From Dokdonia sp. PRO95 (lineage in GTDB: Bacteria; Bacteroidota; Bacteroidia; Flavobacteriales; Flavobacteriaceae): DNA of 64,000 nucleotides. The notes beneath the pieces were generated by a model. That model saw only the letters and a program-made list of their open reading frames with translations. It made no database searches and was not told where the DNA came from. Within the stretch, counting starts at the first letter, position 1. The number at the start of each line of letters is the position of its first letter. The stretch lies in NCBI RefSeq assembly GCF_000355805.1, contig NZ_CM001837.1, forward strand, positions 2,074,155-2,138,154, given 5' to 3'. This document shows positions 1 through 64,000 of this stretch, one piece after another. The translations under genes and the position numbers were made by a program.

Positions 1-24
1 TTATGTGAAACTAAAATAGATCAC

Positions 25-165
25 ATGAAATTAGTAGGTAAAATATTCAGAATAGTGACAGTCGCTCAACTAGGTTATTATACCTACGACTGGATAAAGA
101 ACAAACGATCTTTTAATGATGAGTTTGTTCCAAATTTGAAGAAAATAAAAAGAAAACTAATATAA
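25..165 (+). CDS. Small basic hypothetical protein (46 aa)
   Basis: This short frame starts at the first ATG after an in-frame TAG at 16-18 and ends at TAA 163-165. The peptide is basic and has an aromatic stretch (GYYTYDW) followed by a lysine/arginine-rich tail. It ends 8 bases before the next small gene, so the two may be co-transcribed. I do not recognise a family. Its reality rests only on composition and on its position before another small gene in the same direction. Confidence 0.4.
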   Translation: MKLVGKIFRIVTVAQLGYYTYDWIKNKRSFNDEFVPNLKKIKRKLI

Positions 166-173
166 TAAGCATT

Positions 174-392
174 ATGGACGATACTAAAAGAGCAGCAGAT
201 CTTGATAATAAGGAGCACGGTGTACATAAGGATAAGCACATAAATCAATACGGAGATCAAAACAAGGACTCATCGCAACCTAAAAGGGATGCTGGAGAGA
301 CTGATAAAGCTGGAAGCAATACACTTTCTAATAAAGAAAATGCAGTGCAAGACAATGCTCATAAGGACGCAAAACAAAAATCAAAACAATAA
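174..392 (+). CDS. Small, highly hydrophilic hypothetical protein (72 aa)
   Basis: The 72-residue product is almost entirely charged or polar (Lys, Asp, Asn, Gln, Glu, His) with no hydrophobic segment, no cysteine and no signal peptide, so it is predicted to be intrinsically disordered and cytoplasmic. It follows the 46-residue frame by 8 bases. Such hydrophilin-like small proteins are often stress-related in bacteria, but nothing here proves that role. A strong inverted repeat lies about 110 bases downstream. Confidence 0.5.
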   Translation: MDDTKRAADLDNKEHGVHKDKHINQYGDQNKDSSQPKRDAGETDKAGSNTLSNKENAVQDNAHKDAKQKSKQ

Positions 393-504
393 GATTACTG
401 ACTAAATTATTTCAAAATACTACAGTAGAAATTTATAATCAATACTGTAAAAAATGATTTGAGATTTCATCTCGACGATGTTAACAGATATTCATTAAAG
501 CGAA

Positions 505-536
505 AAACCCCGCAAACTATATAGTTTGCGGGGTTT
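505..536. terminator. Strong hairpin between convergent genes, likely bidirectional terminator
   Basis: A perfect 15-bp stem (AAACCCCGCAAACTA and its complement) closes a 2-nt loop. On the minus strand it is followed by a run of five T, which suits the minus-strand gene ending at 622; on the plus strand it closes the small-gene pair ending at 392. Confidence 0.75.
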
Positions 537-621
537 GTATTATAAATATATAAATTCAATCCAACCTTAGCTCCACAGATAATAATTAATAGTTCTCACA
601 CTTGTTAAGTGTGGATTTATA

Positions 622-1131
622 CTAGTTCATCTTCCTAGTGGCAGGGACATCCCAAACATCAACATATTTAAACTTTCTAATAATTTTACCTTTGGTGTTA
701 ATTACGCCCCACTTACGTTTATATTTTACAGCACACTGGTCATCCTTATATCCTTGTGCACCTCCAAAACCGTACAACAAGTCATCATATTTATAGTCAA
801 TGACAAGCTCTCCTTTAGTATTGATGAAGCCATATTTCTTGTTTAATTTTACAGAAAACAATCCTTGGCATCTCTCGCCTAGTTCTTTATAGATTATAGG
901 GATAACAACTTCGTTGGCTTTGTTAATAACACCGTATTTACCCTCATATTTTACTATGGCTAGCGGTTCTTCACCTTGAAAGGTTGGTTCGTCTTCAAAG
1001 CAATCATAAAAAAAATCTAGAACTTTATCATACTCATAAACCTTTCCTATCATTTCTTTTCCGTCTTGAGCATTCAAGAGTTGTACTGCACATAGAATTA
1101 CTGTTGTCAAAATTAATTTTACTGTTTTCAT
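622..1131 (-). CDS. Secreted WG-repeat protein
   Basis: The 169-residue product begins with a signal peptide (about residues 1-21, ending LNAQ) and carries at least three WG/KWG-type repeats, visible as YGVINKANEVVIP, YGFINTKGELVID and WGVINTKGKIIRK. WG repeats form small beta-structured units in bacterial envelope proteins of unclear function. The gene starts 19 bases after the end of the leucine-rich-repeat gene on the same strand, so it is probably the last gene of that transcript. Ligand and role are unknown. Confidence 0.75.
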   Translation of the reverse strand: MKTVKLILTTVILCAVQLLNAQDGKEMIGKVYEYDKVLDFFYDCFEDEPTFQGEEPLAIVKYEGKYGVINKANEVVIPIIYKELGERCQGLFSVKLNKKYGFINTKGELVIDYKYDDLLYGFGGAQGYKDDQCAVKYKRKWGVINTKGKIIRKFKYVDVWDVPATRKMN

Positions 1132-1149
1132 ATTATAGTTATTAGGTTG

Positions 1150-2562
1150 TTAATCACACTTCTTTCCAAAAATTGGCTTCGTGCCATCTTGAAATTTTAC
1201 TACTAAGCATGTCTTGCTTTTGATATATTTTAAATCTTTTTTTAATTGGTCATTATTTGCATTTTTTCTATTCTTTGGATGATAATAGAGTTCGATTTTT
1301 TCAACATATTCACTGTCTAGTAAACTTTGAGGTAGTGATTTGAGATATTTAGAGTACACAGAAAACGTTTCTAGGTTATCTAATTCTTCAAAAACAGAAG
1401 AGTCAACATTTATGTGGGTTAAGTAACCATTTCCAATAAATGTGATATCATTAAGATTACTTAACTCTTTAATCTCTGAGTTTAGGGTAAAAGACCCTCC
1501 ATTTAATAGATCTGAAGTTAAATCTCCTGTAGAGTACAAGTCTAAGGTTAGGCTTTCTAGGTTTACTAATTTTTCAATGTCTTTAGGTAAACTTTTACTC
1601 TTATAGTTTCTTAGTGTGAGACGCCTTAAATTTATGAGGTTATTAATGTTTTGGCTAAGCTTATAAGAATTCCAATTAGCAAACTCGGCTTTTTTTAGAC
1701 TAGCCATTTTCTCATCAGTAATAAGGCTTTGTTTTTTTGCTATTGCGGCTATATCATTATCTCTTTTTGCAACAGCGTTTTGATATGCTCTTTCTTTTTT
1801 TTCGCTCTCTATAGCTTTTCTTCTATCTCTTTCTTGTAGTCCAGAAACTATACTGTTTGAGATTTGGCTTACAGCATTCCCTAGTTGTTGAGAAGAAGTC
1901 TTAATGCTAGCGACACGATCTTGTGTTTCTTGCATAATTTCGGCTCCTCGCTCTCTATCTAGTCGAGCTGCCTTTTCTGCTGGAGATTCTTTTACGCTAA
2001 AATCAGTTGAATTTGTATCATTACTTTCGTTGGATGTTGCATTATCACTATTATCTGTTTTCGAGTTAGTATTGCTCGTATTATTTGAATAGTTTTCACT
2101 GTCCTCATCATTGGTGATATTTTGATTTGAAGTTAATAGTTTATTCCAAGCGGCATACATTTGATTCCAATACCCTTCAGCGTTTATGATTTTATCTTTG
2201 TGATAATTGTCCATACTATTACAGTACCTAGAATCATCATTACAAATCCTTTTAAAATCTTTATAGTAATTAGTTATCACTATTATATCACCGTCGATTG
2301 GGTTGTTCCAATCTGCCTTTACTTCATTTAATACTTTAATATTTGATTTGATTACAGAGACGGGGATAGTTTCGGGATTGCCTCCTGGGTATGTCACAAT
2401 CGCTGTAGTACCATAGATGTCCTGAAAAAATAATTTTCCAGTTTTCAAATTGGTGCCACGATATATTTTGTCTTGGGCTTTTTCTGCTTTGTCATAGTCG
2501 TACGACTGAGAAAACCCATAGTTGCTGATTAAAATTAGAATGGTTGTTAAGAAGATTCTCAT
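1150..2562 (-). CDS. Secreted protein with Asn/Ser/Thr linker, coiled coil and C-terminal leucine-rich repeats
   Basis: I place the start at the ATG at 2562 (MRIFLTT...) rather than 24 bases upstream. It gives a clean signal peptide ending in GFSQ, and a 13-bp leader shared with the gene starting at 7535 lies three bases before both ATGs. The 470-residue product has an N-terminal domain of unknown type, a low-complexity Asn/Ser/Thr/Asp stretch (roughly residues 155-195), a charged probable coiled coil, and a leucine-rich region (roughly 300-430) with repeats such as LINLRRLTLRN and LVNLESLTLDL. LRRs normally bind proteins. It lies directly downstream of a two-component system and has a candidate operator at 2602-2630. 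Confidence 0.7.
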   Translation of the reverse strand: MRIFLTTILILISNYGFSQSYDYDKAEKAQDKIYRGTNLKTGKLFFQDIYGTTAIVTYPGGNPETIPVSVIKSNIKVLNEVKADWNNPIDGDIIVITNYYKDFKRICNDDSRYCNSMDNYHKDKIINAEGYWNQMYAAWNKLLTSNQNITNDEDSENYSNNTSNTNSKTDNSDNATSNESNDTNSTDFSVKESPAEKAARLDRERGAEIMQETQDRVASIKTSSQQLGNAVSQISNSIVSGLQERDRRKAIESEKKERAYQNAVAKRDNDIAAIAKKQSLITDEKMASLKKAEFANWNSYKLSQNINNLINLRRLTLRNYKSKSLPKDIEKLVNLESLTLDLYSTGDLTSDLLNGGSFTLNSEIKELSNLNDITFIGNGYLTHINVDSSVFEELDNLETFSVYSKYLKSLPQSLLDSEYVEKIELYYHPKNRKNANNDQLKKDLKYIKSKTCLVVKFQDGTKPIFGKKCD

Positions 2563-2565
2563 TTT

Positions 2566-2630
2566 GAATGGTTTTAATTCACTCAAAAATAAAATCTTAG
2601 ATACCCAAGATAAATACCCAAACTTGGGTA
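2566..2630 (-). promoter_or_regulatory. Promoter and candidate operator of the LRR gene
   Basis: On the minus strand the -7 box TATTTTTG (2584-2591) matches the Bacteroidetes TAnnTTTG consensus. Upstream is an inverted repeat TACCCAA-AC-TTGGGTA (2615-2630) plus a third half-site at 2602-2608. The centre of the inverted repeat is 31.5 bases from the edge of the -7 box, the same distance as in the promoter of the gene starting at 7535. The leader motif at 2566-2578 (ATTAAAACCATTC, minus strand) is also shared. No good -33 TTG at normal spacing is seen, which fits an activator-dependent promoter. Confidence 0.5.
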
Positions 2631-2720
2631 AATATGGTATGTAAGTGATTACTTGTTTTATAGATTTAACTCGTTCTCAACGCAGTTAAAGTTTCTTAAG
2701 AAGATACTAGGATGTTATCG

Positions 2721-3341
2721 CTAGTCAAAATCGTATCGCTTTTGTAACCCATAGCGCAATAATTCTCCTGAGCCACTAAGGCCTAATTTCTGGATCATAT
2801 TCTTACGATGTGTTTCTACTGTGCTTCTCGATATAAATAGGAGTTCGGCTATTTCAGGATTGTTTTTTCCTTCTGTAATGAGTTTTAGGATTTCCTTTTG
2901 TCGCTGTGTGAGCACATTAATTCCTACATTATTTTGAGAGGAGGCGGGAGTAGCAACACCTTTGTCATAATAATCTTCGCCAGCATTTACTTTACGCACG
3001 GCTTCAAGTAGTATGGAGAGACTAGAGTTTTTGAGTACATAGCCTTTTGCACCTGCAGCAATCATCTGGTCAATCGCTTTCTTTTGATCAAACATTGTGA
3101 AGGCAATCACCTTAGTTTCTGGAAATTCTTTTAAAATTTGTGTCGTTGCTGCTATGCCATCTATAATGGGCATTCGTACATCTGTGACTACAATCGATGG
3201 TCTCTTTTTGCGAACTAAGTCAATTAATTCCTCACCATTTTTTGCAAAGCCTACGAGCTCAATATCTGTCTCATATTTTAGGAAGAGTGCAATCCCTTCA
3301 CTAAAACTCAAATGATCTTCTGCAATGGCGAGTCGTATCAT
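2721..3341 (-). CDS. NarL/FixJ-family response regulator
   Basis: The 206-residue protein has an N-terminal receiver domain (about 1-120) with the acidic pocket AEDH and the phospho-acceptor Asp54 in VVTDVRMP. A C-terminal LuxR-type helix-turn-helix (about 140-200) shows LTQRQKEILKLITEGKNNPEIAELLFISRSTVETHRKNM-type residues. Its start overlaps the kinase stop by four bases, so the pair is translationally coupled and almost certainly cognate. It is predicted to bind DNA as a dimer on phosphorylation; the inverted repeats upstream of the flanking genes at 2615-2630 and 7590-7605 are the obvious candidate sites, which is inference. Confidence 0.92.
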   Translation of the reverse strand: MIRLAIAEDHLSFSEGIALFLKYETDIELVGFAKNGEELIDLVRKKRPSIVVTDVRMPIIDGIAATTQILKEFPETKVIAFTMFDQKKAIDQMIAAGAKGYVLKNSSLSILLEAVRKVNAGEDYYDKGVATPASSQNNVGINVLTQRQKEILKLITEGKNNPEIAELLFISRSTVETHRKNMIQKLGLSGSGELLRYGLQKRYDFD

Positions 3342-5182
3342 ACTATTGGGATGTTGATTATGATTGACGTTCCGCGACCTTCTTTGGCGTCTATTGTTAA
3401 GTTTCCGTCAAGCGCCTTTATACGTCTTTCTATAGAAGATAAGCCCATTCCGTCTGTTTTTAATGATGTTCTTTCTGGATCAAATCCTTTGCCGTCATCT
3501 TCAAATACAAGATTAATTTTATCTTCAAAATAAGTGAGGTCGATGGTTACCGCTTTCGCGAAAGCGTGCTTAATTGTGTTTGTAATAAGTTCTTGAATAA
3601 TCCTGAAAAGCGTAAGCTCCACCGCATTACCTATACGAGTGTCCTCCCCGTGAGAAAACACCTCAATGACCAGTTGGTTTGCACCTGAAACCTGTGCCGC
3701 ATACTCCTTAATAGCAGGAAGCAAACCTAGAGAAATAGGATTTCCAGAGTTGCGCTCGTGAGCAATGCTGCGTACTTTTTGATAGGCAAGCTCAAGTATA
3801 TCATCTGTTTTTTTAATGAGTGTGTCTTGCTCTTCTTCAAGCCTATTTTTCTTAACCTTAAGATTTTCCATATACAGCTTTAAGGTTGCAAGAAGCCCAC
3901 CTAGGTTGTCGTGTAGATCCTCTGCTATACGCTGTCTTTCCTTTGCTTGACCTTCCACCATCGCGTCTATGCTGGAGAGTTCTTGATTTCTTAAAAGTAT
4001 CTCGTTTTCTCGCTCCGTGAGTAATCTCTTTTTACGCTGATTTTTAATCAAGAAGATAGCTGTAATGGCGATTGCAATAAGCGCAAGGATTGCGGCAATA
4101 AGGAGCGAGCGATTAAGTAAACGTTTCTTTTTCTCGAGCTCATTTTCTAGTTCTAGTTCGCGCGTTCTATACAAGGTCAAGTTTTTATTCTGACTTTCTA
4201 TTTGTGCGCTATCGGTATACTGTATGTATAATTCTTGATAGTAGAGCGCACTATCAAGAGCTGCAATATTTTTATAATCTGAAGAGAGGTAATTATAGAG
4301 ATTACGTTTATTATTTATCTTGAACTGTTTTATCCCAATCTTATCTGCTCGGCGCATATAGGTAATCGCCTCTTTGTAATTTTCATTAGAGCGAGGTACG
4401 GTAGCTCTATTGAGATATGCATAAAACAGATCGTCTGAAGTTCCATATAATTCTGAAAGCTGCAACGACTTATCAAAATGATAAATAGCCGAATCCTGTT
4501 GCGTCGTAAAACTTGAATAATACAAGCCTATGTAGCTGTGATAAAGCTCCACTCGCGATGAATCTCCTATTCTTCTGGCAATTGCTTTTGCCTTATTCAT
4601 TTGAGAGAAAAACTCTTTTTTGTGAGTAGCATCAAATTTTGCTGCTGCAAGGCCTATTCTAGCAAGTAACTCGCCTATTGGGTCATTGAGCTGCTCGCTA
4701 TTAGTCAACAACGTATTGAGCAAATTTTTGTTTTCTATAGCTAGATGCTTTTGCGAACTGATAATATAATGCAGCTCATAGTTTAATCTATTTGCTTGAA
4801 TGGGAGCGTTAGATTGTTCAAACAATTTCTGGGCAATAGTGAGATTGCGATAGGCAAGATCTTCTTGGTTAGCATAGCTATAAGATTTACCAAGGCTTTT
4901 GTAGTAGTATGCTCTGTCTATACCTGAAAGTGCTGTGCTATCGATCTTTTTAAGATAAACAGACGCTGTATCCATTTTCTTTTCATACATTTTGAATAAG
5001 ACTTGTATGTTAAGAAGAACATCTTTGTCAGCTTTTGAGGACTCAAAACCTTCCAATACTAAGGCAGCTTTATCTACTTGCTTGTATTGTAGCAAAGAGT
5101 CTATAGTTTTAATCTGCGCATTAAGCTGGATGCTCAAAGCGCAGATTAAGAGTAGTAATTTGTAGTATTTTTTTACAGGCAT
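3338..5182 (-). CDS. Sensor histidine kinase, periplasmic TPR domain plus HisKA_3/HATPase
   Basis: The 614-residue protein has a signal peptide (1-22), a TPR-like helical sensor region (about 30-340), one membrane helix (about 358-378), a coiled linker and a NarX/DesK-type transmitter. The phospho-accepting His is in AEDLHDN (about residue 424), the N-box in ELITNTIKHAF, and the G-boxes in DDGKGF and DGMGLSSIERR. Flavobacteria commonly use this TPR-kinase architecture, but the stimulus is unknown. The iterated palindrome at 3551-3566 lies inside the N-box region and encodes AFAKA where such kinases usually have AKA plus a variable residue. It lies in an operon with the gene starting at 5757 (2-base gap) and the response regulator. 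Confidence 0.92.
   Translation of the reverse strand: MPVKKYYKLLLLICALSIQLNAQIKTIDSLLQYKQVDKAALVLEGFESSKADKDVLLNIQVLFKMYEKKMDTASVYLKKIDSTALSGIDRAYYYKSLGKSYSYANQEDLAYRNLTIAQKLFEQSNAPIQANRLNYELHYIISSQKHLAIENKNLLNTLLTNSEQLNDPIGELLARIGLAAAKFDATHKKEFFSQMNKAKAIARRIGDSSRVELYHSYIGLYYSSFTTQQDSAIYHFDKSLQLSELYGTSDDLFYAYLNRATVPRSNENYKEAITYMRRADKIGIKQFKINNKRNLYNYLSSDYKNIAALDSALYYQELYIQYTDSAQIESQNKNLTLYRTRELELENELEKKKRLLNRSLLIAAILALIAIAITAIFLIKNQRKKRLLTERENEILLRNQELSSIDAMVEGQAKERQRIAEDLHDNLGGLLATLKLYMENLKVKKNRLEEEQDTLIKKTDDILELAYQKVRSIAHERNSGNPISLGLLPAIKEYAAQVSGANQLVIEVFSHGEDTRIGNAVELTLFRIIQELITNTIKHAFAKAVTIDLTYFEDKINLVFEDDGKGFDPERTSLKTDGMGLSSIERRIKALDGNLTIDAKEGRGTSIIINIPIV
3551..3566. repeat. Iterated palindrome copy 1 (perfect)
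   Basis: A perfect CGCTTTCGCGAAAGCG inside the histidine kinase gene, read as AFAKA on the minus strand. Confidence 0.95.
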
Positions 5183-5184
5183 TT

Positions 5185-5757
5185 TTATTTTGTGCCTGGT
5201 TTTAGTACACCGCCGTTTGAAGTGAGAGGGGAGACTGATTTTTCCTTTTTTATTAGTTTAGAAATAGCCTCTTGAATTTCTGTAGCATCAGGAATTTTTT
5301 GAGTTTGACCACGTCCAATTATGAAATTTTCACTCATGAATTTTGCAATTCCTTTTCTAACTTTTTTTGTAAAAAGGTCTTCGTCTTCTTCGTGTACTAC
5401 TATTATGGCAAGGTTTTCATTGAATTCCGGGTCTATTCCTACAAGCTTACCATCTTCAGATATTGTGATCAATTGAGTAGCTCTATCTTTAACCTCTTTT
5501 TCTACAACTTGAAAGTTATATACTACTAAAATCCCAACAGGTTTTTTCTTGTAGAATAATGTTCTGCAAATATTTACTGTTTTATTTTCAGATGAAAGTA
5601 AGCTATAGTCCGTGCCATCCTCAGTATATACTTCATTAGGTATATTGATACTTACTTTATAATCAAAATATTGCTTTCCTCTTTTGTATTCTCCTTCAAT
5701 ATTTTCAAAATTCGCCATCTCTTGTTTTAGTTTTTGGTTAGTTGTAATATTTATCAT
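5185..5757 (-). CDS. Hypothetical protein, first gene of the two-component operon
   Basis: The product is 190 residues from the first ATG, or 177 if translation begins at MANFENIEG. It is soluble, with no signal peptide, and has mixed beta/alpha character with an acidic segment around VVHEEDEDLFTKK and a basic, Pro/Gly-containing tail. No family is recognised. The stop codon is two bases before the kinase start, so it should be co-expressed with the sensor and regulator and may modulate them. About 170 bases separate it from the next upstream gene. Confidence 0.6.
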   Translation of the reverse strand: MINITTNQKLKQEMANFENIEGEYKRGKQYFDYKVSINIPNEVYTEDGTDYSLLSSENKTVNICRTLFYKKKPVGILVVYNFQVVEKEVKDRATQLITISEDGKLVGIDPEFNENLAIIVVHEEDEDLFTKKVRKGIAKFMSENFIIGRGQTQKIPDATEIQEAISKLIKKEKSVSPLTSNGGVLKPGTK

Positions 5758-5924
5758 AGTGCAGTGTTCTTGATTGCCAATCTTTTAAAAATAATAGAGT
5801 TGATCTATAAATAGGGTAGTGATATTTTAATGATTTGTTATGGTCTTGGATTACAATATATTGAAAATAAAGTGATTGTTGAAAAGCATGTGAGGATGTA
5901 ATCTTCTATAAGTAGATTTAAGAA

Positions 5925-7535
5925 TCATAACTTTTGTGTGAAATTGAAAGGCAAGCCTAGCTTAAATCCAAATCTCAAATCTTTATCGGTACTATTAGGA
6001 GATAAACTTAGATCAGATCTGTCTGCAAATAATTGGAGTGTAGCAAAGTTTTTCTTTTTGTTCTTGAGATTTATAACTGTCCCAAGACGCAGCTTGTATA
6101 TCTCCATATCTTTACCTTGGCCTACATCAAAATTTTGATTGTTATAGCCTACTTGACCAAAAAGACCAAAATGTGTTGTAGTAAACCAGAAAAGCTCTAC
6201 ACCTAAAGCAGTGGTAAAGGCATAGTTATAATCAAAGCCATTCTTATTTAGATTACCTTGAATGAGATTAGGTGTAGAAATTATACCAGAAGTCAAGGTG
6301 TCAATGGGAGTAGCAGGGAAGGAATAAGTTTTCTTATTAAAAGCAGCTGCATTTGAACCTCTAGCTATATTTACACTAGCTCTAGCAAATATCATCTTTG
6401 TATAATATCTTCTCTCTTTTGATTCATAAAAAAATCCTAGCTGTCCCTCTACACCAAATAAATCTCCCTTTGTGTCGATAAATTGATCACTAAAACTCAG
6501 TGATTGATTAGCGGTATAGACACTTTTGATTTGTTCACGTATATAAAATGGTGACGCTCCTAAATAAAAAAGGCGCTTGCTGTTCCAGTACGGTTGAGCA
6601 TTTTTTTGTTCTAAATCAGCTAGTTTTGTAGAGATGGAATCCATACTAGCAATTGTTTCTTCATATCGGTTAATCACAGCGTCTATGTCATAGGTTGCAT
6701 TTAAATTGTTCGAGAGTTTTTCATCTTCAACAATTCTAGTCTCTGAGTTATCTTTTATTATGAGATTAAAACCATTATTGTTGTTTTTGCTTTCTAATTT
6801 ATTAGAAGTAATATATGCTGTGTCAGACATTATGGAAGTCTGGTCTATAGCTGCTACATCAAGAGTGTAATTAAAGTTTTTGATTATTTTATTAAAAGTC
6901 ACCAGCTTTGAGTTACTACAATCTTGAGCGTTACACTGTTTTGCATTAATATCTTTAATTTTGATGGATGTTACAGGTATGCCGGCATCTTCTAGAAGGG
7001 TAGTGGTGTAATAAAAATCTTTTACAAGTTGCGCGATCTTTAACTGTTTTGCTTTTTCTATCTTATAGAAACCTCTCTTCACATCTAGGTCTGATGAGGG
7101 TTTGTTATACGACCTCACTCCACCAAAACTATGGTAGTAGTTTAAAGAAAACTTTGCGTTTGTACTTCCATTATTTTCATCTATAAAATAAATTCCATTA
7201 TCTGTAGCACTGAAGTCCCCTTTTACGGTTAGCAAGGAATGATCACCAGTATATACTGTCCCGCTTATCGCAATCTTAGACTTACTTTCATCAAAGGTTG
7301 CTTCTATCCCTTCGCTAGGCGTAGTACCTCCCAGTAATAATGAAGAAAGATCTGCAAGAACAAGTTTGTCAAAAGAATAGTAAGAAACCAATTCGCCCGA
7401 AGGGATTACGCTTACTTTATTAGAAAAATCTAGGGAGGCGTTTTTGTCAAATACTAAGGTGTCGTTTACACTTTGAGCTATTGTTACCTGTGTAAAAAAT
7501 AACACAATGACAATTGAAAGAATTGATTTAAACAT
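5925..7535 (-). CDS. Large secreted/outer-membrane protein of unknown family
   Basis: The 536-residue product has a clear signal peptide (about 1-20, ending TIAQ). The N-terminal half is soluble-looking, with one Cys pair (KQCNAQDCSN). A segment at about 280-305 could be a short coiled coil, and the last about 220 residues show alternating aromatic/polar strands (FFYESKERRYYTKMIF, FGLFGQVGYNNQNF, ATLQLFADRSDL) typical of an outer-membrane beta-barrel. I do not recognise the family. Its promoter carries the same operator geometry and leader motif as the LRR gene, so both probably belong to the regulon of the two-component system between them. Confidence 0.65.
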   Translation of the reverse strand: MFKSILSIVIVLFFTQVTIAQSVNDTLVFDKNASLDFSNKVSVIPSGELVSYYSFDKLVLADLSSLLLGGTTPSEGIEATFDESKSKIAISGTVYTGDHSLLTVKGDFSATDNGIYFIDENNGSTNAKFSLNYYHSFGGVRSYNKPSSDLDVKRGFYKIEKAKQLKIAQLVKDFYYTTTLLEDAGIPVTSIKIKDINAKQCNAQDCSNSKLVTFNKIIKNFNYTLDVAAIDQTSIMSDTAYITSNKLESKNNNNGFNLIIKDNSETRIVEDEKLSNNLNATYDIDAVINRYEETIASMDSISTKLADLEQKNAQPYWNSKRLFYLGASPFYIREQIKSVYTANQSLSFSDQFIDTKGDLFGVEGQLGFFYESKERRYYTKMIFARASVNIARGSNAAAFNKKTYSFPATPIDTLTSGIISTPNLIQGNLNKNGFDYNYAFTTALGVELFWFTTTHFGLFGQVGYNNQNFDVGQGKDMEIYKLRLGTVINLKNKKKNFATLQLFADRSDLSLSPNSTDKDLRFGFKLGLPFNFTQKL

Positions 7536-7538
7536 CTA

Positions 7539-7605
7539 GAATGGTTTTAATGATGTGGTAAACTTAAAAATCCATTCATCCCACTTCCATACCCAATTGT
7601 AGGTA
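7539..7605 (-). promoter_or_regulatory. Promoter and candidate operator of the 536-aa envelope gene
   Basis: The minus-strand -7 box TAAGTTTA (7559-7566) matches TAnnTTTG at seven of eight positions. The 16-mer TACCCAATTGTAGGTA (7590-7605) is a degenerate version of the inverted repeat before the LRR gene and is centred at the same 31.5-base distance from the box. The leader motif ATTAAAACCATTC (7539-7551, minus strand) is identical and lies three bases before the ATG, as in the LRR gene. Confidence 0.45.
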
Positions 7606-7636
7606 TTTTATAGTTTATTTTTTTAGTTGATAAAAT

Positions 7637-7670
7637 AAAAAACCCCATGAACACAAGTGTTACGGGGTTT
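7637..7670 (-). terminator. Terminator of tmRNA
   Basis: An inverted repeat (AAACCCC ... GGGGTTT with inner ACAC/GTGT pairing) lies just past the tmRNA 3' end, and on the minus strand it is followed by a run of T. Confidence 0.7.
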
Positions 7671-7675
7671 AAAAG

Positions 7676-8071
7676 TGGAGTCGGAGGGATTCGAACCCTC
7701 GTCCAAACAAGCAATATTACTGCTTTCTACGTGTGTAGTTTCTGTTTGAATTTTCGTGAGATTGCCGGTTAGAAACTACCAACGCACCCCTTATCTTCAA
7801 TTAGGTGTCTCTCTCGCATCAAAGCCCTACGAGGGATAGGTTTACTTTTACGAAGTCACTATATCGATTGCCGTAAACCAAGGCTCTCGAGTGACTTCCT
7901 GCTTGTCTACCTTGTAGACCGAGGCGTAATCTTACTATAATTCAGATTATGCAGCTAGGGCGTAGTTGTTCTCGCCGTTTAAAAAGATGAAAAATGAGAT
8001 TTACGAGCTGTTTTCCAGCGCTCGACACGCTTACAATACTATTGGTCTCGCTGTCAAAACCAGTCGACCCC
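7676..8071 (-). ncRNA. ssrA: tmRNA (transfer-messenger RNA)
   Basis: The 5' end on the minus strand reads GGGGTCGACTGGTTTTGAC, the conserved tmRNA acceptor/D-region start. The 3' end has a T-arm with GGTTCGAATCCC-type sequence (GGGTTCGAATCC complement of 7687-7700) and an encoded CCA. The tag frame at 7947-7976 encodes GENNYALAA followed by a stop, matching the Bacteroidetes ALAA-ending degradation tag. tmRNA rescues ribosomes stalled on broken mRNAs and marks the peptide for proteolysis. The length (about 396 nt) is normal. The ends are taken from acceptor-stem pairing (GGGGTCG with CGACTCC, one wobble), so each could be off by one or two bases. Confidence 0.96.
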
Positions 8072-8090
8072 AGTATTAAAATTTCCACCT

Positions 8091-8106
8091 TGCTTTCGCG
8101 AAAGCG
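8091..8106. repeat. Iterated palindrome copy 2 (14-bp core intact)
   Basis: TGCTTTCGCGAAAGCG lies between the tmRNA 5' end and its likely -7 box, so it may fall in the tmRNA precursor leader. Confidence 0.9.
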
Positions 8107-8112
8107 GAACTA

Positions 8113-8139
8113 CAAATATACTACTAAAGCTTATATTTG
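8113..8139. promoter_or_regulatory. Back-to-back -7 boxes for tmRNA (minus) and the dehydrogenase gene (plus)
   Basis: TATATTTG is present on the minus strand at 8113-8120 and on the plus strand at 8132-8139, both exact matches to TAnnTTTG and pointing in opposite directions. Neither has a convincing -33 TTG, so the assignment rests on the -7 boxes and their placement between divergent genes. Confidence 0.4.
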
Positions 8140-8197
8140 CTATTAATATTATGCAAAAGCTGTACCAACTACAGACACTGCCAAAACTTCACACACT

Positions 8198-9403
8198 ATG
8201 AAATTTGCCATCATCACAGAACGTAAGAATCCACCAGACAGAAGAGTTGTTTTCTCTCCTGAAAAACTGGCAGAAGCACGAGAGCAGTTTGAAGATGCAA
8301 GCTTTGTAGTAGAGGCATCAGATATCCGTATATTTCCTGATATGGCTTACACCATTAATGGATTTGATGTAGAAGAAGATGTCTCTGATGCAGATGTGAT
8401 GATTGGAGTAAAAGAAGTGCCTATAGATGCTCTAGTGCCTAATAAAAAATATTTCTTCTTTAGTCACACCATTAAGAAACAGCCATATAATCGTGAGTTG
8501 CTCAAGGCTATTCTTGATAAAAATATCGAGATGTATGATCACGAAGTAATCACGGAGGCTAGCGGAGCACGACTTATCGGTTTTGGTCGTTACGCTGGGC
8601 TCGTAGGTGCCTATAATGGTTTTAGATTATTGGGATTACGTGATGGGCTTTTTGAACTTCCTAAAGTAGAAACGCTACTAGATCTTGACGCTGTAAAAAG
8701 CCAACTCGATAAAATTAAACTCCCTGCTATTAAGATTTGTCTATCAGGTAGTGGGAAAGTTGCCCGCGGAGCACAAGAAATTCTAGACCATCTCAATATT
8801 AAGGAGGTGACAGATCACGCTTACTTAAATGAAGAATTTAGTGAGCCAGTTTATTGTACGATTGACGTATTAGAATACAATAAACGTATAGATGGAACAG
8901 AGGGTTCTCGATTTGAATTTTATAAAGATCCTTCCGGATATGAAAGCGACTTTATGAAGTATGCAAAGGTGACAGATTACTTTATTGCTGGACATTTTTA
9001 CGGTGATGGTGCGCCTTATCTATTCACTAGAGAAGATGCAAAAGATCCAGGGTTTAAGATTAACCTTATTGCAGATATTTCTTGCGATATAGATGGTCCC
9101 GTAGCTAGTACGATTAGACCATCTACAATTGCAGACCCTTTTTATGGATACAATCCTGTTACAGAACAAGAAGATGATTATAATAAGGATGGTGTGATTG
9201 CTATGATGGCTGTAGATAATCTACCATGTGAATTACCTAAGGACGCTAGTGAAGGTTTTGGCGAGATGTTCTTAAAGCATGTGATTCCAGCATTTTTTAA
9301 TGGAGATAAGACAGGACTTCTTGATCGCGCCAGAATGACGCAAGATGGGAAGCTCACTGAGCGTTACAGCTACCTTCAAGACTATGTAGACGGGAAAGAG
9401 TAA
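8198..9403 (+). CDS. AlaDH/PNT-family, saccharopine/lysine-dehydrogenase-like NAD(P) oxidoreductase
   Basis: The 401-residue protein resembles the fungal Lys1 (lysine-forming saccharopine dehydrogenase) branch of the alanine dehydrogenase/transhydrogenase superfamily. It shows an N-terminal segment with ERKNPPDRRV, the DHEVITEASGARLIGFGRYAG substrate-domain stretch, and a Rossmann segment (about 176-200) with LSGSGKVARGAQE. Known relatives catalyse NAD(H)-dependent oxidative deamination or reductive amination of amino acids. Lysine versus alanine substrate cannot be settled by eye. It is a single gene with its own promoter region, 84 bases before the next gene on the same strand. Confidence 0.75.
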   Translation: MKFAIITERKNPPDRRVVFSPEKLAEAREQFEDASFVVEASDIRIFPDMAYTINGFDVEEDVSDADVMIGVKEVPIDALVPNKKYFFFSHTIKKQPYNRELLKAILDKNIEMYDHEVITEASGARLIGFGRYAGLVGAYNGFRLLGLRDGLFELPKVETLLDLDAVKSQLDKIKLPAIKICLSGSGKVARGAQEILDHLNIKEVTDHAYLNEEFSEPVYCTIDVLEYNKRIDGTEGSRFEFYKDPSGYESDFMKYAKVTDYFIAGHFYGDGAPYLFTREDAKDPGFKINLIADISCDIDGPVASTIRPSTIADPFYGYNPVTEQEDDYNKDGVIAMMAVDNLPCELPKDASEGFGEMFLKHVIPAFFNGDKTGLLDRARMTQDGKLTERYSYLQDYVDGKE

Positions 9404-9487
9404 CGTTAAAATTGCACTAAATTCCTACAAGTGTTAAAATATAAATGAGCTGTTATTGTATCTTTATCGCTCATCAATTAATTAATA

Positions 9488-10408
9488 ATGAAAGTTCTTA
9501 TCACAGGCGCAACGGGATTAGTAGGGCGCGCGCTTACAGACTTATGTCATAAAGATGGCATAAGTGTACATTATCTAACTACCTCAAAAGATAAAATTGA
9601 GGATACACCTAATTATAAAGGATTTTACTGGAATACAAAGACAGACGAGCTAGACGAAGCATGTTTTGATGGAGTCGAAACAATTATCCACCTTGCTGGA
9701 GCATCCATTGCGCAGCGCTGGACATTAGAAAATAAAAAGGCAATTTTTGAAAGTAGAGCCACAACAGCGAGATTGTTGTATAGTGCGCTTTCGCGAAAGC
9801 GGTCTAAAAACCAACCTATTTCTATAAAGCATTACATATCTGCCAGTGCAGTAGGTGGCTATCCATCATCATTTACAAAATTGTATGATGAATCTTATCC
9901 GGAATATGCTAAAGGCTTTTTAGGACAAGTTGTTGAAGAGTGGGAAAATGCTGCTTTAGAGTTTCAAAAGCTCGATATCATTACTAGCCGCGTGAGAACG
10001 GGGATTATTCTCGATAAAGACAGTGGAGCATTACCTAAAATTATGCAACCTGTAAAATATGGAGCAGGTGCACCATTAGGATCAGGAAAACAATGGCAAT
10101 CATGGATTCATGTAGATGATATGGCAGGGATTTACTTCCATATATTAAAAAATAAATTGGCTGGTATATATAATGGGGTAGCACCACATCCAGTTACAAA
10201 TAAAAATCTGACAGAGGTGGTAGCAGACACTATGGGCAAACCACTTATAATATCTAGGGTTCCTAAATTTGCACTTAAACTTATGCTAGGCGACATGGCA
10301 GCAATTGTGCTTGAAAGTCAAAAAGTAAGCGCTCTTAAAATTAAAACAGATGGATATAAATTTAAATACCCAAAAATCGATCAAGCTATTGAAAGCTTAT
10401 TAGACTAA
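9488..10408 (+). CDS. TIGR01777-family NAD-dependent epimerase-like protein (YfcH/SDR39U1 type)
   Basis: The 306-residue protein begins with the Rossmann dinucleotide motif ITGATGLVG (residues 4-12), and has HLAGASIAQRW and a C-terminal DUF1731-like region, as in the extended atypical SDR group. The catalytic function of this family is poorly known. The iterated palindrome at 9786-9801 encodes LSRKR in a surface loop-like position (about residues 100-105). A terminator follows immediately, so it is the end of its transcript. Confidence 0.8.
   Translation: MKVLITGATGLVGRALTDLCHKDGISVHYLTTSKDKIEDTPNYKGFYWNTKTDELDEACFDGVETIIHLAGASIAQRWTLENKKAIFESRATTARLLYSALSRKRSKNQPISIKHYISASAVGGYPSSFTKLYDESYPEYAKGFLGQVVEEWENAALEFQKLDIITSRVRTGIILDKDSGALPKIMQPVKYGAGAPLGSGKQWQSWIHVDDMAGIYFHILKNKLAGIYNGVAPHPVTNKNLTEVVADTMGKPLIISRVPKFALKLMLGDMAAIVLESQKVSALKIKTDGYKFKYPKIDQAIESLLD
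9786..9801. repeat. Iterated palindrome copy 3 (perfect)
   Basis: A perfect 16-mer inside the TIGR01777 gene, read in the LSRKR frame. Confidence 0.95.
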
Positions 10409-10411
10409 CCA

Positions 10412-10447
10412 AAAAAAGAAAAGCCACTCGCGAGAGTGGCTTTTTTT
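10412..10447. terminator. Terminator hairpin between convergent genes
   Basis: AAGCCACTC-GCGA-GAGTGGCTT has A-runs on one side and seven T on the other, so it can work in both directions for the genes ending at 10408 (plus) and 10469 (minus). Confidence 0.85.
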
Positions 10448-10468
10448 ATGCTCTATAAAAAGTAAGTC

Positions 10469-11134
10469 TTAAGCTTTAGTAGCTTTAAGATTTACAGTAA
10501 GCTCGATATCGTCAGATATAAATTTATCTCCTAGATTGTCAAATACAGATTGTGACCCGTAGTTTACTCCCCAATCAGTACGATCAATAGTAAATGGCTC
10601 GCTTGTAAGTGTCATATTTTCACCATCTACAGAGTAAGAAACTGGGAACTCAATGTTCTTCTTCTGGTCTCTCATAGTAAGATTACCTTGCATCATTTTT
10701 TTACCATCTTTTTCTGTAACTCCAGTTACTTCAAAAGCAGCTGTAGGATATTTTGCAACGTTAAAGAAGTGATCTTCTTTTCCTTCTGCCATTCCTTTTA
10801 GGTGTCCTTCAAGACTTTCTTTTCCGTCGCCAGCCTCAAGGTCAGTTACAGTAATAGAAGTCATGTCAATAAGAAATGTTCCAGTAATAGCATCTCCAGC
10901 AACATTTACAACACCATTCTCTATGTTGATAGTTCCGTTGTGCGTTCCTGTAGGCTTGCTTCCTACCCATTCAATTGTAGAGCTCGCAGCATCTACCTTG
11001 AATTTTGCAGCATTTTCTACCACAGCAACTTCTTGAGCATCTTTTGCTTCAGTTTCATTTTTTTCTCCTTTACAAGAAACTACTCCTGCTACAAGAGCTA
11101 CGGCAGCAAGTGTATTTAAAATTTGTTTTTTCAT
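10469..11134 (-). CDS. YceI-family lipoprotein
   Basis: The 221-residue protein has a lipoprotein signal with the lipobox VVSC (Cys21), an acidic linker, and a YceI lipocalin-like domain (about 45-218) showing STIEWVGSKPTGTHNG, FLIDMTSITV, HFFNVAKYPTAAFEV and a late DRTDWGVNYGS. YceI proteins bind isoprenoid-type lipids in a barrel, and their exact role is often unknown. It should sit on a membrane facing the periplasm. A minus-strand TAATTTTG box (11160-11167) lies 26 bases upstream and fits the -7 consensus. Confidence 0.9.
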   Translation of the reverse strand: MKKQILNTLAAVALVAGVVSCKGEKNETEAKDAQEVAVVENAAKFKVDAASSTIEWVGSKPTGTHNGTINIENGVVNVAGDAITGTFLIDMTSITVTDLEAGDGKESLEGHLKGMAEGKEDHFFNVAKYPTAAFEVTGVTEKDGKKMMQGNLTMRDQKKNIEFPVSYSVDGENMTLTSEPFTIDRTDWGVNYGSQSVFDNLGDKFISDDIELTVNLKATKA

Positions 11135-11159
11135 GTTGATAATATTATTTAGTGAATTG

Positions 11160-11167
11160 CAAAATTA
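11160..11167 (-). promoter_or_regulatory. -7 box of the YceI gene
   Basis: TAATTTTG on the minus strand matches TAnnTTTG exactly and lies 26 bases before the ATG. No clear -33 TTG is visible at the usual distance. Confidence 0.4.
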
Positions 11168-11213
11168 ACATTTATACATAGCGCTTATCATAATGTTATC
11201 TTAAATAGTAGTA

Positions 11214-11229
11214 CGCTTTCGCGAAAGCG
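11214..11229. repeat. Iterated palindrome copy 4 (perfect, intergenic)
   Basis: A perfect 16-mer between the divergent YceI and grpE genes, away from any coding frame. Confidence 0.95.
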
Positions 11230-11493
11230 TAACAAACCCCATCTTAGTTATTTGCCACATAACCCATGCAGGAGTAGAGCTTTAGTCTTGATGCTACTGG
11301 CAAAAGTAGTTAGGCAAGTAGCCGGGATATGATTTTAGTCATAACTGTAATAATATGATCATCTAAGAAGGAATGAAACCTTTGTAAGGCTACTGAGGGA
11401 AGTCTATTTATTGATAAATCGTTTTATTGAGCTGTTCGTTTATATGTATTATAAAAATCGCGATACTATTAGTTTTAAAAAGCCAGTGACATT

Positions 11494-11525
11494 TTGACAT
11501 TTTAATACAATTGGCAGTACTTTTG
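11494..11525 (+). promoter_or_regulatory. Promoter of grpE-dnaJ
   Basis: TTG (11494-11496) and TACTTTTG (11518-11525) are separated by 21 bases and match the flavobacterial -33/-7 pattern. The ATG of grpE is 32 bases downstream. No CIRCE element (TTAGCACTC-N9-GAGTGCTAA) is seen. Confidence 0.6.
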
Positions 11526-11557
11526 CCACCTCAATAAAAATTGAATTTAAGACCACT

Positions 11558-12124
11558 ATGGCAACAGAAGATAAAACACCAGATAATACAGTAGACGAAG
11601 CTGCTCAAGAGCAATTTGTAAACGAAGCAGAAGATGCAACGGTAGAGCCTACAGAGGAGGTAAAAGATGAAAGAAGCGAGCTAGAAATCGTTCAAGATCA
11701 ACTGGCAGAGGAGAAGGATAAATTCTTACGCCTTTTTGCCGAATTTGAGAATTATAAAAGACGTACTACTAAGGAGCGTATAGAGTTATACAAAACTGCA
11801 GGACAAGAAGTCATACAAGCGATGCTTCCAGTTGCAGATGATTTTGATCGTGCTCTTAATGAATTTAAAGGCGATAAAGATGACGTTCACGTAAAAGGAA
11901 TGACACTTATAAGCAATAAATTCAAGGAAACACTTAAGTCTAAAGGGCTTGAGGAAATGAGTGTGAAAGCTGGAGATGATTTTAATGCAGATCAACATGA
12001 GGCAATAACTCAAATACCAGCACCTAACAAGAAATTGAAAGGTAAAATTGTAGACGTAATAGAAAAGGGATATAAACTAGGAGACAAGATTATCCGGTTT
12101 CCTAAAGTAGTTACGGGACAATAA
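11558..12124 (+). CDS. grpE: Nucleotide exchange factor GrpE
   Basis: The 188-residue protein has an acidic N-terminal tail, a long coiled coil with the GrpE signature RLFAEFENYKRRTTKER, and a C-terminal beta domain (DQHEAITQIPAPNKKLKGKI). GrpE promotes ADP release from DnaK in the cytoplasm. It lies 89 bases before dnaJ and is probably in one operon with it; dnaK is not in the window. Confidence 0.96.
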   Translation: MATEDKTPDNTVDEAAQEQFVNEAEDATVEPTEEVKDERSELEIVQDQLAEEKDKFLRLFAEFENYKRRTTKERIELYKTAGQEVIQAMLPVADDFDRALNEFKGDKDDVHVKGMTLISNKFKETLKSKGLEEMSVKAGDDFNADQHEAITQIPAPNKKLKGKIVDVIEKGYKLGDKIIRFPKVVTGQ

Positions 12125-12189
12125 ATTTAAAATGATTTATGTCGTAGTGTGGTGTAAAAGCGATATTACGATTGCAATAGATTAAGAGT

Positions 12190-12206
12190 GCTCAGTAACG
12201 CTGAGC
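12190..12206 (+). other. Small hairpin just upstream of the dnaJ start
   Basis: GCTCAG-TAACG-CTGAGC forms a 6-bp stem with a 5-nt loop ending 7 bases before the dnaJ ATG at 12214. A structure this close to a start codon can affect initiation; whether it does here is inference. Confidence 0.45.
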
Positions 12207-12213
12207 TTTGATT

Positions 12214-13344
12214 ATGAAAGAAGATTTTTACGACATATTAGGTATCTCAAAAGGAGCCACAGCAGCCGAAATTAAAAAAGCATACCGAAAGAAAGCGGTG
12301 CAATATCACCCAGATAAAAACCCTGGCGATGATACTGCAGAGGCAAACTTTAAGAAAGCTGCAGAGGCATATGAAGTGCTTAGCGATGATAACAAGCGTG
12401 CTCGTTATGATCAATACGGACATCAAGCCTTTGAAGGAGGCGCTGGTGGTGGTGGCTTCGGTGGCGGAGGTATGAATATGGATGATATTTTCAGTCAGTT
12501 TGGAGATATTTTCGGCGGTGCTTTTGGCGGCGGTGGAGGTGGTTTTTCTGGATTTGGTGGTGGCGGCGGTCAGCGTCGAGTGAAGGGAAGCAACCTACGT
12601 ATTCGTGTAAAACTTACTATTGAAGAAATTGCAAACGGCGTTGAGAAAAAAATCAAGGTCAAGCGTAAAAAGCAAGCGGCAGGAGTTTCATATAAAACGT
12701 GTACAACCTGTAATGGTGCTGGACAAGTAACAAAAATCCAGAATACTATTTTAGGTCGTATGCAAACAAGCGCTCCTTGTACTACTTGTGGTGGAGCAGG
12801 GCAGATGATTGATAAACGTCCAGCAGGGGCAGATGCACAAGGTCTTGTAGTTGAAGAAGAGACAGTAAGTATCAAAATACCAGCAGGAGTTGTAGATGGA
12901 ATGCAGCTCAAGGTTACGGGAAAAGGTAATGAAGCACCAGGAAATGGTATTGCAGGAGATTTACTTGTAGCAATAGAAGAAAAAGATCACGAGTTCTTAC
13001 AAAGAGAAGGCGATAACCTTCACCTAGATCTTTACATTAGTATTAGTGAAGCAGTGCTAGGTACTTCAAAAGAGATTGATACTGTTACTGGAAAAGTACG
13101 CATCAAGATAGAAGAAGGCGTGCAGAGTGGTAAAATATTACGCTTGCGTGGTAAAGGTATTCCATCTATAAATGGCTATGGTAAAGGAGATTTACTTGTA
13201 CATGTAAATGTATGGACGCCTAAAACACTTAATAAAGAGCAAAAGCAGTTTTTTGAGAAGATGGCTGCAGATGATAACTTTACACCAAACCCAGAAACTG
13301 GAGATAAGTCATTCTTTGAAAAAGTTAAAGATATGTTCTCATAA
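12214..13344 (+). CDS. dnaJ: Chaperone DnaJ (type I, reduced zinc region)
   Basis: The start is taken at ATG 12214 (MKEDFYDILG) rather than the in-frame TTG six bases earlier. The 376-residue protein has a J domain with HPD (YHPDKNPGD), a Gly/Phe-rich linker, a zinc region with only two CxxCxGxG-type motifs (CTTCNGAG and CTTCGGAG) instead of four, and the C-terminal peptide-binding domains. It stimulates the DnaK ATPase. From memory the two-motif form is a lineage trait of Flavobacteriaceae DnaJ rather than damage. It follows grpE. Confidence 0.96.
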   Translation: MKEDFYDILGISKGATAAEIKKAYRKKAVQYHPDKNPGDDTAEANFKKAAEAYEVLSDDNKRARYDQYGHQAFEGGAGGGGFGGGGMNMDDIFSQFGDIFGGAFGGGGGGFSGFGGGGGQRRVKGSNLRIRVKLTIEEIANGVEKKIKVKRKKQAAGVSYKTCTTCNGAGQVTKIQNTILGRMQTSAPCTTCGGAGQMIDKRPAGADAQGLVVEEETVSIKIPAGVVDGMQLKVTGKGNEAPGNGIAGDLLVAIEEKDHEFLQREGDNLHLDLYISISEAVLGTSKEIDTVTGKVRIKIEEGVQSGKILRLRGKGIPSINGYGKGDLLVHVNVWTPKTLNKEQKQFFEKMAADDNFTPNPETGDKSFFEKVKDMFS

Positions 13345-13658
13345 TGTGAAACTTTCAAATTTTGTGAAACCAAAATTATTAGGTTCATAAAAAAAACTTA
13401 TATTTGAATAACGTTAAACAATGTTTGACGTTATTTTTCTTTTTCATAGCAATTTTTTTTCCCATCCTGAACTTACGTCTAGGGTGGGTTTTGCTTTTAG
13501 GACGTTTTGTAATTATCTTTTTTATAACGTACAGCCGCTTTCGGCGTTGTAATAAGATCATTTTCTGTGTAGTGTCTTTAATAAAACTCCTAAATTATAG
13601 CTAACAGTTATGTCTTCGTCAGGTCATATTCCTATCTTAGCTTGATTAACTATTATCT
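13345..13658. other. 314-base gap after dnaJ
   Basis: It contains the terminator at 13410-13442, a second hairpin CCCATCCT...AGGGTGGG followed by TTTTGCTTTT at 13461-13498, and upstream sequence of the ABC transporter genes. A 66-codon frame over the hairpins (13404-13604) has a TTG start and no protein-like features, so I do not call it. Confidence 0.55.
13410..13442 (+). terminator. Terminator of grpE-dnaJ
   Basis: AACGTTAAACA and TGTTTGACGTT pair (one G-U) around a very short loop and are followed by a T-run at 13434-13438. Confidence 0.65.
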
Positions 13659-14597
13659 ATGAATTCATTACTCGTTGCAGATACTGTCTCAAAGAAGTTT
13701 GGTGACTTTACCGCACTTAATAACGTTTCCATTGCTGTCCCAGAAGGAAGCATTTTTGGGCTACTGGGCCCTAATGGCGCTGGCAAGACAACACTCATTC
13801 GTATTATCAACCAGATTACTATGCCAGATACGGGTAGTGTAACGCTAGGAGGTGAGCCATTACAACAGCATCACATACGCGACATAGGCTATATGCCAGA
13901 GGAGCGTGGCTTATATAAATCTATGAAAGTAGGGGAACAGGTGCTCTACCTAGCCCAACTTAAAGGTTTATCAAAAGCAGATGCAAAAAAACGAGCCAAA
14001 CACTGGTTTGAAAAACTAGAAATAGGCGACTGGTGGGATAAAAAAATTCAAGAACTTTCTAAAGGACAGGCGCAGAAAATCCAATTTGTGGTGACCGTAA
14101 TGCACCAGCCCAAGTTGCTCATTTTTGATGAGCCCTTCAGTGGTTTTGATCCTATAAATGCAAACCTCATTAAAGATGAGATTTTGCAATTACGTGATGA
14201 GGGAGCTACCGTTATCTTCAGCACGCACCGTATGGAATCTGTAGAGGAGCTATGCGATCATATTGCACTTATCAATAAGTCTAATAAAATACTAGATGGT
14301 GAGGTAAACAGTATTAAGAGAGCATACCAGAATAATACGTTTGATGTGGGAGTGCAGGTTGTAGATGAGACCGCTTTCGCGAAAGCGGAACAAGAACTCA
14401 AAGCTGCTTTTAAAGTAACTCAAGCGCATTTTAAAAGTCTTGGTAATGAACGTAAGCTTCGTGTGGAAATGGGCGATAAGTCTACACCAAACGAATTGCT
14501 TACTACCTTAAAAAATTATGGACAAGTCACTCATTTTATGGAAGTGATACCAAGCGTAAACGATATCTTCATTCAAACAGTTAGCCAAAACAAATGA
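13659..14597 (+). CDS. ABC exporter ATPase (NatA type)
   Basis: The 312-residue ATPase has Walker A GPNGAGKTT (about residues 37-45), signature LSKGQAQKIQF, Walker B LLIFDEP (about 153-159), a switch histidine in FSTHRM, and a C-terminal DUF4162-like extension. It overlaps the permease gene by four bases, so the two form one exporter, likely for Na+ or an unidentified drug/peptide. The palindrome at 14372-14387 encodes AFAKA (about 239-243) in the C-terminal extension. Confidence 0.9.
   Translation: MNSLLVADTVSKKFGDFTALNNVSIAVPEGSIFGLLGPNGAGKTTLIRIINQITMPDTGSVTLGGEPLQQHHIRDIGYMPEERGLYKSMKVGEQVLYLAQLKGLSKADAKKRAKHWFEKLEIGDWWDKKIQELSKGQAQKIQFVVTVMHQPKLLIFDEPFSGFDPINANLIKDEILQLRDEGATVIFSTHRMESVEELCDHIALINKSNKILDGEVNSIKRAYQNNTFDVGVQVVDETAFAKAEQELKAAFKVTQAHFKSLGNERKLRVEMGDKSTPNELLTTLKNYGQVTHFMEVIPSVNDIFIQTVSQNK
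14372..14387. repeat. Iterated palindrome copy 5 (perfect)
   Basis: A perfect 16-mer in the NatA-like ATPase gene, AFAKA frame. Confidence 0.95.
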
Positions 14598-15898
14598 GCA
14601 TACTTAAGTTAATCATAAAGAGAGAGTACATTGCGAGAGTGCGTAATAAGTCGTTTTTAATAATGACATTTTTGAGTCCGCTTATACTTGTGGGGATGAT
14701 TTTATTAATCTCTTACCTTACTCAACTTAATAGCGAGGATAAACGCACTATTGTAGTAGTAGACGACTCTGGGAAATTTGAAACTGTATTTTTTAATACA
14801 GAACAGACTACCTATCTCAATCTTAGCGATCAGGGACTAGAAGCAGGAAAAGAGGTTGCTAAGGGTGAAGGTTATTATGGGCTTATCCATATCAATGATA
14901 ATCCTGCTGTAGTAGAAGATGCTGTTACCTTTTATGGCAATGAAACACCTTCTTTTAGCTTTATAGGAGATATAGAAAAACGCATCGAAAAGAAAATGAC
15001 CGATGAGAATCTCATCGCTCAAGGTATAGACTTGAATACACTAGAAACTGCCAAAAGCAGTATTGATGTGCAAATAGAAAATTTTTCTGGTGAGACGAGT
15101 TCTAAAATGAGTAACTGGGTAAAAGCTGGTTTTGGTGGTGCTGCGGGTTATTTATTAATGATGTTTATTATCATATATGGTAACATGGTAATGCGTTCTG
15201 TGATTGAGGAAAAGACCAATAGAATCATTGAAGTAATTATATCTTCTGTAAAACCCTTCCAGTTAATGATGGGTAAAATATTAGGTACTACACTCGCAGG
15301 AATCACACAATTCTCAATATGGGTTCTTGTGGGAGGGATTTTGCTAGTCGTTCTTACTACTGTATTCGGTATTGATCCTTCAGCAGCATCTGCGGCGAGT
15401 CCTGCTGCTTCACAAGCACAACAAATAGCAGAAGATCCTGGGATGGTGATTGAGTTACTACAAGAGATTCAAAAGTTACCTCTATTACAACTAGTAGGAG
15501 GCTTCTTTATTTATTTTATAGGAGGATACTTTTTGTATAGTTCTATATATGCAGCGATAGGTGCAGCAGTAGATAATGAAACAGATACACAGCAGTTTAT
15601 GTTACCTATCATTATGCCGTTAATGTTGGGGATTTATGTTGGCTTTTTTGCAGTGATAGATAATCCTCATGGAACGGTAGCGACCGTTTTCTCAATCATA
15701 CCACTTACGTCACCTATAGTGATGTTGATGCGTATACCGTTTGAGGTTCCGGTGTGGCAACTTGCATTGTCTATTACCTTACTAGTGGCATCATTCGTGT
15801 TTACAGTATGGTTTGGATCAAAAATATACCGTGTAGGGATATTGATGTATGGTAAAAAACCTACTTATAAAGATTTAATAAAATGGTTAAGATACTAG
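14594..15898 (+). CDS. ABC-2 type permease (NatB type)
   Basis: The 434-residue membrane protein has an N-terminal helix (about 22-44), a large extracytoplasmic domain (about 45-175) and a C-terminal bundle of five or more helices, the usual ABC2_membrane_3 layout. An Ala/Ser-rich loop lies at about 256-275. It pairs with the preceding ATPase (4-base overlap). The substrate is unknown. Confidence 0.88.
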   Translation: MSILKLIIKREYIARVRNKSFLIMTFLSPLILVGMILLISYLTQLNSEDKRTIVVVDDSGKFETVFFNTEQTTYLNLSDQGLEAGKEVAKGEGYYGLIHINDNPAVVEDAVTFYGNETPSFSFIGDIEKRIEKKMTDENLIAQGIDLNTLETAKSSIDVQIENFSGETSSKMSNWVKAGFGGAAGYLLMMFIIIYGNMVMRSVIEEKTNRIIEVIISSVKPFQLMMGKILGTTLAGITQFSIWVLVGGILLVVLTTVFGIDPSAASAASPAASQAQQIAEDPGMVIELLQEIQKLPLLQLVGGFFIYFIGGYFLYSSIYAAIGAAVDNETDTQQFMLPIIMPLMLGIYVGFFAVIDNPHGTVATVFSIIPLTSPIVMLMRIPFEVPVWQLALSITLLVASFVFTVWFGSKIYRVGILMYGKKPTYKDLIKWLRY

Positions 15899-15912
15899 CA
15901 CTCCTTCTTGTT

Positions 15913-16878
15913 ATGCAGGAAGAGACTGTAGAGAAGGTAAAAGATATTATTGAACAAGACGTATGGGGCACTATTAAGGAGTGGCTGGGCTTCGAGCTTA
16001 TAAGTGTAGGAAAGGAACCTAATCATATAGGGCTTACTATTGGTCATCTTATTATTCTAATAATAGCTTTTATACTCACAAGCATTCTCCTTAAGTGGAT
16101 ACGTGTGTTAATGACACGTAAAATGGAGGGCGATGACAAACTTAAGTTTGTAAGTGTTTTTAAGTTTATCAAGTATATCGCTTATATAGTGGTAGTGCTT
16201 GCTACGATGAGTGCTTCAGGGATTAATATTACGGTGCTGCTCACAGCATCTGCAGCATTATTTGTAGGTTTAGGACTTGCATTGCAGGAGGTATTTCAAG
16301 ACGTAATAGGTGGTATTCTTATTATGATTGATAAGTCTATATCTGCAGGAGATATTATAGAAATGGATGGAAGAGTAGGTCGTGTGTTTGAAATTAAATT
16401 ACGTACTACAAGAGCATTAACTAGAGATGATAAAGTAATAATTATCCCTAATCATAAGTTTATAACAGACACTGTCTATAATTACACTCAAAACCATAAA
16501 ACCACCCGAGAGAATGTAAAGGTGGGCGTTGCTTATGGAAGTGATACGAGACAAGTGGAAAAAATATTACTAGAATGTGCAGTTGCACATCCTGAGATTT
16601 TAAAGCATCCAAAGCCTTTTGCACTTTTTGAAAACTTTGGTGATAGTTCGCTTGATTTTGGTTTATACTTTTTTGTGAGAGACAGTTTTGTAGACCCAAG
16701 AATTAAAAGTGCGCTTAGGTATGCTATAGACGACCGTTTTCGCGAAAGCGGGATTTCCATTCCCTTTCCTCAAAGAGATGTACATCTTTTTAATACGGCA
16801 AACCCAATATATACACCTAATAAAACAGCAGTTAATACCAATATCGAACCCCCTAAAAATGATATGATTGATGAATAA
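15913..16878 (+). CDS. Small-conductance mechanosensitive channel (MscS family)
   Basis: The preferred start is the ATG at 15913; an ATG at 15883 is also in frame but would overlap the permease gene by 16 bases. The product (321 aa) has helices at about 45-65 and 80-110, the pore-lining TM3 stretch GLGLALQEVFQDVIGG and the beta domain with GDIIEMDGRVGRVFEI and IPNHKF. Such channels open on membrane tension to release solutes. A degenerate palindrome copy at 16735-16750 encodes RFRESG. Confidence 0.9.
   Translation: MQEETVEKVKDIIEQDVWGTIKEWLGFELISVGKEPNHIGLTIGHLIILIIAFILTSILLKWIRVLMTRKMEGDDKLKFVSVFKFIKYIAYIVVVLATMSASGINITVLLTASAALFVGLGLALQEVFQDVIGGILIMIDKSISAGDIIEMDGRVGRVFEIKLRTTRALTRDDKVIIIPNHKFITDTVYNYTQNHKTTRENVKVGVAYGSDTRQVEKILLECAVAHPEILKHPKPFALFENFGDSSLDFGLYFFVRDSFVDPRIKSALRYAIDDRFRESGISIPFPQRDVHLFNTANPIYTPNKTAVNTNIEPPKNDMIDE
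16735..16750. repeat. Iterated palindrome copy 6 (one mismatch)
   Basis: CGTTTTCGCGAAAGCG inside the MscS gene, read in the third frame (FRES). Confidence 0.85.
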
Positions 16879-17767
16879 ACAGACTAACATTATTATAGTA
16901 TTACTACTGTTGAGTGGTACTTGTTTTGCTCAGCTTACAGATTTGGCTAGGATTGAGTACACGTACTTTCCACAGGAACAGTCTGATAATTCATTTAGAA
17001 GGTTTAGAACATTTATCAATGTTCCTATAAAACTTAAAGAAGATACGTACCTCGTTCCAGGGGTGGAGTATCGTAACGTTAATCTAAAGTTTGAAGATGT
17101 TGTGCCTTTTAGTCGTGAGGATTTAGATAGGTTTCAATCATTTAGCTTCTCCTTAGGGTATACTCAAAAAATAAGCGAAAAGTGGCGTATAGGAGCAAAA
17201 CTAGGAACCACTGTAACCTCAAATTTTAGTACAGGATCTGCTGCTAGTAGTGATTATGTGCACACTGGAGCTTTATATTTTATAAATGATAAAACAAATG
17301 AAGGACTGGATAAACCGTGGCGACTTATTATTGGTGGCCGCTATGATACAGAGTCTGGAAGACCATTTCCACTACCCTTTATAAACTATTATAGAGAGTT
17401 TCATCCAGATTGGTCATTTACTTTAGGTGTTCCAAAATCGAATATAAAACGTTATTTTGGGAAAGACCGCAGGCACATTCTCCAAAGTTTTGTAACCCTA
17501 GATGGATTTTATGCAAATATTCAAGATAATGTAGATGTAGCAATACCTGCACAAGAATTTGAAACGGCAGAGAGTATCTCTATGATGGTAGCACTATTTG
17601 GTGTGGGGTATGAGTACTGCTTTACAAAACACTTAGTATTCTATATCTATGCTGGACATACAATCATAAATGACATACGATTGCGTGATGGCGATAGAGA
17701 CGATGTATTTACCATAAACGACAGAAATACATTTTATGGTCGTTCAGGTATTAAATTTAAAATATAA
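16871..17767 (+). CDS. Outer-membrane beta-barrel protein, DUF6268-like
   Basis: The start is the ATG at 16871, overlapping the MscS stop. The 298-residue product has a signal peptide ending CFAQ and a series of amphipathic strands (YLVPGVEYRNVNLKF, WRIGAKLGTTVTS, WRLIIGGRYD) ending in IKFKI, typical of an outer-membrane barrel. The ARIEYTYFPQ opening resembles the DUF6268 group, from memory and not checked. The gene ends 2 bases before the next one, so it is in the same operon as the regulator. Confidence 0.7.
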   Translation: MNKQTNIIIVLLLLSGTCFAQLTDLARIEYTYFPQEQSDNSFRRFRTFINVPIKLKEDTYLVPGVEYRNVNLKFEDVVPFSREDLDRFQSFSFSLGYTQKISEKWRIGAKLGTTVTSNFSTGSAASSDYVHTGALYFINDKTNEGLDKPWRLIIGGRYDTESGRPFPLPFINYYREFHPDWSFTLGVPKSNIKRYFGKDRRHILQSFVTLDGFYANIQDNVDVAIPAQEFETAESISMMVALFGVGYEYCFTKHLVFYIYAGHTIINDIRLRDGDRDDVFTINDRNTFYGRSGIKFKI

Positions 17768-17769
17768 CA

Positions 17770-18933
17770 ATGGCAAAGATTTTAATTATAGAGGATGAGG
17801 CCGCGATACGTCGTGTACTTACCAAAATATTATCAGAAGAGAGTAAGGATTATCAAGTAGAAGAAGCTGCAGATGGGCTTGAAGGTATTAATAAGATACG
17901 CGAGGAGGACTATGACTTAGTGCTATGTGATATTAAAATGCCAAAAATGGATGGAGTAGAGGTACTTGAGGCTGCTCGTAAGCTCAAGCCAGAAATCCCT
18001 ATGGTGATGATTTCTGGACATGGTGACCTAGATACGGCTGTAAATACAATGAGGTTAGGTGCTTTTGATTATATCTCTAAGCCACCAGATCTTAATAGAT
18101 TACTTAATACCGTACGCAACGCACTAGATCGCAAGACCCTTGTCGTAGAAAATATTCAGCTTAAGAAAAAGGTGAGTAAGAAGTACGAGATGGTGGGTAA
18201 AAGCAAGGAGATTGGTCAAATAAAAGAAATGATTGAGAAGGTTGCTCCTACAGATGCCAGAGTACTTATTACTGGGCCTAATGGTACTGGTAAAGAACTT
18301 GTTGCTCACTGGTTACACGAGAAAAGTGATCGAGCAAAAGGAGCACTTATAGAAGTAAACTGTGCTGCAATACCGTCAGAGCTTATTGAGAGCGAACTTT
18401 TTGGCCATGTAAAAGGTGCTTTTACGAGTGCAAATAAAGATCGTGCAGGTAAGTTTGAAGCTGCAAACGGTGGAACTATATTTCTAGATGAAATAGGAGA
18501 TATGAGTCTTTCTGCACAAGCCAAAGTGCTTAGAGCCTTACAAGAAAGCCGTGTACAACGTGTAGGGAGCGATAAGGATATTAAAGTAGATGTACGTGTA
18601 GTGGCGGCAACTAATAAGAATCTAAAAGAAGAAATTGCAGAAGGTAGATTCCGTGAGGATTTATATCATAGACTGGCAGTAATTTTAATTAAAGTACCGG
18701 CGCTAAATGATCGTAGAGATGATATCCCAATTCTTATAGAGCATTTTGCAAAGAAAATTTCTCAAGAACAAGGAACCGCAAAAAAATCATTTTCAGATAA
18801 AGCTATTGATTTACTAAAGGCTTATGACTGGACAGGAAACATACGTGAACTGCGCAATGTAGTGGAACGACTTATTATCTTAAGTGGTCCAGAAGTGTCA
18901 GAAGGAGATGTAAAACTATTTGCTAGTAAATAA
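17770..18933 (+). CDS. Sigma-54-type response regulator lacking a DNA-binding domain
   Basis: The 387-residue protein has a receiver domain (about 1-120, phospho-acceptor Asp in LVLCDIKMP) and an AAA+ domain (about 140-380) with Walker A TGPNGTGKE, the GAFTSA variant of the sigma-54-contacting loop, Walker B GGTIFLDEIGDM and the R-finger region. It ends right after the GNIRELRNVVERL helix with no Fis-type helix-turn-helix, so it is shorter than NtrC (about 470). It may act from solution or as a signalling ATPase. It lies directly between a membrane barrel gene and ppk2. Confidence 0.88.
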   Translation: MAKILIIEDEAAIRRVLTKILSEESKDYQVEEAADGLEGINKIREEDYDLVLCDIKMPKMDGVEVLEAARKLKPEIPMVMISGHGDLDTAVNTMRLGAFDYISKPPDLNRLLNTVRNALDRKTLVVENIQLKKKVSKKYEMVGKSKEIGQIKEMIEKVAPTDARVLITGPNGTGKELVAHWLHEKSDRAKGALIEVNCAAIPSELIESELFGHVKGAFTSANKDRAGKFEAANGGTIFLDEIGDMSLSAQAKVLRALQESRVQRVGSDKDIKVDVRVVAATNKNLKEEIAEGRFREDLYHRLAVILIKVPALNDRRDDIPILIEHFAKKISQEQGTAKKSFSDKAIDLLKAYDWTGNIRELRNVVERLIILSGPEVSEGDVKLFASK

Positions 18934-18940
18934 TATAATT

Positions 18941-19819
18941 ATGAGTGACATTAAACCAGAAGACTATAAAATCACTAACGGTGTGACACTTTCAGATAGA
19001 GAGACCACCTTGTTTCCAGACGTAGAAGAGAAGGAGCTAGAAAGTAAGCTCAAGAAAATACGTAAGAAATTAGGCAAACTTCAAGACACTATGTACGCGC
19101 ATGATAAATATAGCGTGCTTGTTTGTCTTCAAGGGATGGATACTTCTGGTAAGGATAGCCTCATACGTGAAGTCTTTAAGGATTTTAATGCACGTGGTGT
19201 TGAGGTACAAAGTTTTAAAGTGCCTACAGAGCTAGAGTTAAGTCATGACTACTTGTGGCGTCATTACTTAGCATTACCAGAGCGTGGTAAATTTGGCGTG
19301 CATAACCGTACGCATTATGAGAATGTGCTTGTCACTCGAGTGCACCCAGAATATATTTTAGGAGAAAAATTGCCTGACGTTCACAGCATAGATGATGTAA
19401 ATGAAGCATTCTGGGATAAGCGATTTGAGCAAATCAAAAACTTCGAAAAGCACCTTACAGAGAACGGAACCATTATCTATAAATTCTTTATGCATTTATC
19501 TAAAGATGAGCAAAAGGATAGATTATTACGCAGACTTAATAAGAAAGAGAAGAACTGGAAATTTTCGGCGGGAGATTTAAAGGAGCGCAAGCTTTGGGAT
19601 ACTTATCAAGAATATTATGAGGACGCCATAAATCGTACATCGACAGAGAAGGCTCCGTGGTATGTGATTCCGGCAGATAACAAGCCAGCAGCCAGACTTG
19701 CTGTAGCAACCATATTACTAGAGACACTGTCGCAATATGACGATATCCAAGAGCCAGAATTAGACGATAAAACAAAGGCAAATCTTGCCGATTATAAAGA
19801 ACAGTTGAGCAATGAATAA
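18941..19819 (+). CDS. Polyphosphate kinase 2 family protein
   Basis: The start is ATG 18941 rather than an in-frame TTG overlapping the previous gene. The 292-residue protein has a P-loop QGMDTSGKDS (about 62-72), FKVPTELELSHDYLWRHY and lid residues RLLRRLNKKEKNWKFS, as in PPK2. These enzymes transfer phosphate between polyphosphate and nucleotides (ADP/GDP or AMP). Single-domain length and sequence suggest the class that phosphorylates AMP/ADP, but this is tentative. The gene overlaps the next one by 8 bases. Confidence 0.9.
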   Translation: MSDIKPEDYKITNGVTLSDRETTLFPDVEEKELESKLKKIRKKLGKLQDTMYAHDKYSVLVCLQGMDTSGKDSLIREVFKDFNARGVEVQSFKVPTELELSHDYLWRHYLALPERGKFGVHNRTHYENVLVTRVHPEYILGEKLPDVHSIDDVNEAFWDKRFEQIKNFEKHLTENGTIIYKFFMHLSKDEQKDRLLRRLNKKEKNWKFSAGDLKERKLWDTYQEYYEDAINRTSTEKAPWYVIPADNKPAARLAVATILLETLSQYDDIQEPELDDKTKANLADYKEQLSNE

Positions 19820-21212
19820 AAATTTACGTTATATACTTGCGACTGCACTAGTAGTTGTTTCCGCTTTCGCGAAAGCGCAAAATGATTCAATTACCGTGAG
19901 AAAAATATACTCGGCAGCGCTTACAGAAGGGCAAAGTTACGAGTGGCTTGATCATCTTTCTAACCAAATAGGATCGAGACTAAGCGGAAGCCTAGGAGCT
20001 GAAAGAGCCGTGACGTGGACAAAAAGCGAACTAGAAAAAGCGGGTCTTGATAAGGTGTGGTTACAACCAGTGATGGTGCCAAAATGGATACGTGGTGAAG
20101 CTGAAAGAGCATTTATAGAAGGGGATAACGCAAGCACGACATCTGTACCTATTTGTGCATTGGGAGGTTCTGTTGCTACAAAGACTACTGGACTTAAAGC
20201 ACATGTAGTTGAGGTGATGGGAATAGAAGAATTAAAAGGTTTAAATCCTGATGAGGTAAAAGGTAAAATTGTCTTTTTCAATAGGCCTATGGATGATGAG
20301 CTTATAAGAACATTTCAAGCTTATGGTGGATGCGTAGACCAGCGTTATGCAGGAGCGATGGAAGCGGCAAAGCTAGGCGCTGTAGGTGTAATCGTAAGAT
20401 CTGTAACACATAGCTTTGATGATTACCCGCATACAGGATCGATGTCTTATGGTGACTTACCAAATTCAAAACGTATTCCCGCAGCGGCAATCAGTACCAA
20501 AGGGGCAGCGCTTTTAAGTACATCGTTGAAACTAAATCCTGATACCAAGTTTTTCTATAAAATGTCTTGTAAAAATCTCGCAGATGTTGAGTCGCATAAT
20601 GTGATAGGAGAGATTACAGGAAGTGAATATCCAGATAAATATATGGTCGTAGGCGGTCACTTAGATTCTTGGGATCTAGGAGACGGCTCGCATGATGATG
20701 GTGCGGGGGTAGTGCAAAGTATGGAAGCTTTACGATTAATGAAAGCAATAGGCTATAAGCCTAAGCATAGTATACGTGTAGTATTATTCATGAATGAAGA
20801 AAATGGCCTTCGAGGAGGTAATAAGTATGCTCGAGAAGCTAAGGCAAAGGGTGAAAACCATGTCTTTGCTTTAGAAAGTGACTCTGGAGGATTTACACCA
20901 AGAGGTTTTTCTTTTGATAGTGACGATCGTAACTTTAATGAAGTGCTCACTTGGAAATCATTATTTGAGCCTTACTTAATCCATGACTTTACAAGGGGAG
21001 GAAGCGGTGCAGATATTGGTCCGCTCAAAGCTACAAATGATGGTATTGTACTCGCAGGACTGCGTCCAGACTCACAACGTTATTTTGACCATCACCATGC
21101 GGCAAATGATACCTTTGATGCAGTAAATAAAAGAGAACTTGAACTAGGCGCTGCCACAATGACCAGCCTATTATATTTGATGGATAATTATATACAGCCT
21201 TCAGGGAAATAA
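19812..21212 (+). CDS. Secreted M28-family zinc aminopeptidase/carboxypeptidase
   Basis: The 466-residue protein has a signal peptide (about 1-22) and an M28 catalytic domain with GGHLDSWDLG (about 281-290), HDDGAG, NEENGLRGG (about 327-335) and a late HHHAANDTFD, which together supply the two-zinc site. An inserted PA-like domain lies at about 120-260. It should cleave peptides in the periplasm or outside the cell. The palindrome at 19862-19877 encodes SAFAKAQ exactly at the signal-peptide cleavage region (AFA/KAQ). Confidence 0.92.
   Translation: MNKNLRYILATALVVVSAFAKAQNDSITVRKIYSAALTEGQSYEWLDHLSNQIGSRLSGSLGAERAVTWTKSELEKAGLDKVWLQPVMVPKWIRGEAERAFIEGDNASTTSVPICALGGSVATKTTGLKAHVVEVMGIEELKGLNPDEVKGKIVFFNRPMDDELIRTFQAYGGCVDQRYAGAMEAAKLGAVGVIVRSVTHSFDDYPHTGSMSYGDLPNSKRIPAAAISTKGAALLSTSLKLNPDTKFFYKMSCKNLADVESHNVIGEITGSEYPDKYMVVGGHLDSWDLGDGSHDDGAGVVQSMEALRLMKAIGYKPKHSIRVVLFMNEENGLRGGNKYAREAKAKGENHVFALESDSGGFTPRGFSFDSDDRNFNEVLTWKSLFEPYLIHDFTRGGSGADIGPLKATNDGIVLAGLRPDSQRYFDHHHAANDTFDAVNKRELELGAATMTSLLYLMDNYIQPSGK
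19862..19877. repeat. Iterated palindrome copy 7 (perfect)
   Basis: A perfect 16-mer forming the signal-peptidase region of the M28 peptidase gene, AFAKA frame. Confidence 0.95.
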
Positions 21213-21237
21213 TGCTCTTTTATTCATGGGCTAGATT

Positions 21238-21789
21238 ATGCTAAGAATACTTTTCCTTTTAGTGACAATTAATTGTATCTCTCAGAAAACGGAGAGGATG
21301 CCGCTTTTACATATCGCTCCAGAGGTAATGTATCTCTATGACAATAACATAGAGAACAAAGACGATATAGAAGCATCAGATTTTGAACCGAGAGATAGTG
21401 ATTTTGTACAGGCTTTAGGAGTCAATGTCGGCTTCAATGTGAGTGAATATCTATCGATTGGAGCTTTTTTGAGTACAGAAAAAGTATTGTCAAGAAATCT
21501 TGATTATAATGGCTGGGCAATAGTTGCAAACTTTGGAACAGAACCCCAGAAAAACGGTTGGGCAGCAAGTATGAAACTTGGTAGCCACTTTGGAAATAAC
21601 TTAAGAGAAGGAGGATTTTTAGGAAGATTTGGTTTGGGTTTTAAATTTTATCTTTTTAAACTTTTCACCGCACAAACAGAGTTTATCTACTCTTATCAAG
21701 CTTTAAAATTTAAAGAAATTGTTGACGTCGAGTCTAGACAAAACTTAACCATTAATGGAATAGGCTTGTCTATGAAAATATACTTGTAG
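21238..21789 (+). CDS. Small outer-membrane beta-barrel-like protein
   Basis: The 183-residue product has a short signal peptide (about 1-16, CISQ) and repeated amphipathic strands (ALGVNVGFNVSEYLSIGAFL, GWAASMKLGSHFG, GRFGLGFKFYLFKL) ending in MKIYL, as in small outer-membrane barrels. No closer family is recognised. It follows the M28 gene by 25 bases. Confidence 0.6.
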   Translation: MLRILFLLVTINCISQKTERMPLLHIAPEVMYLYDNNIENKDDIEASDFEPRDSDFVQALGVNVGFNVSEYLSIGAFLSTEKVLSRNLDYNGWAIVANFGTEPQKNGWAASMKLGSHFGNNLREGGFLGRFGLGFKFYLFKLFTAQTEFIYSYQALKFKEIVDVESRQNLTINGIGLSMKIYL

Positions 21790-21852
21790 ATAATTGATTT
21801 ATTTGTAATGTTTTAAATACTTTTAAGAATTAATTCATCAATCAATCTTAAA

Positions 21853-22413
21853 ATGAAAAGAAATTTAAAACTCACGTACCTCTCAATCACCCTCTTGTTA
21901 TGTTCGCTTACTTTATCTTCTCAAGAAAATGCACTTGCACCACTAGAAAATTTATTTAGCGCAAATCTCAATATTGTAGGTGCAGGAGTAACTTATGAGC
22001 GTGTTCTTGGTGATAAGTTCACTACGCATTTCAATGCCTCTTATCAACTCGTAGGAGTTAGTGGAGGCAGTAATCAAGATGTTGATTTAACTTTTGCAGG
22101 TAATTTTTCTGTTGGCGCTCGTTATTATTATAACAGAGAACGCCGCTTTGAAAAAGGAAAAAAGCTCACACAGAACGCGGGTAACTTTTGGGCTGCAGAG
22201 TTTCAAGTTATTCCTGATTTCACCGTTGCAACGGAAGAACGTAATGTAAGATATCTGACAACTTATCTTGTAGGAGCAAAATATGGCCTACGCAGAAACA
22301 TCACAAGAAATTTAAATTACGAATGTGAATTCGGACTAGGATATTTATTTACAGATGAGGATGCCACTGTTTATCCATTGTTAGAATTTAAACTTCAATA
22401 CGTTTTATTCTAA
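21853..22413 (+). CDS. Outer-membrane beta-barrel-like protein (186 aa)
   Basis: A signal peptide (about 1-24, ending LSSQ) is followed by strands with GAGVTYERVLGDKFTTHFNASYQ, FSVGARYYYNRERRF and a closing LEFKLQYVLF with a terminal Phe, typical of outer-membrane barrels. It has the DUF3575-like look of Bacteroidetes porin-like proteins, but no family is certain. It converges with the gene ending at 22417. Confidence 0.6.
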   Translation: MKRNLKLTYLSITLLLCSLTLSSQENALAPLENLFSANLNIVGAGVTYERVLGDKFTTHFNASYQLVGVSGGSNQDVDLTFAGNFSVGARYYYNRERRFEKGKKLTQNAGNFWAAEFQVIPDFTVATEERNVRYLTTYLVGAKYGLRRNITRNLNYECEFGLGYLFTDEDATVYPLLEFKLQYVLF

Positions 22414-22416
22414 CTT

Positions 22417-22800
22417 TTAGCTAGAAGTCAGCAGCCCTTTTTCTTGATAAATGGCAATGCCTTTGTCTATCATAGCACTAATGGATGCCTCGAGTGAGGC
22501 ATCCATTTTTTTGATATGAAAACAGCTTTTGCCTTTCAAACATTTTCTTAAGGCAGGATCGATGTCTGTAAATGCAGCTACATCTGTATAAATGGGGAAG
22601 AAGTACAACCTACAATCCTTGGGCTTTGGAATCACACTTGCAAAATAAAAACCATCTACTTTCTGTTTTCCTTGCATGGTAGGTATGGTGCCTGCCACTT
22701 CTAAGCCTGCACTATCGTCTTTTCTGAGCTGTAAGTGCTGCTCGTGGCGTTTAATAATAGCACGAAGTGCGAGGTCTATTTCGATAGGATTTGTGATCAT
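22417..22800 (-). CDS. DUF1801-like small protein
   Basis: The 127-residue soluble protein ends with KCLKGKSCFHIKK and a helix DKGIAIYQEKGL, a pattern I associate with Bacteroidetes DUF1801 proteins. Residues 45-75 (DGFYFASVIPKPKDCRLYFFPIY) would form the central beta sheet. Function is unknown. The gene stands alone between convergent and divergent neighbours. Confidence 0.55.
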   Translation of the reverse strand: MITNPIEIDLALRAIIKRHEQHLQLRKDDSAGLEVAGTIPTMQGKQKVDGFYFASVIPKPKDCRLYFFPIYTDVAAFTDIDPALRKCLKGKSCFHIKKMDASLEASISAMIDKGIAIYQEKGLLTSS

Positions 22801-22884
22801 ATACAGTTCCAGTATTAATTACAAGCTTAAGATAGTAAATTGGTTGAAATCTAGGCGCTCTTTCTATGGGATGAAGTATTTTTG

Positions 22885-22900
22885 CGCTTTCGCGAAAGCG
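22885..22900. repeat. Iterated palindrome copy 8 (perfect, intergenic)
   Basis: A perfect 16-mer ending 15 bases before the MATE start codon, so it would lie in the 5' leader or promoter of that gene. Confidence 0.95.
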
Positions 22901-22915
22901 TATCAAATCTAATTA

Positions 22916-24262
22916 ATGAGATTCTCAGACTACACAAAGGAATTTGGCATCAATCTTAAAATAGCATATCCTATTATGTTAGGACAGCTAGGTCATATTC
23001 TTGTAGCACTGGCAGATAATTTAATGGTTGGACAGCTGGGTGCAGCACAACTTGCAGCAGTAAGTCTAGGCAATAGCTTGGTGTTTATTGCACTTTCCAT
23101 AGGTATCGGATTTTCATTTGCCATCACTCCGCTTGTAGCAGAGGCAGATGGGAAGGATGATATAGAAAAAGGTCGCTTGCACTTTCATCACGGAGTGATT
23201 ATGTGTACCATAAATGGCGTGCTACTATTTATTACGCTATTAATCGCAAAACCGTTGTTATATATGCTTGATCAGCCACCAGAGGTGGTAGAGCTTGCAA
23301 TTCCATATCTTGAGATTGTAGCACTGTCTATGATTCCGCTCATGATTTTTCAAGGTTTTAAGCAGTTTGCAGATGGCCTGTCACAAACCAAATATGCAAT
23401 GTATGCTACCATTATAGCAAACGTGGTCAACGTTGTATTTAACTACGTCTTGATTTACGGTATTTGGGTATTCCCAAGATTAGAAGTAGAAGGTGCAGCC
23501 TGGGGAACTTTAATTTCACGTTTCTTTATGGTAGCACTGTTGATATTTATGCTTTCGCGAAAGCGTAAATTCAAACCCTATTTTCACTGGGGAAGTAAGG
23601 AGCACATCCAGCTTGCTGAGTTTAAAACCTTATTTAAATTAGGATTTCCAACAGCATTACAGATGCTTTTTGAAGTAGGCGTTTTTACAGCTGCTATATT
23701 TTTATCTGGAATACTAGGAACAAATGCACAAGCGGCAAATCAAATTGCGCTTAACCTTGCCTCTATGACATTTATGATTGCTGTAGGATTAGGAGTAACG
23801 GCAACCATACGCGTGGGAAATCAAAAAGGTAAAGCCGATTTTCCTAACCTACGACGTATCGCTTTTTCTATTTTTATACTCTGTTTCTTAATTGAAGCTG
23901 TATTTGCAGTAGGATTTATATTGCTTAAAGACTGGCTTCCTCCATTTTATATAGATAATCCAGAAGTGATTTTTCTAGCAGCCCAATTATTAATTGTGGC
24001 AGCGTTATTCCAACTAAGTGACGGAGTGCAAGTAACCATACTTGGAGCATTGCGCGGATTGCAAGATGTAAATATTCCCACAGTAATCTGTTTTATAGCC
24101 TACTGGATCATAGGATTCCCTATCATGTGGTATATGGGAAAAGAGGAGCAATTGGGTGTTCAAGGTGTCTGGGTGGGCTTACTAGCAGGGCTTACGGCCT
24201 CTGCAGTAATGTTGTACTTTAGATTTAATTACCTTAGCAAGAAATTAATAGACCAACAGTAA
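22916..24262 (+). CDS. MATE-family multidrug/Na+ antiporter
   Basis: The 448-residue protein has 12 predicted membrane helices in two six-helix halves, with the MATE features AYPIMLGQLGHILVALADNLMVGQLG at the N-terminus and NQIALNLASMTFMIAVGLGVTATIRVG in the second half. It exports organic cations or similar drugs in exchange for Na+ or H+. The palindrome at 23550-23565 encodes LSRKR in the cytoplasmic loop between halves. The next small gene follows in 13 bases. Confidence 0.93.
   Translation: MRFSDYTKEFGINLKIAYPIMLGQLGHILVALADNLMVGQLGAAQLAAVSLGNSLVFIALSIGIGFSFAITPLVAEADGKDDIEKGRLHFHHGVIMCTINGVLLFITLLIAKPLLYMLDQPPEVVELAIPYLEIVALSMIPLMIFQGFKQFADGLSQTKYAMYATIIANVVNVVFNYVLIYGIWVFPRLEVEGAAWGTLISRFFMVALLIFMLSRKRKFKPYFHWGSKEHIQLAEFKTLFKLGFPTALQMLFEVGVFTAAIFLSGILGTNAQAANQIALNLASMTFMIAVGLGVTATIRVGNQKGKADFPNLRRIAFSIFILCFLIEAVFAVGFILLKDWLPPFYIDNPEVIFLAAQLLIVAALFQLSDGVQVTILGALRGLQDVNIPTVICFIAYWIIGFPIMWYMGKEEQLGVQGVWVGLLAGLTASAVMLYFRFNYLSKKLIDQQ
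23550..23565. repeat. Iterated palindrome copy 9 (14-bp core intact)
   Basis: TGCTTTCGCGAAAGCG in the MATE gene, LSRKR frame. Confidence 0.9.
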
Positions 24263-24275
24263 TAATACGATATTT

Positions 24276-24509
24276 ATGAAAGTACCTAAGTTCCTTTTAG
24301 GCGATAATTCAGATTTTTCAGATCACATCTTTGTGATACATACGGAGTTTCCTAGGTTTATTATAGACCTTACGATAGACGAGATAGAATGGTTTGAAGA
24401 GTTTGACCGTCAAGATGAAGATGAGCTAGCCTCAGAAACAGAAAATGCCATCAAAGATGCTACAGAATGGTATGATGCTGAGATGGAGAAATTTGACCAA
24501 GAGCAGTAA
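24276..24509 (+). CDS. Small acidic conserved-looking protein (77 aa)
   Basis: The 77-residue product is strongly acidic, with a short beta-rich start (HIFVIHTEFPRFIIDLTIDEIEW) and an acidic helix. It lies between the MATE and PAP2 genes with gaps of 13 and 3 bases, so it is probably co-transcribed. No family name is recognised. Confidence 0.65.
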   Translation: MKVPKFLLGDNSDFSDHIFVIHTEFPRFIIDLTIDEIEWFEEFDRQDEDELASETENAIKDATEWYDAEMEKFDQEQ

Positions 24510-24512
24510 ACG

Positions 24513-25073
24513 GTGGACCAACTTATCCAATACGATCAAGAGTTTTTTCTTTTCCTCAACGGTTTAGGATCACCTACGTGGGATCAATTCTGGCTTATTG
24601 TTACAAATAAGCTTAGCTCGATTCCTTTATATGCCTTGCTACTCTTCTTTATTTATAAAAAGTTTGGTGTAAAGGGAACCTTGATAACAGTGGTAGCGGT
24701 TGCGTTACTCATTACGTGTGTAGACCAACTAGCAAATGCTTTTAAGCATGGTTTTGAAAGACCACGTCCTTGTAGGGTAGAAGACTTTAAAGGAATTATA
24801 AGATATGTAGCAGAGCGCTGTGGGCGCTATGGTTATTATTCTGCGCATGCGGGTAATAGTATGGCAGTGGCTGTATTTGCAGGACTAGCTCTAAAATCTA
24901 CACATAAAAATTTAATTTTCATACTGCTATTTTGGTCTGCGATGGTAGGTTATAGCCGTATTTATGTAGGTGTTCATTATCCAGGTGATGTGCTTACAGG
25001 TTGGGTAATAGGAGCGATTATAGGCTTCGCAATCTATAAGTTACAGCAGTGGGCTGTAGCAAAGTGGGCTTAA
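24513..25073 (+). CDS. PAP2-superfamily membrane phosphatase
   Basis: A GTG start is used, 3 bases after the previous stop. The 186-residue protein has about five membrane helices and the three phosphatase motifs: KHGFERPRP, YYSAHAGNS (the variant of PSGH) and SRIYVGVHYPGD. Such enzymes remove phosphate from lipid phosphates such as undecaprenyl pyrophosphate or phosphatidate; which one is not clear. The gene overlaps meaB tail to tail by four bases. Confidence 0.88.
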   Translation: MDQLIQYDQEFFLFLNGLGSPTWDQFWLIVTNKLSSIPLYALLLFFIYKKFGVKGTLITVVAVALLITCVDQLANAFKHGFERPRPCRVEDFKGIIRYVAERCGRYGYYSAHAGNSMAVAVFAGLALKSTHKNLIFILLFWSAMVGYSRIYVGVHYPGDVLTGWVIGAIIGFAIYKLQQWAVAKWA

Positions 25074-26116
25074 GAATCGGCGGTTGCTATCAGTGATTTT
25101 GCAGCTTTGAAAGGTGATACCTCGCCGCAAGCCACTTTTTCAAGAATCTCGGGAAGCGTTGACTTCACATCCTTGTTATTATAAAATGTGTCCTTAAGAG
25201 TGTTCTCTATAGTTTGTAATAGCCAAAACTTGTTCTGCTCTGCTCTTTTCTTGGAAAAATATCCAGAGGCCTTTGTATGATTACAGTAATCTGAAACTAA
25301 GTCCCAAGAATCTGAAATTCCTGAATGTTCTAAGGCACTACAAGTAATAACTTTTGGAGCCCAATTGCTAGGCTTTGGAGGGAAAAGGTGCAATGCTTTT
25401 GCAAAAGCAGATCTAGCCAGCCGTGCTGCCTTTTCATTACCACCATCTGCTTTATTGATTACAATGGTGTCTGCCATTTCTATAATCCCGCGTTTAATTC
25501 CTTGTAATTCATCTCCTGCTCCTGCTAGCTTTAGTAGTAGAAAGAAATCAACCATAGAGTGTACTACCGTCTCACTCTGACCTACACCTACGGTTTCAAT
25601 AATAATAGTATCAAAGCCTGAGGCTTCGCATAATATGATTGCCTCTCTAGTTTTACGAGCAACGCCACCTAGAGAATCTCCAGAAGCACTAGGACGTATA
25701 AATGCATTAGGGTTTTGAGATAGCTCATACATCCTCGTTTTATCACCTAAGATACTACCATGAGAAACAGAGCTCGTAGGGTCTACCGCAAGTACAGCTA
25801 CTTTTTTACCTTGGTCTGTAAGATAGTTTCCTAAGCTTTCTATAAACGTACTCTTACCTACACCAGGAACACCTGTGATTCCTAATCTAACAGACTTATT
25901 GGCATGAGGTAAACACAGTTCTATAAGTTGTTGTGCTTTTACTTGATGCTCTTGAACCGAGCTTTCTATTAAAGTGATTCCTTGTGATAATGCAGTGATA
26001 TTACCAGCAATTAATAGCTGGGCCAGTTGTGATACATCAATAGTGCCTTGCCTTTTACTTTTTTTGTAAAATGCAGGATTAATACTCTTGTTTATGGATG
26101 TGTTTTTGTCGCTCAC
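25070..26116 (-). CDS. meaB: Methylmalonyl-CoA mutase-associated GTPase MeaB
   Basis: The 348-residue protein starts with GTG and shows the MeaB/ArgK G domain: GITGVPGVGKSTFIESLG (P-loop), VLAVDPTSSVSHGSILGDKTRM, ETVGVGQSE and NKADGG. It guards adenosylcobalamin loading of methylmalonyl-CoA mutase. No mutase gene is in the window; a PduO-type adenosyltransferase lies about 9 kb downstream. A palindrome 25394-25409 (TGCTTTTGCAAAAGCA) also encodes AFAKA. Confidence 0.94.
   Translation of the reverse strand: MSDKNTSINKSINPAFYKKSKRQGTIDVSQLAQLLIAGNITALSQGITLIESSVQEHQVKAQQLIELCLPHANKSVRLGITGVPGVGKSTFIESLGNYLTDQGKKVAVLAVDPTSSVSHGSILGDKTRMYELSQNPNAFIRPSASGDSLGGVARKTREAIILCEASGFDTIIIETVGVGQSETVVHSMVDFFLLLKLAGAGDELQGIKRGIIEMADTIVINKADGGNEKAARLARSAFAKALHLFPPKPSNWAPKVITCSALEHSGISDSWDLVSDYCNHTKASGYFSKKRAEQNKFWLLQTIENTLKDTFYNNKDVKSTLPEILEKVACGEVSPFKAAKSLIATADS
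25394..25409. repeat. Variant palindrome TGCTTTTGCAAAAGCA in meaB
   Basis: A perfect 16-bp palindrome that encodes AFAKA like the main family but has TTGCAA at its centre instead of TCGCGA and A/T at the ends. It may be a decayed or sibling copy, or chance. Confidence 0.4.
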
Positions 26117-26156
26117 AATGGTGATGCCAAATTACTACTTTCTACATACATCTACA

Positions 26157-26184
26157 TCAAAAAAAAACCACCATTTGGTGGTTT
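26157..26184 (-). terminator. Terminator of the 177-aa gene
   Basis: AAACCACCA-TT-TGGTGGTTT is a perfect stem, followed on the minus strand by a run of T. Confidence 0.85.
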
Positions 26185-26187
26185 AAC

Positions 26188-26721
26188 TTATTTTGAAGCA
26201 TTCATTTTTTTAAAATCTATAACTCCTGAATTTTTCTTCTTGAGTTTTTTCTCTTTTGCCTTTTGTTTCTTTTTTTTCATCTTTTTCTTGAGCTTCAAGA
26301 GTTCGATGTGTGATTGCTTCATCTGGAATTCCATAGGTACAAGTACTTCTAAAATATTTACTGGAAGCCATCCATCGTCTATAATATCTTTAAGTAAGTT
26401 AAGTACAACTTCATCTTGTACCATACATTCTCCTATAAGATATTTTGGTTTGCTATTTTCTAGCGCAGCTTTTACTTCAATCCAGTCGCGATTAGAATTT
26501 CCTTTTACGATGTCTAATCTACTCGGTTCAATGCCTTCTTGCGACATACGCTCCACTATTTTATGGCAAAAGCGATTTCTATTCACACTTTCATGACTCA
26601 AAAAGCGCTTGTATTCTGTAATCTGGATATCTTCTGCGGCATTAAAGTAGCGTCGCTCTGCCCAGAAGCATTCATCTAGTAGATCATTTAATTTTTCGTA
26701 CGATAAGTCAAGGTGCTTCAT
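26188..26721 (-). CDS. Hypothetical protein with helical N-terminus and lysine-rich tail
   Basis: The N-terminal helices (LNDLLDECFWAERRYFNAAEDI, NRFCHKIVERMSQEG) resemble four-helix-bundle DUF2383/PA2169-type proteins, but only weakly. Residues about 140-167 are almost all lysine with Lys/Gln/Glu runs, a probable nucleic-acid-binding or disordered tail. The 177-residue product is cytoplasmic. It is divergent from the sigma-factor gene. Function is unknown. Confidence 0.55.
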   Translation of the reverse strand: MKHLDLSYEKLNDLLDECFWAERRYFNAAEDIQITEYKRFLSHESVNRNRFCHKIVERMSQEGIEPSRLDIVKGNSNRDWIEVKAALENSKPKYLIGECMVQDEVVLNLLKDIIDDGWLPVNILEVLVPMEFQMKQSHIELLKLKKKMKKKKQKAKEKKLKKKNSGVIDFKKMNASK

Positions 26722-26865
26722 AGGGCTATTGTTATGGTCAAATATAATTCAGGATTAAACGTACGTGTACTAACTTAGTGTTAATACCTCTATATTTAAG
26801 AATAGTTTATTCAAAAATCATAGATTATCTTAATTTTCTGTTAATGTCGTATTTTTTTAGGTCAT

Positions 26866-27483
26866 TTGCAACATAAAGAAAATAGTATCGTCTTTAGAGA
26901 GAATAGCAATCACAACCATCAAAACCAACCAACCATTTTGCTAGTTACTGAAATCATAGAAAAATGTAAAACTAATGATCGCAAGGCACAGCTGCAGCTG
27001 TACAATAAGTATTGTGATGGTATGTACCACGTCGCCTTTAGATTTTTAAAAAATTCATTTGAAGCAGAGGAAGCGATGCATGAGGGGTTTATAAATGCCT
27101 TTGCAAAGCTGCATCAGTTTACTGGAGAAGTCACCTTTGGAGCCTGGCTTAAGCGTATCGTGATTAATAAAAGTCTCGATATGATCAAGGCAAAGAAAGC
27201 AGTGATTATCCCGCTTAATGAAGAGGTAATGGGCAAAGTGGATGATGATGACGGTTGGGATGTAGGAGACGACGTTACTATAGAACATGTAAAAAACGTT
27301 ATCAGCGAACTTCCTGAAAAGTATAAATTTCCTCTTATGCTATTCTTAATAGAGGGTTATGATCATCAGGAAATTTCAGAAATATTACAGATTACAGAAG
27401 TGGCTTCAAGAACGCTGGTGCACCGCGGGAAGAAAAAACTTCAACAACAATTAAAGACGCTTAATTATGGCACAGGATATTAG
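26866..27483 (+). CDS. ECF RNA polymerase sigma factor
   Basis: The protein has sigma region 2 (about 45-110, with DGMYHVAFRFLKN and AEEAMHEGFINAFAKL) and region 4 (about 145-200, with LPEKYKFPLMLFLIEGYDHQEISEILQI). No ATG is available: the frame opens with TTG at 26866, and another TTG lies at 26938, so the true start is uncertain. It overlaps the downstream membrane gene by 17 bases, the usual layout with an anti-sigma factor, and so probably controls its own operon. Confidence 0.9.
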   Translation: MQHKENSIVFRENSNHNHQNQPTILLVTEIIEKCKTNDRKAQLQLYNKYCDGMYHVAFRFLKNSFEAEEAMHEGFINAFAKLHQFTGEVTFGAWLKRIVINKSLDMIKAKKAVIIPLNEEVMGKVDDDDGWDVGDDVTIEHVKNVISELPEKYKFPLMLFLIEGYDHQEISEILQITEVASRTLVHRGKKKLQQQLKTLNYGTGY

Positions 27484-28072
27484 AGAGCTCATGAAGAATG
27501 ATAGCGACAGTAAGGAATCACTGCGCGAGGGACATACACGTCGCTTTGAGAATTTACTTGAAGAGCGCTTGCCTATTCAGGAGCAAAAAACTTCGGCTAA
27601 AGGAGGTATCTATTTATGGATGAAAATTGCAGCAGTACTTATTGTAGCTGGTGGAATTGTATTTATGGTGTATAATAACGCTTTCGCGAAAGCGGAAGAT
27701 CAACAAATAGTAGAGGTAGAGACAAGTGAAAAACAAAGTGCAGAACCAGAAGTGTTACTAAGCGCCATCTCACCAGAATTTAAACGAGTGGAGGATTATT
27801 ACCTCGCAAGTGTAAATCTTGAGATTGCGAGATTAGAAATCACTGATGATAACAAAGAACTTATAGATGCTTTTATGAAGCAACTGTCTGATCTGGATGA
27901 AGAGTACAAGAGCCTCAATCGTGAGATTACCGAAAGTGGAGTAAGTGATGAAATGGTAAGTGCGATGATTGAGAATCTCAAATTACGTGTAGAGCTTATG
28001 ATAAAGCTCAAGTCAAAATTGAAAGAAATGAAAAACGCTGCTCAGCAAGAAGCAGCCATTCAAACCGTATAA
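27467..28072 (+). CDS. Single-pass membrane protein, probable anti-sigma factor
   Basis: The 201-residue protein has a cytoplasmic N-terminus with a short helix, one membrane helix (about 50-70, MKIAAVLIVAGGIVFMVY) and a periplasmic C-terminus that is largely coiled coil (about 110-195). This layout fits an anti-sigma factor for the preceding ECF sigma, but no zinc-binding HxxxCxxC motif is seen. The palindrome at 27679-27694 encodes AFAKA just after the membrane helix. Confidence 0.6.
   Translation: MAQDIRELMKNDSDSKESLREGHTRRFENLLEERLPIQEQKTSAKGGIYLWMKIAAVLIVAGGIVFMVYNNAFAKAEDQQIVEVETSEKQSAEPEVLLSAISPEFKRVEDYYLASVNLEIARLEITDDNKELIDAFMKQLSDLDEEYKSLNREITESGVSDEMVSAMIENLKLRVELMIKLKSKLKEMKNAAQQEAAIQTV
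27679..27694. repeat. Iterated palindrome copy 10 (perfect)
   Basis: A perfect 16-mer right after the membrane-helix codons of the anti-sigma-like gene, AFAKA frame. Confidence 0.95.
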
Positions 28073-28074
28073 AA

Positions 28075-29787
28075 ATGAAACAGTCAAACATATTTTGGAC
28101 CTTCCTAGCGCTGCTTTTTGTGGCATCTGGAAGTGTATTTGCACAAAGCAAAAAAGAAAAACTAAACGAGCGCTTCTCAGTTAATAAGGATGTGTCTATC
28201 ACAGTAGATACACGCTATGCAGATGTAGTTTTTGAAACATGGAATAAAAATGAAGTATCTGTAGAGGCTTATGTAGAAGGTAAAGATGCTAGTACTGCTC
28301 TCAAATCATGGGACTTAAATGTGTCAGGTAATAGTAATAATGTGCGCATTACTAGTAAAGGTGGTTATAGCGACGCAAAGGTGTATGATAGAAATGATAT
28401 AGGTAACCTCAATCTAGATCTTGATCTAGACCTTGGAGAAATTATAGGTCAATCGCTTAGCCTAGTGGAGCCGGTAATGAATGGTCTTGTAGGGCCTCTG
28501 TTAGAAGGAATATCTGGACAACGATTACCAGATGAGTTTTATGAGGAAATGGGAAAGATGAAATTTGACCATGAAGCCTACAAAAGAGAGGGAAGAGCTT
28601 ATCTCGATAGATGGGAGAAACAAGTGGATAAAAGCTATGGCCCAGAGTTTGAAGAAAAAATGGAGAGATGGAGCGCAGAGTTTGAGCGTAAGTCTGAGGA
28701 CTGGAGTGAGCGCTTAGTAGAACGTTCTGGGATCCCTAGGTGGCCTTTTAAAAGCGGAGGTAATATGACCTTTGATAGTGATGAGTATGAAAAAGACAAA
28801 CAGGCATATGTAAACAAGCTAAACAGAAAGTACAACACAAGAGTAAGTGTACGTGAGGTAGATAAATGGCTGGATGATGTAGAGGCTTGGGGAGAGGATT
28901 TTGGAAAAAAGATGGAAGACTGGGGAGAAAACTTTGGTGAGTCTATGGAAGCATGGGGAGAATCTTTTGGAGAGAACTTTGGCAAGTCTATGGAGAAGTG
29001 GGGAGAATCTTTTGGGAAAGACATGGAAAAGTGGGGTGAAAACTTTGGAAAGAAAATGGAGCGCTGGGCAGAAGAGCACGATGGAGAATGGGAAGAAAAA
29101 CATACTAAGGATGAAAAAGGAAACAAGAGTAGCCACTTTAGCCTTAATTGGGATTCTGAAAATAGTGCGTCAAAAAAGTCAAATAAAAATGTAAAACGTA
29201 TAATAATTATCAAGATGCCTAAAAAGGCAGAGCTAGATTTAAATGTACGTTATGGTAAAGTGAGAATGGCAGATGCTTATAATGCAAAAGCTACAATCTC
29301 ACATGGAAGCCTTGTAGCAACAAACATCGATGGAGGGCAAACCTCCTTCGATGTTTCTTATAGCCCAGTTGCGGTTGCAAACTGGAACGAGGGAACTCTT
29401 GATGTGAATCATGTGAAAGAATGTAACATCTCAACTGCAAATAACATTAAGGTAACGTCAAACTCTAGTAATGTAAATATAAATCGGATTGATGGAGCTG
29501 GGATGATATCTGGATCATTTGGTAAGCTATCCATACCCCAAGTGAGTGATAACTTTGGATCGCTTACTATCTTTCTTGAGAATAGTGATCTCTCAATGAG
29601 ATTACCACAATCTGCTTTTAATTTTAATTATAGCGGAGATCATAATGACTTCTTTATTCCAAAACAGCTGGAGACACAGTCTATGAAGAATGGATCTACA
29701 GAGATGGTAAATGGTTTTCATAAATCACGCAGTAGTGCAAATACCATCACTATCAATGCTAAGTATAGTGACGTAGTACTACAGTAA
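28075..29787 (+). CDS. Secreted DUF4097-like adhesin-type protein with 11-residue W/F/M repeats
   Basis: The 570-residue product has a signal peptide (about 1-24, VFAQ), a beta-rich N-terminal part (VDTRYADVVFETWNKNEV), a charged helical centre and a C-terminal beta-solenoid-like region (about 380-570, LDLNVRYGKVRMADAYNAKA, VTSNSSNVNI) like DUF4097 putative adhesins. Residues about 269-340 (28880-29095) repeat an 11-residue unit of the form E-x-W-G-E-x-F-G-x-x-M five to six times. It is the third gene of the sigma/anti-sigma operon (2-base gap), so it is likely a target of that pathway. Confidence 0.7.
   Translation: MKQSNIFWTFLALLFVASGSVFAQSKKEKLNERFSVNKDVSITVDTRYADVVFETWNKNEVSVEAYVEGKDASTALKSWDLNVSGNSNNVRITSKGGYSDAKVYDRNDIGNLNLDLDLDLGEIIGQSLSLVEPVMNGLVGPLLEGISGQRLPDEFYEEMGKMKFDHEAYKREGRAYLDRWEKQVDKSYGPEFEEKMERWSAEFERKSEDWSERLVERSGIPRWPFKSGGNMTFDSDEYEKDKQAYVNKLNRKYNTRVSVREVDKWLDDVEAWGEDFGKKMEDWGENFGESMEAWGESFGENFGKSMEKWGESFGKDMEKWGENFGKKMERWAEEHDGEWEEKHTKDEKGNKSSHFSLNWDSENSASKKSNKNVKRIIIIKMPKKAELDLNVRYGKVRMADAYNAKATISHGSLVATNIDGGQTSFDVSYSPVAVANWNEGTLDVNHVKECNISTANNIKVTSNSSNVNINRIDGAGMISGSFGKLSIPQVSDNFGSLTIFLENSDLSMRLPQSAFNFNYSGDHNDFFIPKQLETQSMKNGSTEMVNGFHKSRSSANTITINAKYSDVVLQ
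28880..29095 (+). repeat. In-frame tandem 33-base repeats
   Basis: Degenerate 33-base units encode W-G-E-x-F-G-x-x-M-E-x blocks, with one unit lengthened by four residues (GENF). They would form an amphipathic helix with aromatic residues in register. Confidence 0.75.
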
Positions 29788-29813
29788 ATAAAGATTATAT
29801 AATTGATTACTTT

Positions 29814-29832
29814 GCAGCTATGGCTGCTTTTT
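29814..29832 (+). terminator. Terminator of the sigma/anti-sigma/adhesin operon
   Basis: GCAGC...GCTGC with a short loop and five T following. The stem is short, so strength is moderate. Confidence 0.5.
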
Positions 29833-29859
29833 GTGTTCACCCTAGATTAAGTACTTTTA
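29831..29859 (+). promoter_or_regulatory. Promoter of the M23 peptidase gene
   Basis: TTG (29831-29833) and TACTTTTA (29852-29859) are separated by 18 bases; the -7 box matches seven of eight consensus positions. The ATG is at 29878. Confidence 0.45.
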
Positions 29860-29877
29860 TGGTGTAATAGACCCTCT

Positions 29878-30558
29878 ATGAATAACACTTTTTTAAGTTC
29901 GCTCACACAGCAATTCACACCCATCATAAATCCTACCTTTCAAAAGGAGGATTACTTTCCATTAGATTTGTCTACAGCCAATAAGGATCTAGATATTGAT
30001 ATGCTCACGCGGCCGCATGATCATCATGATTTTTTACAAGCGTATCTCGCACAAAATGATGCTAAAGTTGCTTATGGTGGCTATCTGGAGCAGCGTCCAC
30101 TATATGATCGATCAGATTATTTTCAAGCTACAGATCCAAAGGACAAGCGTAATATCCACCTAGGAATTGATTTGTGGTGTGATGAAGGTACAGGGGTGCT
30201 CAGTCCTTTAGAGGGTGAGATACATAGTTTTAAGCGCAATGAGAATTTTGGTGATTATGGTCCTACCATAATCTTAAAACATAAGATAGGGGAGCACACA
30301 TTTCACACCTTGTATGGCCATCTGAGTTTGTCTTCTCTAGAAGGTAAGGAAGTAGGGCAAAAGGTGGCAGCAGGTGAGCTTATAGCAACTTTGGGTGCTC
30401 CAGATATTAATGGTGATTATGCGCCGCACCTGCATTTTCAAATTGTGATAGACATGGAAGGCAAGGAAGGAGATTATGCAGGCGTAGGAAGCCAGAATAC
30501 CTTAGATTTCTACAAGAATAACTGCCCAGACCCTAATCTGCTATTAAAAATTTATTAA
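29878..30558 (+). CDS. M23-family (LytM) metallopeptidase domain protein without signal peptide
   Basis: The 226-residue protein has an M23 domain (about 90-215) with the zinc ligands in HLGIDLW (His and Asp) and HLHFQ, plus TLYGHLS. M23 enzymes usually cut peptidoglycan cross-links, but no signal peptide or membrane helix is seen, so either it acts on another substrate or it is exported by another route. It overlaps the HAD gene tail to tail by 26 bases. Confidence 0.85.
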   Translation: MNNTFLSSLTQQFTPIINPTFQKEDYFPLDLSTANKDLDIDMLTRPHDHHDFLQAYLAQNDAKVAYGGYLEQRPLYDRSDYFQATDPKDKRNIHLGIDLWCDEGTGVLSPLEGEIHSFKRNENFGDYGPTIILKHKIGEHTFHTLYGHLSLSSLEGKEVGQKVAAGELIATLGAPDINGDYAPHLHFQIVIDMEGKEGDYAGVGSQNTLDFYKNNCPDPNLLLKIY

Positions 30559-31351
30559 TCGCTTGCGCAACGGCGTGTTCTTTATTTGTAAAAGGACTCA
30601 CATAATCTGCTAGTGACTTTAGGGTGTCTGTGGCATTTGCTACTGCAACACCTAGTCCTACCTTTTTTATGAGTTCATCGTCATTATGATTATCGCCAAA
30701 AGCCATTACTTCACTCATCTCATAGCCATATTGGGCTAGTAAAAGTTTTTTCAAAGCAGTTGCTTTGTCTATATTTTTTGGAGTGATCTCGAGATACGTA
30801 TCCTTAGAGCGATAAAAGTGTACGGTATCTTTATAAGCGGGCGTGAGAAGTTCTATAATTTCGTCAAGCTCTTCTGGCTTACCCATACACATGAGTTTAT
30901 GGATTCCAAGATGCTCCTTGTTTAAAAAATCGAGACTTTCTAAGGCTGTTTGATATACTGGAGTTGCACTGGTATTGTTTATTTCGCGCAAGCTCCACTC
31001 ATCTTCCCTATCTGTAAACCAGTGTTCATGACTATAAATACTTAGGTTATAAGTATGTTCAGCGTGATGACGTACTAAGTTATCGAGTAGCGAAGTAGGG
31101 AAGGTGTTGCTTTCTATAACCGTGTTATCCTTGCCTATAATAAGCCCGCCATTAAAAGCTATTAGAGACTCACCTAGGTTGCCCAGACCTTCTTGTAAGT
31201 ACCGCATAGCTTGCGGCGGTCTTGAGGATGCTAGAATGAGGGGTAATCCCGCTTTCGCGAAAGCGTAAACAGTCTCTTCACTTAACCAGCGCTCTTTATT
31301 TAATAACGTACCGTCTATATCTGAACATAGTATTTTTATAGTGTTTTCCAT
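30533..31351 (-). CDS. Cof-type HAD phosphatase
   Basis: The 272-residue protein shows HAD motif I SDIDGTLLN (about 9-17), motif II ILASSRPP, motif III lysine region and motif IV FGDNHNDDELI near the end, with a C2B cap as in Cof/YidA sugar-phosphate phosphatases. The substrate is not known. The palindrome at 31250-31265 encodes AFAKAGLPL in the helix before motif II. Confidence 0.9.
   Translation of the reverse strand: MENTIKILCSDIDGTLLNKERWLSEETVYAFAKAGLPLILASSRPPQAMRYLQEGLGNLGESLIAFNGGLIIGKDNTVIESNTFPTSLLDNLVRHHAEHTYNLSIYSHEHWFTDREDEWSLREINNTSATPVYQTALESLDFLNKEHLGIHKLMCMGKPEELDEIIELLTPAYKDTVHFYRSKDTYLEITPKNIDKATALKKLLLAQYGYEMSEVMAFGDNHNDDELIKKVGLGVAVANATDTLKSLADYVSPFTNKEHAVAQAINKFLIAD
31250..31265. 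repeat. Iterated palindrome copy 11 (perfect)
   Basis: A perfect 16-mer in the HAD gene, AFAKA frame on the minus strand. Confidence 0.95.
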
Positions 31352-31364
31352 AATGTAAGAAACT

Positions 31365-31392
31365 AAAACGGCGAACTTAAAAGTTCGCCGTT
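31365..31392 (-). terminator. Terminator of secA
   Basis: AACGGCGAACTT-AA-AAGTTCGCCGTT is a perfect 12-bp stem between secA and the HAD gene, followed on the minus strand by a short T-rich stretch. Confidence 0.8.
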
Positions 31393-31414
31393 GTTATATA
31401 ATCAAAAGTGGTAG

Positions 31415-34400
31415 TTAGTTTTGTACAATTACCCATTGTCCTTTTGCAAGGAGTGGTTCTGCTTGTTTGAACTTTACTTCCTTAGTCTCGCCATTCATCA
31501 CGTTTTTAATAGTTACACGGTCATTACGGCCTATTTTAGGTTGAGACCTTACGATAGTCTCTGTTACTTGTTGTTGCTGTGGCTGTGTGTTTCCAGCTGC
31601 TCTTGCCTGCGTAGAACGCTCATCAAGATTAGGAATTTCTTCCTTTTGAGTTTGTGTTTGTTCACGAGTTTCACGCACTTGAGAAGCATCACTTACTTGC
31701 TGCTGGTTGCCTTGTGGAATTTCTCCTTTAAATAAGAAAGAAATTACGTCCTTATTTACTTTATCAATCATCGTTTTGAAAAGCTCAAAAGCTTCAAACT
31801 TATAGATGAGTAAAGGATCTTTTTGCTCGTGTACAGCAAGGCGAACACTCTGCTTAAGTTCATCCATCTTACGAAGGTGATCTTTCCAAGCGTCGTCTAT
31901 GATGGCAAGAGTAATATTCTTTTCAAAATCTGTTACTAGTTGCTTACCATCAGTCTCGTAAGCTTCTTTAAGATTTGTTACTACACGTAGCTCTTTGTTT
32001 CCGTCAGAAAAAGGAACAACAATACGTTCAAACTTTGCAGCAGGATCTTCATACACTCGCTTGATGATAGGGAATGCAAGGTCTGCATTCTTAGTCATCT
32101 TCTCTCTGTAGTGCTCAAAAGAGGCTTTGTAAATGATATCTGTAAGCTCCTTTGCAGATTTACTTGCAAACTCACTTTCACTCACTGGGCTCGTCATTGA
32201 GAAATAACGGATGAGCTCGAACTCAAAGTTCTTGTAATCTTGAGCCTGCTTGTTTGACTCTACAATTACCTCAGAAGTATCATAAATCATGTTTGCGAGA
32301 TCTACTCGTAAACGTTCTCCGTAAAGTGCATGGCGACGGCGCTTATATACAACCTCACGTTGCATATTCATCACATCATCATACTCAAGAAGGTTCTTAC
32401 GTACACCAAAGTTATTTTCTTCTACTTTTTTCTGGGCACGCTCAATAGATTTTGAAATCATTCCATGTTGGATAACTTCTCCTTCCTTAAGACCCATTCT
32501 GTCCATCATCTTTGCAATACGCTCAGAACCGAATAAACGCATTAAGTTATCTTCAAGAGATACATAAAACTGTGAGCTTCCTGGATCTCCTTGACGTCCA
32601 GAACGACCACGTAGCTGTCTGTCTACACGACGAGAGTCATGACGCTCTGTACCTATAATGGCAAGACCACCGGCCTTTTTTACTTCGTCAGATAATTTAA
32701 TATCTGTACCACGACCTGCCATGTTTGTAGCAATAGTTACCACGCCTGGATTACCAGCCTCTGCAACAATATCTGCTTCTCTTTTATGGAGCTTTGCATT
32801 AAGTACATTGTGAGGAATCTTACGTAGTGTAAGCATTTTTCCAAGTAATTCTGATATCTCTACAGAAGTCGTACCAATTAGTACAGGACGTCCAGCTTTA
32901 GAAAGCTCTGTTACTTCATCAATTACTGCATTGTACTTCTCGCGTTTAGTTTTGTAAACTAAATCGTCTTTATCTTTTCTAGCAATTGGGCGGTTAGTAG
33001 GAATCTCTACAACGTCAAGTTTGTAGATTTCCCAAAGTTCGCCAGCCTCTGTTACCGCTGTACCTGTCATACCAGATAGCTTGCGATACATACGGAAGTA
33101 ATTTTGAAGTGTTACCGTTGCAAAAGTTTGTGTAGCATCCTCAATTTTTACATTTTCTTTTGCCTCAATCGCTTGGTGTAGACCATCACTGTAGCGACGA
33201 CCGTCCATAATACGACCGGTTTGCTCATCTACAATCATTACTTTGTTATCCATTACTACATACTCTGTATCTTTTTCAAATAAAGTGTATGCTTTAAGCA
33301 ATTGGTTCATGGTGTGGATACGCTCAGACTTAATCCCAAAATCTTTAAAAAGCTCTTCTTTTTCTGCAGCTTCTTCTTCTGGTGATAATCCTTTTGCCTC
33401 TATTTTTCCTATCTCAAGGCCTATCTCAGGCATTGTGAAGAAATCAGGGTTTTCTTTTCCAGAAAGTGTTTCTATCCCTTTATCAGTAAGTTCAATCTGG
33501 TTGTTCTTTTCGTCTATCGTGAAGTATAGTGCCTCATCTATTTGATGCATTTCACGGTTATTATCTTGCATGTAGAAGTTCTCCGTCTTTTGTAATAATT
33601 GACGTATTCCTTCTTCACTCAAGTATTTTATAAGGGCTTTATTTTTAGGTAACCCACGGTATACTCGTAAGAGTTGTTTACCACCTTCCTTTGTGTCACC
33701 AGCAGCAATAAGTTTTTTTGCTTCTGGAAGTACTTTTACAAGCTCCTGACGTTGTATGTTTACAATCTTCTCAATTTGCGGCTTAAGCGCATTAAATTCA
33801 TGCACATCTCCCTTAGGTACAGGTCCAGAAATAATAAGTGGTGTACGTGCATCATCTACAAGAACAGAATCTACCTCATCTACAATCGCATAATTAGGAG
33901 GTCTTTGTACAAGATCTTCAGGTTTATGTGACATATTATCACGTAGGTAGTCAAAACCAAATTCGTTATTTGTACCATAAGTAATATCTGCCGCATATGC
34001 TGCACGACGCTCAGGGCTATTAGGTCTGTGATAATCTATACAATCTATTGTCATCCCATGGAACTGGAATATAGGAGCCATCCACGCGCTATCACGTTTT
34101 GCTAGGTAGTCATTTACGGTTACTAGGTGTACTCCATTCCCCGTAAGTGCGTTGAGATATACTGGTAAGGTAGCCACAAGTGTTTTACCTTCTCCCGTTT
34201 GCATCTCGGCAATTTTTCCTTGGTGCATTGCGATACCACCTATGAGCTGTACATCATAGTGAATCATATCCCATGTTACTTCTTTTCCAGCAGCATCCCA
34301 GCTATTTGACCAGATAGCTTTATCCCCTTCTAATGTCACATAATCTTTTGTGCCACTAAGTAAGCGATCATACTCTGAGGCAGTAACCTCAAGTGCTGTG

Positions 34401-34777
34401 TTATTAGTAAAGCGTTTTGCAGTTTCTTTTACAACGGCATAAGCCTCCGGTAATATTTCGGTGAGTGTTTTTTCAGATATTTCGTATGCTTCGTCTTTAA
34501 GCTTGTCAATTTCTGCATAAACGTCCTCACGTTCATCAATATCTTCGGTAGCCTCGGCTTTGATTTTTAGCGCTTCGGTAGCGTCTGTATTTTCCTTAAG
34601 CGCAGCGGCTAGCGTTCTTTTGAATTCAAGAGTTTTTTCGCGTAAGCTATCCAGAGATAATTTTTCTAAAGCTGCTTCGTGGGCTTTGATTTCGGCTACA
34701 ATAGGAGTGATTGCTCCTACATCTTGTTTAGACTTATCGCCTACAAAAATCTTTAATACATTATCTAAAAATCCCAT
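31415..34777 (-). CDS. secA: Preprotein translocase ATPase SecA
   Basis: The 1120-residue protein has Walker A QTGEGKT (about 191-198), Walker B VDEVDSVLVDDARTPLI, the preprotein-binding and helical scaffold domains, and motif VI GRSGRQGDPG. It drives export through SecYEG. At 1120 residues it is longer than E. coli SecA (901), as usual in Bacteroidetes, with insertions in the first nucleotide-binding domain. The C-terminus has no CxCx8CH zinc motif and ends with a Gln-rich linker and a short beta domain. Confidence 0.97.
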   Translation of the reverse strand: MGFLDNVLKIFVGDKSKQDVGAITPIVAEIKAHEAALEKLSLDSLREKTLEFKRTLAAALKENTDATEALKIKAEATEDIDEREDVYAEIDKLKDEAYEISEKTLTEILPEAYAVVKETAKRFTNNTALEVTASEYDRLLSGTKDYVTLEGDKAIWSNSWDAAGKEVTWDMIHYDVQLIGGIAMHQGKIAEMQTGEGKTLVATLPVYLNALTGNGVHLVTVNDYLAKRDSAWMAPIFQFHGMTIDCIDYHRPNSPERRAAYAADITYGTNNEFGFDYLRDNMSHKPEDLVQRPPNYAIVDEVDSVLVDDARTPLIISGPVPKGDVHEFNALKPQIEKIVNIQRQELVKVLPEAKKLIAAGDTKEGGKQLLRVYRGLPKNKALIKYLSEEGIRQLLQKTENFYMQDNNREMHQIDEALYFTIDEKNNQIELTDKGIETLSGKENPDFFTMPEIGLEIGKIEAKGLSPEEEAAEKEELFKDFGIKSERIHTMNQLLKAYTLFEKDTEYVVMDNKVMIVDEQTGRIMDGRRYSDGLHQAIEAKENVKIEDATQTFATVTLQNYFRMYRKLSGMTGTAVTEAGELWEIYKLDVVEIPTNRPIARKDKDDLVYKTKREKYNAVIDEVTELSKAGRPVLIGTTSVEISELLGKMLTLRKIPHNVLNAKLHKREADIVAEAGNPGVVTIATNMAGRGTDIKLSDEVKKAGGLAIIGTERHDSRRVDRQLRGRSGRQGDPGSSQFYVSLEDNLMRLFGSERIAKMMDRMGLKEGEVIQHGMISKSIERAQKKVEENNFGVRKNLLEYDDVMNMQREVVYKRRRHALYGERLRVDLANMIYDTSEVIVESNKQAQDYKNFEFELIRYFSMTSPVSESEFASKSAKELTDIIYKASFEHYREKMTKNADLAFPIIKRVYEDPAAKFERIVVPFSDGNKELRVVTNLKEAYETDGKQLVTDFEKNITLAIIDDAWKDHLRKMDELKQSVRLAVHEQKDPLLIYKFEAFELFKTMIDKVNKDVISFLFKGEIPQGNQQQVSDASQVRETREQTQTQKEEIPNLDERSTQARAAGNTQPQQQQVTETIVRSQPKIGRNDRVTIKNVMNGETKEVKFKQAEPLLAKGQWVIVQN

Positions 34778-34822
34778 AATATGGTGTTGTTTTATGTCAA
34801 TTTTGAACCCGTAAATTTAATC

Positions 34823-34849
34823 AAAAAAAAAGCCTCATAGAGAGACTTT
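34823..34849 (-). terminator. Terminator of the DUF2795 gene
   Basis: On the minus strand AAAGTCTC-TCTAT-GAGGCTTT pairs fully (one U-G) and is followed by about nine T. Confidence 0.75.
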
Positions 34850-34872
34850 TTAGTGTTTTAACGGGTATATTT

Positions 34873-35094
34873 TTAATATTCGTCTTCGTTCCAGAGGTAA
34901 TCCTCGTCTGAGGGATAGTCTGGCCAGATCTCTTCGATAGAATCATAAGAGTCACCTTCATCCTCAATAGCCTGTAGATTTTCTACAACCTCAAGTGGTG
35001 CTCCTGTTCTAATCGCATAATCGATCAACTCATCTTTAGTAGCAGGCCAAGGCGCGTCACTTAGGTAAGAAGCTAGTTCAAGTGTCCAGTACAT
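34873..35094 (-). CDS. DUF2795 family small protein
   Basis: The 73-residue acidic protein has the DUF2795 pattern LASYLSDAPWPATKDELIDYAIRTGAPLEVVENLQAI in its first 45 residues and an acidic tail with repeated Asp/Glu-Tyr. It is common in Flavobacteria but of unknown function. It is a single gene with its own terminator. Confidence 0.8.
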   Translation of the reverse strand: MYWTLELASYLSDAPWPATKDELIDYAIRTGAPLEVVENLQAIEDEGDSYDSIEEIWPDYPSDEDYLWNEDEY

Positions 35095-35215
35095 AGCATT
35101 TGTTTTTTTAATTTGTGCAAAAATAATTTTTCTAGGCAGAAATGCAAGTGAATTGGTGATTATTTCAAAATAAATGTAAGAACGTGGCTTTCAGACCTTG
35201 TAAAGTGGTGGATTT

Positions 35216-35231
35216 CGCTTTCGCGAAAATT
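35216..35231. repeat. Iterated palindrome copy 12 (degenerate, intergenic)
   Basis: CGCTTTCGCGAAAATT: the left half is intact and the last three bases of the right half differ. It lies in the 177-base gap before the adenosyltransferase stop. Confidence 0.75.
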
Positions 35232-35271
35232 TTCCTTCCTCTTAATAGTGCTTTTTCTGTAATCGGTACTC

Positions 35272-35847
35272 TTAATCTAGCTTTGTAGGTATCCATTTAA
35301 CCTCATCTGCTTGTAAGTCTTTAGACAACTTTCGTGCCAGCACAAATAGGTAGTCAGAAAGGCGGTTAAGGTATTTAAGTGTATGCTTGTCAAACGGCTC
35401 TAGCTCATAAAGTGCTGTTGCTAAACGTTCTGCGCGTCTACACACCGTACGTGCTACGTGACAATATGACACGGTAGTGTGACCGCCAGGGAGTACAAAA
35501 TGTGTCATTTGAGGTAGCGTTGTTTCCATCCAGTCTATCTCCTTTTCTAGCAGTTCAATGTCCTCTTCATTAATTTTTGGAATATTGAGTCTATCCTTTC
35601 CATTTTTGAGTACCATTTTTTCTGGATCTGTTGCCAGTACAGCACCTACAGTGAATAGTTTATTTTGGATATGCGTGAGTATTTCTTTGCTGCGTACATC
35701 AATTTCTTGATCGCGCACTAGCCCTATAAACGAGTTAAGCTCGTCTACAGTACCATAACTATCTATTCTTATGTGATGTTTTGGGACGCGCGTTCCGCCA
35801 AATAAAGCGGTAGTTCCTGCATCTCCAGTCTTTGTGTATACTTTCAT
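35272..35847 (-). CDS. PduO-type cob(I)alamin adenosyltransferase
   Basis: The 191-residue protein has the ATR signature YTKTGDAGTTALFGG (about 3-17), RIDSYGTVDELNSFIG and the C-terminal RTVCRRAERLATAL. It transfers the 5'-deoxyadenosyl group from ATP to cob(I)alamin to make coenzyme B12, forming trimers in the cytoplasm. With meaB in the same window it points to an adenosylcobalamin-dependent methylmalonyl-CoA mutase elsewhere in the genome. Confidence 0.93.
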   Translation of the reverse strand: MKVYTKTGDAGTTALFGGTRVPKHHIRIDSYGTVDELNSFIGLVRDQEIDVRSKEILTHIQNKLFTVGAVLATDPEKMVLKNGKDRLNIPKINEEDIELLEKEIDWMETTLPQMTHFVLPGGHTTVSYCHVARTVCRRAERLATALYELEPFDKHTLKYLNRLSDYLFVLARKLSKDLQADEVKWIPTKLD

Positions 35848-35884
35848 TATCTTTTTTTTCTAAACTAGTGTCTAATACTAGTGT

Positions 35885-35977
35885 TTAAGATTGAGATTTC
35901 TTTTTAATGGTGCTCATGGCGCGGTAACTTATAGCCATAAGTGCTCCAAATAGCATTGCTTTAAAAATAGGATTCAC
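35885..35977 (-). CDS. Very small membrane-like peptide (30 aa, GTG start)
   Basis: A short frame begins with GTG (35975-35977) and ends at TAA 35885-35887, giving about 30 residues with a hydrophobic centre (FKAMLFGALMAISYRAM) and a basic tail (TIKKKSQS). An inner ATG at 35954-35956 is also possible. It lies in a gap that would otherwise be empty. Support is composition only. Confidence 0.3.
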   Translation of the reverse strand: MNPIFKAMLFGALMAISYRAMSTIKKKSQS

Positions 35978-36044
35978 TTGTGTTTTTAGATTGTCATATG
36001 CATGACGAGAATTTTACAAATTTTACGAGTAGTATGTAAAAGAG

Positions 36045-36233
36045 TTACTTGTTTTCCCTTTCCTTCATTTTCTTGCTCAGACCTTCACCAAATTTACGTG
36101 TTCTTCTCCCTCGTTGATTTGCAGTATTACGTTTGCTATTTGCAAATACTAGAAGAAATAGAAGCGATACACCTATAATACTGACTATAATCTGTGTGGT
36201 AGGGGAGAGGTCATCAAAAAAATCCATATTCAT
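36045..36233 (-). CDS. Small single-pass membrane protein (62 aa)
   Basis: A single membrane helix (about 14-32, IIVSIIGVSLLFLLVFA) is followed by a basic tail rich in Arg and Lys (RRTRKFGEGLSKKMKERENK). Translation could begin at the first ATG or two codons later. Function is unknown. It follows the pentapeptide gene on the same strand. Confidence 0.55.
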   Translation of the reverse strand: MNMDFFDDLSPTTQIIVSIIGVSLLFLLVFANSKRNTANQRGRRTRKFGEGLSKKMKERENK

Positions 36234-36275
36234 GTGGTTTCAGAGTGATAGTAATTTCATAAATATTACTTACCC

Positions 36276-37376
36276 TTATTTTTGTTTTAAAGATACGACA
36301 AAGTACTGTTTATTCTCTTCATTACTTTCAGGTCCCTGTACTTGGTAAGTTGCAATGAGCTCATCTGCTCCTAAGACATTTGCGTCTTTTAATTCTTCTA
36401 ACCAGTCTTTACTATCTACATGAACGTTTATAAGAGAGACGCCTCTCATATCACTATCAGCTAGTTTTGTGTTTTCTAAGAAAGCACCGTCTAGTACCGC
36501 TTTGATTAAAGTAGCCCCATTGAGTTGAGCGCCTTTAAGGTCTGCATTTGTAAGAATGGCGTTGTTTAATTGAGATCTCGTAAAATCAGTGTTTTTGAGA
36601 TTTGCTCCTTTTAGATTTGCGTTCCATAAGTCTGCATAAGATAGATCTGCATCGGGCATATCAATATTGGCAAGTTGCGCTCCAAAGAGATTAGCTCTTT
36701 TTAAATACACATTACTAAAGGATGTGGTAAAAATATTTTGAAGACTTTTCTTGTTCATCCCACTATTAATAATGGCGAGTAGAAATTGTCCTTTTTCTGG
36801 ACTCAGCGGTTTTGTGAGAATTTCATCTTCTAGAAAGCGATAAGGTCTAAAACCATAGAGCAATGCTTGAATACGAGCTATAAGAGGTTTAGATATGGAT
36901 GCCGAATTTTGTAGTTCATCATGTACTTGATCGAGTACATTGTCCATGAGAAAGACTAGGTTATTTCTTCTGCTAGCCTCTTCTAGATAGACTTGTTGTT
37001 GTATCCTTTCATTCTGGATGTCTAATTTTTTATTCTGCTGGAATAATATGCCTGTTTGAATTAAGATTAAGAATACGGGAATCACTGCAAATAGTAAAGT
37101 AAATAGACCTATACGAGTGATGCGTTTGACTAGACTGGCAGAAAGTTGGGCAAATGAAGATTTTGACACATTAGGTAGCTCATGATATACGCGATCAAAA
37201 CTTTCCTTTAAGTCGGCGCCTGCCCATAGATGAATGCCTTTGAGTGTGGTTGTAAAAACTGCTTTTTTATTTGATGAAGACTGCTCTTTGAGCTGTGATT
37301 TTAAAAGATCATTTTCCTTACTTAGTAACTCATTTTTATCGAGTGCTTGTCTAAGCTCATCATTCATTAAACTCAT
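36276..37376 (-). CDS. Pentapeptide-repeat membrane protein
   Basis: The 366-residue protein has an N-terminal coiled coil (about 5-35), one membrane helix (about 92-112, LFTLLFAVIPVFLILIQTGIL), a linker, and about 16 pentapeptide repeats (about 225-325, A(D/N)Lxx pattern such as ADLSYADLWNANLKGANL). Such repeats form a right-handed quadrilateral beta-helix. The function is not known. Confidence 0.85.
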   Translation of the reverse strand: MSLMNDELRQALDKNELLSKENDLLKSQLKEQSSSNKKAVFTTTLKGIHLWAGADLKESFDRVYHELPNVSKSSFAQLSASLVKRITRIGLFTLLFAVIPVFLILIQTGILFQQNKKLDIQNERIQQQVYLEEASRRNNLVFLMDNVLDQVHDELQNSASISKPLIARIQALLYGFRPYRFLEDEILTKPLSPEKGQFLLAIINSGMNKKSLQNIFTTSFSNVYLKRANLFGAQLANIDMPDADLSYADLWNANLKGANLKNTDFTRSQLNNAILTNADLKGAQLNGATLIKAVLDGAFLENTKLADSDMRGVSLINVHVDSKDWLEELKDANVLGADELIATYQVQGPESNEENKQYFVVSLKQK

Positions 37377-37471
37377 AGTTGCAATTTTTCACCAAAATAC
37401 TATCAAATTCGTAAAGGAGCCCCTATGTTGAGAATAAATATGATTAATAATTCACTCACGAAATAAGCAAA

Positions 37472-38158
37472 TTATTTATTTCTAGTGTCACTCTCAATGA
37501 CTCCATCACGCAATCTAATCACACGATGTGCATGCTCTGCAATATCTTCCTCGTGTGTTACTAGGATTACGGTATTTCCTGCAGCATGGATTGCATCAAA
37601 AAGTGCCATAATCTCAACACCAGTTTTTGAGTCAAGGTTACCTGTAGGTTCATCTGCAAGGATGATGGATGGTTTATTTACTAGAGCACGACCTACTGCA
37701 ACACGCTGTCGTTGTCCTCCTGAAAGTTGGTTAGGTTTGTGGTCCATACGATCGGCAAGACCTACATCTGTGAGAACCTCTTCGGCACGAGCATTACGTG
37801 CAGATTTTGAAAGCCCAGCATAAACCATTGGTAAGGCTACATTGTCAAGAGCTGTGGTTCTAGGAAGTAAATTAAACGTTTGGAATACAAAACCTATTTC
37901 TGTGTTGCGTACTTCAGCTAGCTCATCATCTGTCATCTGGCTTACATCACGTCCATTAAGAACATAGGATCCAGCGGTAGGAGTATCAAGACAACCCAAA
38001 AGATTCATAAGTGTAGACTTACCTGAACCAGAAGGCCCCATGAAAGCAACATACTCGCCCTTATCAATATCAAGATCTATACCCTTGAGCACGTGCACAG
38101 TTTCTGTTCCCAATGGGAAGTCACGAATGATGTTTCTAATTTTAATAAGGTTGCCCAT
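37472..38158 (-). CDS. ABC ATPase of the LolD/MacB type, without a permease next to it
   Basis: The 228-residue ATPase has Walker [10 protein letters not shown] (about 40-48), Q-loop, signature [15 protein letters not shown], Walker [14 protein letters not shown] and the switch His. LolD/MacB-type ATPases power mechanotransmission at the inner membrane rather than transport across it. No MacB/LolC-type permease is adjacent, so its partner must be elsewhere. Confidence 0.9.
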
Positions 38159-38324
38159 AGAATGTTCGGTTTGCTATAAGAAGAGATTAACGCCTAAATG
38201 TTACACAATTTATGTAAAAAATTATCTAGTAGATAGGAACCGTAACGTTTTAAAATTAGCATTTGCTATTGTCTAATAACTATCCTAGTGGATTGTGTGC
38301 TATTAGTAGCGTGATGAAATGGCA

Positions 38325-39104
38325 TTACAGTCTAATGTAAAAGTCTTCCTTAGCCTGCTGTGGTCTGAAGAATACCATCCCAAAATGAAAAGCATCTATG
38401 GTCGCAGATATTTCTGGTATTTTCTTAATAGTTTGCCAGGCTTCTGTCATTTCTGGTGACCAGTGAATGTCGTCAAACATCCAGACAGTATCTGCTGTAG
38501 TTGTGCGAAGAAGTGATGATACATAATCTAGCGTGGCTTGCTTAGAGTGATTTCCGTCAAAATATATGAATTCAAACTTTTTATGATTGTGTTTTACAAT
38601 CTCATCATTAAAGTCTCCTACGCAAAGCGTTACGTTAGTCACGTTTGCAGCATCTAGCTCCTTTTTTGCTACGGCCGCAGTATTAGGGCAGCCTTCTATA
38701 GTAGTGACATGTGCTGTGTTTTGAATAGCGAGTGCTGCCGTGGCAACCCCTAGCGAAGTACCAAGTTCTAATACCTCTTTAGGTTGAAAATATGCCATAA
38801 GACGTTGCAGTAAAAGCACTCTTTTATGAGTAGCTCCAGCATATCTAGCAATGTCTCTTACTTTTCGTTGAGCCGATTTAAACACTCGTGAACCTGCACC
38901 AAAATCCATGACCTCAATGCTCGTCTCGTTATCTAGTAGGGCTTTCTTGTATGTGTTGATTTTTTGTGAAATAGCAGGATCAGACGTGCCACGCAATACC
39001 TCTTTCTCTAACTTAAATATAAACGGAGAATGTATCCCATGCAGGTGAAATGTCTTTGGGAGCCATTTTAAATAGGTGATTATGGAGTGTTTGTACTGGT
39101 TCAC
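38325..39104 (-). CDS. Class I SAM-dependent methyltransferase
   Basis: The start codon is GTG. The 259-residue protein has the SAM motif LELGTSLGVATAALA (about 115-130), acidic DGNHSK region and FDDIHWSPEM, as in the Methyltransf_24 group that often acts on O-linked small molecules. The substrate is unknown. Confidence 0.8.
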   Translation of the reverse strand: MNQYKHSIITYLKWLPKTFHLHGIHSPFIFKLEKEVLRGTSDPAISQKINTYKKALLDNETSIEVMDFGAGSRVFKSAQRKVRDIARYAGATHKRVLLLQRLMAYFQPKEVLELGTSLGVATAALAIQNTAHVTTIEGCPNTAAVAKKELDAANVTNVTLCVGDFNDEIVKHNHKKFEFIYFDGNHSKQATLDYVSSLLRTTTADTVWMFDDIHWSPEMTEAWQTIKKIPEISATIDAFHFGMVFFRPQQAKEDFYIRL

Positions 39105-39165
39105 TTTGTAGGATATGAGCTATTTTGAGGTGTTCTTTATAATTGAGGTGGTCGTTTATAATGGT

Positions 39166-41085
39166 TTATCCTTCCATCTTAGATGATAATTCAAACCATC
39201 GCTCCTCTTTTGAGGATATAGCGTCTATTATTTTCTGTAATTTCAGGCTTTCTTCGGTGATTTGATCTTGAGTAAGGTCAGGGTTTAAAAATACCTTCTG
39301 CTTTTCTTCTTTCTCGCGTTCTAGTTTTGCTATATCACGCTCTAATTTTGTATGTTCTTTTTGCTCATTATAACTAAGCGTTCCTGTGTGCTGTTGCTCT
39401 TTCCAAGATTTTGTTTCGGCAGCAGCGGCGTCCATAGATTCGTTAAACTTCTGCTTATTCTCTAGCTGTGCTTGTTCTTTTTCTGCTTTCGCGAAAGCGT
39501 TACTTATCCCTCCCTCGTAAGCTCTAAAATCTGAGTAATTACCTGGAAAATCTTCTACTACAGCGTCACCTTTAAAAACAAAAAGGTGATCTACAATCTT
39601 ATCCATAAAGTATCGGTCGTGAGAAACCACCACGAGGCAACCTGGGAAATCTAGTAAAAATTGTTCTAATACGTTAAGTGTTACAACGTCCAGGTCGTTT
39701 GTAGGTTCATCAAGAATCAAGAAGTTAGGATTCTGGATAAAAATAGTACATAAGTAAAGACGCTTACGCTCTCCACCACTCAATCGCTCTACAAAATCAT
39801 ATTGTTTTTTACGGTCAAAAAGGAAGCGTTCTAGTAACTGTCCAGCAGAGATTGTTCTGCCTTTTTTAAGTGGGATGTGATCGCCAAATTCTTTAATAAC
39901 ATCTATTACCTTTTGTCCTTCTTTGATGTTTATTCCTTTCTGAGTGTAGTAGCCAAACTTTACAGTGTCGCCCACAATAACTTTTCCAGAATCTGGTGCC
40001 AGCTCACCCGTCATCATGTTGAGAAAAGTAGTTTTACCTGTTCCATTTTTACCTATAATCCCAACGCGCTCTCCAGTTTTAAAAACGTACTCAAATTGAT
40101 CAAGCAATTTGAGATCACCAAAGGATTTACTGATTTTATGAAACTCAAGAATTTTACTTCCCATACGCTCCATATTAATCTCAAGCTGCACAGTATGGTC
40201 ATTGCGACGCTCATGTGCACGAGATTTAATCTCTGCAAAGTCATCTATACGTGACTTTGACTTTGTGGTACGTGCCTTAGGCTGGCGACGCATCCACTCG
40301 AGTTCTTTCTTGTAAAGTTGCTTTGCTTTTCCCGTTTCTGTCTCCCATGCTGCAATACGCGCATCCTTGTTCTCGAGGTAATAAGCATAGTTACCTTTAT
40401 AACTATATAGTACACCACCCTCAAGCTCTACAATCTCATTACACACATTCTCCAGAAAGTAACGGTCGTGCGTTACCATAAAGAGTGTGATGTTCTCAGT
40501 GCGAAAATAATCTTCTAGCCACTCAATCATCTCTAGGTCAAGGTGGTTAGTAGGCTCGTCTAGTATGGCGAGATCTGGTTTAGTGAGCATCATTTGAGCT
40601 AGAGCAAGGCGCTTTTTTTGCCCACCACTAAGTAGCTCAACTTTACGATCCATGTCATTAAGTTTCAACTTGAAAAGGATCTGTTTATATTGTGTTTCAA
40701 AATCCCATGCTTGTGCAACTTCCATGGCGTCAAATGCTTTTTGGTAAGCATCTGCATCCTCCATATTGAGGAGCGCCTTCTCGTAGTTTGCAATGGTTTT
40801 AAGAATAGGGTTATCGTGAGCAAATATGGTTTCCTCTACGGTAAGATTAGGGTCGAGATCTGGTTCCTGAGGTAAAAACGAAATCACAATACCCTTTCTG
40901 CTCACCACTTGACCACTATCTGGAGCTTCCAGTCCGGCGATGATATTGAGGAGAGAGGTTTTACCTGTTCCATTTTTGGCAACAAAGCCTATTTTTTGAT
41001 CTTTGTTAATACCGAACGCTATGTCTTTAAAAAGATGGTGTTCGCCAAAGGATTTTGATACGTTTTCTACAGAGAGGTAATTCAT
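39166..41085 (-). CDS. ABC-F ATPase, Uup-like
   Basis: The start is ATG 41085 (MNYLSVENVSK), not the upstream TTG. The 639-residue protein has two ABC domains with Walker A VAKNGTGKT and IGKNGTGKT, signatures LSGGQKKRLALAQ and LSGGERKRLYL, the linker between them, and a C-terminal coiled coil (about 530-639) typical of Uup. ABC-F proteins act at the ribosome rather than in transport. The palindrome at 39484-39499 encodes AFAKA at the start of the coiled-coil region. Confidence 0.92.
   Translation of the reverse strand: MNYLSVENVSKSFGEHHLFKDIAFGINKDQKIGFVAKNGTGKTSLLNIIAGLEAPDSGQVVSRKGIVISFLPQEPDLDPNLTVEETIFAHDNPILKTIANYEKALLNMEDADAYQKAFDAMEVAQAWDFETQYKQILFKLKLNDMDRKVELLSGGQKKRLALAQMMLTKPDLAILDEPTNHLDLEMIEWLEDYFRTENITLFMVTHDRYFLENVCNEIVELEGGVLYSYKGNYAYYLENKDARIAAWETETGKAKQLYKKELEWMRRQPKARTTKSKSRIDDFAEIKSRAHERRNDHTVQLEINMERMGSKILEFHKISKSFGDLKLLDQFEYVFKTGERVGIIGKNGTGKTTFLNMMTGELAPDSGKVIVGDTVKFGYYTQKGINIKEGQKVIDVIKEFGDHIPLKKGRTISAGQLLERFLFDRKKQYDFVERLSGGERKRLYLCTIFIQNPNFLILDEPTNDLDVVTLNVLEQFLLDFPGCLVVVSHDRYFMDKIVDHLFVFKGDAVVEDFPGNYSDFRAYEGGISNAFAKAEKEQAQLENKQKFNESMDAAAAETKSWKEQQHTGTLSYNEQKEHTKLERDIAKLEREKEEKQKVFLNPDLTQDQITEESLKLQKIIDAISSKEERWFELSSKMEG
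39484..39499. repeat. Iterated palindrome copy 13 (14-bp core intact)
   Basis: TGCTTTCGCGAAAGCG in the ABC-F gene, AFAKA frame on the minus strand. Confidence 0.9.
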
Positions 41086-41179
41086 CAGGAAATAGTGTAG
41101 ATGCAATACGTTGCACCATTTACGATTAGTTGGTCACATGAGTGCTCAACCAGTATTTTAGTATTGTGGTATGCGTTTA

Positions 41180-41195
41180 CGCTTTCGCGAAAGCA
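41180..41195. repeat. Iterated palindrome copy 14 (14-bp core intact, intergenic)
   Basis: CGCTTTCGCGAAAGCA in the divergent gap between the ABC-F gene and the polysaccharide locus. Confidence 0.9.
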
Positions 41196-41328
41196 AAAAT
41201 AACGCTTACAAATAGAAATTACTTGATTTTAAGTCGTTGCGTAGTGTAGTTTTTATTTAATTTCTGATAATTTTAAGCTAATAATTAAGCATCTATCTGT
41301 GAACGTTTTATTTTTATCGATGAAGTGC

Positions 41329-41336
41329 TATATTTG
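41329..41336 (+). promoter_or_regulatory. -7 box of the polysaccharide locus
   Basis: TATATTTG exactly matches TAnnTTTG and lies 20 bases before the ATG of the export lipoprotein gene. A -33 TTG is not clear, which may mean an activator is needed. Confidence 0.45.
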
Positions 41337-41356
41337 TGATGCCTAACTTTACATAA

Positions 41357-42142
41357 ATGAGATACCTGATCATACTGCTTTTACTCGTAATTGTCGCGAG
41401 TACAGCTTCTTGTGTGCCCCTTAAAGATATTACCTATTTGCGCGAGACAGAACGTGCAACTGATAGTATTGTATCTCTACAGCAACAGCAACCACCATAT
41501 CGTGTGCAAGTAGGAGATATATTAAGCATTCGCTTGAAAGCATTGGATCAACAATTGGTTGACTTTTTTAATCCATCCAGCAATGGAGGAGTTTCACTAG
41601 ACGAAGGCTTTTATTATGATGGTTTTGCTATAGATACTCACGGAAATATACGTGTTCCCGAACTAGGTGAAATTAACGTCTTGGGAAGAACCACGGACGA
41701 AATAAGGGAAATCATCGAAAAAAGACTACTAGCCGATTATATAAAAGACGAGGCAGATTTATTTGTGACTGTAAAACTACCAGGAATACGGTATACACTA
41801 GTAGGAGAGATAGGAACCTCTGGAACCCAAAATGTGCTTGCAGAAAAAGTCTCGATACTTGAGGCTATTGCAAACGCTGGAGGCGTACCTCTTACCGGTG
41901 ACCTTACAGATGTACTGATTATAAGACAATATCCCGGAGGGCAGCGAGTACATCATGTGGACCTTACAAAGATTGATGTGATGCAGTCGCCTTATTATTA
42001 CATACAACCTAATGATATTATTACGGTAAACCCGCTACCCCAAAAGGCAATTGGTATTGGTACTACGGGGCTTCAGGCATTTACTACCATATTAGGATTA
42101 GTAACAACACTAGCCTCTGTAATATTACTAGCAACCCGATAA
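41357..42142 (+). CDS. Polysaccharide export lipoprotein (Wza type)
   Basis: The 261-residue lipoprotein has a lipobox ending in TASC (Cys19), a Poly_export domain (about 45-130, VQVGDILSIRLKALDQQ), a SLBB domain (about 140-220, TLVGEIGTSGTQNVLAEKVSILEAIANAGG) and a C-terminal membrane helix. It forms the outer-membrane/periplasmic part of a polysaccharide export channel. The next gene follows without a gap. Confidence 0.92.
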   Translation: MRYLIILLLLVIVASTASCVPLKDITYLRETERATDSIVSLQQQQPPYRVQVGDILSIRLKALDQQLVDFFNPSSNGGVSLDEGFYYDGFAIDTHGNIRVPELGEINVLGRTTDEIREIIEKRLLADYIKDEADLFVTVKLPGIRYTLVGEIGTSGTQNVLAEKVSILEAIANAGGVPLTGDLTDVLIIRQYPGGQRVHHVDLTKIDVMQSPYYYIQPNDIITVNPLPQKAIGIGTTGLQAFTTILGLVTTLASVILLATR

Positions 42143-44608
42143 GTGATGGAAGAAGAATTTGACGTACAAAGCTCTGGTGGTTTCTTTGATTTTAAGGGAT
42201 TCTTGTTTAGGCTCTTAAGTTTTTGGTGGTTATTTGTAATATCATTGGCTATTGCCTTCTCTATTGCGCACTACATAAATGTGCGTAAAGTGCCTATTTA
42301 TAGAGAAACAAGTATGATCTCTATAAAAGACGATCAGAATCAAATGTTCGGAGGTAATACAAGTTTGGTTTTTAATTGGGGTGGTACTACAGATAAGGTA
42401 CAAACAAGTATTATCATGCTTAAATCTAGAACTCATGCAGAGCGTGTTGTTCAATACCTACAATACTACATAAACTACCAGAAACAAGGTAAATACACCA
42501 TTGAGGATGTGTATGGATACACGCCATTTAAATTAAAACTTAACGACTCATTCCCTCAACTGTATGGAAAAAGAATCACTGTAGTAGACCAAGGCGATGG
42601 TAGCATGAGACTTACTATACCTTTTAATGGAGGAAATGCTGCGCTTTTTAATTATAATACCCTTAAGCCATCTGCAATCCCTGCGCCAGCCACAGATTTT
42701 GATCAGGTTTTTAAGTTAGGAGATACAATTGATACACCGTTTTTAAAAGGACAATTAATCGCTACAGATGTGTATCCTACCGCCGGTCAGGAGTACTTTG
42801 TGAGTATGGGTAATTTTGATGGCACCGCAGGAAGATATCGTGGGATGGGAGTTACTCAAACTCCGCGAGGGAGTTCAACGCTAGAGTTGAGCCTTGTAGG
42901 GACTAATAAGAAGAGACTCATTGATTATCTAAATGCAAGTGTGGAGGTGCGTACAGAAGAGCAATTGCGCCAGAAGAATCTATTTGCTACAAAAACTATA
43001 AAGTATATCGATAGTAGTCTCAAGTCTAGTAATGTAGATTTAGACAAGGCGCTTAATGATCTTAATTCTTTTCAAAATAAAAATAGTGCCATTACCTTAT
43101 CAGGAGGCGCAGAACAAATAAGTGAAGAGTTACAAGCTATAGATAACGAGAAAGATGATCTAGCTAGACAACTCGTTTATTATAAGCAACTAGAAGAATA
43201 TCTAAGAACCCGTACAGATTATACCAATGTGCCAGCTCCATCCGTTACACTTATTAGTGAAGGAAGTATTACAGCTGGGGTGTCAAGTATTATCCAGCTT
43301 GCCTTACAACGTAGTAATCTTGCATATACCGCAAAGGAAGGCAACCCGGCTTTTAGAGACCTTGATAGACGTATCGATGCAGAGAAAGCAGTCTTGTTTG
43401 AAAATATAAGATCTAGCAAATCTCAGATCAATAGTCAGATTTCTAGTTTAAACAGAGAGATAGGTCAAGCCGAAAGGAAGTTAAGACAATTTCCGAAAGA
43501 AGAACAAGAACTTGCAGAGATACAACGCCGTTTCACCATAAGCCAAGAAGCTTATAATTTATATACCGCAAAGCGTAGCGAGGCGGAAATAATAAAAGCG
43601 TCAAATGTTTCAGATATCTTATTTATTGATAAAGCAAAGGATGTGGGTAGAGGCCCAATAGGTCCAAATACGCAACTCAATAAAGTGATGGCAGCCACTT
43701 TTGGAATTGTTATTCCTTTAGCCTTGGTACTAATTATCTTCTTTTTAGATACAAAAGTTGGCACGCCAGAAGATGTAAAGAAACGCTCAACTATTCCTGT
43801 ACTTGGAGTGATAGGTAAAAGCAAGCGATCTTCGGGATTAGTGGTGCGTGATTATCCTCGATCTGCAATGGCAGAAGCTTTTAGAGGTTTGCGCTCTGGC
43901 CTACAGTTTATGTATAAGAAGAAAGGAGTTGTCGGGGCAAAAACTGTATTAGTGACCTCAAGTGTAAGTGGTGAGGGTAAAACATTTACCTCTATGAATC
44001 TTGCTTCCGTTTTCGCTTTAAGCGAAAAGAAAACAGTGCTAGTGGGACTAGATTTACGTAAGCCGAAGATATTTGATGATTTTGAGCTGGAGAATGATAA
44101 AGGAGTAGTTAACTACTTGATAGGAGATGCAACACTAGATGAAGTAAAACAGCCTTCTGGTATTGATCATCTAGACGTTATTCTTTCTGGACCTATCCCG
44201 CCTAATCCATCAGAGCTTATTATAAGTGACGCGATGGGAGATTTCATTAATAAGCTCAAAGAAGAGTATGACTATATCGTTTTTGATACACCTCCGTTAG
44301 GTCTTGTCTCTGATGCATTTGAATTAATGCCTTATGTGGATGCTTCTCTATATATGGTGCGTCAAGGTTATACTAAGAAGGACATGCTCGGTCTGGTTAC
44401 AGATAAGTATGAAAAAGGACAAATAAAACATGTAAGCTTTGTACTCAACTATTTCCAACAGAAGCGTAAATACGGGTATGGCTATGGTTCAGGCTCTGGG
44501 TACGGCTATGGGTACGGCTACGGAACCTATAATAATGGGTACCATGAGGAGGAAAGAAGAGGAGGCTTATTAGGTAAGTTAGGAAGGCTGATAAGAGGTC
44601 GTAAGTAG
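42143..44608 (+). CDS. Polysaccharide co-polymerase and tyrosine autokinase (Wzc type)
   Basis: The start is GTG 42143 or ATG 42146. The 821-residue protein has a Wzz domain with two membrane helices (about 26-46 and 510-530), a long periplasmic coiled coil (about 275-480) and a BY-kinase domain with Walker A SSVSGEGKT (about 605-613), Walker A' LVGLDLRKPK and Walker B IVFDTPPLG. The C-terminus (about 783-800) alternates Gly and Tyr, the expected autophosphorylation cluster. It controls chain length and export together with the Wza-type lipoprotein. Confidence 0.93.
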   Translation: MMEEEFDVQSSGGFFDFKGFLFRLLSFWWLFVISLAIAFSIAHYINVRKVPIYRETSMISIKDDQNQMFGGNTSLVFNWGGTTDKVQTSIIMLKSRTHAERVVQYLQYYINYQKQGKYTIEDVYGYTPFKLKLNDSFPQLYGKRITVVDQGDGSMRLTIPFNGGNAALFNYNTLKPSAIPAPATDFDQVFKLGDTIDTPFLKGQLIATDVYPTAGQEYFVSMGNFDGTAGRYRGMGVTQTPRGSSTLELSLVGTNKKRLIDYLNASVEVRTEEQLRQKNLFATKTIKYIDSSLKSSNVDLDKALNDLNSFQNKNSAITLSGGAEQISEELQAIDNEKDDLARQLVYYKQLEEYLRTRTDYTNVPAPSVTLISEGSITAGVSSIIQLALQRSNLAYTAKEGNPAFRDLDRRIDAEKAVLFENIRSSKSQINSQISSLNREIGQAERKLRQFPKEEQELAEIQRRFTISQEAYNLYTAKRSEAEIIKASNVSDILFIDKAKDVGRGPIGPNTQLNKVMAATFGIVIPLALVLIIFFLDTKVGTPEDVKKRSTIPVLGVIGKSKRSSGLVVRDYPRSAMAEAFRGLRSGLQFMYKKKGVVGAKTVLVTSSVSGEGKTFTSMNLASVFALSEKKTVLVGLDLRKPKIFDDFELENDKGVVNYLIGDATLDEVKQPSGIDHLDVILSGPIPPNPSELIISDAMGDFINKLKEEYDYIVFDTPPLGLVSDAFELMPYVDASLYMVRQGYTKKDMLGLVTDKYEKGQIKHVSFVLNYFQQKRKYGYGYGSGSGYGYGYGYGTYNNGYHEEERRGGLLGKLGRLIRGRK

Positions 44609-44617
44609 AGAGGGTTT

Positions 44618-45490
44618 ATGGTTGATAAAATGAAAGAGGACGAAGACTGGCTTTACGAGATTAAACCTAAGGGGAGGCTTATAGATTTGAATCTTAAGGA
44701 AATTTGGCGCTATAGAGATTTGCTTGTTCTTTTTGTAAAAAGAGATATTGTAACTGTTTATAAACAGACTGTTCTTGGACCTTTATGGTATCTCATACAG
44801 CCATTATTTACTAGTGTGGTTTTTACGCTTGTTTTCAACACATTTGCTAATATTAATACCGGTGTTGTTCCTCCATTTTTATTTAATCTTGCTGGAGTTA
44901 CCTTGTGGAATTATTTCAAAGAATGTCTTAGTACGAGTAGCACTACTTTTACAGCAAACGCAGGACTATTTGGTAAGGTGTACTTCCCTAGGTTTATTGT
45001 TCCGGCTTCTAAGGTTATTTCAGGGCTTTTTAAGTACATCATACAGTTATTCATATTTTTTATTTTCTATTTGTATTTCGTCTTTTTTAAGGATGCTTCT
45101 ATTGCTCCCTCAGTTTATATTTGGTTACTTCCTATTTGCGTTCTTAATATGGCATTATTAGGTTTAGGGGTGGGAATGATTTTGAGTTCTCTTACCACAA
45201 AATATAGGGACTTAACCATATTGGTTTCTTTTGGAATCAATTTGTTGATGTATTTGAGTGCAGTAATGTATCCGATAGCAGAGGCTAGAAAGAAGAGCTC
45301 TGACTATTCATGGCTTATTGAAGCAAACCCGCTCGCACAAACTATTGAGTTGTATAGGAACCTTTTGTTAGGCAGTGAATACTTAAATTTTAATGGACTT
45401 ATTATAAGTAGTGTTGTTGCAGTAGTATCTCTTTTAATGGGATTAATTGTTTTTAATAAAACAGAAAAAACCTTTATAGATACTGTCTAA
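44618..45490 (+). CDS. Polysaccharide ABC exporter permease (Wzm/KpsM type)
   Basis: The 290-residue membrane protein has six predicted helices and the ABC-2 polysaccharide export pattern LLVLFVKRDIVTVYKQTVLGPLWYLIQPL near the N-terminus. It works with the ATPase encoded two genes later to move finished, lipid-linked glycan across the inner membrane. The stop shares a base with the next start. Confidence 0.92.
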   Translation: MVDKMKEDEDWLYEIKPKGRLIDLNLKEIWRYRDLLVLFVKRDIVTVYKQTVLGPLWYLIQPLFTSVVFTLVFNTFANINTGVVPPFLFNLAGVTLWNYFKECLSTSSTTFTANAGLFGKVYFPRFIVPASKVISGLFKYIIQLFIFFIFYLYFVFFKDASIAPSVYIWLLPICVLNMALLGLGVGMILSSLTTKYRDLTILVSFGINLLMYLSAVMYPIAEARKKSSDYSWLIEANPLAQTIELYRNLLLGSEYLNFNGLIISSVVAVVSLLMGLIVFNKTEKTFIDTV

Positions 45491-46317
45491 TGAGAAATTC
45501 AATACGACTATATTGGTGGAGTGAGATACATATCCAAAAGAAGAAAAAAGAGAACTATGGAGACCTCTTAGGGAAATACCTTGTAGAAAAGATCTCAAGA
45601 AAATCGGTTAAGTGGGTACGCGCAAATAAATTTCATCTTAAAAATTTATGGAAACCTTTATATGTAACCATTGGAAGTGTTTTAGAGCATATAGGTCCAC
45701 GTTGTACTGTTTGGGGTAGTGGTATAAACCATAGAGATTCTGTGATTTCTAATGCCACTTTTCTAGCAGTGAGAGGCCCGCTTTCGCGAAAGCGATTACT
45801 TAGCATGGGCTATTCATGTCCTGAAGTGTATGGTGATCCAGCGCTATTATTGCCACTTTTCTTTGAGAATACATTTGCTAAAAAAACAAAAATTGGAGTG
45901 ATACCTCACATCAATGATTATGTAGCTGTAGCACAAATGTTTGCTAATATTCCAGAGGTGAAGGTTATAGATTTTAGAACAAATGACATAGAGTCTACAA
46001 CTAAAGAAATTCTCTCTTGTGAGCGTATTATAGCATCATCGTTACACGGTGTAATTGTAGCGCACGCTTATCAAATACCTGCCGTTCAAGTAATTTTTTC
46101 AAATAAAATTTTTGGAGATGGGGTGAAATATCATGACTATTTTATGTCTGTAGGTTTAGATCCTTACAGAGCATTGACAGTAGATACACCAGAAGATGTA
46201 AATCATTGGATTTCTTTTGTTGAAAATCATAAAAATGCACTTCCAGATATAGGGCTCATAGAAAGTTTACAAAAGAAACTTCTTGAGGTATGTCCTTTTA
46301 AAGCATTAAATCAATGA
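45490..46317 (+). CDS. Polysaccharide pyruvyl transferase family protein
   Basis: The 275-residue protein has the PS_pyruv_trans pattern YWWSEIHIQKKKKENYGDLLGKYL, VWGSGINHR and the late SSLHGVIVAHAYQIPAVQV. Family members add pyruvate ketals to sugars, using phosphoenolpyruvate. It sits between the permease and ATPase of the ABC exporter and overlaps the latter by four bases. The palindrome at 45779-45794 encodes LSRKR. Confidence 0.88.
   Translation: MRNSIRLYWWSEIHIQKKKKENYGDLLGKYLVEKISRKSVKWVRANKFHLKNLWKPLYVTIGSVLEHIGPRCTVWGSGINHRDSVISNATFLAVRGPLSRKRLLSMGYSCPEVYGDPALLLPLFFENTFAKKTKIGVIPHINDYVAVAQMFANIPEVKVIDFRTNDIESTTKEILSCERIIASSLHGVIVAHAYQIPAVQVIFSNKIFGDGVKYHDYFMSVGLDPYRALTVDTPEDVNHWISFVENHKNALPDIGLIESLQKKLLEVCPFKALNQ
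45779..45794. repeat. Iterated palindrome copy 15 (perfect)
   Basis: A perfect 16-mer in the pyruvyl transferase gene, LSRKR frame. The next copy is 8.2 kb away. Confidence 0.95.
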
Positions 46318-47603
46318 ACGATATAATATTAAAGGCACAAAATATATCAAAACAATATCGCTTAGGTGTTGTAGGAACTGGAACTTTGGGTCATGACATT
46401 AATCGATTTTGGGCAAAGTTAAGGGGGAAAGATGACCCGTACTTACAGATAGGAGCTGTAAATGACCGAAGTGCTAGTGCTAGTTCTGATTATGTGTGGG
46501 CATTAAAGGATATTAATTTTGAAGTTAAGAGAGGAGAAATTCTCGGTATTATTGGAAAAAATGGCGCAGGAAAATCAACGTTACTAAAGTTATTATCCAG
46601 AGTAACCAGCCCAACTACAGGCAGTATAAAGACTAAAGGTAGAATTGCGAGCTTACTAGAAGTAGGTACTGGGATGCATCCAGAACTAACGGGACGAGAA
46701 AATATCTTTTTAAACGGGGCTATTTTGGGAATGACCAAAATTGAAATTACTGCTAAGATTGATGAGATTGTGGACTTTTCAGGCTGTCAAATGTACATTG
46801 ATACTCCTGTAAAGCGTTATTCAAGTGGTATGCGTGTGCGATTAGGCTTTGCGGTAGCGGCATTCTTAGAGCCAGATATTCTTGTGGTAGATGAGGTACT
46901 GGCCGTAGGAGATGCTGAGTTCCAGAAAAAGGCTATAGGTAAGATGCAGGATATATCTCAAACTGGTGGGAGAACAGTACTTATAGTGAGCCATAATATG
47001 GGTAGCATACAACAGTTGTGCGATCGTTGTATCGTACTTAAAAATGGCGAAATTAGTTTTGATGGTACTACAAAGGATGGTATCGAAATGTACTTAACAG
47101 AAAATGCAGATGATAATACGAGCAATTCTACAGATAACTTTATTATAAACCAGAATGATGATGAATTCAGGTTAGATTCATTTAATATTTATCAAAAAGA
47201 ATCTCCTGAAGGATTGTATTATACAAATCTGCCAATAACGATTGAGATTAAATTTGAGTTGTTTAAAAGTTTAATAGGTTGTAGGGTGGGGTATGACTTT
47301 ATCGATGTGAAAACTAACAGTTTACTATTTAGGAGTTATCATGATGATGCGAATACTGAGATAAAAGAGCTAGAAAAAGGAGAGTTTGTATGTAAAAGTG
47401 TAATCTCCTCAAACTTACTTAAGGAGGGCTCTTATTTTATCAAGCTGGCCATTGGTGTTCACAACAAAAGGTGGATCATTTATAATGACGGTTTAGGTAA
47501 AAATATTGACGTTAAAAATTTAGAAGGAATAAATGCAGTTTACATGGAGGATCGTCCAGGTTTAATAATGCCCTCATTAAATTGGGAGACGATTAAAAAA
47601 TGA
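46314..47603 (+). CDS. Polysaccharide ABC exporter ATPase with C-terminal Wzt-like carbohydrate-binding domain
   Basis: The 429-residue protein has an ATPase domain (about 1-255) with Walker A IIGKNGAGKST, signature YSSGMRVRLGFAVA and Walker B ILVVDEVLAVGD, and a C-terminal beta-sandwich (about 285-425) like Wzt_C, which in known systems recognises the glycan end cap. It pairs with the permease at 44618. The C-terminal domain implies that export depends on a chain-terminating modification, possibly from the methyltransferase downstream. Confidence 0.92.
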   Translation: MNDIILKAQNISKQYRLGVVGTGTLGHDINRFWAKLRGKDDPYLQIGAVNDRSASASSDYVWALKDINFEVKRGEILGIIGKNGAGKSTLLKLLSRVTSPTTGSIKTKGRIASLLEVGTGMHPELTGRENIFLNGAILGMTKIEITAKIDEIVDFSGCQMYIDTPVKRYSSGMRVRLGFAVAAFLEPDILVVDEVLAVGDAEFQKKAIGKMQDISQTGGRTVLIVSHNMGSIQQLCDRCIVLKNGEISFDGTTKDGIEMYLTENADDNTSNSTDNFIINQNDDEFRLDSFNIYQKESPEGLYYTNLPITIEIKFELFKSLIGCRVGYDFIDVKTNSLLFRSYHDDANTEIKELEKGEFVCKSVISSNLLKEGSYFIKLAIGVHNKRWIIYNDGLGKNIDVKNLEGINAVYMEDRPGLIMPSLNWETIKK

Positions 47604-47618
47604 TTTACATAACAAAGA

Positions 47619-48485
47619 ATGTTCGATAATATTTTCTACAGGCTAGCTGTTAAGACTGCCAAAGTCTTGAAAAACTATATTTATAAAATTGATTTGAAGA
47701 GACATACAATTACTCTTGGACAAAAGGACAAAGAATGGAGTGACTTGTTTAATGGGCAGAGTTCTTTTGTCTATGAATTAAATAATTCTGTAAACATAAC
47801 CCTATACAGAGACAGTGTTTTATCGCGGTCTATGTACAGAGGGTTTGAAATAGAAGAGATATCTTACTTAGAATATCTTTTGAATGAGGGAGATATTTTT
47901 ATTGATATTGGGGCAAATGTTGGGTTGTTTTCTCTTTTTGCTTCACCAAAAGTTGGAGCTACTGGGAGGGTAATTAGTTTTGAACCTACACCAATTACCT
48001 ACAATAGGCTAATCGAAAACATTTCTCTAAATGATTTTAAGAATATAGAAGCTAGACAACTAGCACTTTCTGATAAGGAAGGCGATATGGATTTCTTTAT
48101 ATCTAATAATGGTCATGATGCTTGGAATTCTCTTGCATCTAGTAGCGATAATAAATTACAACAATCCATCAAAGTTTCTGTGAGTACATTAGATAAAGAA
48201 CTAGAAAGAGTAGATAAGAGTAATATACGTTTAGTCAAAATTGATGTTGAGGGTTGGGAGAAGTTTACATTGCTAGGAGGGTTAAATTTTTTGGAGAATT
48301 TTTCACCAATTTTGATGGTTGAATTTACAGAGCAAAATACCTTTAATGCAGGTTACATGGTTCAAGATGTGTACAAGATGATTGAAGAATTAGGGTATAA
48401 GTGGTATAGGCTGGAGAATGGTGGATTAGTTCGAGATGTTATGAGATTAAGATATCCTTATGAAAACTTGATTGCAAAAAAATAG
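47619..48485 (+). CDS. FkbM-family methyltransferase
   Basis: The 288-residue protein has the SAM-binding motif FIDIGANVGLFSLF (about 92-105), FEPTPITYNRL and the late KIDVEGWEKFTLLGG typical of Methyltransf_21. Such enzymes O-methylate sugars. Directly after a Wzt-like ATPase with a cap-binding domain, it is a candidate chain-end cap enzyme (inference). The sequence from here on is visibly more A+T-rich than before. Confidence 0.85.
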   Translation: MFDNIFYRLAVKTAKVLKNYIYKIDLKRHTITLGQKDKEWSDLFNGQSSFVYELNNSVNITLYRDSVLSRSMYRGFEIEEISYLEYLLNEGDIFIDIGANVGLFSLFASPKVGATGRVISFEPTPITYNRLIENISLNDFKNIEARQLALSDKEGDMDFFISNNGHDAWNSLASSSDNKLQQSIKVSVSTLDKELERVDKSNIRLVKIDVEGWEKFTLLGGLNFLENFSPILMVEFTEQNTFNAGYMVQDVYKMIEELGYKWYRLENGGLVRDVMRLRYPYENLIAKK

Positions 48486-48492
48486 GAGAAGT

Positions 48493-49269
48493 ATGATTTT
48501 GAGTATTGTCACTGTTAATATGAATGATGTGTTAGGGTTAGAAAAGACTATCACTAGTGTTCAGAAACAATCTTTTGAAGATTTTGAACATATTATTATC
48601 GATGGTAATAGTGACGATGGAAGTAAAGAGCTTATTAACAAAACACAAGAAAATTACAGTTATTGGATAAGTGAACCCGATAAAGGGATTTATGATGCCA
48701 TGAATAAAGGAATAAAAGCTGCTAATGGAGAATATATTCTTTTTTTAAATAGCGGAGATGATTTTTTTTATGACGACGCCTTACAAGATGCAGCAGTTTA
48801 TCTTAATAAGTATGATTTTGTGTATGCTAATATTAATGTAAAGACTCGTAGCGGGCAATACATAAAGAAATGTCCAGATAAATTGACATTTAGTTATTTA
48901 TATAAAAATGTTCCGCCACATCAGTCTACATTCATTCGGCTTGATCTTTTTAAAAAAATAGGACTTTATGATACCTCTCTTTCGATTGTTGCTGATTGGA
49001 AGTTTTTTATAATAGCTATTAGTAAATACAACGCTACGTATTTTTACCTCGATAAGATCTTTACTAATTTTTATCATGGGGGAATCAGTTCTATTTCAGA
49101 AAATGCGAATCTAATTGAAATTGAACGAAATGAAGTTTTAGAATCAGAATTTTCGGTATTTGTAGATGATATGAAATATAGATTTCAACTAGAACGAATT
49201 ATTAGGAATTTACGTAAATCAAATAAGATTAAATTATTACAATATTTAGGAGTTTTAAGTAGGTTTTAA
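48493..49269 (+). CDS. GT2 glycosyltransferase
   Basis: The start is ATG 48493 (MILSIVTVNMND), not the TTG upstream in the FkbM gene's end. The 258-residue protein has the GT-A fold of GT2 with IIDGNSDDGS and a DxD-like LNSGDDFF, and SIVADWKFFI near the end. It closely resembles the gene at 51949, so the two are paralogues. Donor and acceptor sugars are unknown. Confidence 0.85.
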   Translation: MILSIVTVNMNDVLGLEKTITSVQKQSFEDFEHIIIDGNSDDGSKELINKTQENYSYWISEPDKGIYDAMNKGIKAANGEYILFLNSGDDFFYDDALQDAAVYLNKYDFVYANINVKTRSGQYIKKCPDKLTFSYLYKNVPPHQSTFIRLDLFKKIGLYDTSLSIVADWKFFIIAISKYNATYFYLDKIFTNFYHGGISSISENANLIEIERNEVLESEFSVFVDDMKYRFQLERIIRNLRKSNKIKLLQYLGVLSRF

Positions 49270-49311
49270 TGGTTATCATTTCTCAAAAAAAAATGTATAG
49301 TTATCACAAAA

Positions 49312-50328
49312 ATGAAAAATAAATTTCCTCCTATTATATTTTGTCATTACGGTTGCAGCGATTACTTATGCTATGTATTGAATCAGGCAAGATATTCAAA
49401 TCCTAATACTAGAATTGTTCTGTTAGGTGATGATAGTAATAAATCTATTGCAGTTAAAGCCAGTGTTGAGCATAGGTGTTTTGATAATTACGCTAATACC
49501 AAAGAAATAAATACATTTAATGAAGTATATAAACACGTAGCAGGTAGAAATCACGGTAGAAAGAAGTGGACAAATTTTGTATTCAAGCGATGGTTCTATA
49601 TTTATTCATTCTTAAAAGAACAAGGTATTAATGATTTTTGGCATTTTGATTCAGATAATATGATTTTGGATAACTTGAATGCACATAGCTATAAATTTGA
49701 TTCATACGATTGTACTGAGCAATGTGGAAGCTCTTGTTTAAACGGTTATGTTGCAGGAATTAATGTAGTTTTTGGGTATTTGAAGACTATTAATTCGCTT
49801 TTTTTAAATGATCAATACATTGCGGAACAAGAAAGCAATTTGATAAATTATCCAACTTTTGCCTTTACCGAGATGCGAGCTTACACAGTTTATAGGGATA
49901 AAAATTCAATAAGAAGTACACGCCTTAATAAAATTATTAATGCAGAAACTTTTGATGATTGCATTTGTTTTGAAGATGGGTATGTTCAATATAAATTTCA
50001 AATTGATAATAGAAGTTTGAAACAAATCTATTTTAACAATAAAGGAGAAATTTTTTTTAAGAACACTAAGGACGATCAATATGTGAGGGTTGTAACGTTA
50101 AACCTGAGTTGGGTACCCATTAAAATTTTTGAAATAGTTACGCAAATTGTGAAAGGTAATTATCAAAATTCAGTAAAATATACGCCTAATAATGATGGAA
50201 TTTATATGTTGGATTTGACGCAGCTTTCAAAAAATAATAATTATCTCCTAAATTTTTGTAAGTTCTTAACACCTAGAACTTTCAGAAGTAAGATAAGAAA
50301 GTACTATAAGAGGATTCGGAAAATATGA
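49312..50328 (+). CDS. Probable glycosyltransferase of unrecognised family
   Basis: The 338-residue soluble protein starts with a beta strand and nucleotide-binding-like stretch (FCHYGCSDYLCYVLNQARYSNP) and has a DxD motif in WHFDSDNMI (about 113-118), typical of GT-A enzymes with a metal-bound nucleotide sugar. Cysteines in DCTEQCGSSC may be structural. It sits inside a run of glycosyltransferases. No family number can be given with confidence. Confidence 0.65.
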   Translation: MKNKFPPIIFCHYGCSDYLCYVLNQARYSNPNTRIVLLGDDSNKSIAVKASVEHRCFDNYANTKEINTFNEVYKHVAGRNHGRKKWTNFVFKRWFYIYSFLKEQGINDFWHFDSDNMILDNLNAHSYKFDSYDCTEQCGSSCLNGYVAGINVVFGYLKTINSLFLNDQYIAEQESNLINYPTFAFTEMRAYTVYRDKNSIRSTRLNKIINAETFDDCICFEDGYVQYKFQIDNRSLKQIYFNNKGEIFFKNTKDDQYVRVVTLNLSWVPIKIFEIVTQIVKGNYQNSVKYTPNNDGIYMLDLTQLSKNNNYLLNFCKFLTPRTFRSKIRKYYKRIRKI

Positions 50329-50426
50329 TTTGTTTGTGGTAATATTTCAAACTTGCTATTTTTTGTTATAATTGAAGCAGATATTCAACAATTACAGTTT
50401 TCTTAAATTTAAAACAATAGTTTTTT

Positions 50427-51956
50427 ATGTCCTATGCACCTATCGTCTTATTTGCCTATAATCGTCCTATTCATATGAAGAAGACATTAGATGCATTGGC
50501 TCAAAATAGTGAGGCAACCGAAAGTATACTTTATATCTATTGTGATGGTCCTAAGGCTAATTGTAATGAGAATTTATTAGCGAATATAAATGAGGTTAGA
50601 GCGATTGCAGATACAGAGTCTAGATTTGAAAAAGTCGAAGTTATCAAACGAGAGGGGAACTATGGACTTGCAGAAAATATTAGAGATGGCGTATCAACAG
50701 TTGTAAATCTTTATGATAATGTAATTGTTCTTGAAGATGATATTGTAGTATCAAAAGGTTTTTTGAAGTATATGAATAACGCTCTAGATTTATATAAATA
50801 TGATGAGCGGATAATGCATATTTCTGGATATATGTATCCTCATAGTGAAGAACTACCAGAAACTTTTTTTTATAATGTGACTTTATGTTGGGGATGGGCT
50901 ACTTGGAATCGCGCATGGTTCCATTTTAATAATGATGCTATCCATCTTTGGCAAACAATTGAATCTAATGAGCTTTGGAGAGCTTTTGAAAAGTTTGGCG
51001 GAGAGCGTTTAAGATCGCAATTAGCTGATAATATAACAGGAAAATTAAACACTTGGTTTGTTAAATGGCATGCCTCTGTATTGTTAAATGGTGGTTATAC
51101 TTTATTCCCCTCAAAATCACTTGTTCAGAATATTGGATTCGATAATTCTGGAATTCATACTGGGGACCAAAATGATTACTTTCATGCTCAATTAGCTAAA
51201 GCAATAGAAGTAGAAAAGATTGAGTTAAGTCAAAATAGTTCTGGAGAAAAAGCAATCAGGAGTTTTTATCAAAACTTAAACAGCGCCTCACAAACTAGAC
51301 TTTCAAAATCGAAGATTAAAAAAACGTTTAAACTTTTTTTAATTAGTGTAATACCTTCCTTTAAGAAATTATTTGAGGATTCAGTTGACTTTATTAAAAT
51401 CCGGAGTCATCTTGGTTATAATGTCAAATTAACACCTAAAACTGTTTTAATAGATTCTTTAATAGGTAGCTATACATATGTTTCTCAAAATGCAACATTT
51501 AAAAATACTATTGTAGGTAAATTTTGTTCCATTGGTCCAAACTTAATTTCAGGCTGGGGTGTTCACCCTACTATGGGAATTTCAACTCACCCTATGTTTT
51601 ACTCATTAAATAAACAAAATGGGATAACGTTAAGCACTGAAAATAAATATAGAGAGAGTAAATTAATCACTATCGGTAATGATGTCTTTATTGGGATGAA
51701 TGTTTTAATTCTAGATGGTGTGACTGTTGGTCATGGTGCAATAATAGGAGCAGGTACAGTTGTTTCAAAAGATGTCCCTCCATTTGCTATCGTAGTAGGT
51801 AATCCAATGCGTATTGTGAGATACAGACATTCTGATGATACAATTGAAGCATTACTGAAAATAAATTGGTGGGATTTTCCACCAGAAAAATTAAATGAAG
51901 TTGAAAAGTATTTCTTTGATTTAGAGAATTTTATTAATAATAACCTAAGTGAGTAA
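50427..51956 (+). CDS. Fusion of GT2-like glycosyltransferase and hexapeptide acyltransferase
   Basis: The 509-residue protein has an N-terminal GT2-like domain (about 1-260) with APIVLFAYNRPIHMKKTLDAL, LYIYCDGPK and VLEDDIVVS (DDD at about 110-112), and a C-terminal left-handed beta-helix acyltransferase (about 335-495) with DSLIGSYTYVSQNATFKNTIVGKFCSIG and GNDVFIGMNVLILDGVTVGHGAIIGAG. It would add a sugar and then acetylate it or a neighbour. No internal start is obvious between the domains, so a real fusion is likelier than two genes. Confidence 0.85.
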   Translation: MSYAPIVLFAYNRPIHMKKTLDALAQNSEATESILYIYCDGPKANCNENLLANINEVRAIADTESRFEKVEVIKREGNYGLAENIRDGVSTVVNLYDNVIVLEDDIVVSKGFLKYMNNALDLYKYDERIMHISGYMYPHSEELPETFFYNVTLCWGWATWNRAWFHFNNDAIHLWQTIESNELWRAFEKFGGERLRSQLADNITGKLNTWFVKWHASVLLNGGYTLFPSKSLVQNIGFDNSGIHTGDQNDYFHAQLAKAIEVEKIELSQNSSGEKAIRSFYQNLNSASQTRLSKSKIKKTFKLFLISVIPSFKKLFEDSVDFIKIRSHLGYNVKLTPKTVLIDSLIGSYTYVSQNATFKNTIVGKFCSIGPNLISGWGVHPTMGISTHPMFYSLNKQNGITLSTENKYRESKLITIGNDVFIGMNVLILDGVTVGHGAIIGAGTVVSKDVPPFAIVVGNPMRIVRYRHSDDTIEALLKINWWDFPPEKLNEVEKYFFDLENFINNNLSE

Positions 51957-52749
51957 CCTACAAAATAACATAGCTAAAATCTCCATAATCACAATAAACT
52001 ATAACGACCTTGATGGTCTGAAGAAGACTGTGGAAAGTGTTCAAGAACAAACTTATCAAGATTTTGAGCACATTGTTATTGATGGTGGTTCAGATGATGG
52101 TAGTGAAGTTTATATAGAAAAATATAGTACTAGATTTAACTATTCTGTAAGTGAGCCAGATACTGGCGTGTATAACGCCATGAATAAAGGGATTATACAA
52201 GCGCAAGGGGAGTATTTACTTTTTTTGAATAGTGGGGATTCATTTTATAAAAAACAATCATTAGAAAATGTAATCAATGATATAGAACCATATGATATTG
52301 CCTATTGTAATCAGATGGTTATAGGAAAAGATAAAAAGTATTTGAAAACATATCCAGAAACTTTATCGTTTGCTTACTTCTTAAAAGATAATATCCCTCA
52401 TCAAGCAACTTTTATGAAAAAAAGTTTGTTTGAAAATTTTGGAGTTTATGATGAGGATTTGAAAATAGTTGCAGATTGGAAATTCTTTATTGACTGTATT
52501 TGTAAACATCAAGTTTCATATAAGTACCTTAATAAAACGCTCGTTAATTTTTATTTAGGTGGTATTAGTTCTAATCCCAATAACCAACGACGTATGGAAA
52601 CTGAAAAGCAAGAAATACTAGCTTCAAACTACAAGGCATTTATGCAAGATTTAGATAATGTGTTGATATATCAGCAAATAATAAATTCTCTAAGAAGATC
52701 TAGAATAATTCGATTACTAGTTCAGTTAAAATTTCTCAATAAATTTTAA
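51949..52749 (+). CDS. GT2 glycosyltransferase, paralogue of the one at 48493
   Basis: The start codon is GTG, overlapping the previous gene by 8 bases. The 266-residue protein has IVIDGGSDDGS, LNSGDSFY and KIVADWKFFI, matching the gene at 48493 along its whole length. Two such copies separated by two other genes suggest a local duplication followed by change of sugar specificity. Confidence 0.87.
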   Translation: MSNLQNNIAKISIITINYNDLDGLKKTVESVQEQTYQDFEHIVIDGGSDDGSEVYIEKYSTRFNYSVSEPDTGVYNAMNKGIIQAQGEYLLFLNSGDSFYKKQSLENVINDIEPYDIAYCNQMVIGKDKKYLKTYPETLSFAYFLKDNIPHQATFMKKSLFENFGVYDEDLKIVADWKFFIDCICKHQVSYKYLNKTLVNFYLGGISSNPNNQRRMETEKQEILASNYKAFMQDLDNVLIYQQIINSLRRSRIIRLLVQLKFLNKF

Positions 52750-52751
52750 AT

Positions 52752-53606
52752 ATGATTCCAAAAGTTTCCATTATTGTTCCTTGCTACAGACAAGCCCACT
52801 TTCTAGATCAGACATTACAGTCGGTAGTGAATCAAACCTTTGTTAGTTGGGAATGTATTATTGTAAATGATGGAAGTCCTGATAATACCGAAGAAGTAGC
52901 TCAACAATGGAGCACTAGAGATAGTAGGTTTCATTATATCTACAAGAAAAATGGAGGTCTCCCAGCAGCTAGAAACTCAGGTATCGCTATGGCAAAAGGT
53001 ACATTTATACTGCCGCTAGATTCTGACGATATTTTACATGAAGATTATCTTAATACAATTATACCTTATTTCGAACAGAACATACATCTTGAAGTAGTAT
53101 CCTGTTATAGAATGTTTTTTAGTGATCATATTAAAGACACCTTCTACGAGCACAAACCTTGCGGAAAAGACTATCATTCTCTATTATTTGAAAATATTTT
53201 AATGCCTTCATCAGTATATAAGAAGTCAAGTTGGGAAAGAGTAGGAGGTTACGATGAGTCAATGCGTAAAGGTTTTGAAGATTGGGAATTCTGGATATCG
53301 ATTTTGAAAGATGGTGGGGAATTCAAAGTAATAGAGAGATCACTTTTCTATTATCGAAAGGCTAAGGTTTCTATGTTAACAAATACCTTAGCCCACCACG
53401 CAGAAGATGTGTCAAAATATGTTTACAAAAAACATCGAGAGATTTATATAGATAAATTTGACACTACGATGGATTATTTATTTTACTTAATAAAAAAACA
53501 CAGATTGAGTGAAGACAATTTGAAAACATCCTTAGAATATAAAATAGGGAAAGTTATCACAAAACCTTTTAGACTAATAAAAGGGCTACGTAGATCTAAA
53601 AAGTGA
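52752..53606 (+). CDS. GT2 glycosyltransferase
   Basis: The 284-residue protein has the classic GT2 start KVSIIVPCYRQAHFLDQTLQSV, VNDGSPDNTEEVA and the DxD-type LDSDDILH (about 91-95), plus a late GGYDESMRKGFEDWEFWI. It overlaps the next gene by four bases. Substrate unknown. Confidence 0.88.
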   Translation: MIPKVSIIVPCYRQAHFLDQTLQSVVNQTFVSWECIIVNDGSPDNTEEVAQQWSTRDSRFHYIYKKNGGLPAARNSGIAMAKGTFILPLDSDDILHEDYLNTIIPYFEQNIHLEVVSCYRMFFSDHIKDTFYEHKPCGKDYHSLLFENILMPSSVYKKSSWERVGGYDESMRKGFEDWEFWISILKDGGEFKVIERSLFYYRKAKVSMLTNTLAHHAEDVSKYVYKKHREIYIDKFDTTMDYLFYLIKKHRLSEDNLKTSLEYKIGKVITKPFRLIKGLRRSKK

Positions 53607-54391
53607 ATTATATGATTTCTGTTGTAATACGTAATAAAAATCAAGAGGTAGCTTTAGCGTTTTTACTTAAAAACCTAAGAGAACGCTATAATGATGATAT
53701 AGATGAAATAGTAGTTGTAGATAACCTATCTACAGATGGTAGCGAGAAAGTAGCTGCCATATATAATGCACGCTTTGAGACTATTAGAGAGTTTAGTTAT
53801 GGAGGTAGTGCAAACTTTGCTGCTCAAAAAGCAACTCATGATGTAGTGGTTCTTTTTAGTGCTCATTCATATCCTGTGAGTCATGATTTTTTTAAGCTCA
53901 TAAAAGATAAATTTCAAAGCAATAATAACCTTGCAGGCTTACGCTGCCTGCATAGTCCTAATGATTACCGCAATTATATCAACAATGTAAGCGCACAGGA
54001 TGATCCTAATAAATCTGGTTTAATTTTTTCTGGTTCCGCTTTCGCGAAAGCGGTATGGCAAAAACATCCCTTTAATGATAATGTCTCCACTTTTGAAGAT
54101 AAAGAATGGTCTAAGAGGGTTCTTGAAGCTGGTTACAAAATCGACTTCGTTCCAGCGATATTTAGCTACGAAATTAAACGAACAAAGGCTCAAGAATTTT
54201 TTAGATTTAAAAATGATATAATTGGCAACTATCAATTGTGGCATGAAGAGGTTAGTGCTTTTTCTGCATTTAAAGGGCTTTTAGCGACAAGCTGGAGACT
54301 TAAGAGAGGGTTTGTTTTAGATTTGTGGTATGCGTTTAAACGCTTTCTATACACGATAAAGTTCTCTTTTAATAAACCAGAAAAATTCTAA
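53603..54391 (+). CDS. GT2-like glycosyltransferase
   Basis: Start is GTG 53603 or the ATG at 53612 (MISVVIRNKNQ). The 262-residue protein has a GT2 nucleotide-binding core (VVDNLSTDGSEKVA) and STFEDKEWSKRVLEAG near the end. The palindrome at 54037-54052 encodes AFAKA. It overlaps the acyltransferase start by one base. Confidence 0.82.
   Translation: MNYMISVVIRNKNQEVALAFLLKNLRERYNDDIDEIVVVDNLSTDGSEKVAAIYNARFETIREFSYGGSANFAAQKATHDVVVLFSAHSYPVSHDFFKLIKDKFQSNNNLAGLRCLHSPNDYRNYINNVSAQDDPNKSGLIFSGSAFAKAVWQKHPFNDNVSTFEDKEWSKRVLEAGYKIDFVPAIFSYEIKRTKAQEFFRFKNDIIGNYQLWHEEVSAFSAFKGLLATSWRLKRGFVLDLWYAFKRFLYTIKFSFNKPEKF
54037..54052. repeat. Iterated palindrome copy 16 (perfect)
   Basis: A perfect 16-mer in a GT2 gene, AFAKA frame. 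Confidence 0.95.
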
Positions 54392-55404
54392 TGGTTAAGC
54401 ATAAGAATAACTTTGATTTTCTGAGATTTATGCTAGCCATCTTTGTGCTTATCACACATTCTTTTGCCTTGAAGGGAATGGAAGAAAATCAGGAATGGCT
54501 AACTATACTCACAGATAATCAGGTCAGTTTTTCGGCAATAGGTTTAAGCGGATTTTTTACCATTAGCGGTTATTTTATCTATAAAAGCTTAATGCGGAGT
54601 GACACTATTAAGAATTATTTTAAAAAAAGGATACTACGCATATTTCCTGGATTATTGGTTGTGTTAATACTATCATTAATAGTTATTCCTTTTTTATACG
54701 AGGGGAGAGAGCCATTGTTGAGTAACGTGTCTTACCTTACTTATTTGCCTAATAATCTATCTCTGTATGGTTTCCAAGGTATAGTTACGGGTGTCTTTAA
54801 TGAGATGCCATATCATTCTGTAAACGGGTCTTTGTGGACTATTCAATATGAGTTTTCATTATACGTGGCTTTAATAGTGCTTTTTTTTCTTAAGTCTTAC
54901 AAGAAGTTGCAGTTTATCCTATCGATATTAGTTTTTGTATCGATGATTGTCCTCTATAACTTTAATCTTGGAAATATCTATGAGAGGCAGGTGCTTCAGA
55001 TATTAGGGTTTCACGTATTAAATCTAGGTGCCTTTTTTGTTGCAGGTACCGTACTTGCTCAGGTAAATTTTGATAAATGGAAGCATTCGATAGTATTTTT
55101 ATCAAGTGGTTTGCTGCTAATTTCAGCTATTTATTTGGGGTTTTATAAAGAGATAAAGCACGTGCTTTTTCCTATATGTATTTTAAGTCTAGGTTTTGTG
55201 CCTATTAAACTACTTCAAAAATTTAGTGTTTATGGAGATGCTTCTTATGGTATTTATATTTATGGATTTCCTATTCAACAAATATTGCTCTACTACTTTA
55301 ATCCGGAAATAGGTGATTTTATTATCTATTCTATTATGATTTCTCTCATCATGGGATATATGTCGTGGCATCTTGTGGAAAAACGCGCATTACAGTATAA
55401 ATAA
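54391..55404 (+). CDS. Acyltransferase 3 family membrane protein
   Basis: The 337-residue protein has about ten membrane helices and the acyltransferase-3 opening NNFDFLRFMLAIFVLITHSF with the catalytic-type His, plus FFTISGYFIYKS and SLWTIQYEFSLY. It is predicted to acetylate (or succinylate) the surface glycan at the inner membrane. Confidence 0.9.
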   Translation: MVKHKNNFDFLRFMLAIFVLITHSFALKGMEENQEWLTILTDNQVSFSAIGLSGFFTISGYFIYKSLMRSDTIKNYFKKRILRIFPGLLVVLILSLIVIPFLYEGREPLLSNVSYLTYLPNNLSLYGFQGIVTGVFNEMPYHSVNGSLWTIQYEFSLYVALIVLFFLKSYKKLQFILSILVFVSMIVLYNFNLGNIYERQVLQILGFHVLNLGAFFVAGTVLAQVNFDKWKHSIVFLSSGLLLISAIYLGFYKEIKHVLFPICILSLGFVPIKLLQKFSVYGDASYGIYIYGFPIQQILLYYFNPEIGDFIIYSIMISLIMGYMSWHLVEKRALQYK

Positions 55405-55456
55405 AAAGTAGCTTTATTATCTTACGACGCAATGAAAATGACAACACAACGTATCT

Positions 55457-56524
55457 ATGTCTAGCAACCTTACAATAGTAATACCTAATCGTAATCGTGA
55501 TCTAAAGACGGTAAGACGTAGTATAGCCTCTATAGTATCACAACTGGACCATGTTTCCCGATTAGTGGTTGTAGATTATGGAAGTGAACCGTCATATCAG
55601 ATAGCGCTGGGTAACTTACTAAAGACTTTTGATAATGTAGTTTTGTTTTTATGTGCTACTCAAGGACAGCTCTGGAATAAGTCAAGGTGTATCAATATGG
55701 TATTAAAATCTTGTACGACTTCTCATTTTATGGTTTCAGACATGGACATGATATGGCACCCTAATTTTTCACAAGAAGTAGCATCACTTCTAAAACAAGA
55801 AAAAACTATTTATTTCCCTGTTGGTTTTATGCCTGAAATAGAGAGTGAGAAAGATAAATCATTTGATGAGTTTGAAATCAAGGGAGTCTCAGGTGTGGAA
55901 GCTACAGGAATAACAATTTTCCCTACAGCGCATATCAAATCAATAGGTGGATTTGATGAGTTTTATCACGGTTGGGGAGGAGAGGATACAGACGTTCATT
56001 TAAGACTGCAAAGAGGAGGCTATGATGTAGAATTTATTAAAGATTCCCTGTACTTTAAACATCAATGGCATTCTAAAATGTATAGAAGTGTTAAGAGTAA
56101 GTATCCTTTTGCAGAAACGTTAGAGCTTATTAACGGCCAATATCTGAACAGGGTTAAAAAGGGAATAGCTGTTAAAGCAAATCATTTAGGAGAAGTAGGC
56201 GTTGTGCCTGAGCCTTATGATTTGAATATGCCCGAGGTTTCTATAGATGTTTATGCTACTAGAGATCAAGTGCTCTCTGCTTTGTATTATATGGATAATT
56301 ACAAAGGGTATAGAGTTTTTTTCAAAGTTCGTCTACACCCAGAGCGAAAGGATATTGTCAAAAAGATTAAGAGAAAACTTAAAAATAAATCCATTAATTT
56401 TATTTCCATCTTAGAAGTAAATAACATAGTTCTAGAATGGATTGTATTCAAGGCTAGAGACTCCTATTATGATTTTAAGCTTATAGGCGAAAACACTGTG
56501 GCGCTAGAACTTCACTATAGATAA
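55457..56524 (+). CDS. GT2 glycosyltransferase with GT7-like C-terminal motif
   Basis: The 355-residue protein opens with VIPNRNRDLKTVRRSIASI, has a DxD in VSDMDMIWHP (about 94-98), and the galactosyltransferase (GT7) motif GGFDEFYHGWGGEDTDVHLRL at about 168-188. The GT7 motif often goes with Gal or GalNAc transfer, but specificity cannot be read here. Confidence 0.85.
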   Translation: MSSNLTIVIPNRNRDLKTVRRSIASIVSQLDHVSRLVVVDYGSEPSYQIALGNLLKTFDNVVLFLCATQGQLWNKSRCINMVLKSCTTSHFMVSDMDMIWHPNFSQEVASLLKQEKTIYFPVGFMPEIESEKDKSFDEFEIKGVSGVEATGITIFPTAHIKSIGGFDEFYHGWGGEDTDVHLRLQRGGYDVEFIKDSLYFKHQWHSKMYRSVKSKYPFAETLELINGQYLNRVKKGIAVKANHLGEVGVVPEPYDLNMPEVSIDVYATRDQVLSALYYMDNYKGYRVFFKVRLHPERKDIVKKIKRKLKNKSINFISILEVNNIVLEWIVFKARDSYYDFKLIGENTVALELHYR

Positions 56525-56526
56525 AG

Positions 56527-57471
56527 ATGAACAAAAAACAAGTTTCTATAGCTGCTATTAGAGAGGAAAAACCTACGTTAAGCGTTTTTGTACTTTGTTA
56601 CAACCAAGAAGATTATATACTTCAAACTATTAAAAGTATTCTTACACAAAAGACTAATTTCCCTTTTGACATTGTTATTAGTGACGATGCTAGTACAGAT
56701 GGTACTAGTGAAATATGTGAAAATCTTGCTTTGGCTTACAGTAATATAAAATATATAAGACGTAAAGGTAATTTGGGTTTAATGGCAAATTTTGTTGAAA
56801 CTGCTAAGGAGTTAAAAGGTAAGTACGTCGCAATATGTGATGGTGATGATTATTGGATTGATAATAACAAACTCCAACTTCAAGTTGATTTTTTAGAAAA
56901 AAATACAAATTACAGTGTGGTAGGAACACGCTGTAAGCAGCTCTCTGCAAATAATATTTTAAATGCGGGCAAGACTAAAATGCTTAATCCTATTTCTTTA
57001 GAAATATTATCTTGTGATAATATTATAACAGCGCCCACAGTCGTCTTTCTTAATGTCTATAGACTTATAGAATTGCCTTGTTTTTTTAAAAAGTTTCCTT
57101 ATGGAGATTGGCCTTCTTATTTGCTTGTTATGTCACTCACCAATACTTCGGCTTATAACTTAAATGAAATAACAGCTGTTTATAGAAGTTCTGTGGGTGT
57201 ATCTGCGACTATGCGGAAAAATCCTATTTTAGTTGCCCAACAAAATATGCACATTATTGCTGAGCTAAGGAAAATGGATATTTTAAATTCTAATAAAAAA
57301 GTATTTAAAAGCAGTATTGACTATCAGCGATTAAAGTTGGTTATGGCATACAACAGAGAAAAAAAATACGTAGATGGACTATTGCTGATGCTTCAAATAT
57401 TGAGTTCATCTTTTTCTTTTGCGCTAATAAAAAAATATCTCTATTCGATAAAAAAATCATTCGTAAAATGA
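56527..57471 (+). CDS. GT2 glycosyltransferase
   Basis: The 314-residue protein has VFVLCYNQEDYILQTIKSIL, ISDDASTDGTSEI and ICDGDDYWI, the GT2 signature residues. It overlaps the next gene by four bases. Donor unknown. Confidence 0.88.
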   Translation: MNKKQVSIAAIREEKPTLSVFVLCYNQEDYILQTIKSILTQKTNFPFDIVISDDASTDGTSEICENLALAYSNIKYIRRKGNLGLMANFVETAKELKGKYVAICDGDDYWIDNNKLQLQVDFLEKNTNYSVVGTRCKQLSANNILNAGKTKMLNPISLEILSCDNIITAPTVVFLNVYRLIELPCFFKKFPYGDWPSYLLVMSLTNTSAYNLNEITAVYRSSVGVSATMRKNPILVAQQNMHIIAELRKMDILNSNKKVFKSSIDYQRLKLVMAYNREKKYVDGLLLMLQILSSSFSFALIKKYLYSIKKSFVK

Positions 57472-58586
57472 AAATTTTATTCGTATCCATGAACTCTATT
57501 CACTTCCGCCGCTGGTCAGATCAGTTGCGAGATAGCGGCCATGAGGTATATTGGTTTGATGTAAAAGATCAAGGATATGCACCATCTATGAGCTGGATGA
57601 CTCAAATTACAGGATGGAAGAAAGGCTTTTTGAAGAAAAGAGGTCGTACGTTTATTAAAAATAAAATTCCTCAATTATATAAGACTCTAGTTCGAAGGTT
57701 TGATCACCCTATAGAGGATGCTTTCGCGAAAGCGTTACAAGACATAAAGCCAGATGTTGTTCATAGCTTTGCTCTATATACTTCTTGTTTGCCTATTCTT
57801 TTAACAATGAATCAATTCAATAAAATACCATGGATTTATTCTAGCTGGGGGAGTGATTTATATAATAAGGATAATAAGCCTAACTACTTAGATGAAGTTC
57901 CTTTAGTTCTGAAAAGGGTCGATTATCTTATTACAGATTGTCATAGAGATTTTATAATTGCTAAGGAAAATGGTTTTAAAGGAAGATTTTTAGGTGTTTA
58001 TCCTGGAGGAGGAGGGTTCAATAAGAGGTTGTTTAATCAAGAACGAAACAAAAATAGCTTTATAGTAAAGGGATACCATAATGATATAGGTAAAGCAATA
58101 CCAGTTCTAGAAGCGTTGATTGACTTATCAAAAAGCCAACCTTTGGAAATTATAATTTTTGGAGCTTCCATTGAGGTTTTAGAGTATCTAAAATTGCAAA
58201 AGGATACTGGCACTAGTTTAAGGTACTATGAAAATATATCACGCGATAAACTTTTTAAATTACTAGATAATTCAAGATTTTATATAGGCAATAGTTTAAG
58301 CGACGGTATGCCTAACACACTTTTTGAATCAATTTTCTGCGGATGCATCCCAATACAGTCTAACCCAGGGAATGTTACAGAGGAACTTATAACACATGGT
58401 GTTAACGGATTTTTAATCGAACATCCATTAAACGTGTCTCATATTAAAAATGTGATTGATGAAGCCCTTAACGATAATAAGAGTATAGGTGACTTCTATG
58501 ATAATAATGCGGAGTTGAGAGATTATTATGAGCGTAGTAATATCCAACAAAAAGTGATTGATATGTATAATACATTACTTGTATGA
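57468..58586 (+). CDS. GT4-family glycosyltransferase
   Basis: The 372-residue GT-B protein opens with ILFVSMNSIHFRRWSDQLRDSGHEV and has the GT4 end motif SDGMPNTLFESIFCGCIPIQS (about 283-303) with a binding Glu. The palindrome at 57719-57734 encodes AFAKA. Overlaps of four bases with both neighbours show tight coupling. Confidence 0.9.
   Translation: MKILFVSMNSIHFRRWSDQLRDSGHEVYWFDVKDQGYAPSMSWMTQITGWKKGFLKKRGRTFIKNKIPQLYKTLVRRFDHPIEDAFAKALQDIKPDVVHSFALYTSCLPILLTMNQFNKIPWIYSSWGSDLYNKDNKPNYLDEVPLVLKRVDYLITDCHRDFIIAKENGFKGRFLGVYPGGGGFNKRLFNQERNKNSFIVKGYHNDIGKAIPVLEALIDLSKSQPLEIIIFGASIEVLEYLKLQKDTGTSLRYYENISRDKLFKLLDNSRFYIGNSLSDGMPNTLFESIFCGCIPIQSNPGNVTEELITHGVNGFLIEHPLNVSHIKNVIDEALNDNKSIGDFYDNNAELRDYYERSNIQQKVIDMYNTLLV
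57719..57734. repeat. Iterated palindrome copy 17 (14-bp core intact)
   Basis: TGCTTTCGCGAAAGCG in the GT4 gene, AFAKA frame. Confidence 0.9.
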
Positions 58587-59728
58587 TTATTGAGAATATA
58601 AGATTACACAAACAATATCAATATGATATTCTCGAATGTTTACTTGATGGCAAGCGCCTTTATTTTGAATGTTCACAAATCAAAACGCAAGATAGTAGCG
58701 ATTTGATGTACGACGCATTTGTGATTGCAGTTTTACCACTGATGTTAGAAAAAAATGAAAATTTATTTGTTAAAGGAAACGTTGATTCTATATTGCTTAG
58801 ACAAGTAAATGAGTATATACTTCCAAAATTATGTGAAATAAATAATTTTAAAAATACACTTCGGGTTGAGAGCACAAATACCAATGTGATTGATATTTTA
58901 AGTAATAAGAATGTTGCCACAGGTCTCTCTTGTGGGGTAGATAGTCTTGCGAGCATAAAAGAATTTAGGGATGAAAATAAACCAATTTCATTTGTGACAT
59001 TTTTTGACGCGGGAAGTCATGGTTTATACAGTTCTAAGAGTACTGATGAAATTTTTAATTTTCGACTTGAGAATGCTAAGAAAGCAGCGCAAAATATTGG
59101 CTCAAAACTTATAATCATAAGAACAAATGCGCATAGTTTTATAGAAGGACGTTTTGAGAGTGCGCATAGTTTTCTCAATATTTCTTGTGCATTTGCCACA
59201 TTAGGGTTGATTAACGAATATAGGTATGCCTCTGCTTACAAATTTTCTGAGAGCACATTAATACCTGGAGATACTAGTAATTATGATCACCATATATTAC
59301 CAGAGTTGTATTCTTCATATTTTAAAACTGCCTCAACTTTAAAAAAATATACAAGATTGGAGAGAATTCGAAATATATCTAATCTTAAAATTTCACAAGA
59401 ATATCTTGATGTATGTACAAATTCATTGAGTGCAAAAAAAAATGGATTTCAAAATTGTTCGTCGTGTCATAAGTGTATGAGGACATTTATGGCGCTAGAG
59501 AACTTTACAAAGCTTGACAACTTTTCAAAGATAATTGATGTAGAAAAATATGAATCATCAAAAATGAGGTATATTGATTATCTATTATCAGGTGATTTAC
59601 CTCTACATGATAAAGAAATTCTGTGTATGCTATATGAGAATAAACTTATAACCTATAAGCATAAGTTGTTTTCCAGATATTCAAAGTTTAAAAAAAGCCT
59701 TAAAAGCACTCTTAAAAAAATGTTTTAA
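58583..59728 (+). CDS. QueC-like PP-loop ATP pyrophosphatase domain protein
   Basis: The 381-residue protein has a PP-loop SCGVDS at residues 116-121 (variant of SGGxDS) and a Cys cluster at 278, 292, 295 and 298 (C-x13-C-x2-C-x2-C) much like the zinc site of QueC. PP-loop enzymes activate a carboxylate or amide with ATP. Inside a glycan locus it may make an amide or nitrogen change on a sugar, but that is inference. The first about 110 residues are of unknown type. No queuosine genes are nearby. Confidence 0.65.
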   Translation: MIIENIRLHKQYQYDILECLLDGKRLYFECSQIKTQDSSDLMYDAFVIAVLPLMLEKNENLFVKGNVDSILLRQVNEYILPKLCEINNFKNTLRVESTNTNVIDILSNKNVATGLSCGVDSLASIKEFRDENKPISFVTFFDAGSHGLYSSKSTDEIFNFRLENAKKAAQNIGSKLIIIRTNAHSFIEGRFESAHSFLNISCAFATLGLINEYRYASAYKFSESTLIPGDTSNYDHHILPELYSSYFKTASTLKKYTRLERIRNISNLKISQEYLDVCTNSLSAKKNGFQNCSSCHKCMRTFMALENFTKLDNFSKIIDVEKYESSKMRYIDYLLSGDLPLHDKEILCMLYENKLITYKHKLFSRYSKFKKSLKSTLKKMF

Positions 59729-59731
59729 CAC

Positions 59732-60670
59732 ATGACTAAAGTTTACTGCATTGGTAATATGAAATATACTCCTTTTGGAGATTTTAATAAGTTTGATCTC
59801 AATTATCTGAATCTAAATAATATTTATGTAACAGATAGCATTCAAGATGCTGATGTATTAGTGGCACAGCAAAGGAAACATTTAATAAAATATTTTTGGC
59901 AATATAGACGCAGCAAAAAATATTTATTATGGACTAATGAACCAAGATTAGATGTTTCTGAAAAATTACTTTCTAAAGAAGCTTTCGGTTTGGCATCATT
60001 ACAGATTATGAATGTGTATAACAGTGAGGTTTTTATAAATGCAGAGCCATCATTTAAAACATATTTTAGTAGCTCAATTGAATATTTACCTAAAACGTAC
60101 AAAGTAACTAATACTTCAGTTATTGCTCTAATGTCTTATTATAAAGGGCTAAACACAGAATCTATAGTTATAAATGGCCATGACGTTGATTTAATAAAAA
60201 AAAGAACTCAAATTGCTTTGTACGGAAATGATATTGGGTCTTTAGATATATACGGAAAAGGATGGCCTGACAATAGATCTAAAGAAGATAGTAGGGAAGG
60301 CAATTGGGGACTAAGAAAGCGGAAATTGATGGATACGTATAATTACAACCTCTGTTTTGAAAATACTATAGCTAGTAATTATATATCTGAAAAAATTTGG
60401 GATAGTATATCTAATTATTGCTTACCTATATACCACAGTGGTAATAATATTTATGAGTTGTTTCCCGAAGAATCATTTATTGATTATAATCACTTTTCTA
60501 ATCCTAAAGAATTGTTTGATTTTATAAACAGTATTACACATGAGCAATTTATTACAAGGTTTAACAAATGTGTAGAAGTTTATAATACTTACAAGCAAAA
60601 GAGCGATTCATTTTATAATTCTCAAAGGGAGTTAGTTTTAAATAGAATCATTAAAAGGTTAAAGGAATAA
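59732..60670 (+). CDS. GT10-family fucosyltransferase
   Basis: The 312-residue protein has the GT10 C-terminal signature YNYNLCFENT, NYISEKIWDSI (about 206-221) and CLPIYHSG, as in alpha-1,3/1,4-fucosyltransferases using GDP-fucose. The N-terminal acceptor domain is divergent. It follows the PP-loop gene by 3 bases. Confidence 0.88.
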   Translation: MTKVYCIGNMKYTPFGDFNKFDLNYLNLNNIYVTDSIQDADVLVAQQRKHLIKYFWQYRRSKKYLLWTNEPRLDVSEKLLSKEAFGLASLQIMNVYNSEVFINAEPSFKTYFSSSIEYLPKTYKVTNTSVIALMSYYKGLNTESIVINGHDVDLIKKRTQIALYGNDIGSLDIYGKGWPDNRSKEDSREGNWGLRKRKLMDTYNYNLCFENTIASNYISEKIWDSISNYCLPIYHSGNNIYELFPEESFIDYNHFSNPKELFDFINSITHEQFITRFNKCVEVYNTYKQKSDSFYNSQRELVLNRIIKRLKE

Positions 60671-60714
60671 TATATCCAAAGCGAATAGCTTAAAGTAAGA
60701 GATTGACTATAACT

Positions 60715-61635
60715 ATGAATAAAGATTTTTGTTTTAAGAGTGCTTATATAGCGTTGAATTCTAGTTTCAATGAAAAATTAATCTATCCGCTTACTGATCG
60801 TGGTCTTGGATCTGAGTTAAATAATCTACTGCTAACAGCCGTTTATTGTTTGGTTAATAAAAAACAATTGGTGCTTTATGATTCTAATTGGAATTCGGGA
60901 AGATTTGAAGATTATTTCGAACCTTTTTGTGAAAGATTTAAGGGGATTGTAGAGATCCCAAATTACATTTTTGGTGATGGTGGAAAAAAAAGAAGGATAT
61001 ACAAGAAAATTCATTATTACTTGTATCCCAGCTATCAGTTATTAGATTCATCAGTATGGAAGGAAATACGTAATCCTAAGTTACAATCACAGAAGATAAA
61101 GATACCTGAGTTAGCATTTAATGGATCTTCATTTGATCTTCTTTACATTTTGGAGAAGTACCTTCTACAGTATAATACAAAAACCAAAAAAATTATTCAT
61201 AAAGAGGTTAATAAGAGAAATTGGAACAGATTTTCCGGTATACACGTTAGACGAGGAGATAAATTAATACGTGAAGCAGGGCTTTTTATTGTTAAATGTT
61301 ATTTAGAAAAAGGGAACGAAAAAGGTTTTGATATGCATGATTTATTTGTAGCATCAGATAACTTTCAGGTGCTAGAGGAACTCGAAAACTACAATTCTTA
61401 TATTGAATACATTTCTTATTGTGAGCCAAGTGATAATGGACATCATCAAAAGTCATTTAATAATCAGACAATGTCAAACATTGAGAGCCAAGTATTGCGT
61501 TTGCTTATAGAAATAGAAATTTTGAGCTTAACGAAATGCTTCGTTGGTACATTCTCCAGTAATATTGGTCGTTTAGTTCATTTAAAAAGAAATACGTTAA
61601 ACTCCTATTCCTTAGATTCAGATTGGTCTCTTTGA
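60715..61635 (+). CDS. FUT8/NodZ-like fucosyltransferase (GT23-type)
   Basis: The start is ATG 60715 rather than the TTG four codons upstream. The 306-residue protein has GLGSELNNLL near the N-terminus, GIHVRRGDKL (about 175-184), FVASDNFQVL and the late CFVGTFSSNIGRLVHL, a set typical of alpha-1,6-fucosyltransferases and related enzymes that use GDP-fucose. The fold is clear; linkage is not. Confidence 0.78.
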   Translation: MNKDFCFKSAYIALNSSFNEKLIYPLTDRGLGSELNNLLLTAVYCLVNKKQLVLYDSNWNSGRFEDYFEPFCERFKGIVEIPNYIFGDGGKKRRIYKKIHYYLYPSYQLLDSSVWKEIRNPKLQSQKIKIPELAFNGSSFDLLYILEKYLLQYNTKTKKIIHKEVNKRNWNRFSGIHVRRGDKLIREAGLFIVKCYLEKGNEKGFDMHDLFVASDNFQVLEELENYNSYIEYISYCEPSDNGHHQKSFNNQTMSNIESQVLRLLIEIEILSLTKCFVGTFSSNIGRLVHLKRNTLNSYSLDSDWSL

Positions 61636-61699
61636 TTTATTTATCGCCACGATGGTATATTATTAATTTTACTGATCCAGAAGAATAAAATTATCTTTC

Positions 61700-62563
61700 A
61701 TGAAACAGGCCATTTTAATCACTGCTTACAAGGATTTCCCTCAGCTAAAGAGGCTCGCGCAAGAATTTGATGATGAGTTTAATATCTATGTTCATATTGA
61801 TAAAAAAAGTAATCTTGATGAGGCATTAAAAAAAGAGTTTTTACAAATGTCTAATGTAAGGTATGTCTCTCAAGATTATAAAGTCAATTGGGGTGGGCTT
61901 AATCACTTAAAGGCGTATTTAAAATTATGCGAGGTAGCGCTTACATCTGCTGAAAACGGTTTTTTCCATTTGATAACAGGGCAAGATTTTCCCATACAAT
62001 CAAATAAAGATTTTAGAAAATATCTTGAAAATGGTCAAAACCATCTTTCGGCCTTTACAATGCCTAATAAGGCATGGGCACATGGAGGAATGGATCGGAT
62101 AGAGTTATTTAATTTTTATGATCTTTTCAACGCAAAAAAAAGTAATAAGTGGATATATCTGACTCAACGATTACAATTGCGCCTCAAGTTTAAGAGATCT
62201 ATAAAAAAATCTATGGGTCAATTGTATGGAGGTAATACATATTGGTCTCTCACTAGAGAAGCTGTCCAATATGTGATAACTCACACTCAAGAAAATCCTA
62301 AATTTTTAAAGCGATTTAATTTTACATTTTGTGCAGAAGAGATGTATTTCCAAACAGTGCTTATGAACTCAAGTTTTAAGGAATCTATTAACCATGATGA
62401 CCTGCGGTACATGGATTGGAATACGGGTAGAGGTGGAAACCCAGCTTTTCTAGATGAAACAGACTTTGAGAGTATCATAAATAGTAAAAAACTATTCGCT
62501 CGTAAATTGAGTCAAGATAGAAATACACTCTTGGAGATACTTAGTAAGTATAGACAGGAATAA
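61700..62563 (+). CDS. GT14-type (core-2/I-branching-like) glycosyltransferase
   Basis: The 287-residue protein has AILITAYKDFPQLKRLAQEFDDEFNIYVHIDKKS, LITGQDFPIQS and GGNTYWSLTREAVQYV, the GT14 pattern found in branching GlcNAc- and xylosyltransferases. It would create a branch in the glycan. It is the last glycosyltransferase before the nonulosonic-acid genes. Confidence 0.88.
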   Translation: MKQAILITAYKDFPQLKRLAQEFDDEFNIYVHIDKKSNLDEALKKEFLQMSNVRYVSQDYKVNWGGLNHLKAYLKLCEVALTSAENGFFHLITGQDFPIQSNKDFRKYLENGQNHLSAFTMPNKAWAHGGMDRIELFNFYDLFNAKKSNKWIYLTQRLQLRLKFKRSIKKSMGQLYGGNTYWSLTREAVQYVITHTQENPKFLKRFNFTFCAEEMYFQTVLMNSSFKESINHDDLRYMDWNTGRGGNPAFLDETDFESIINSKKLFARKLSQDRNTLLEILSKYRQE

Positions 62564-62672
62564 AACCAATTGAGAAGTAGAGTTTACTACAAGTGTTTTA
62601 ACCTAAAAATGCATACTTTTATCGGATAAATAGTTAAGGCGGTGTTAAAGCTTTGACTACAACCCAACCACA

Positions 62673-63836
62673 ATGAAAAGCATCGGTTTTATACCCCTGC
62701 GTAAAGGCTCAAAAGGCATTCCAGGTAAAAACAAAAAGAAACTTCTCGGTCGCCCACTATTCTGCTGGGTCTTAGGTGAAGCTATAGCTTCACGTCTTGA
62801 TACTATCTATATTTATACGGATGATGAGGATATCATCGCTTTTGTAGAAAAAGAATATCACTGGACAGATAAAGTTAAAGCCGTAAAACGTAGCGACGAG
62901 AGTGCTACAGATACTGCTTCTACAGAAATGGGGATGCAGGAGTTTGTAGCTGGTTTAAAAGAAGATTTTGATATACTGTGTTTACTCCAAGCAACATCAC
63001 CTTTTACAACTTCTCAAGATATAAATGCGTGCCTAGATGCAGTAGCGTCAGATACGAATAATGATTCGGCTCTTACGGTGGTAAATACACATAGATTTAC
63101 TTGGAATGCAGATGGAACACCTCAAAATTATGATGTATTCAACCGACCGCGTAGGCAAGATTTTCATGGGTTACTTATTGAGAATGGAGCTTGCTATGTG
63201 ACAACGCGTGACGCTATTCGCGAAAGCGGAAACAGAATAAGTGGTAAAATAGCGACGGTACACATGCCAGAGGATAGTCTTACAGAAATAGACACGCTGA
63301 CCGACTGGAAGATCGTGGAGCAATTGCTAGCCGCTCGTTTAAAAACTAAGAAGCAAAGTAACCGAATTACACATCTTATACTTGATGTAGATGGCGTGTT
63401 TACAGATGGCTGTATCTATTATGGTGCAGAGGGCGAACTGATGAAAAAGTTTGATATGCGCGATGGAATGGGACTTGAGATTTTGAGACAATATAATGTT
63501 GAGGTAATGGTGATGACATCTGAGGATTCTCAAATAGTTGCCAGCCGCATGAAGAAATTAAAAATAAACGATGTGTATCTAGGAGTGAAAGACAAGTACA
63601 GCTTGCTTTCTAGAATTGTGTCAGATAGAGGTCTTTCCTTTTCAAACATTGCTTATATAGGTGATGATGTGAATGATATGGCAAATATTTGTGCTGCAGG
63701 TTGGTCACTTACCCCTGCAAATGCCACAATGCCTATCAAGAATCACGCAGATATTATACTACAAAACAATAGCGCAGAAGGAGCAATACGCGAAGCCTGT
63801 GACTTTATTATAAAATACAATAACCGATATGAGTAA
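62673..63836 (+). CDS. neuA: Fusion of acylneuraminate cytidylyltransferase (NeuA) and KdsC-like HAD phosphatase
   Basis: The 387-residue protein has an N-terminal CMP-sugar transferase domain (about 1-225) with IPLRKGSKGIPGKNKKKLLGRP and LLQATSPFT, and a C-terminal HAD phosphatase (about 230-387) with LDVDGVFTDG, KFDMRDGMG and IGDDVNDMANI. Together they would remove phosphate from nonulosonate-9-phosphate and activate the sugar with CTP. The degenerate palindrome 63212-63228 lies near residue 185. It overlaps neuB by 8 bases. Confidence 0.92.
   Translation: MKSIGFIPLRKGSKGIPGKNKKKLLGRPLFCWVLGEAIASRLDTIYIYTDDEDIIAFVEKEYHWTDKVKAVKRSDESATDTASTEMGMQEFVAGLKEDFDILCLLQATSPFTTSQDINACLDAVASDTNNDSALTVVNTHRFTWNADGTPQNYDVFNRPRRQDFHGLLIENGACYVTTRDAIRESGNRISGKIATVHMPEDSLTEIDTLTDWKIVEQLLAARLKTKKQSNRITHLILDVDGVFTDGCIYYGAEGELMKKFDMRDGMGLEILRQYNVEVMVMTSEDSQIVASRMKKLKINDVYLGVKDKYSLLSRIVSDRGLSFSNIAYIGDDVNDMANICAAGWSLTPANATMPIKNHADIILQNNSAEGAIREACDFIIKYNNRYE
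63212..63228. repeat. Iterated palindrome copy 18 (one inserted base)
   Basis: CGCTATTCGCGAAAGCG differs from the consensus by one inserted A and encodes IRESG in the neuA fusion gene. Confidence 0.75.
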
Positions 63837-64000
63837 TTACAAAGCGCCTTATACTATTGCTGAAATAGGCGGAAACCATAAAGGCGATATGGAAATCGCA
63901 AAGGAGATGATTAAAGTAGCGGCTATCTTCTGTAACGTAGATGCTGTAAAATTCCAGAAGCGACATAATATTGAACTTCTCACTAAAGAGCAATACGAAG
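63829..64000 (+). CDS. neuB: Nonulosonic acid synthase (NeuB type), 5' part only
   Basis: Only the first 57 codons lie in the window. They read YTIAEIGGNHKGDMEIAKEMI and AVKFQKR, the conserved start of NeuB/PseI/LegI synthases that join PEP to a 6-carbon amino sugar. The start overlaps the neuA fusion stop by 8 bases, so it is in the same operon. Which nonulosonic acid is made cannot be judged from the fragment. Confidence 0.9.
   Translation, partial: MSNYKAPYTIAEIGGNHKGDMEIAKEMIKVAAIFCNVDAVKFQKRHNIELLTKEQYE

What the first reader, a model, noticed from the sequence alone, without database searches (positions are those of the whole stretch)
3551..63228. Eighteen copies of a 16-bp palindrome CGCTTTCGCGAAAGCG across 64 kb
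Perfect copies are at 3551, 9786, 11214, 14372, 19862, 22885, 27679, 31250, 45779 and 54037. Copies with an intact 14-bp core GCTTTCGCGAAAGC are at 8091, 23550, 39484, 41180 and 57719. Degenerate ones are at 16735, 35216 and 63212. A 14-mer is expected about 0.0002 times in 64 kb by chance at equal base use, and less in A+T-rich DNA. The spacing averages about one per 3.5 kb. The closest known parallel is HIP1 of cyanobacteria, also short, palindromic and tolerated in genes. It could be a methylation-linked or chromosome-organisation site, a DNA-uptake mark, or a mismatch/repair product.
Basis: seen in the sequence. Interest (0 to 1): 0.8.

Follow-up and report, generated by a model that had tools for sequence, protein, structure and literature searches.

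The report
Genome-wide repeated DNA palindrome in Dokdonia
A marine bacterium (Dokdonia) carries about 800 identical copies of one 14-letter mirror-image DNA word, evenly spread and preserved inside and between genes; it looks like a self-recognition mark, but what reads it is not yet known.

Summary
Confirmed, and far larger than the window. All 18 sites are present. The own genome (genus Dokdonia, 3.3 Mb) holds 577 perfect 16-mers and 794 perfect 14-mer cores GCTTTCGCGAAAGC; reversed control 0. All 18 genomes of the genus searched have 369-905; two other genera (4 of 4 genomes) have 408-664; the other 391 family genomes searched have 0-19. Sites arise mainly by substitution, not insertion, impose peptides such as AFAKA (85), are over 5-fold enriched between genes, are more evenly spaced than chance, and stay identical in 74% of 27 orthologous pairs against 4% of 445 control pairs. 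About 25 bases 5' of the core on each strand are C-poor and G/T-rich. Some phage clades and transferred islands carry sites. Two methyltransferase families, RecC, AddB, ParB and KilA-N do not fit as partner. It works most like DNA-uptake signal sequences, but is palindromic, sparser, and mostly in genomes without a type IV pilus platform gene. I found no report of it in the searches made.

The parts
3551..3566 (.). perfect 16-mer, inside ORF 3338-5182(-), peptide AFAKA
8091..8106 (.). 14-mer core (T at position 1), between tmRNA and an alanine-dehydrogenase-like gene; aligned in 6 Dokdonia loci, 5 with 14/14 and 1 with 12/14
9786..9801 (.). perfect 16-mer, inside ORF 9488-10408(+), peptide LSRKR
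11214..11229 (.). perfect 16-mer, between divergent ORFs
14372..14387 (.). perfect 16-mer, inside ABC-transporter ATPase gene 13659-14597(+), peptide AFAKA
16735..16750 (.). degenerate copy (1 mismatch, in core), inside ORF 15883-16878(+)
19862..19877 (.). perfect 16-mer, near start of peptidase M28 gene 19812-21212(+), peptide AFAKA
22885..22900 (.). perfect 16-mer, between divergent ORFs
23550..23565 (.). 14-mer core, inside MatE gene 22916-24262(+), peptide LSRKR
27679..27694 (.). perfect 16-mer, inside ORF 27467-28072(+), peptide AFAKA
31250..31265 (.). perfect 16-mer, inside ORF 30533-31351(-), peptide AFAKA
35216..35231 (.). asymmetric copy (one outer arm AT-rich), intergenic; fits the second site class
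39484..39499 (.). 14-mer core, inside ORF 39166-41106(-), peptide AFAKA
41180..41195 (.). 14-mer core (A at position 16), between divergent ORFs
45779..45794 (.). perfect 16-mer, inside pyruvyl-transferase gene 45490-46317(+), peptide LSRKR
54037..54052 (.). perfect 16-mer, inside ORF 53603-54391(+), peptide AFAKA
57719..57734 (.). 14-mer core, inside glycosyltransferase gene 57468-58586(+), peptide AFAKA
63212..63228 (.). perfect 16-mer interrupted by one inserted A, inside ORF 62673-63836(+)

Best explanation
The palindrome is a genome-wide self-identity mark that behaves like a DNA-uptake signal sequence. Inferred mechanism: a symmetric (probably dimeric) receptor of a type-IV-pilus-independent transformation machinery binds the 14-22 bp palindrome plus about 25 bp of C-poor flank on each side; DNA with the mark is taken up and recombined more often, so marked alleles spread and sites accumulate in long-resident DNA by point mutation. 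Shown here: abundance, sharpness, conservation, spacing, mainly non-insertional origin, flank signature, host range, phage and island carriage. Inferred: the receptor, that it acts in uptake, and that it moved between genera.
For: Mainly not insertions: of 109 orthologous pairs in which one side lacks the core, 64 keep equal length and 5 are shorter by 10-26 bp, as in print for USS (a section title seen in PMC1626085). Coding copies impose AFAKA, LSRKR or RFRES. Among the first 100 of 577 16-mers spacing is more regular than Poisson: CV 0.70, 2 of 99 gaps under 1 kb against 15.4 expected; dispersion index 0.49 over 20 stretches. 46 of 103 cores are intergenic against 8% of random places. Density falls with genome size in 13 Dokdonia genomes at least 93% complete, r -0.74, as expected if accessory DNA is poorly marked. 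Flank bias on both sides, inside genes too. Phages and islands in other genera carry sites; phages of Pasteurellaceae accumulate USS (PMC6776037 passages). Riemerella transforms with surface genes unlike known uptake machinery, said to be widespread in the family, and R. columbina prefers its own DNA (sections of PMC8459023 and PMC7965970).
Against: Known uptake sequences are not palindromic and occur near 1 per kb (passages of PMC1939737 and PMC1626085); here 1 per 4.2 kb. The type IV pilus platform family PF00482 is absent from 10 of 13 motif-rich genomes including the own one. One search found no paper on transformation of Dokdonia (one listing with both words, on another organism). No receptor was identified, and the Riemerella genes were not sought here. 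Half-sites occur mostly inside the palindrome (206 against 45 outside), as for a cytoplasmic homodimer. The Bacteroidetes promoter word TAnnTTTG (recalled) lies near 38 of 218 site strands against 10% of random stretches, a mild hint of a regulatory tie.
Confidence: 0.42

Rival explanations
1. An intracellular dimeric DNA-binding protein reads the palindrome for nucleoid organisation, segregation or global regulation; sites are selected one by one.
For: Strict 14-bp dyad with bias on both flanks, even spacing and 2-7 cores in each of 20 sampled stretches, about 9-fold excess between divergent genes, mild excess of a promoter word nearby, positions conserved within the genus.
Against: Phages and transferred islands carry the sites; one ParB-family match only in 12 of 13 motif-rich genomes; lower density in larger genomes; 56 of 103 cores lie in genes.
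Confidence: 0.3
2. A Chi-like recombination signal, made bidirectional by symmetry, that protects DNA from a helicase-nuclease and loads RecA on the G/T-rich 3' strand.
For: Density close to that of E. coli Chi (1008 copies, table in PMC1939737); the G/T-rich flank lies on the strand that would be preserved (the preference of RecA is recalled); phages carry it.
Against: RecC family in 0 of 40 genomes; AddB of the motif-rich lineages does not group and shares no specific residue in the part covered (0 columns; control sets 0.10 on average, so a weak test); half-sites alone are few, whereas Chi is read on one strand.
Confidence: 0.1
3. HIP1-like, kept by DNA methylation of the inner TCGCGA and methyl-directed repair.
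For: Palindromic, iterated, CG-rich centre; HIP sequences go with methyltransferases (PMC4390886 passages).
Against: PF00145 in 5 of 13 and PF01555 over cut-off in 2 of 13 motif-rich genomes; required length 14 bp; 18 of 23 TCGCGA in the window lie in motif copies. Other methyltransferase families were not tested.
Confidence: 0.06
4. A mobile REP-like element copied into place.
For: Many identical copies, intergenic excess.
Against: Only 5 of 109 orthologous pairs without the core are shorter by 10-26 bp; more than half of the copies lie inside genes.
Confidence: 0.02

Closest known systems
DNA uptake sequences (USS of Pasteurellaceae, DUS of Neisseriaceae)
   Same: Hundreds of sharp copies in and between genes, not insertions, evenly spaced, biased flanks (USS), carried by host phages, fewer in accessory DNA (for the known ones).
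   Different: Palindromic 14-16 bp core with bias on both flanks, about a quarter of the density, phylum Bacteroidota, no type IV pilus platform in 10 of 13 carriers, found in genera that do not group in two protein trees.
HIP1 of cyanobacteria (GCGATCGC)
   Same: Highly iterated palindrome tolerated in genes.
   Different: Longer; two to ten times sparser than the 500-2500 per Mb given in PMC4390886 (here 240 per Mb); biased flanks; no shared methyltransferase found in two families tested.
Chi
   Same: Density, G/T-rich preserved strand, phage carriage.
   Different: Symmetric, half-site alone not much enriched, no RecC.
parS / Noc-binding sites (recalled)
   Same: Strict 14-16 bp palindromes.
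   Different: About 800 copies, all sampled parts of the chromosome, also in phages, no extra ParB-family protein in 12 of 13 carriers.

Membership tests
DNA uptake sequence (DUS/USS) | Hundreds of dispersed copies arising mainly by substitution, evenly spaced | tested here: met
DNA uptake sequence (DUS/USS) | Non-palindromic core near 1 per kb | tested here: not met
   palindrome; 794 in 3.305 Mb
DNA uptake sequence (DUS/USS) | Type IV pilus uptake machine | tested here: not met
   PF00482 in 3 of 13 motif-rich and 1 of 27 motif-poor genomes; the Riemerella screen lists no type IV pilus gene among its eight essential ones
DNA uptake sequence (DUS/USS) | Marked DNA is preferentially taken up | not testable with these tools
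   needs transformation competition
HIP1 | Methyltransferase recognising the inner palindrome in carriers | tested here: inconclusive
   PF00145 and PF01555 are not universal in carriers; PF02086, PF02384, PF07669 not tested
Chi (RecBCD) | RecBCD enzyme | tested here: not met
   PF04257 0 of 40, control E. coli positive
Chi (AddAB) | Recognition change in AddB shared by carriers | tested here: inconclusive
   6 carriers and 14 others: no grouping, no shared specific column; about 150 N-terminal residues not covered and the column test has little power
parS/Noc site | Cognate extra ParB-family protein | tested here: not met
   one PF02195 match in 12 of 13 motif-rich genomes, two in G010
REP element | Copies inserted as units, intergenic | tested here: not met
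   RAYT transposase not tested

The most novel reading that the evidence does not exclude
A transmissible genome language: one horizontally mobile reader gene, specific for a long palindrome, entered at least two separate Flavobacteriaceae lineages (Dokdonia and the distant genus of G246, perhaps also g11), and each genome then evolved hundreds of identical sites by point mutation, including amino-acid changes, followed by their phages. As far as my searches and knowledge go it would be the first self-recognition sequence in Bacteroidota and the first palindromic one.
Probability: 0.4. Interest if true: 0.92.

Novelty: new variant of a known kind. Interest (0 to 1): 0.78.

Why it matters
The known iterated signatures of this strength (DUS/USS, Chi, HIP1) each point to a basic process of DNA traffic or repair. 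This one is longer, symmetric, sharply bounded to a few genera of marine bacteria, and written into proteins. It gives direct, testable access to how Flavobacteriaceae, whose studied members transform without known pilus genes, might tell self from foreign DNA, or to an unknown genome-wide DNA-binding protein. The sequence may also label phages and islands by host.

Tried and rejected
Literature. The motif and its inner strings gave 10 listings; the one with most hits (PMC8034619, passages) is about words absent from animal genomes; the other nine I judged from title and abstract start only. 'Dokdonia' with 'palindrom': 5 listings, none on this by title. HIP1 terms: 17 listings, one read in passages; no papers. 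Uptake terms: 49 papers, 15 listed. Chi/AddAB terms: 9 listed. Most subscription papers are not in the library.

Candidate readers sought and not found to fit: RecC (40 genomes), C5 MTase and N6/N4 MTase (37 each), AddB (20), T4P platform (40), ParB (40), KilA-N (0 of 40; tried because its eukaryotic relatives are recalled to bind CGCGAAA). The 13 motif-rich genomes of the sets of 37 and 40 are 9 of the 18 Dokdonia genomes plus the 4 of the other two genera.

Other leads. AAAGTACTTT looked iterated in other genera but is mostly one orthologous place. Flanks as a longer inverted repeat: no more complementarity than composition gives. Dialects in 200-kb samples of six motif-poor genomes: none of this form; CTTCSGAAG in G157 and G134 is nearly all genic, frame-biased and not evenly spaced. 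The site pair at G000:C1:428518 and 428644 lies in a 1625-aa gene, no obvious reader.

Limits. Viral and island loci were fetched because they hold the site, so their conservation figures are biased; the check without that bias is. Control 14-mers were random and may overlap a site. Density against genome size has part of its negative r built in, since counts barely rise (r 0.34); 5 of 18 Dokdonia genomes (76-89% complete) were left out. The phylogeny rests on two proteins. Gene calls are simple longest-ORF calls. One search failed and read the wrong strand for half the rows; one search replaced them.
Full report
What is there. They are a sample of a genome-wide set: 577 perfect 16-mers and 794 perfect 14-mer cores in the single-contig 3,305,093-base genome, with 0 for the reversed control. 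In a 464-kb sample of that genome I counted 103 cores, 10 one-mismatch and 38 two-mismatch 14-mers; an order-5 Markov model expects 0.011. The outer base pair is looser (C 83%, T 13%), and TTAC is favoured before the core and GTAA after it. A second, asymmetric class keeps TTTCGCGAAAGC with GTAA-like letters on one side and has an AT-rich arm, typically TCAnATTTTCG, on the other (40 copies); it shows the same flank bias.

The flank signature. On each strand the 25 or so bases before the core are poor in C (7% at the lowest against 19%) and rich in G and T, fading over some 40 bases (both sides pooled). Read in the sense direction of genes (50 sites), C falls on the left and G on the right, at all three codon positions. 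It is as strong or stronger in g11 (37 cores) and weaker in G246 (28 cores, with 12 one-mismatch copies, so less sharp), and weaker in viral and island loci. Mirror positions pair no better than composition predicts, so the flanks are not a longer palindrome.

Where it lies. Of 103 cores, 56 are in ORFs, 46 between ORFs and 1 at a stretch end; random positions are 8% intergenic; divergent spacers hold 19 against about 2 expected. In ORFs, frame 0 (Ala-Phe-Ala-Lys) is used in 36 of 56. Among the first 100 listed 16-mers spacing is more even than Poisson (P 0.0002), and 20 stretches around the chromosome hold 2-7 cores each.

Who has it. Relatives of the alanine-dehydrogenase-like protein (AlaDH) name the genus: 10 of 10 Dokdonia-titled loci carry the core, and of the 50 others one (Olleya, L052) has one copy; G003 and G010 are identical in this protein to Dokdonia records, the latter D. 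pacifica. All 18 genomes of the genus searched have 369-905 cores. In the family sample of 397 genomes, g11 (3 of 3) and g215 (1 of 1, G246) have 408-664; of the remaining 391, 74 have 1-19 and the rest none; the reversed control never exceeds 1. In a phylum sample of 394 the highest count besides the own genome is 6, and none outside the family exceeds 1. In the AlaDH trees G246 sits among motif-poor genera with support, in the AddB tree its place is open; g11 is unresolved. So two origins are likely and three possible; loss in many lineages is not excluded.

Low counts in other genera are often clustered. Sixteen such stretches were fetched; several share long homologous DNA, which from the translations of one of them (read by eye, no family search) looks like a copper-resistance island with efflux pump, outer-membrane channel, multicopper oxidase and P-type ATPases. 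Two of its sites explain the recurring 933-base spacing seen in four genomes (G134, G143, G157, G270). I read these as DNA that lived in marked hosts.

How it evolves. In the first 22 kb of the window, 5 of 7 copies (one of them degenerate) could be aligned to other Dokdonia loci: 27 pairs, 74% identical over all 14 bases at 75% flank identity, against 4% of 445 control pairs. Where an ortholog lacks the core, 64 of 109 alignments have equal length over the surrounding 94 bases, 24 are longer, 12 shorter by 1-9, 5 by 10-26 and 4 by more. An earlier count inside the 14 columns alone had 305 identical, 97 gapped and 74 substituted pairs, so local gaps are common although net insertions of site size are rare. 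Counts rise little with genome size (r 0.34) and density falls (r -0.74; 13 Dokdonia genomes).

Phages. The 16-mer occurs in 41 stretches of IMG/VR contigs; 6 of the 41 have over 52% G+C and may be chance. One 37-kb contig has six 16-mers, and its pieces carry tailed-phage genes. Relatives of two phage proteins were then fetched without regard to the site: of 6 terminase relatives, 5 (74-100% identity) have 1-2 cores and the sixth (34%) none; of 35 relatives of the second protein, the 5 near-identical ones (query included) have 2-3 cores and the 30 at 58% identity or less (289 kb) have none. Carriage is thus specific to certain phage clades, presumably those with marked hosts.

Mechanism. The pattern matches what is in print for uptake sequences: substitution origin, even spacing, excess in non-coding DNA, biased flanks in USS, accumulation in phages (passages of PMC1626085, PMC1939737, PMC6776037). 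The missing pilus is less damaging than it seems: Riemerella needs ComEC, DprA, RecA and ComF plus surface and periplasmic proteins without similarity to known machinery, said to be widespread in Flavobacteriaceae, and R. columbina prefers its own DNA, although Flavobacterium johnsoniae was not transformable in the same hands (sections of PMC8459023 and PMC7965970). Dyad symmetry and the strictness of 14 bases are, however, just what a cytoplasmic dimer would ask for, so I give the uptake reading 0.42 and the intracellular reading 0.30. Methylation, Chi, ParB/Noc and insertion readings were tested and weakened.

Novelty. I found no report of this motif in the searches. It fails or leaves open a defining test of each known family examined, so I file it as none of them, and rate it a new variant of the known kind 'highly iterated genome signature'.

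Noticed in passing
L287-L296 (G157) and L327-L336 (G134): CTTCCGAAG (either strand) is about 10-fold over-represented in two other Flavobacteriaceae; of 85 CTTCNGAAG copies 81 are genic and 53 of these in one frame.
   Followed up: partly
L021-L026, L029, L030, L033: A likely copper-resistance island shared by several Flavobacteriaceae genera, with palindrome copies at matching places that point to marked donor hosts.
   Followed up: partly
L022 near the ortholog of L028:4641; L054 near the ortholog of window 14372: GC-rich extra stretches of about 20 bases appear to interrupt or adjoin the palindrome, as if another small element inserts at it.
   Followed up: no
L142:8519 and 8645 (G000:C1:428518, 428644): Two perfect sites 126 bp apart in a 1625-aa ATPase-like gene, against the general lack of close pairs.
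   Followed up: partly
L063-L095, several loci: A pair of AAAGTACTTTG sites about 1 kb apart, conserved at what looks like one orthologous region of many Flavobacteriaceae and not seen in the 10 Dokdonia loci; probably a local regulator.
   Followed up: partly
window 7673-8071: tmRNA gene with tag GENNYALAA; the conserved palindrome at 8091 lies just upstream of it.
   Followed up: no
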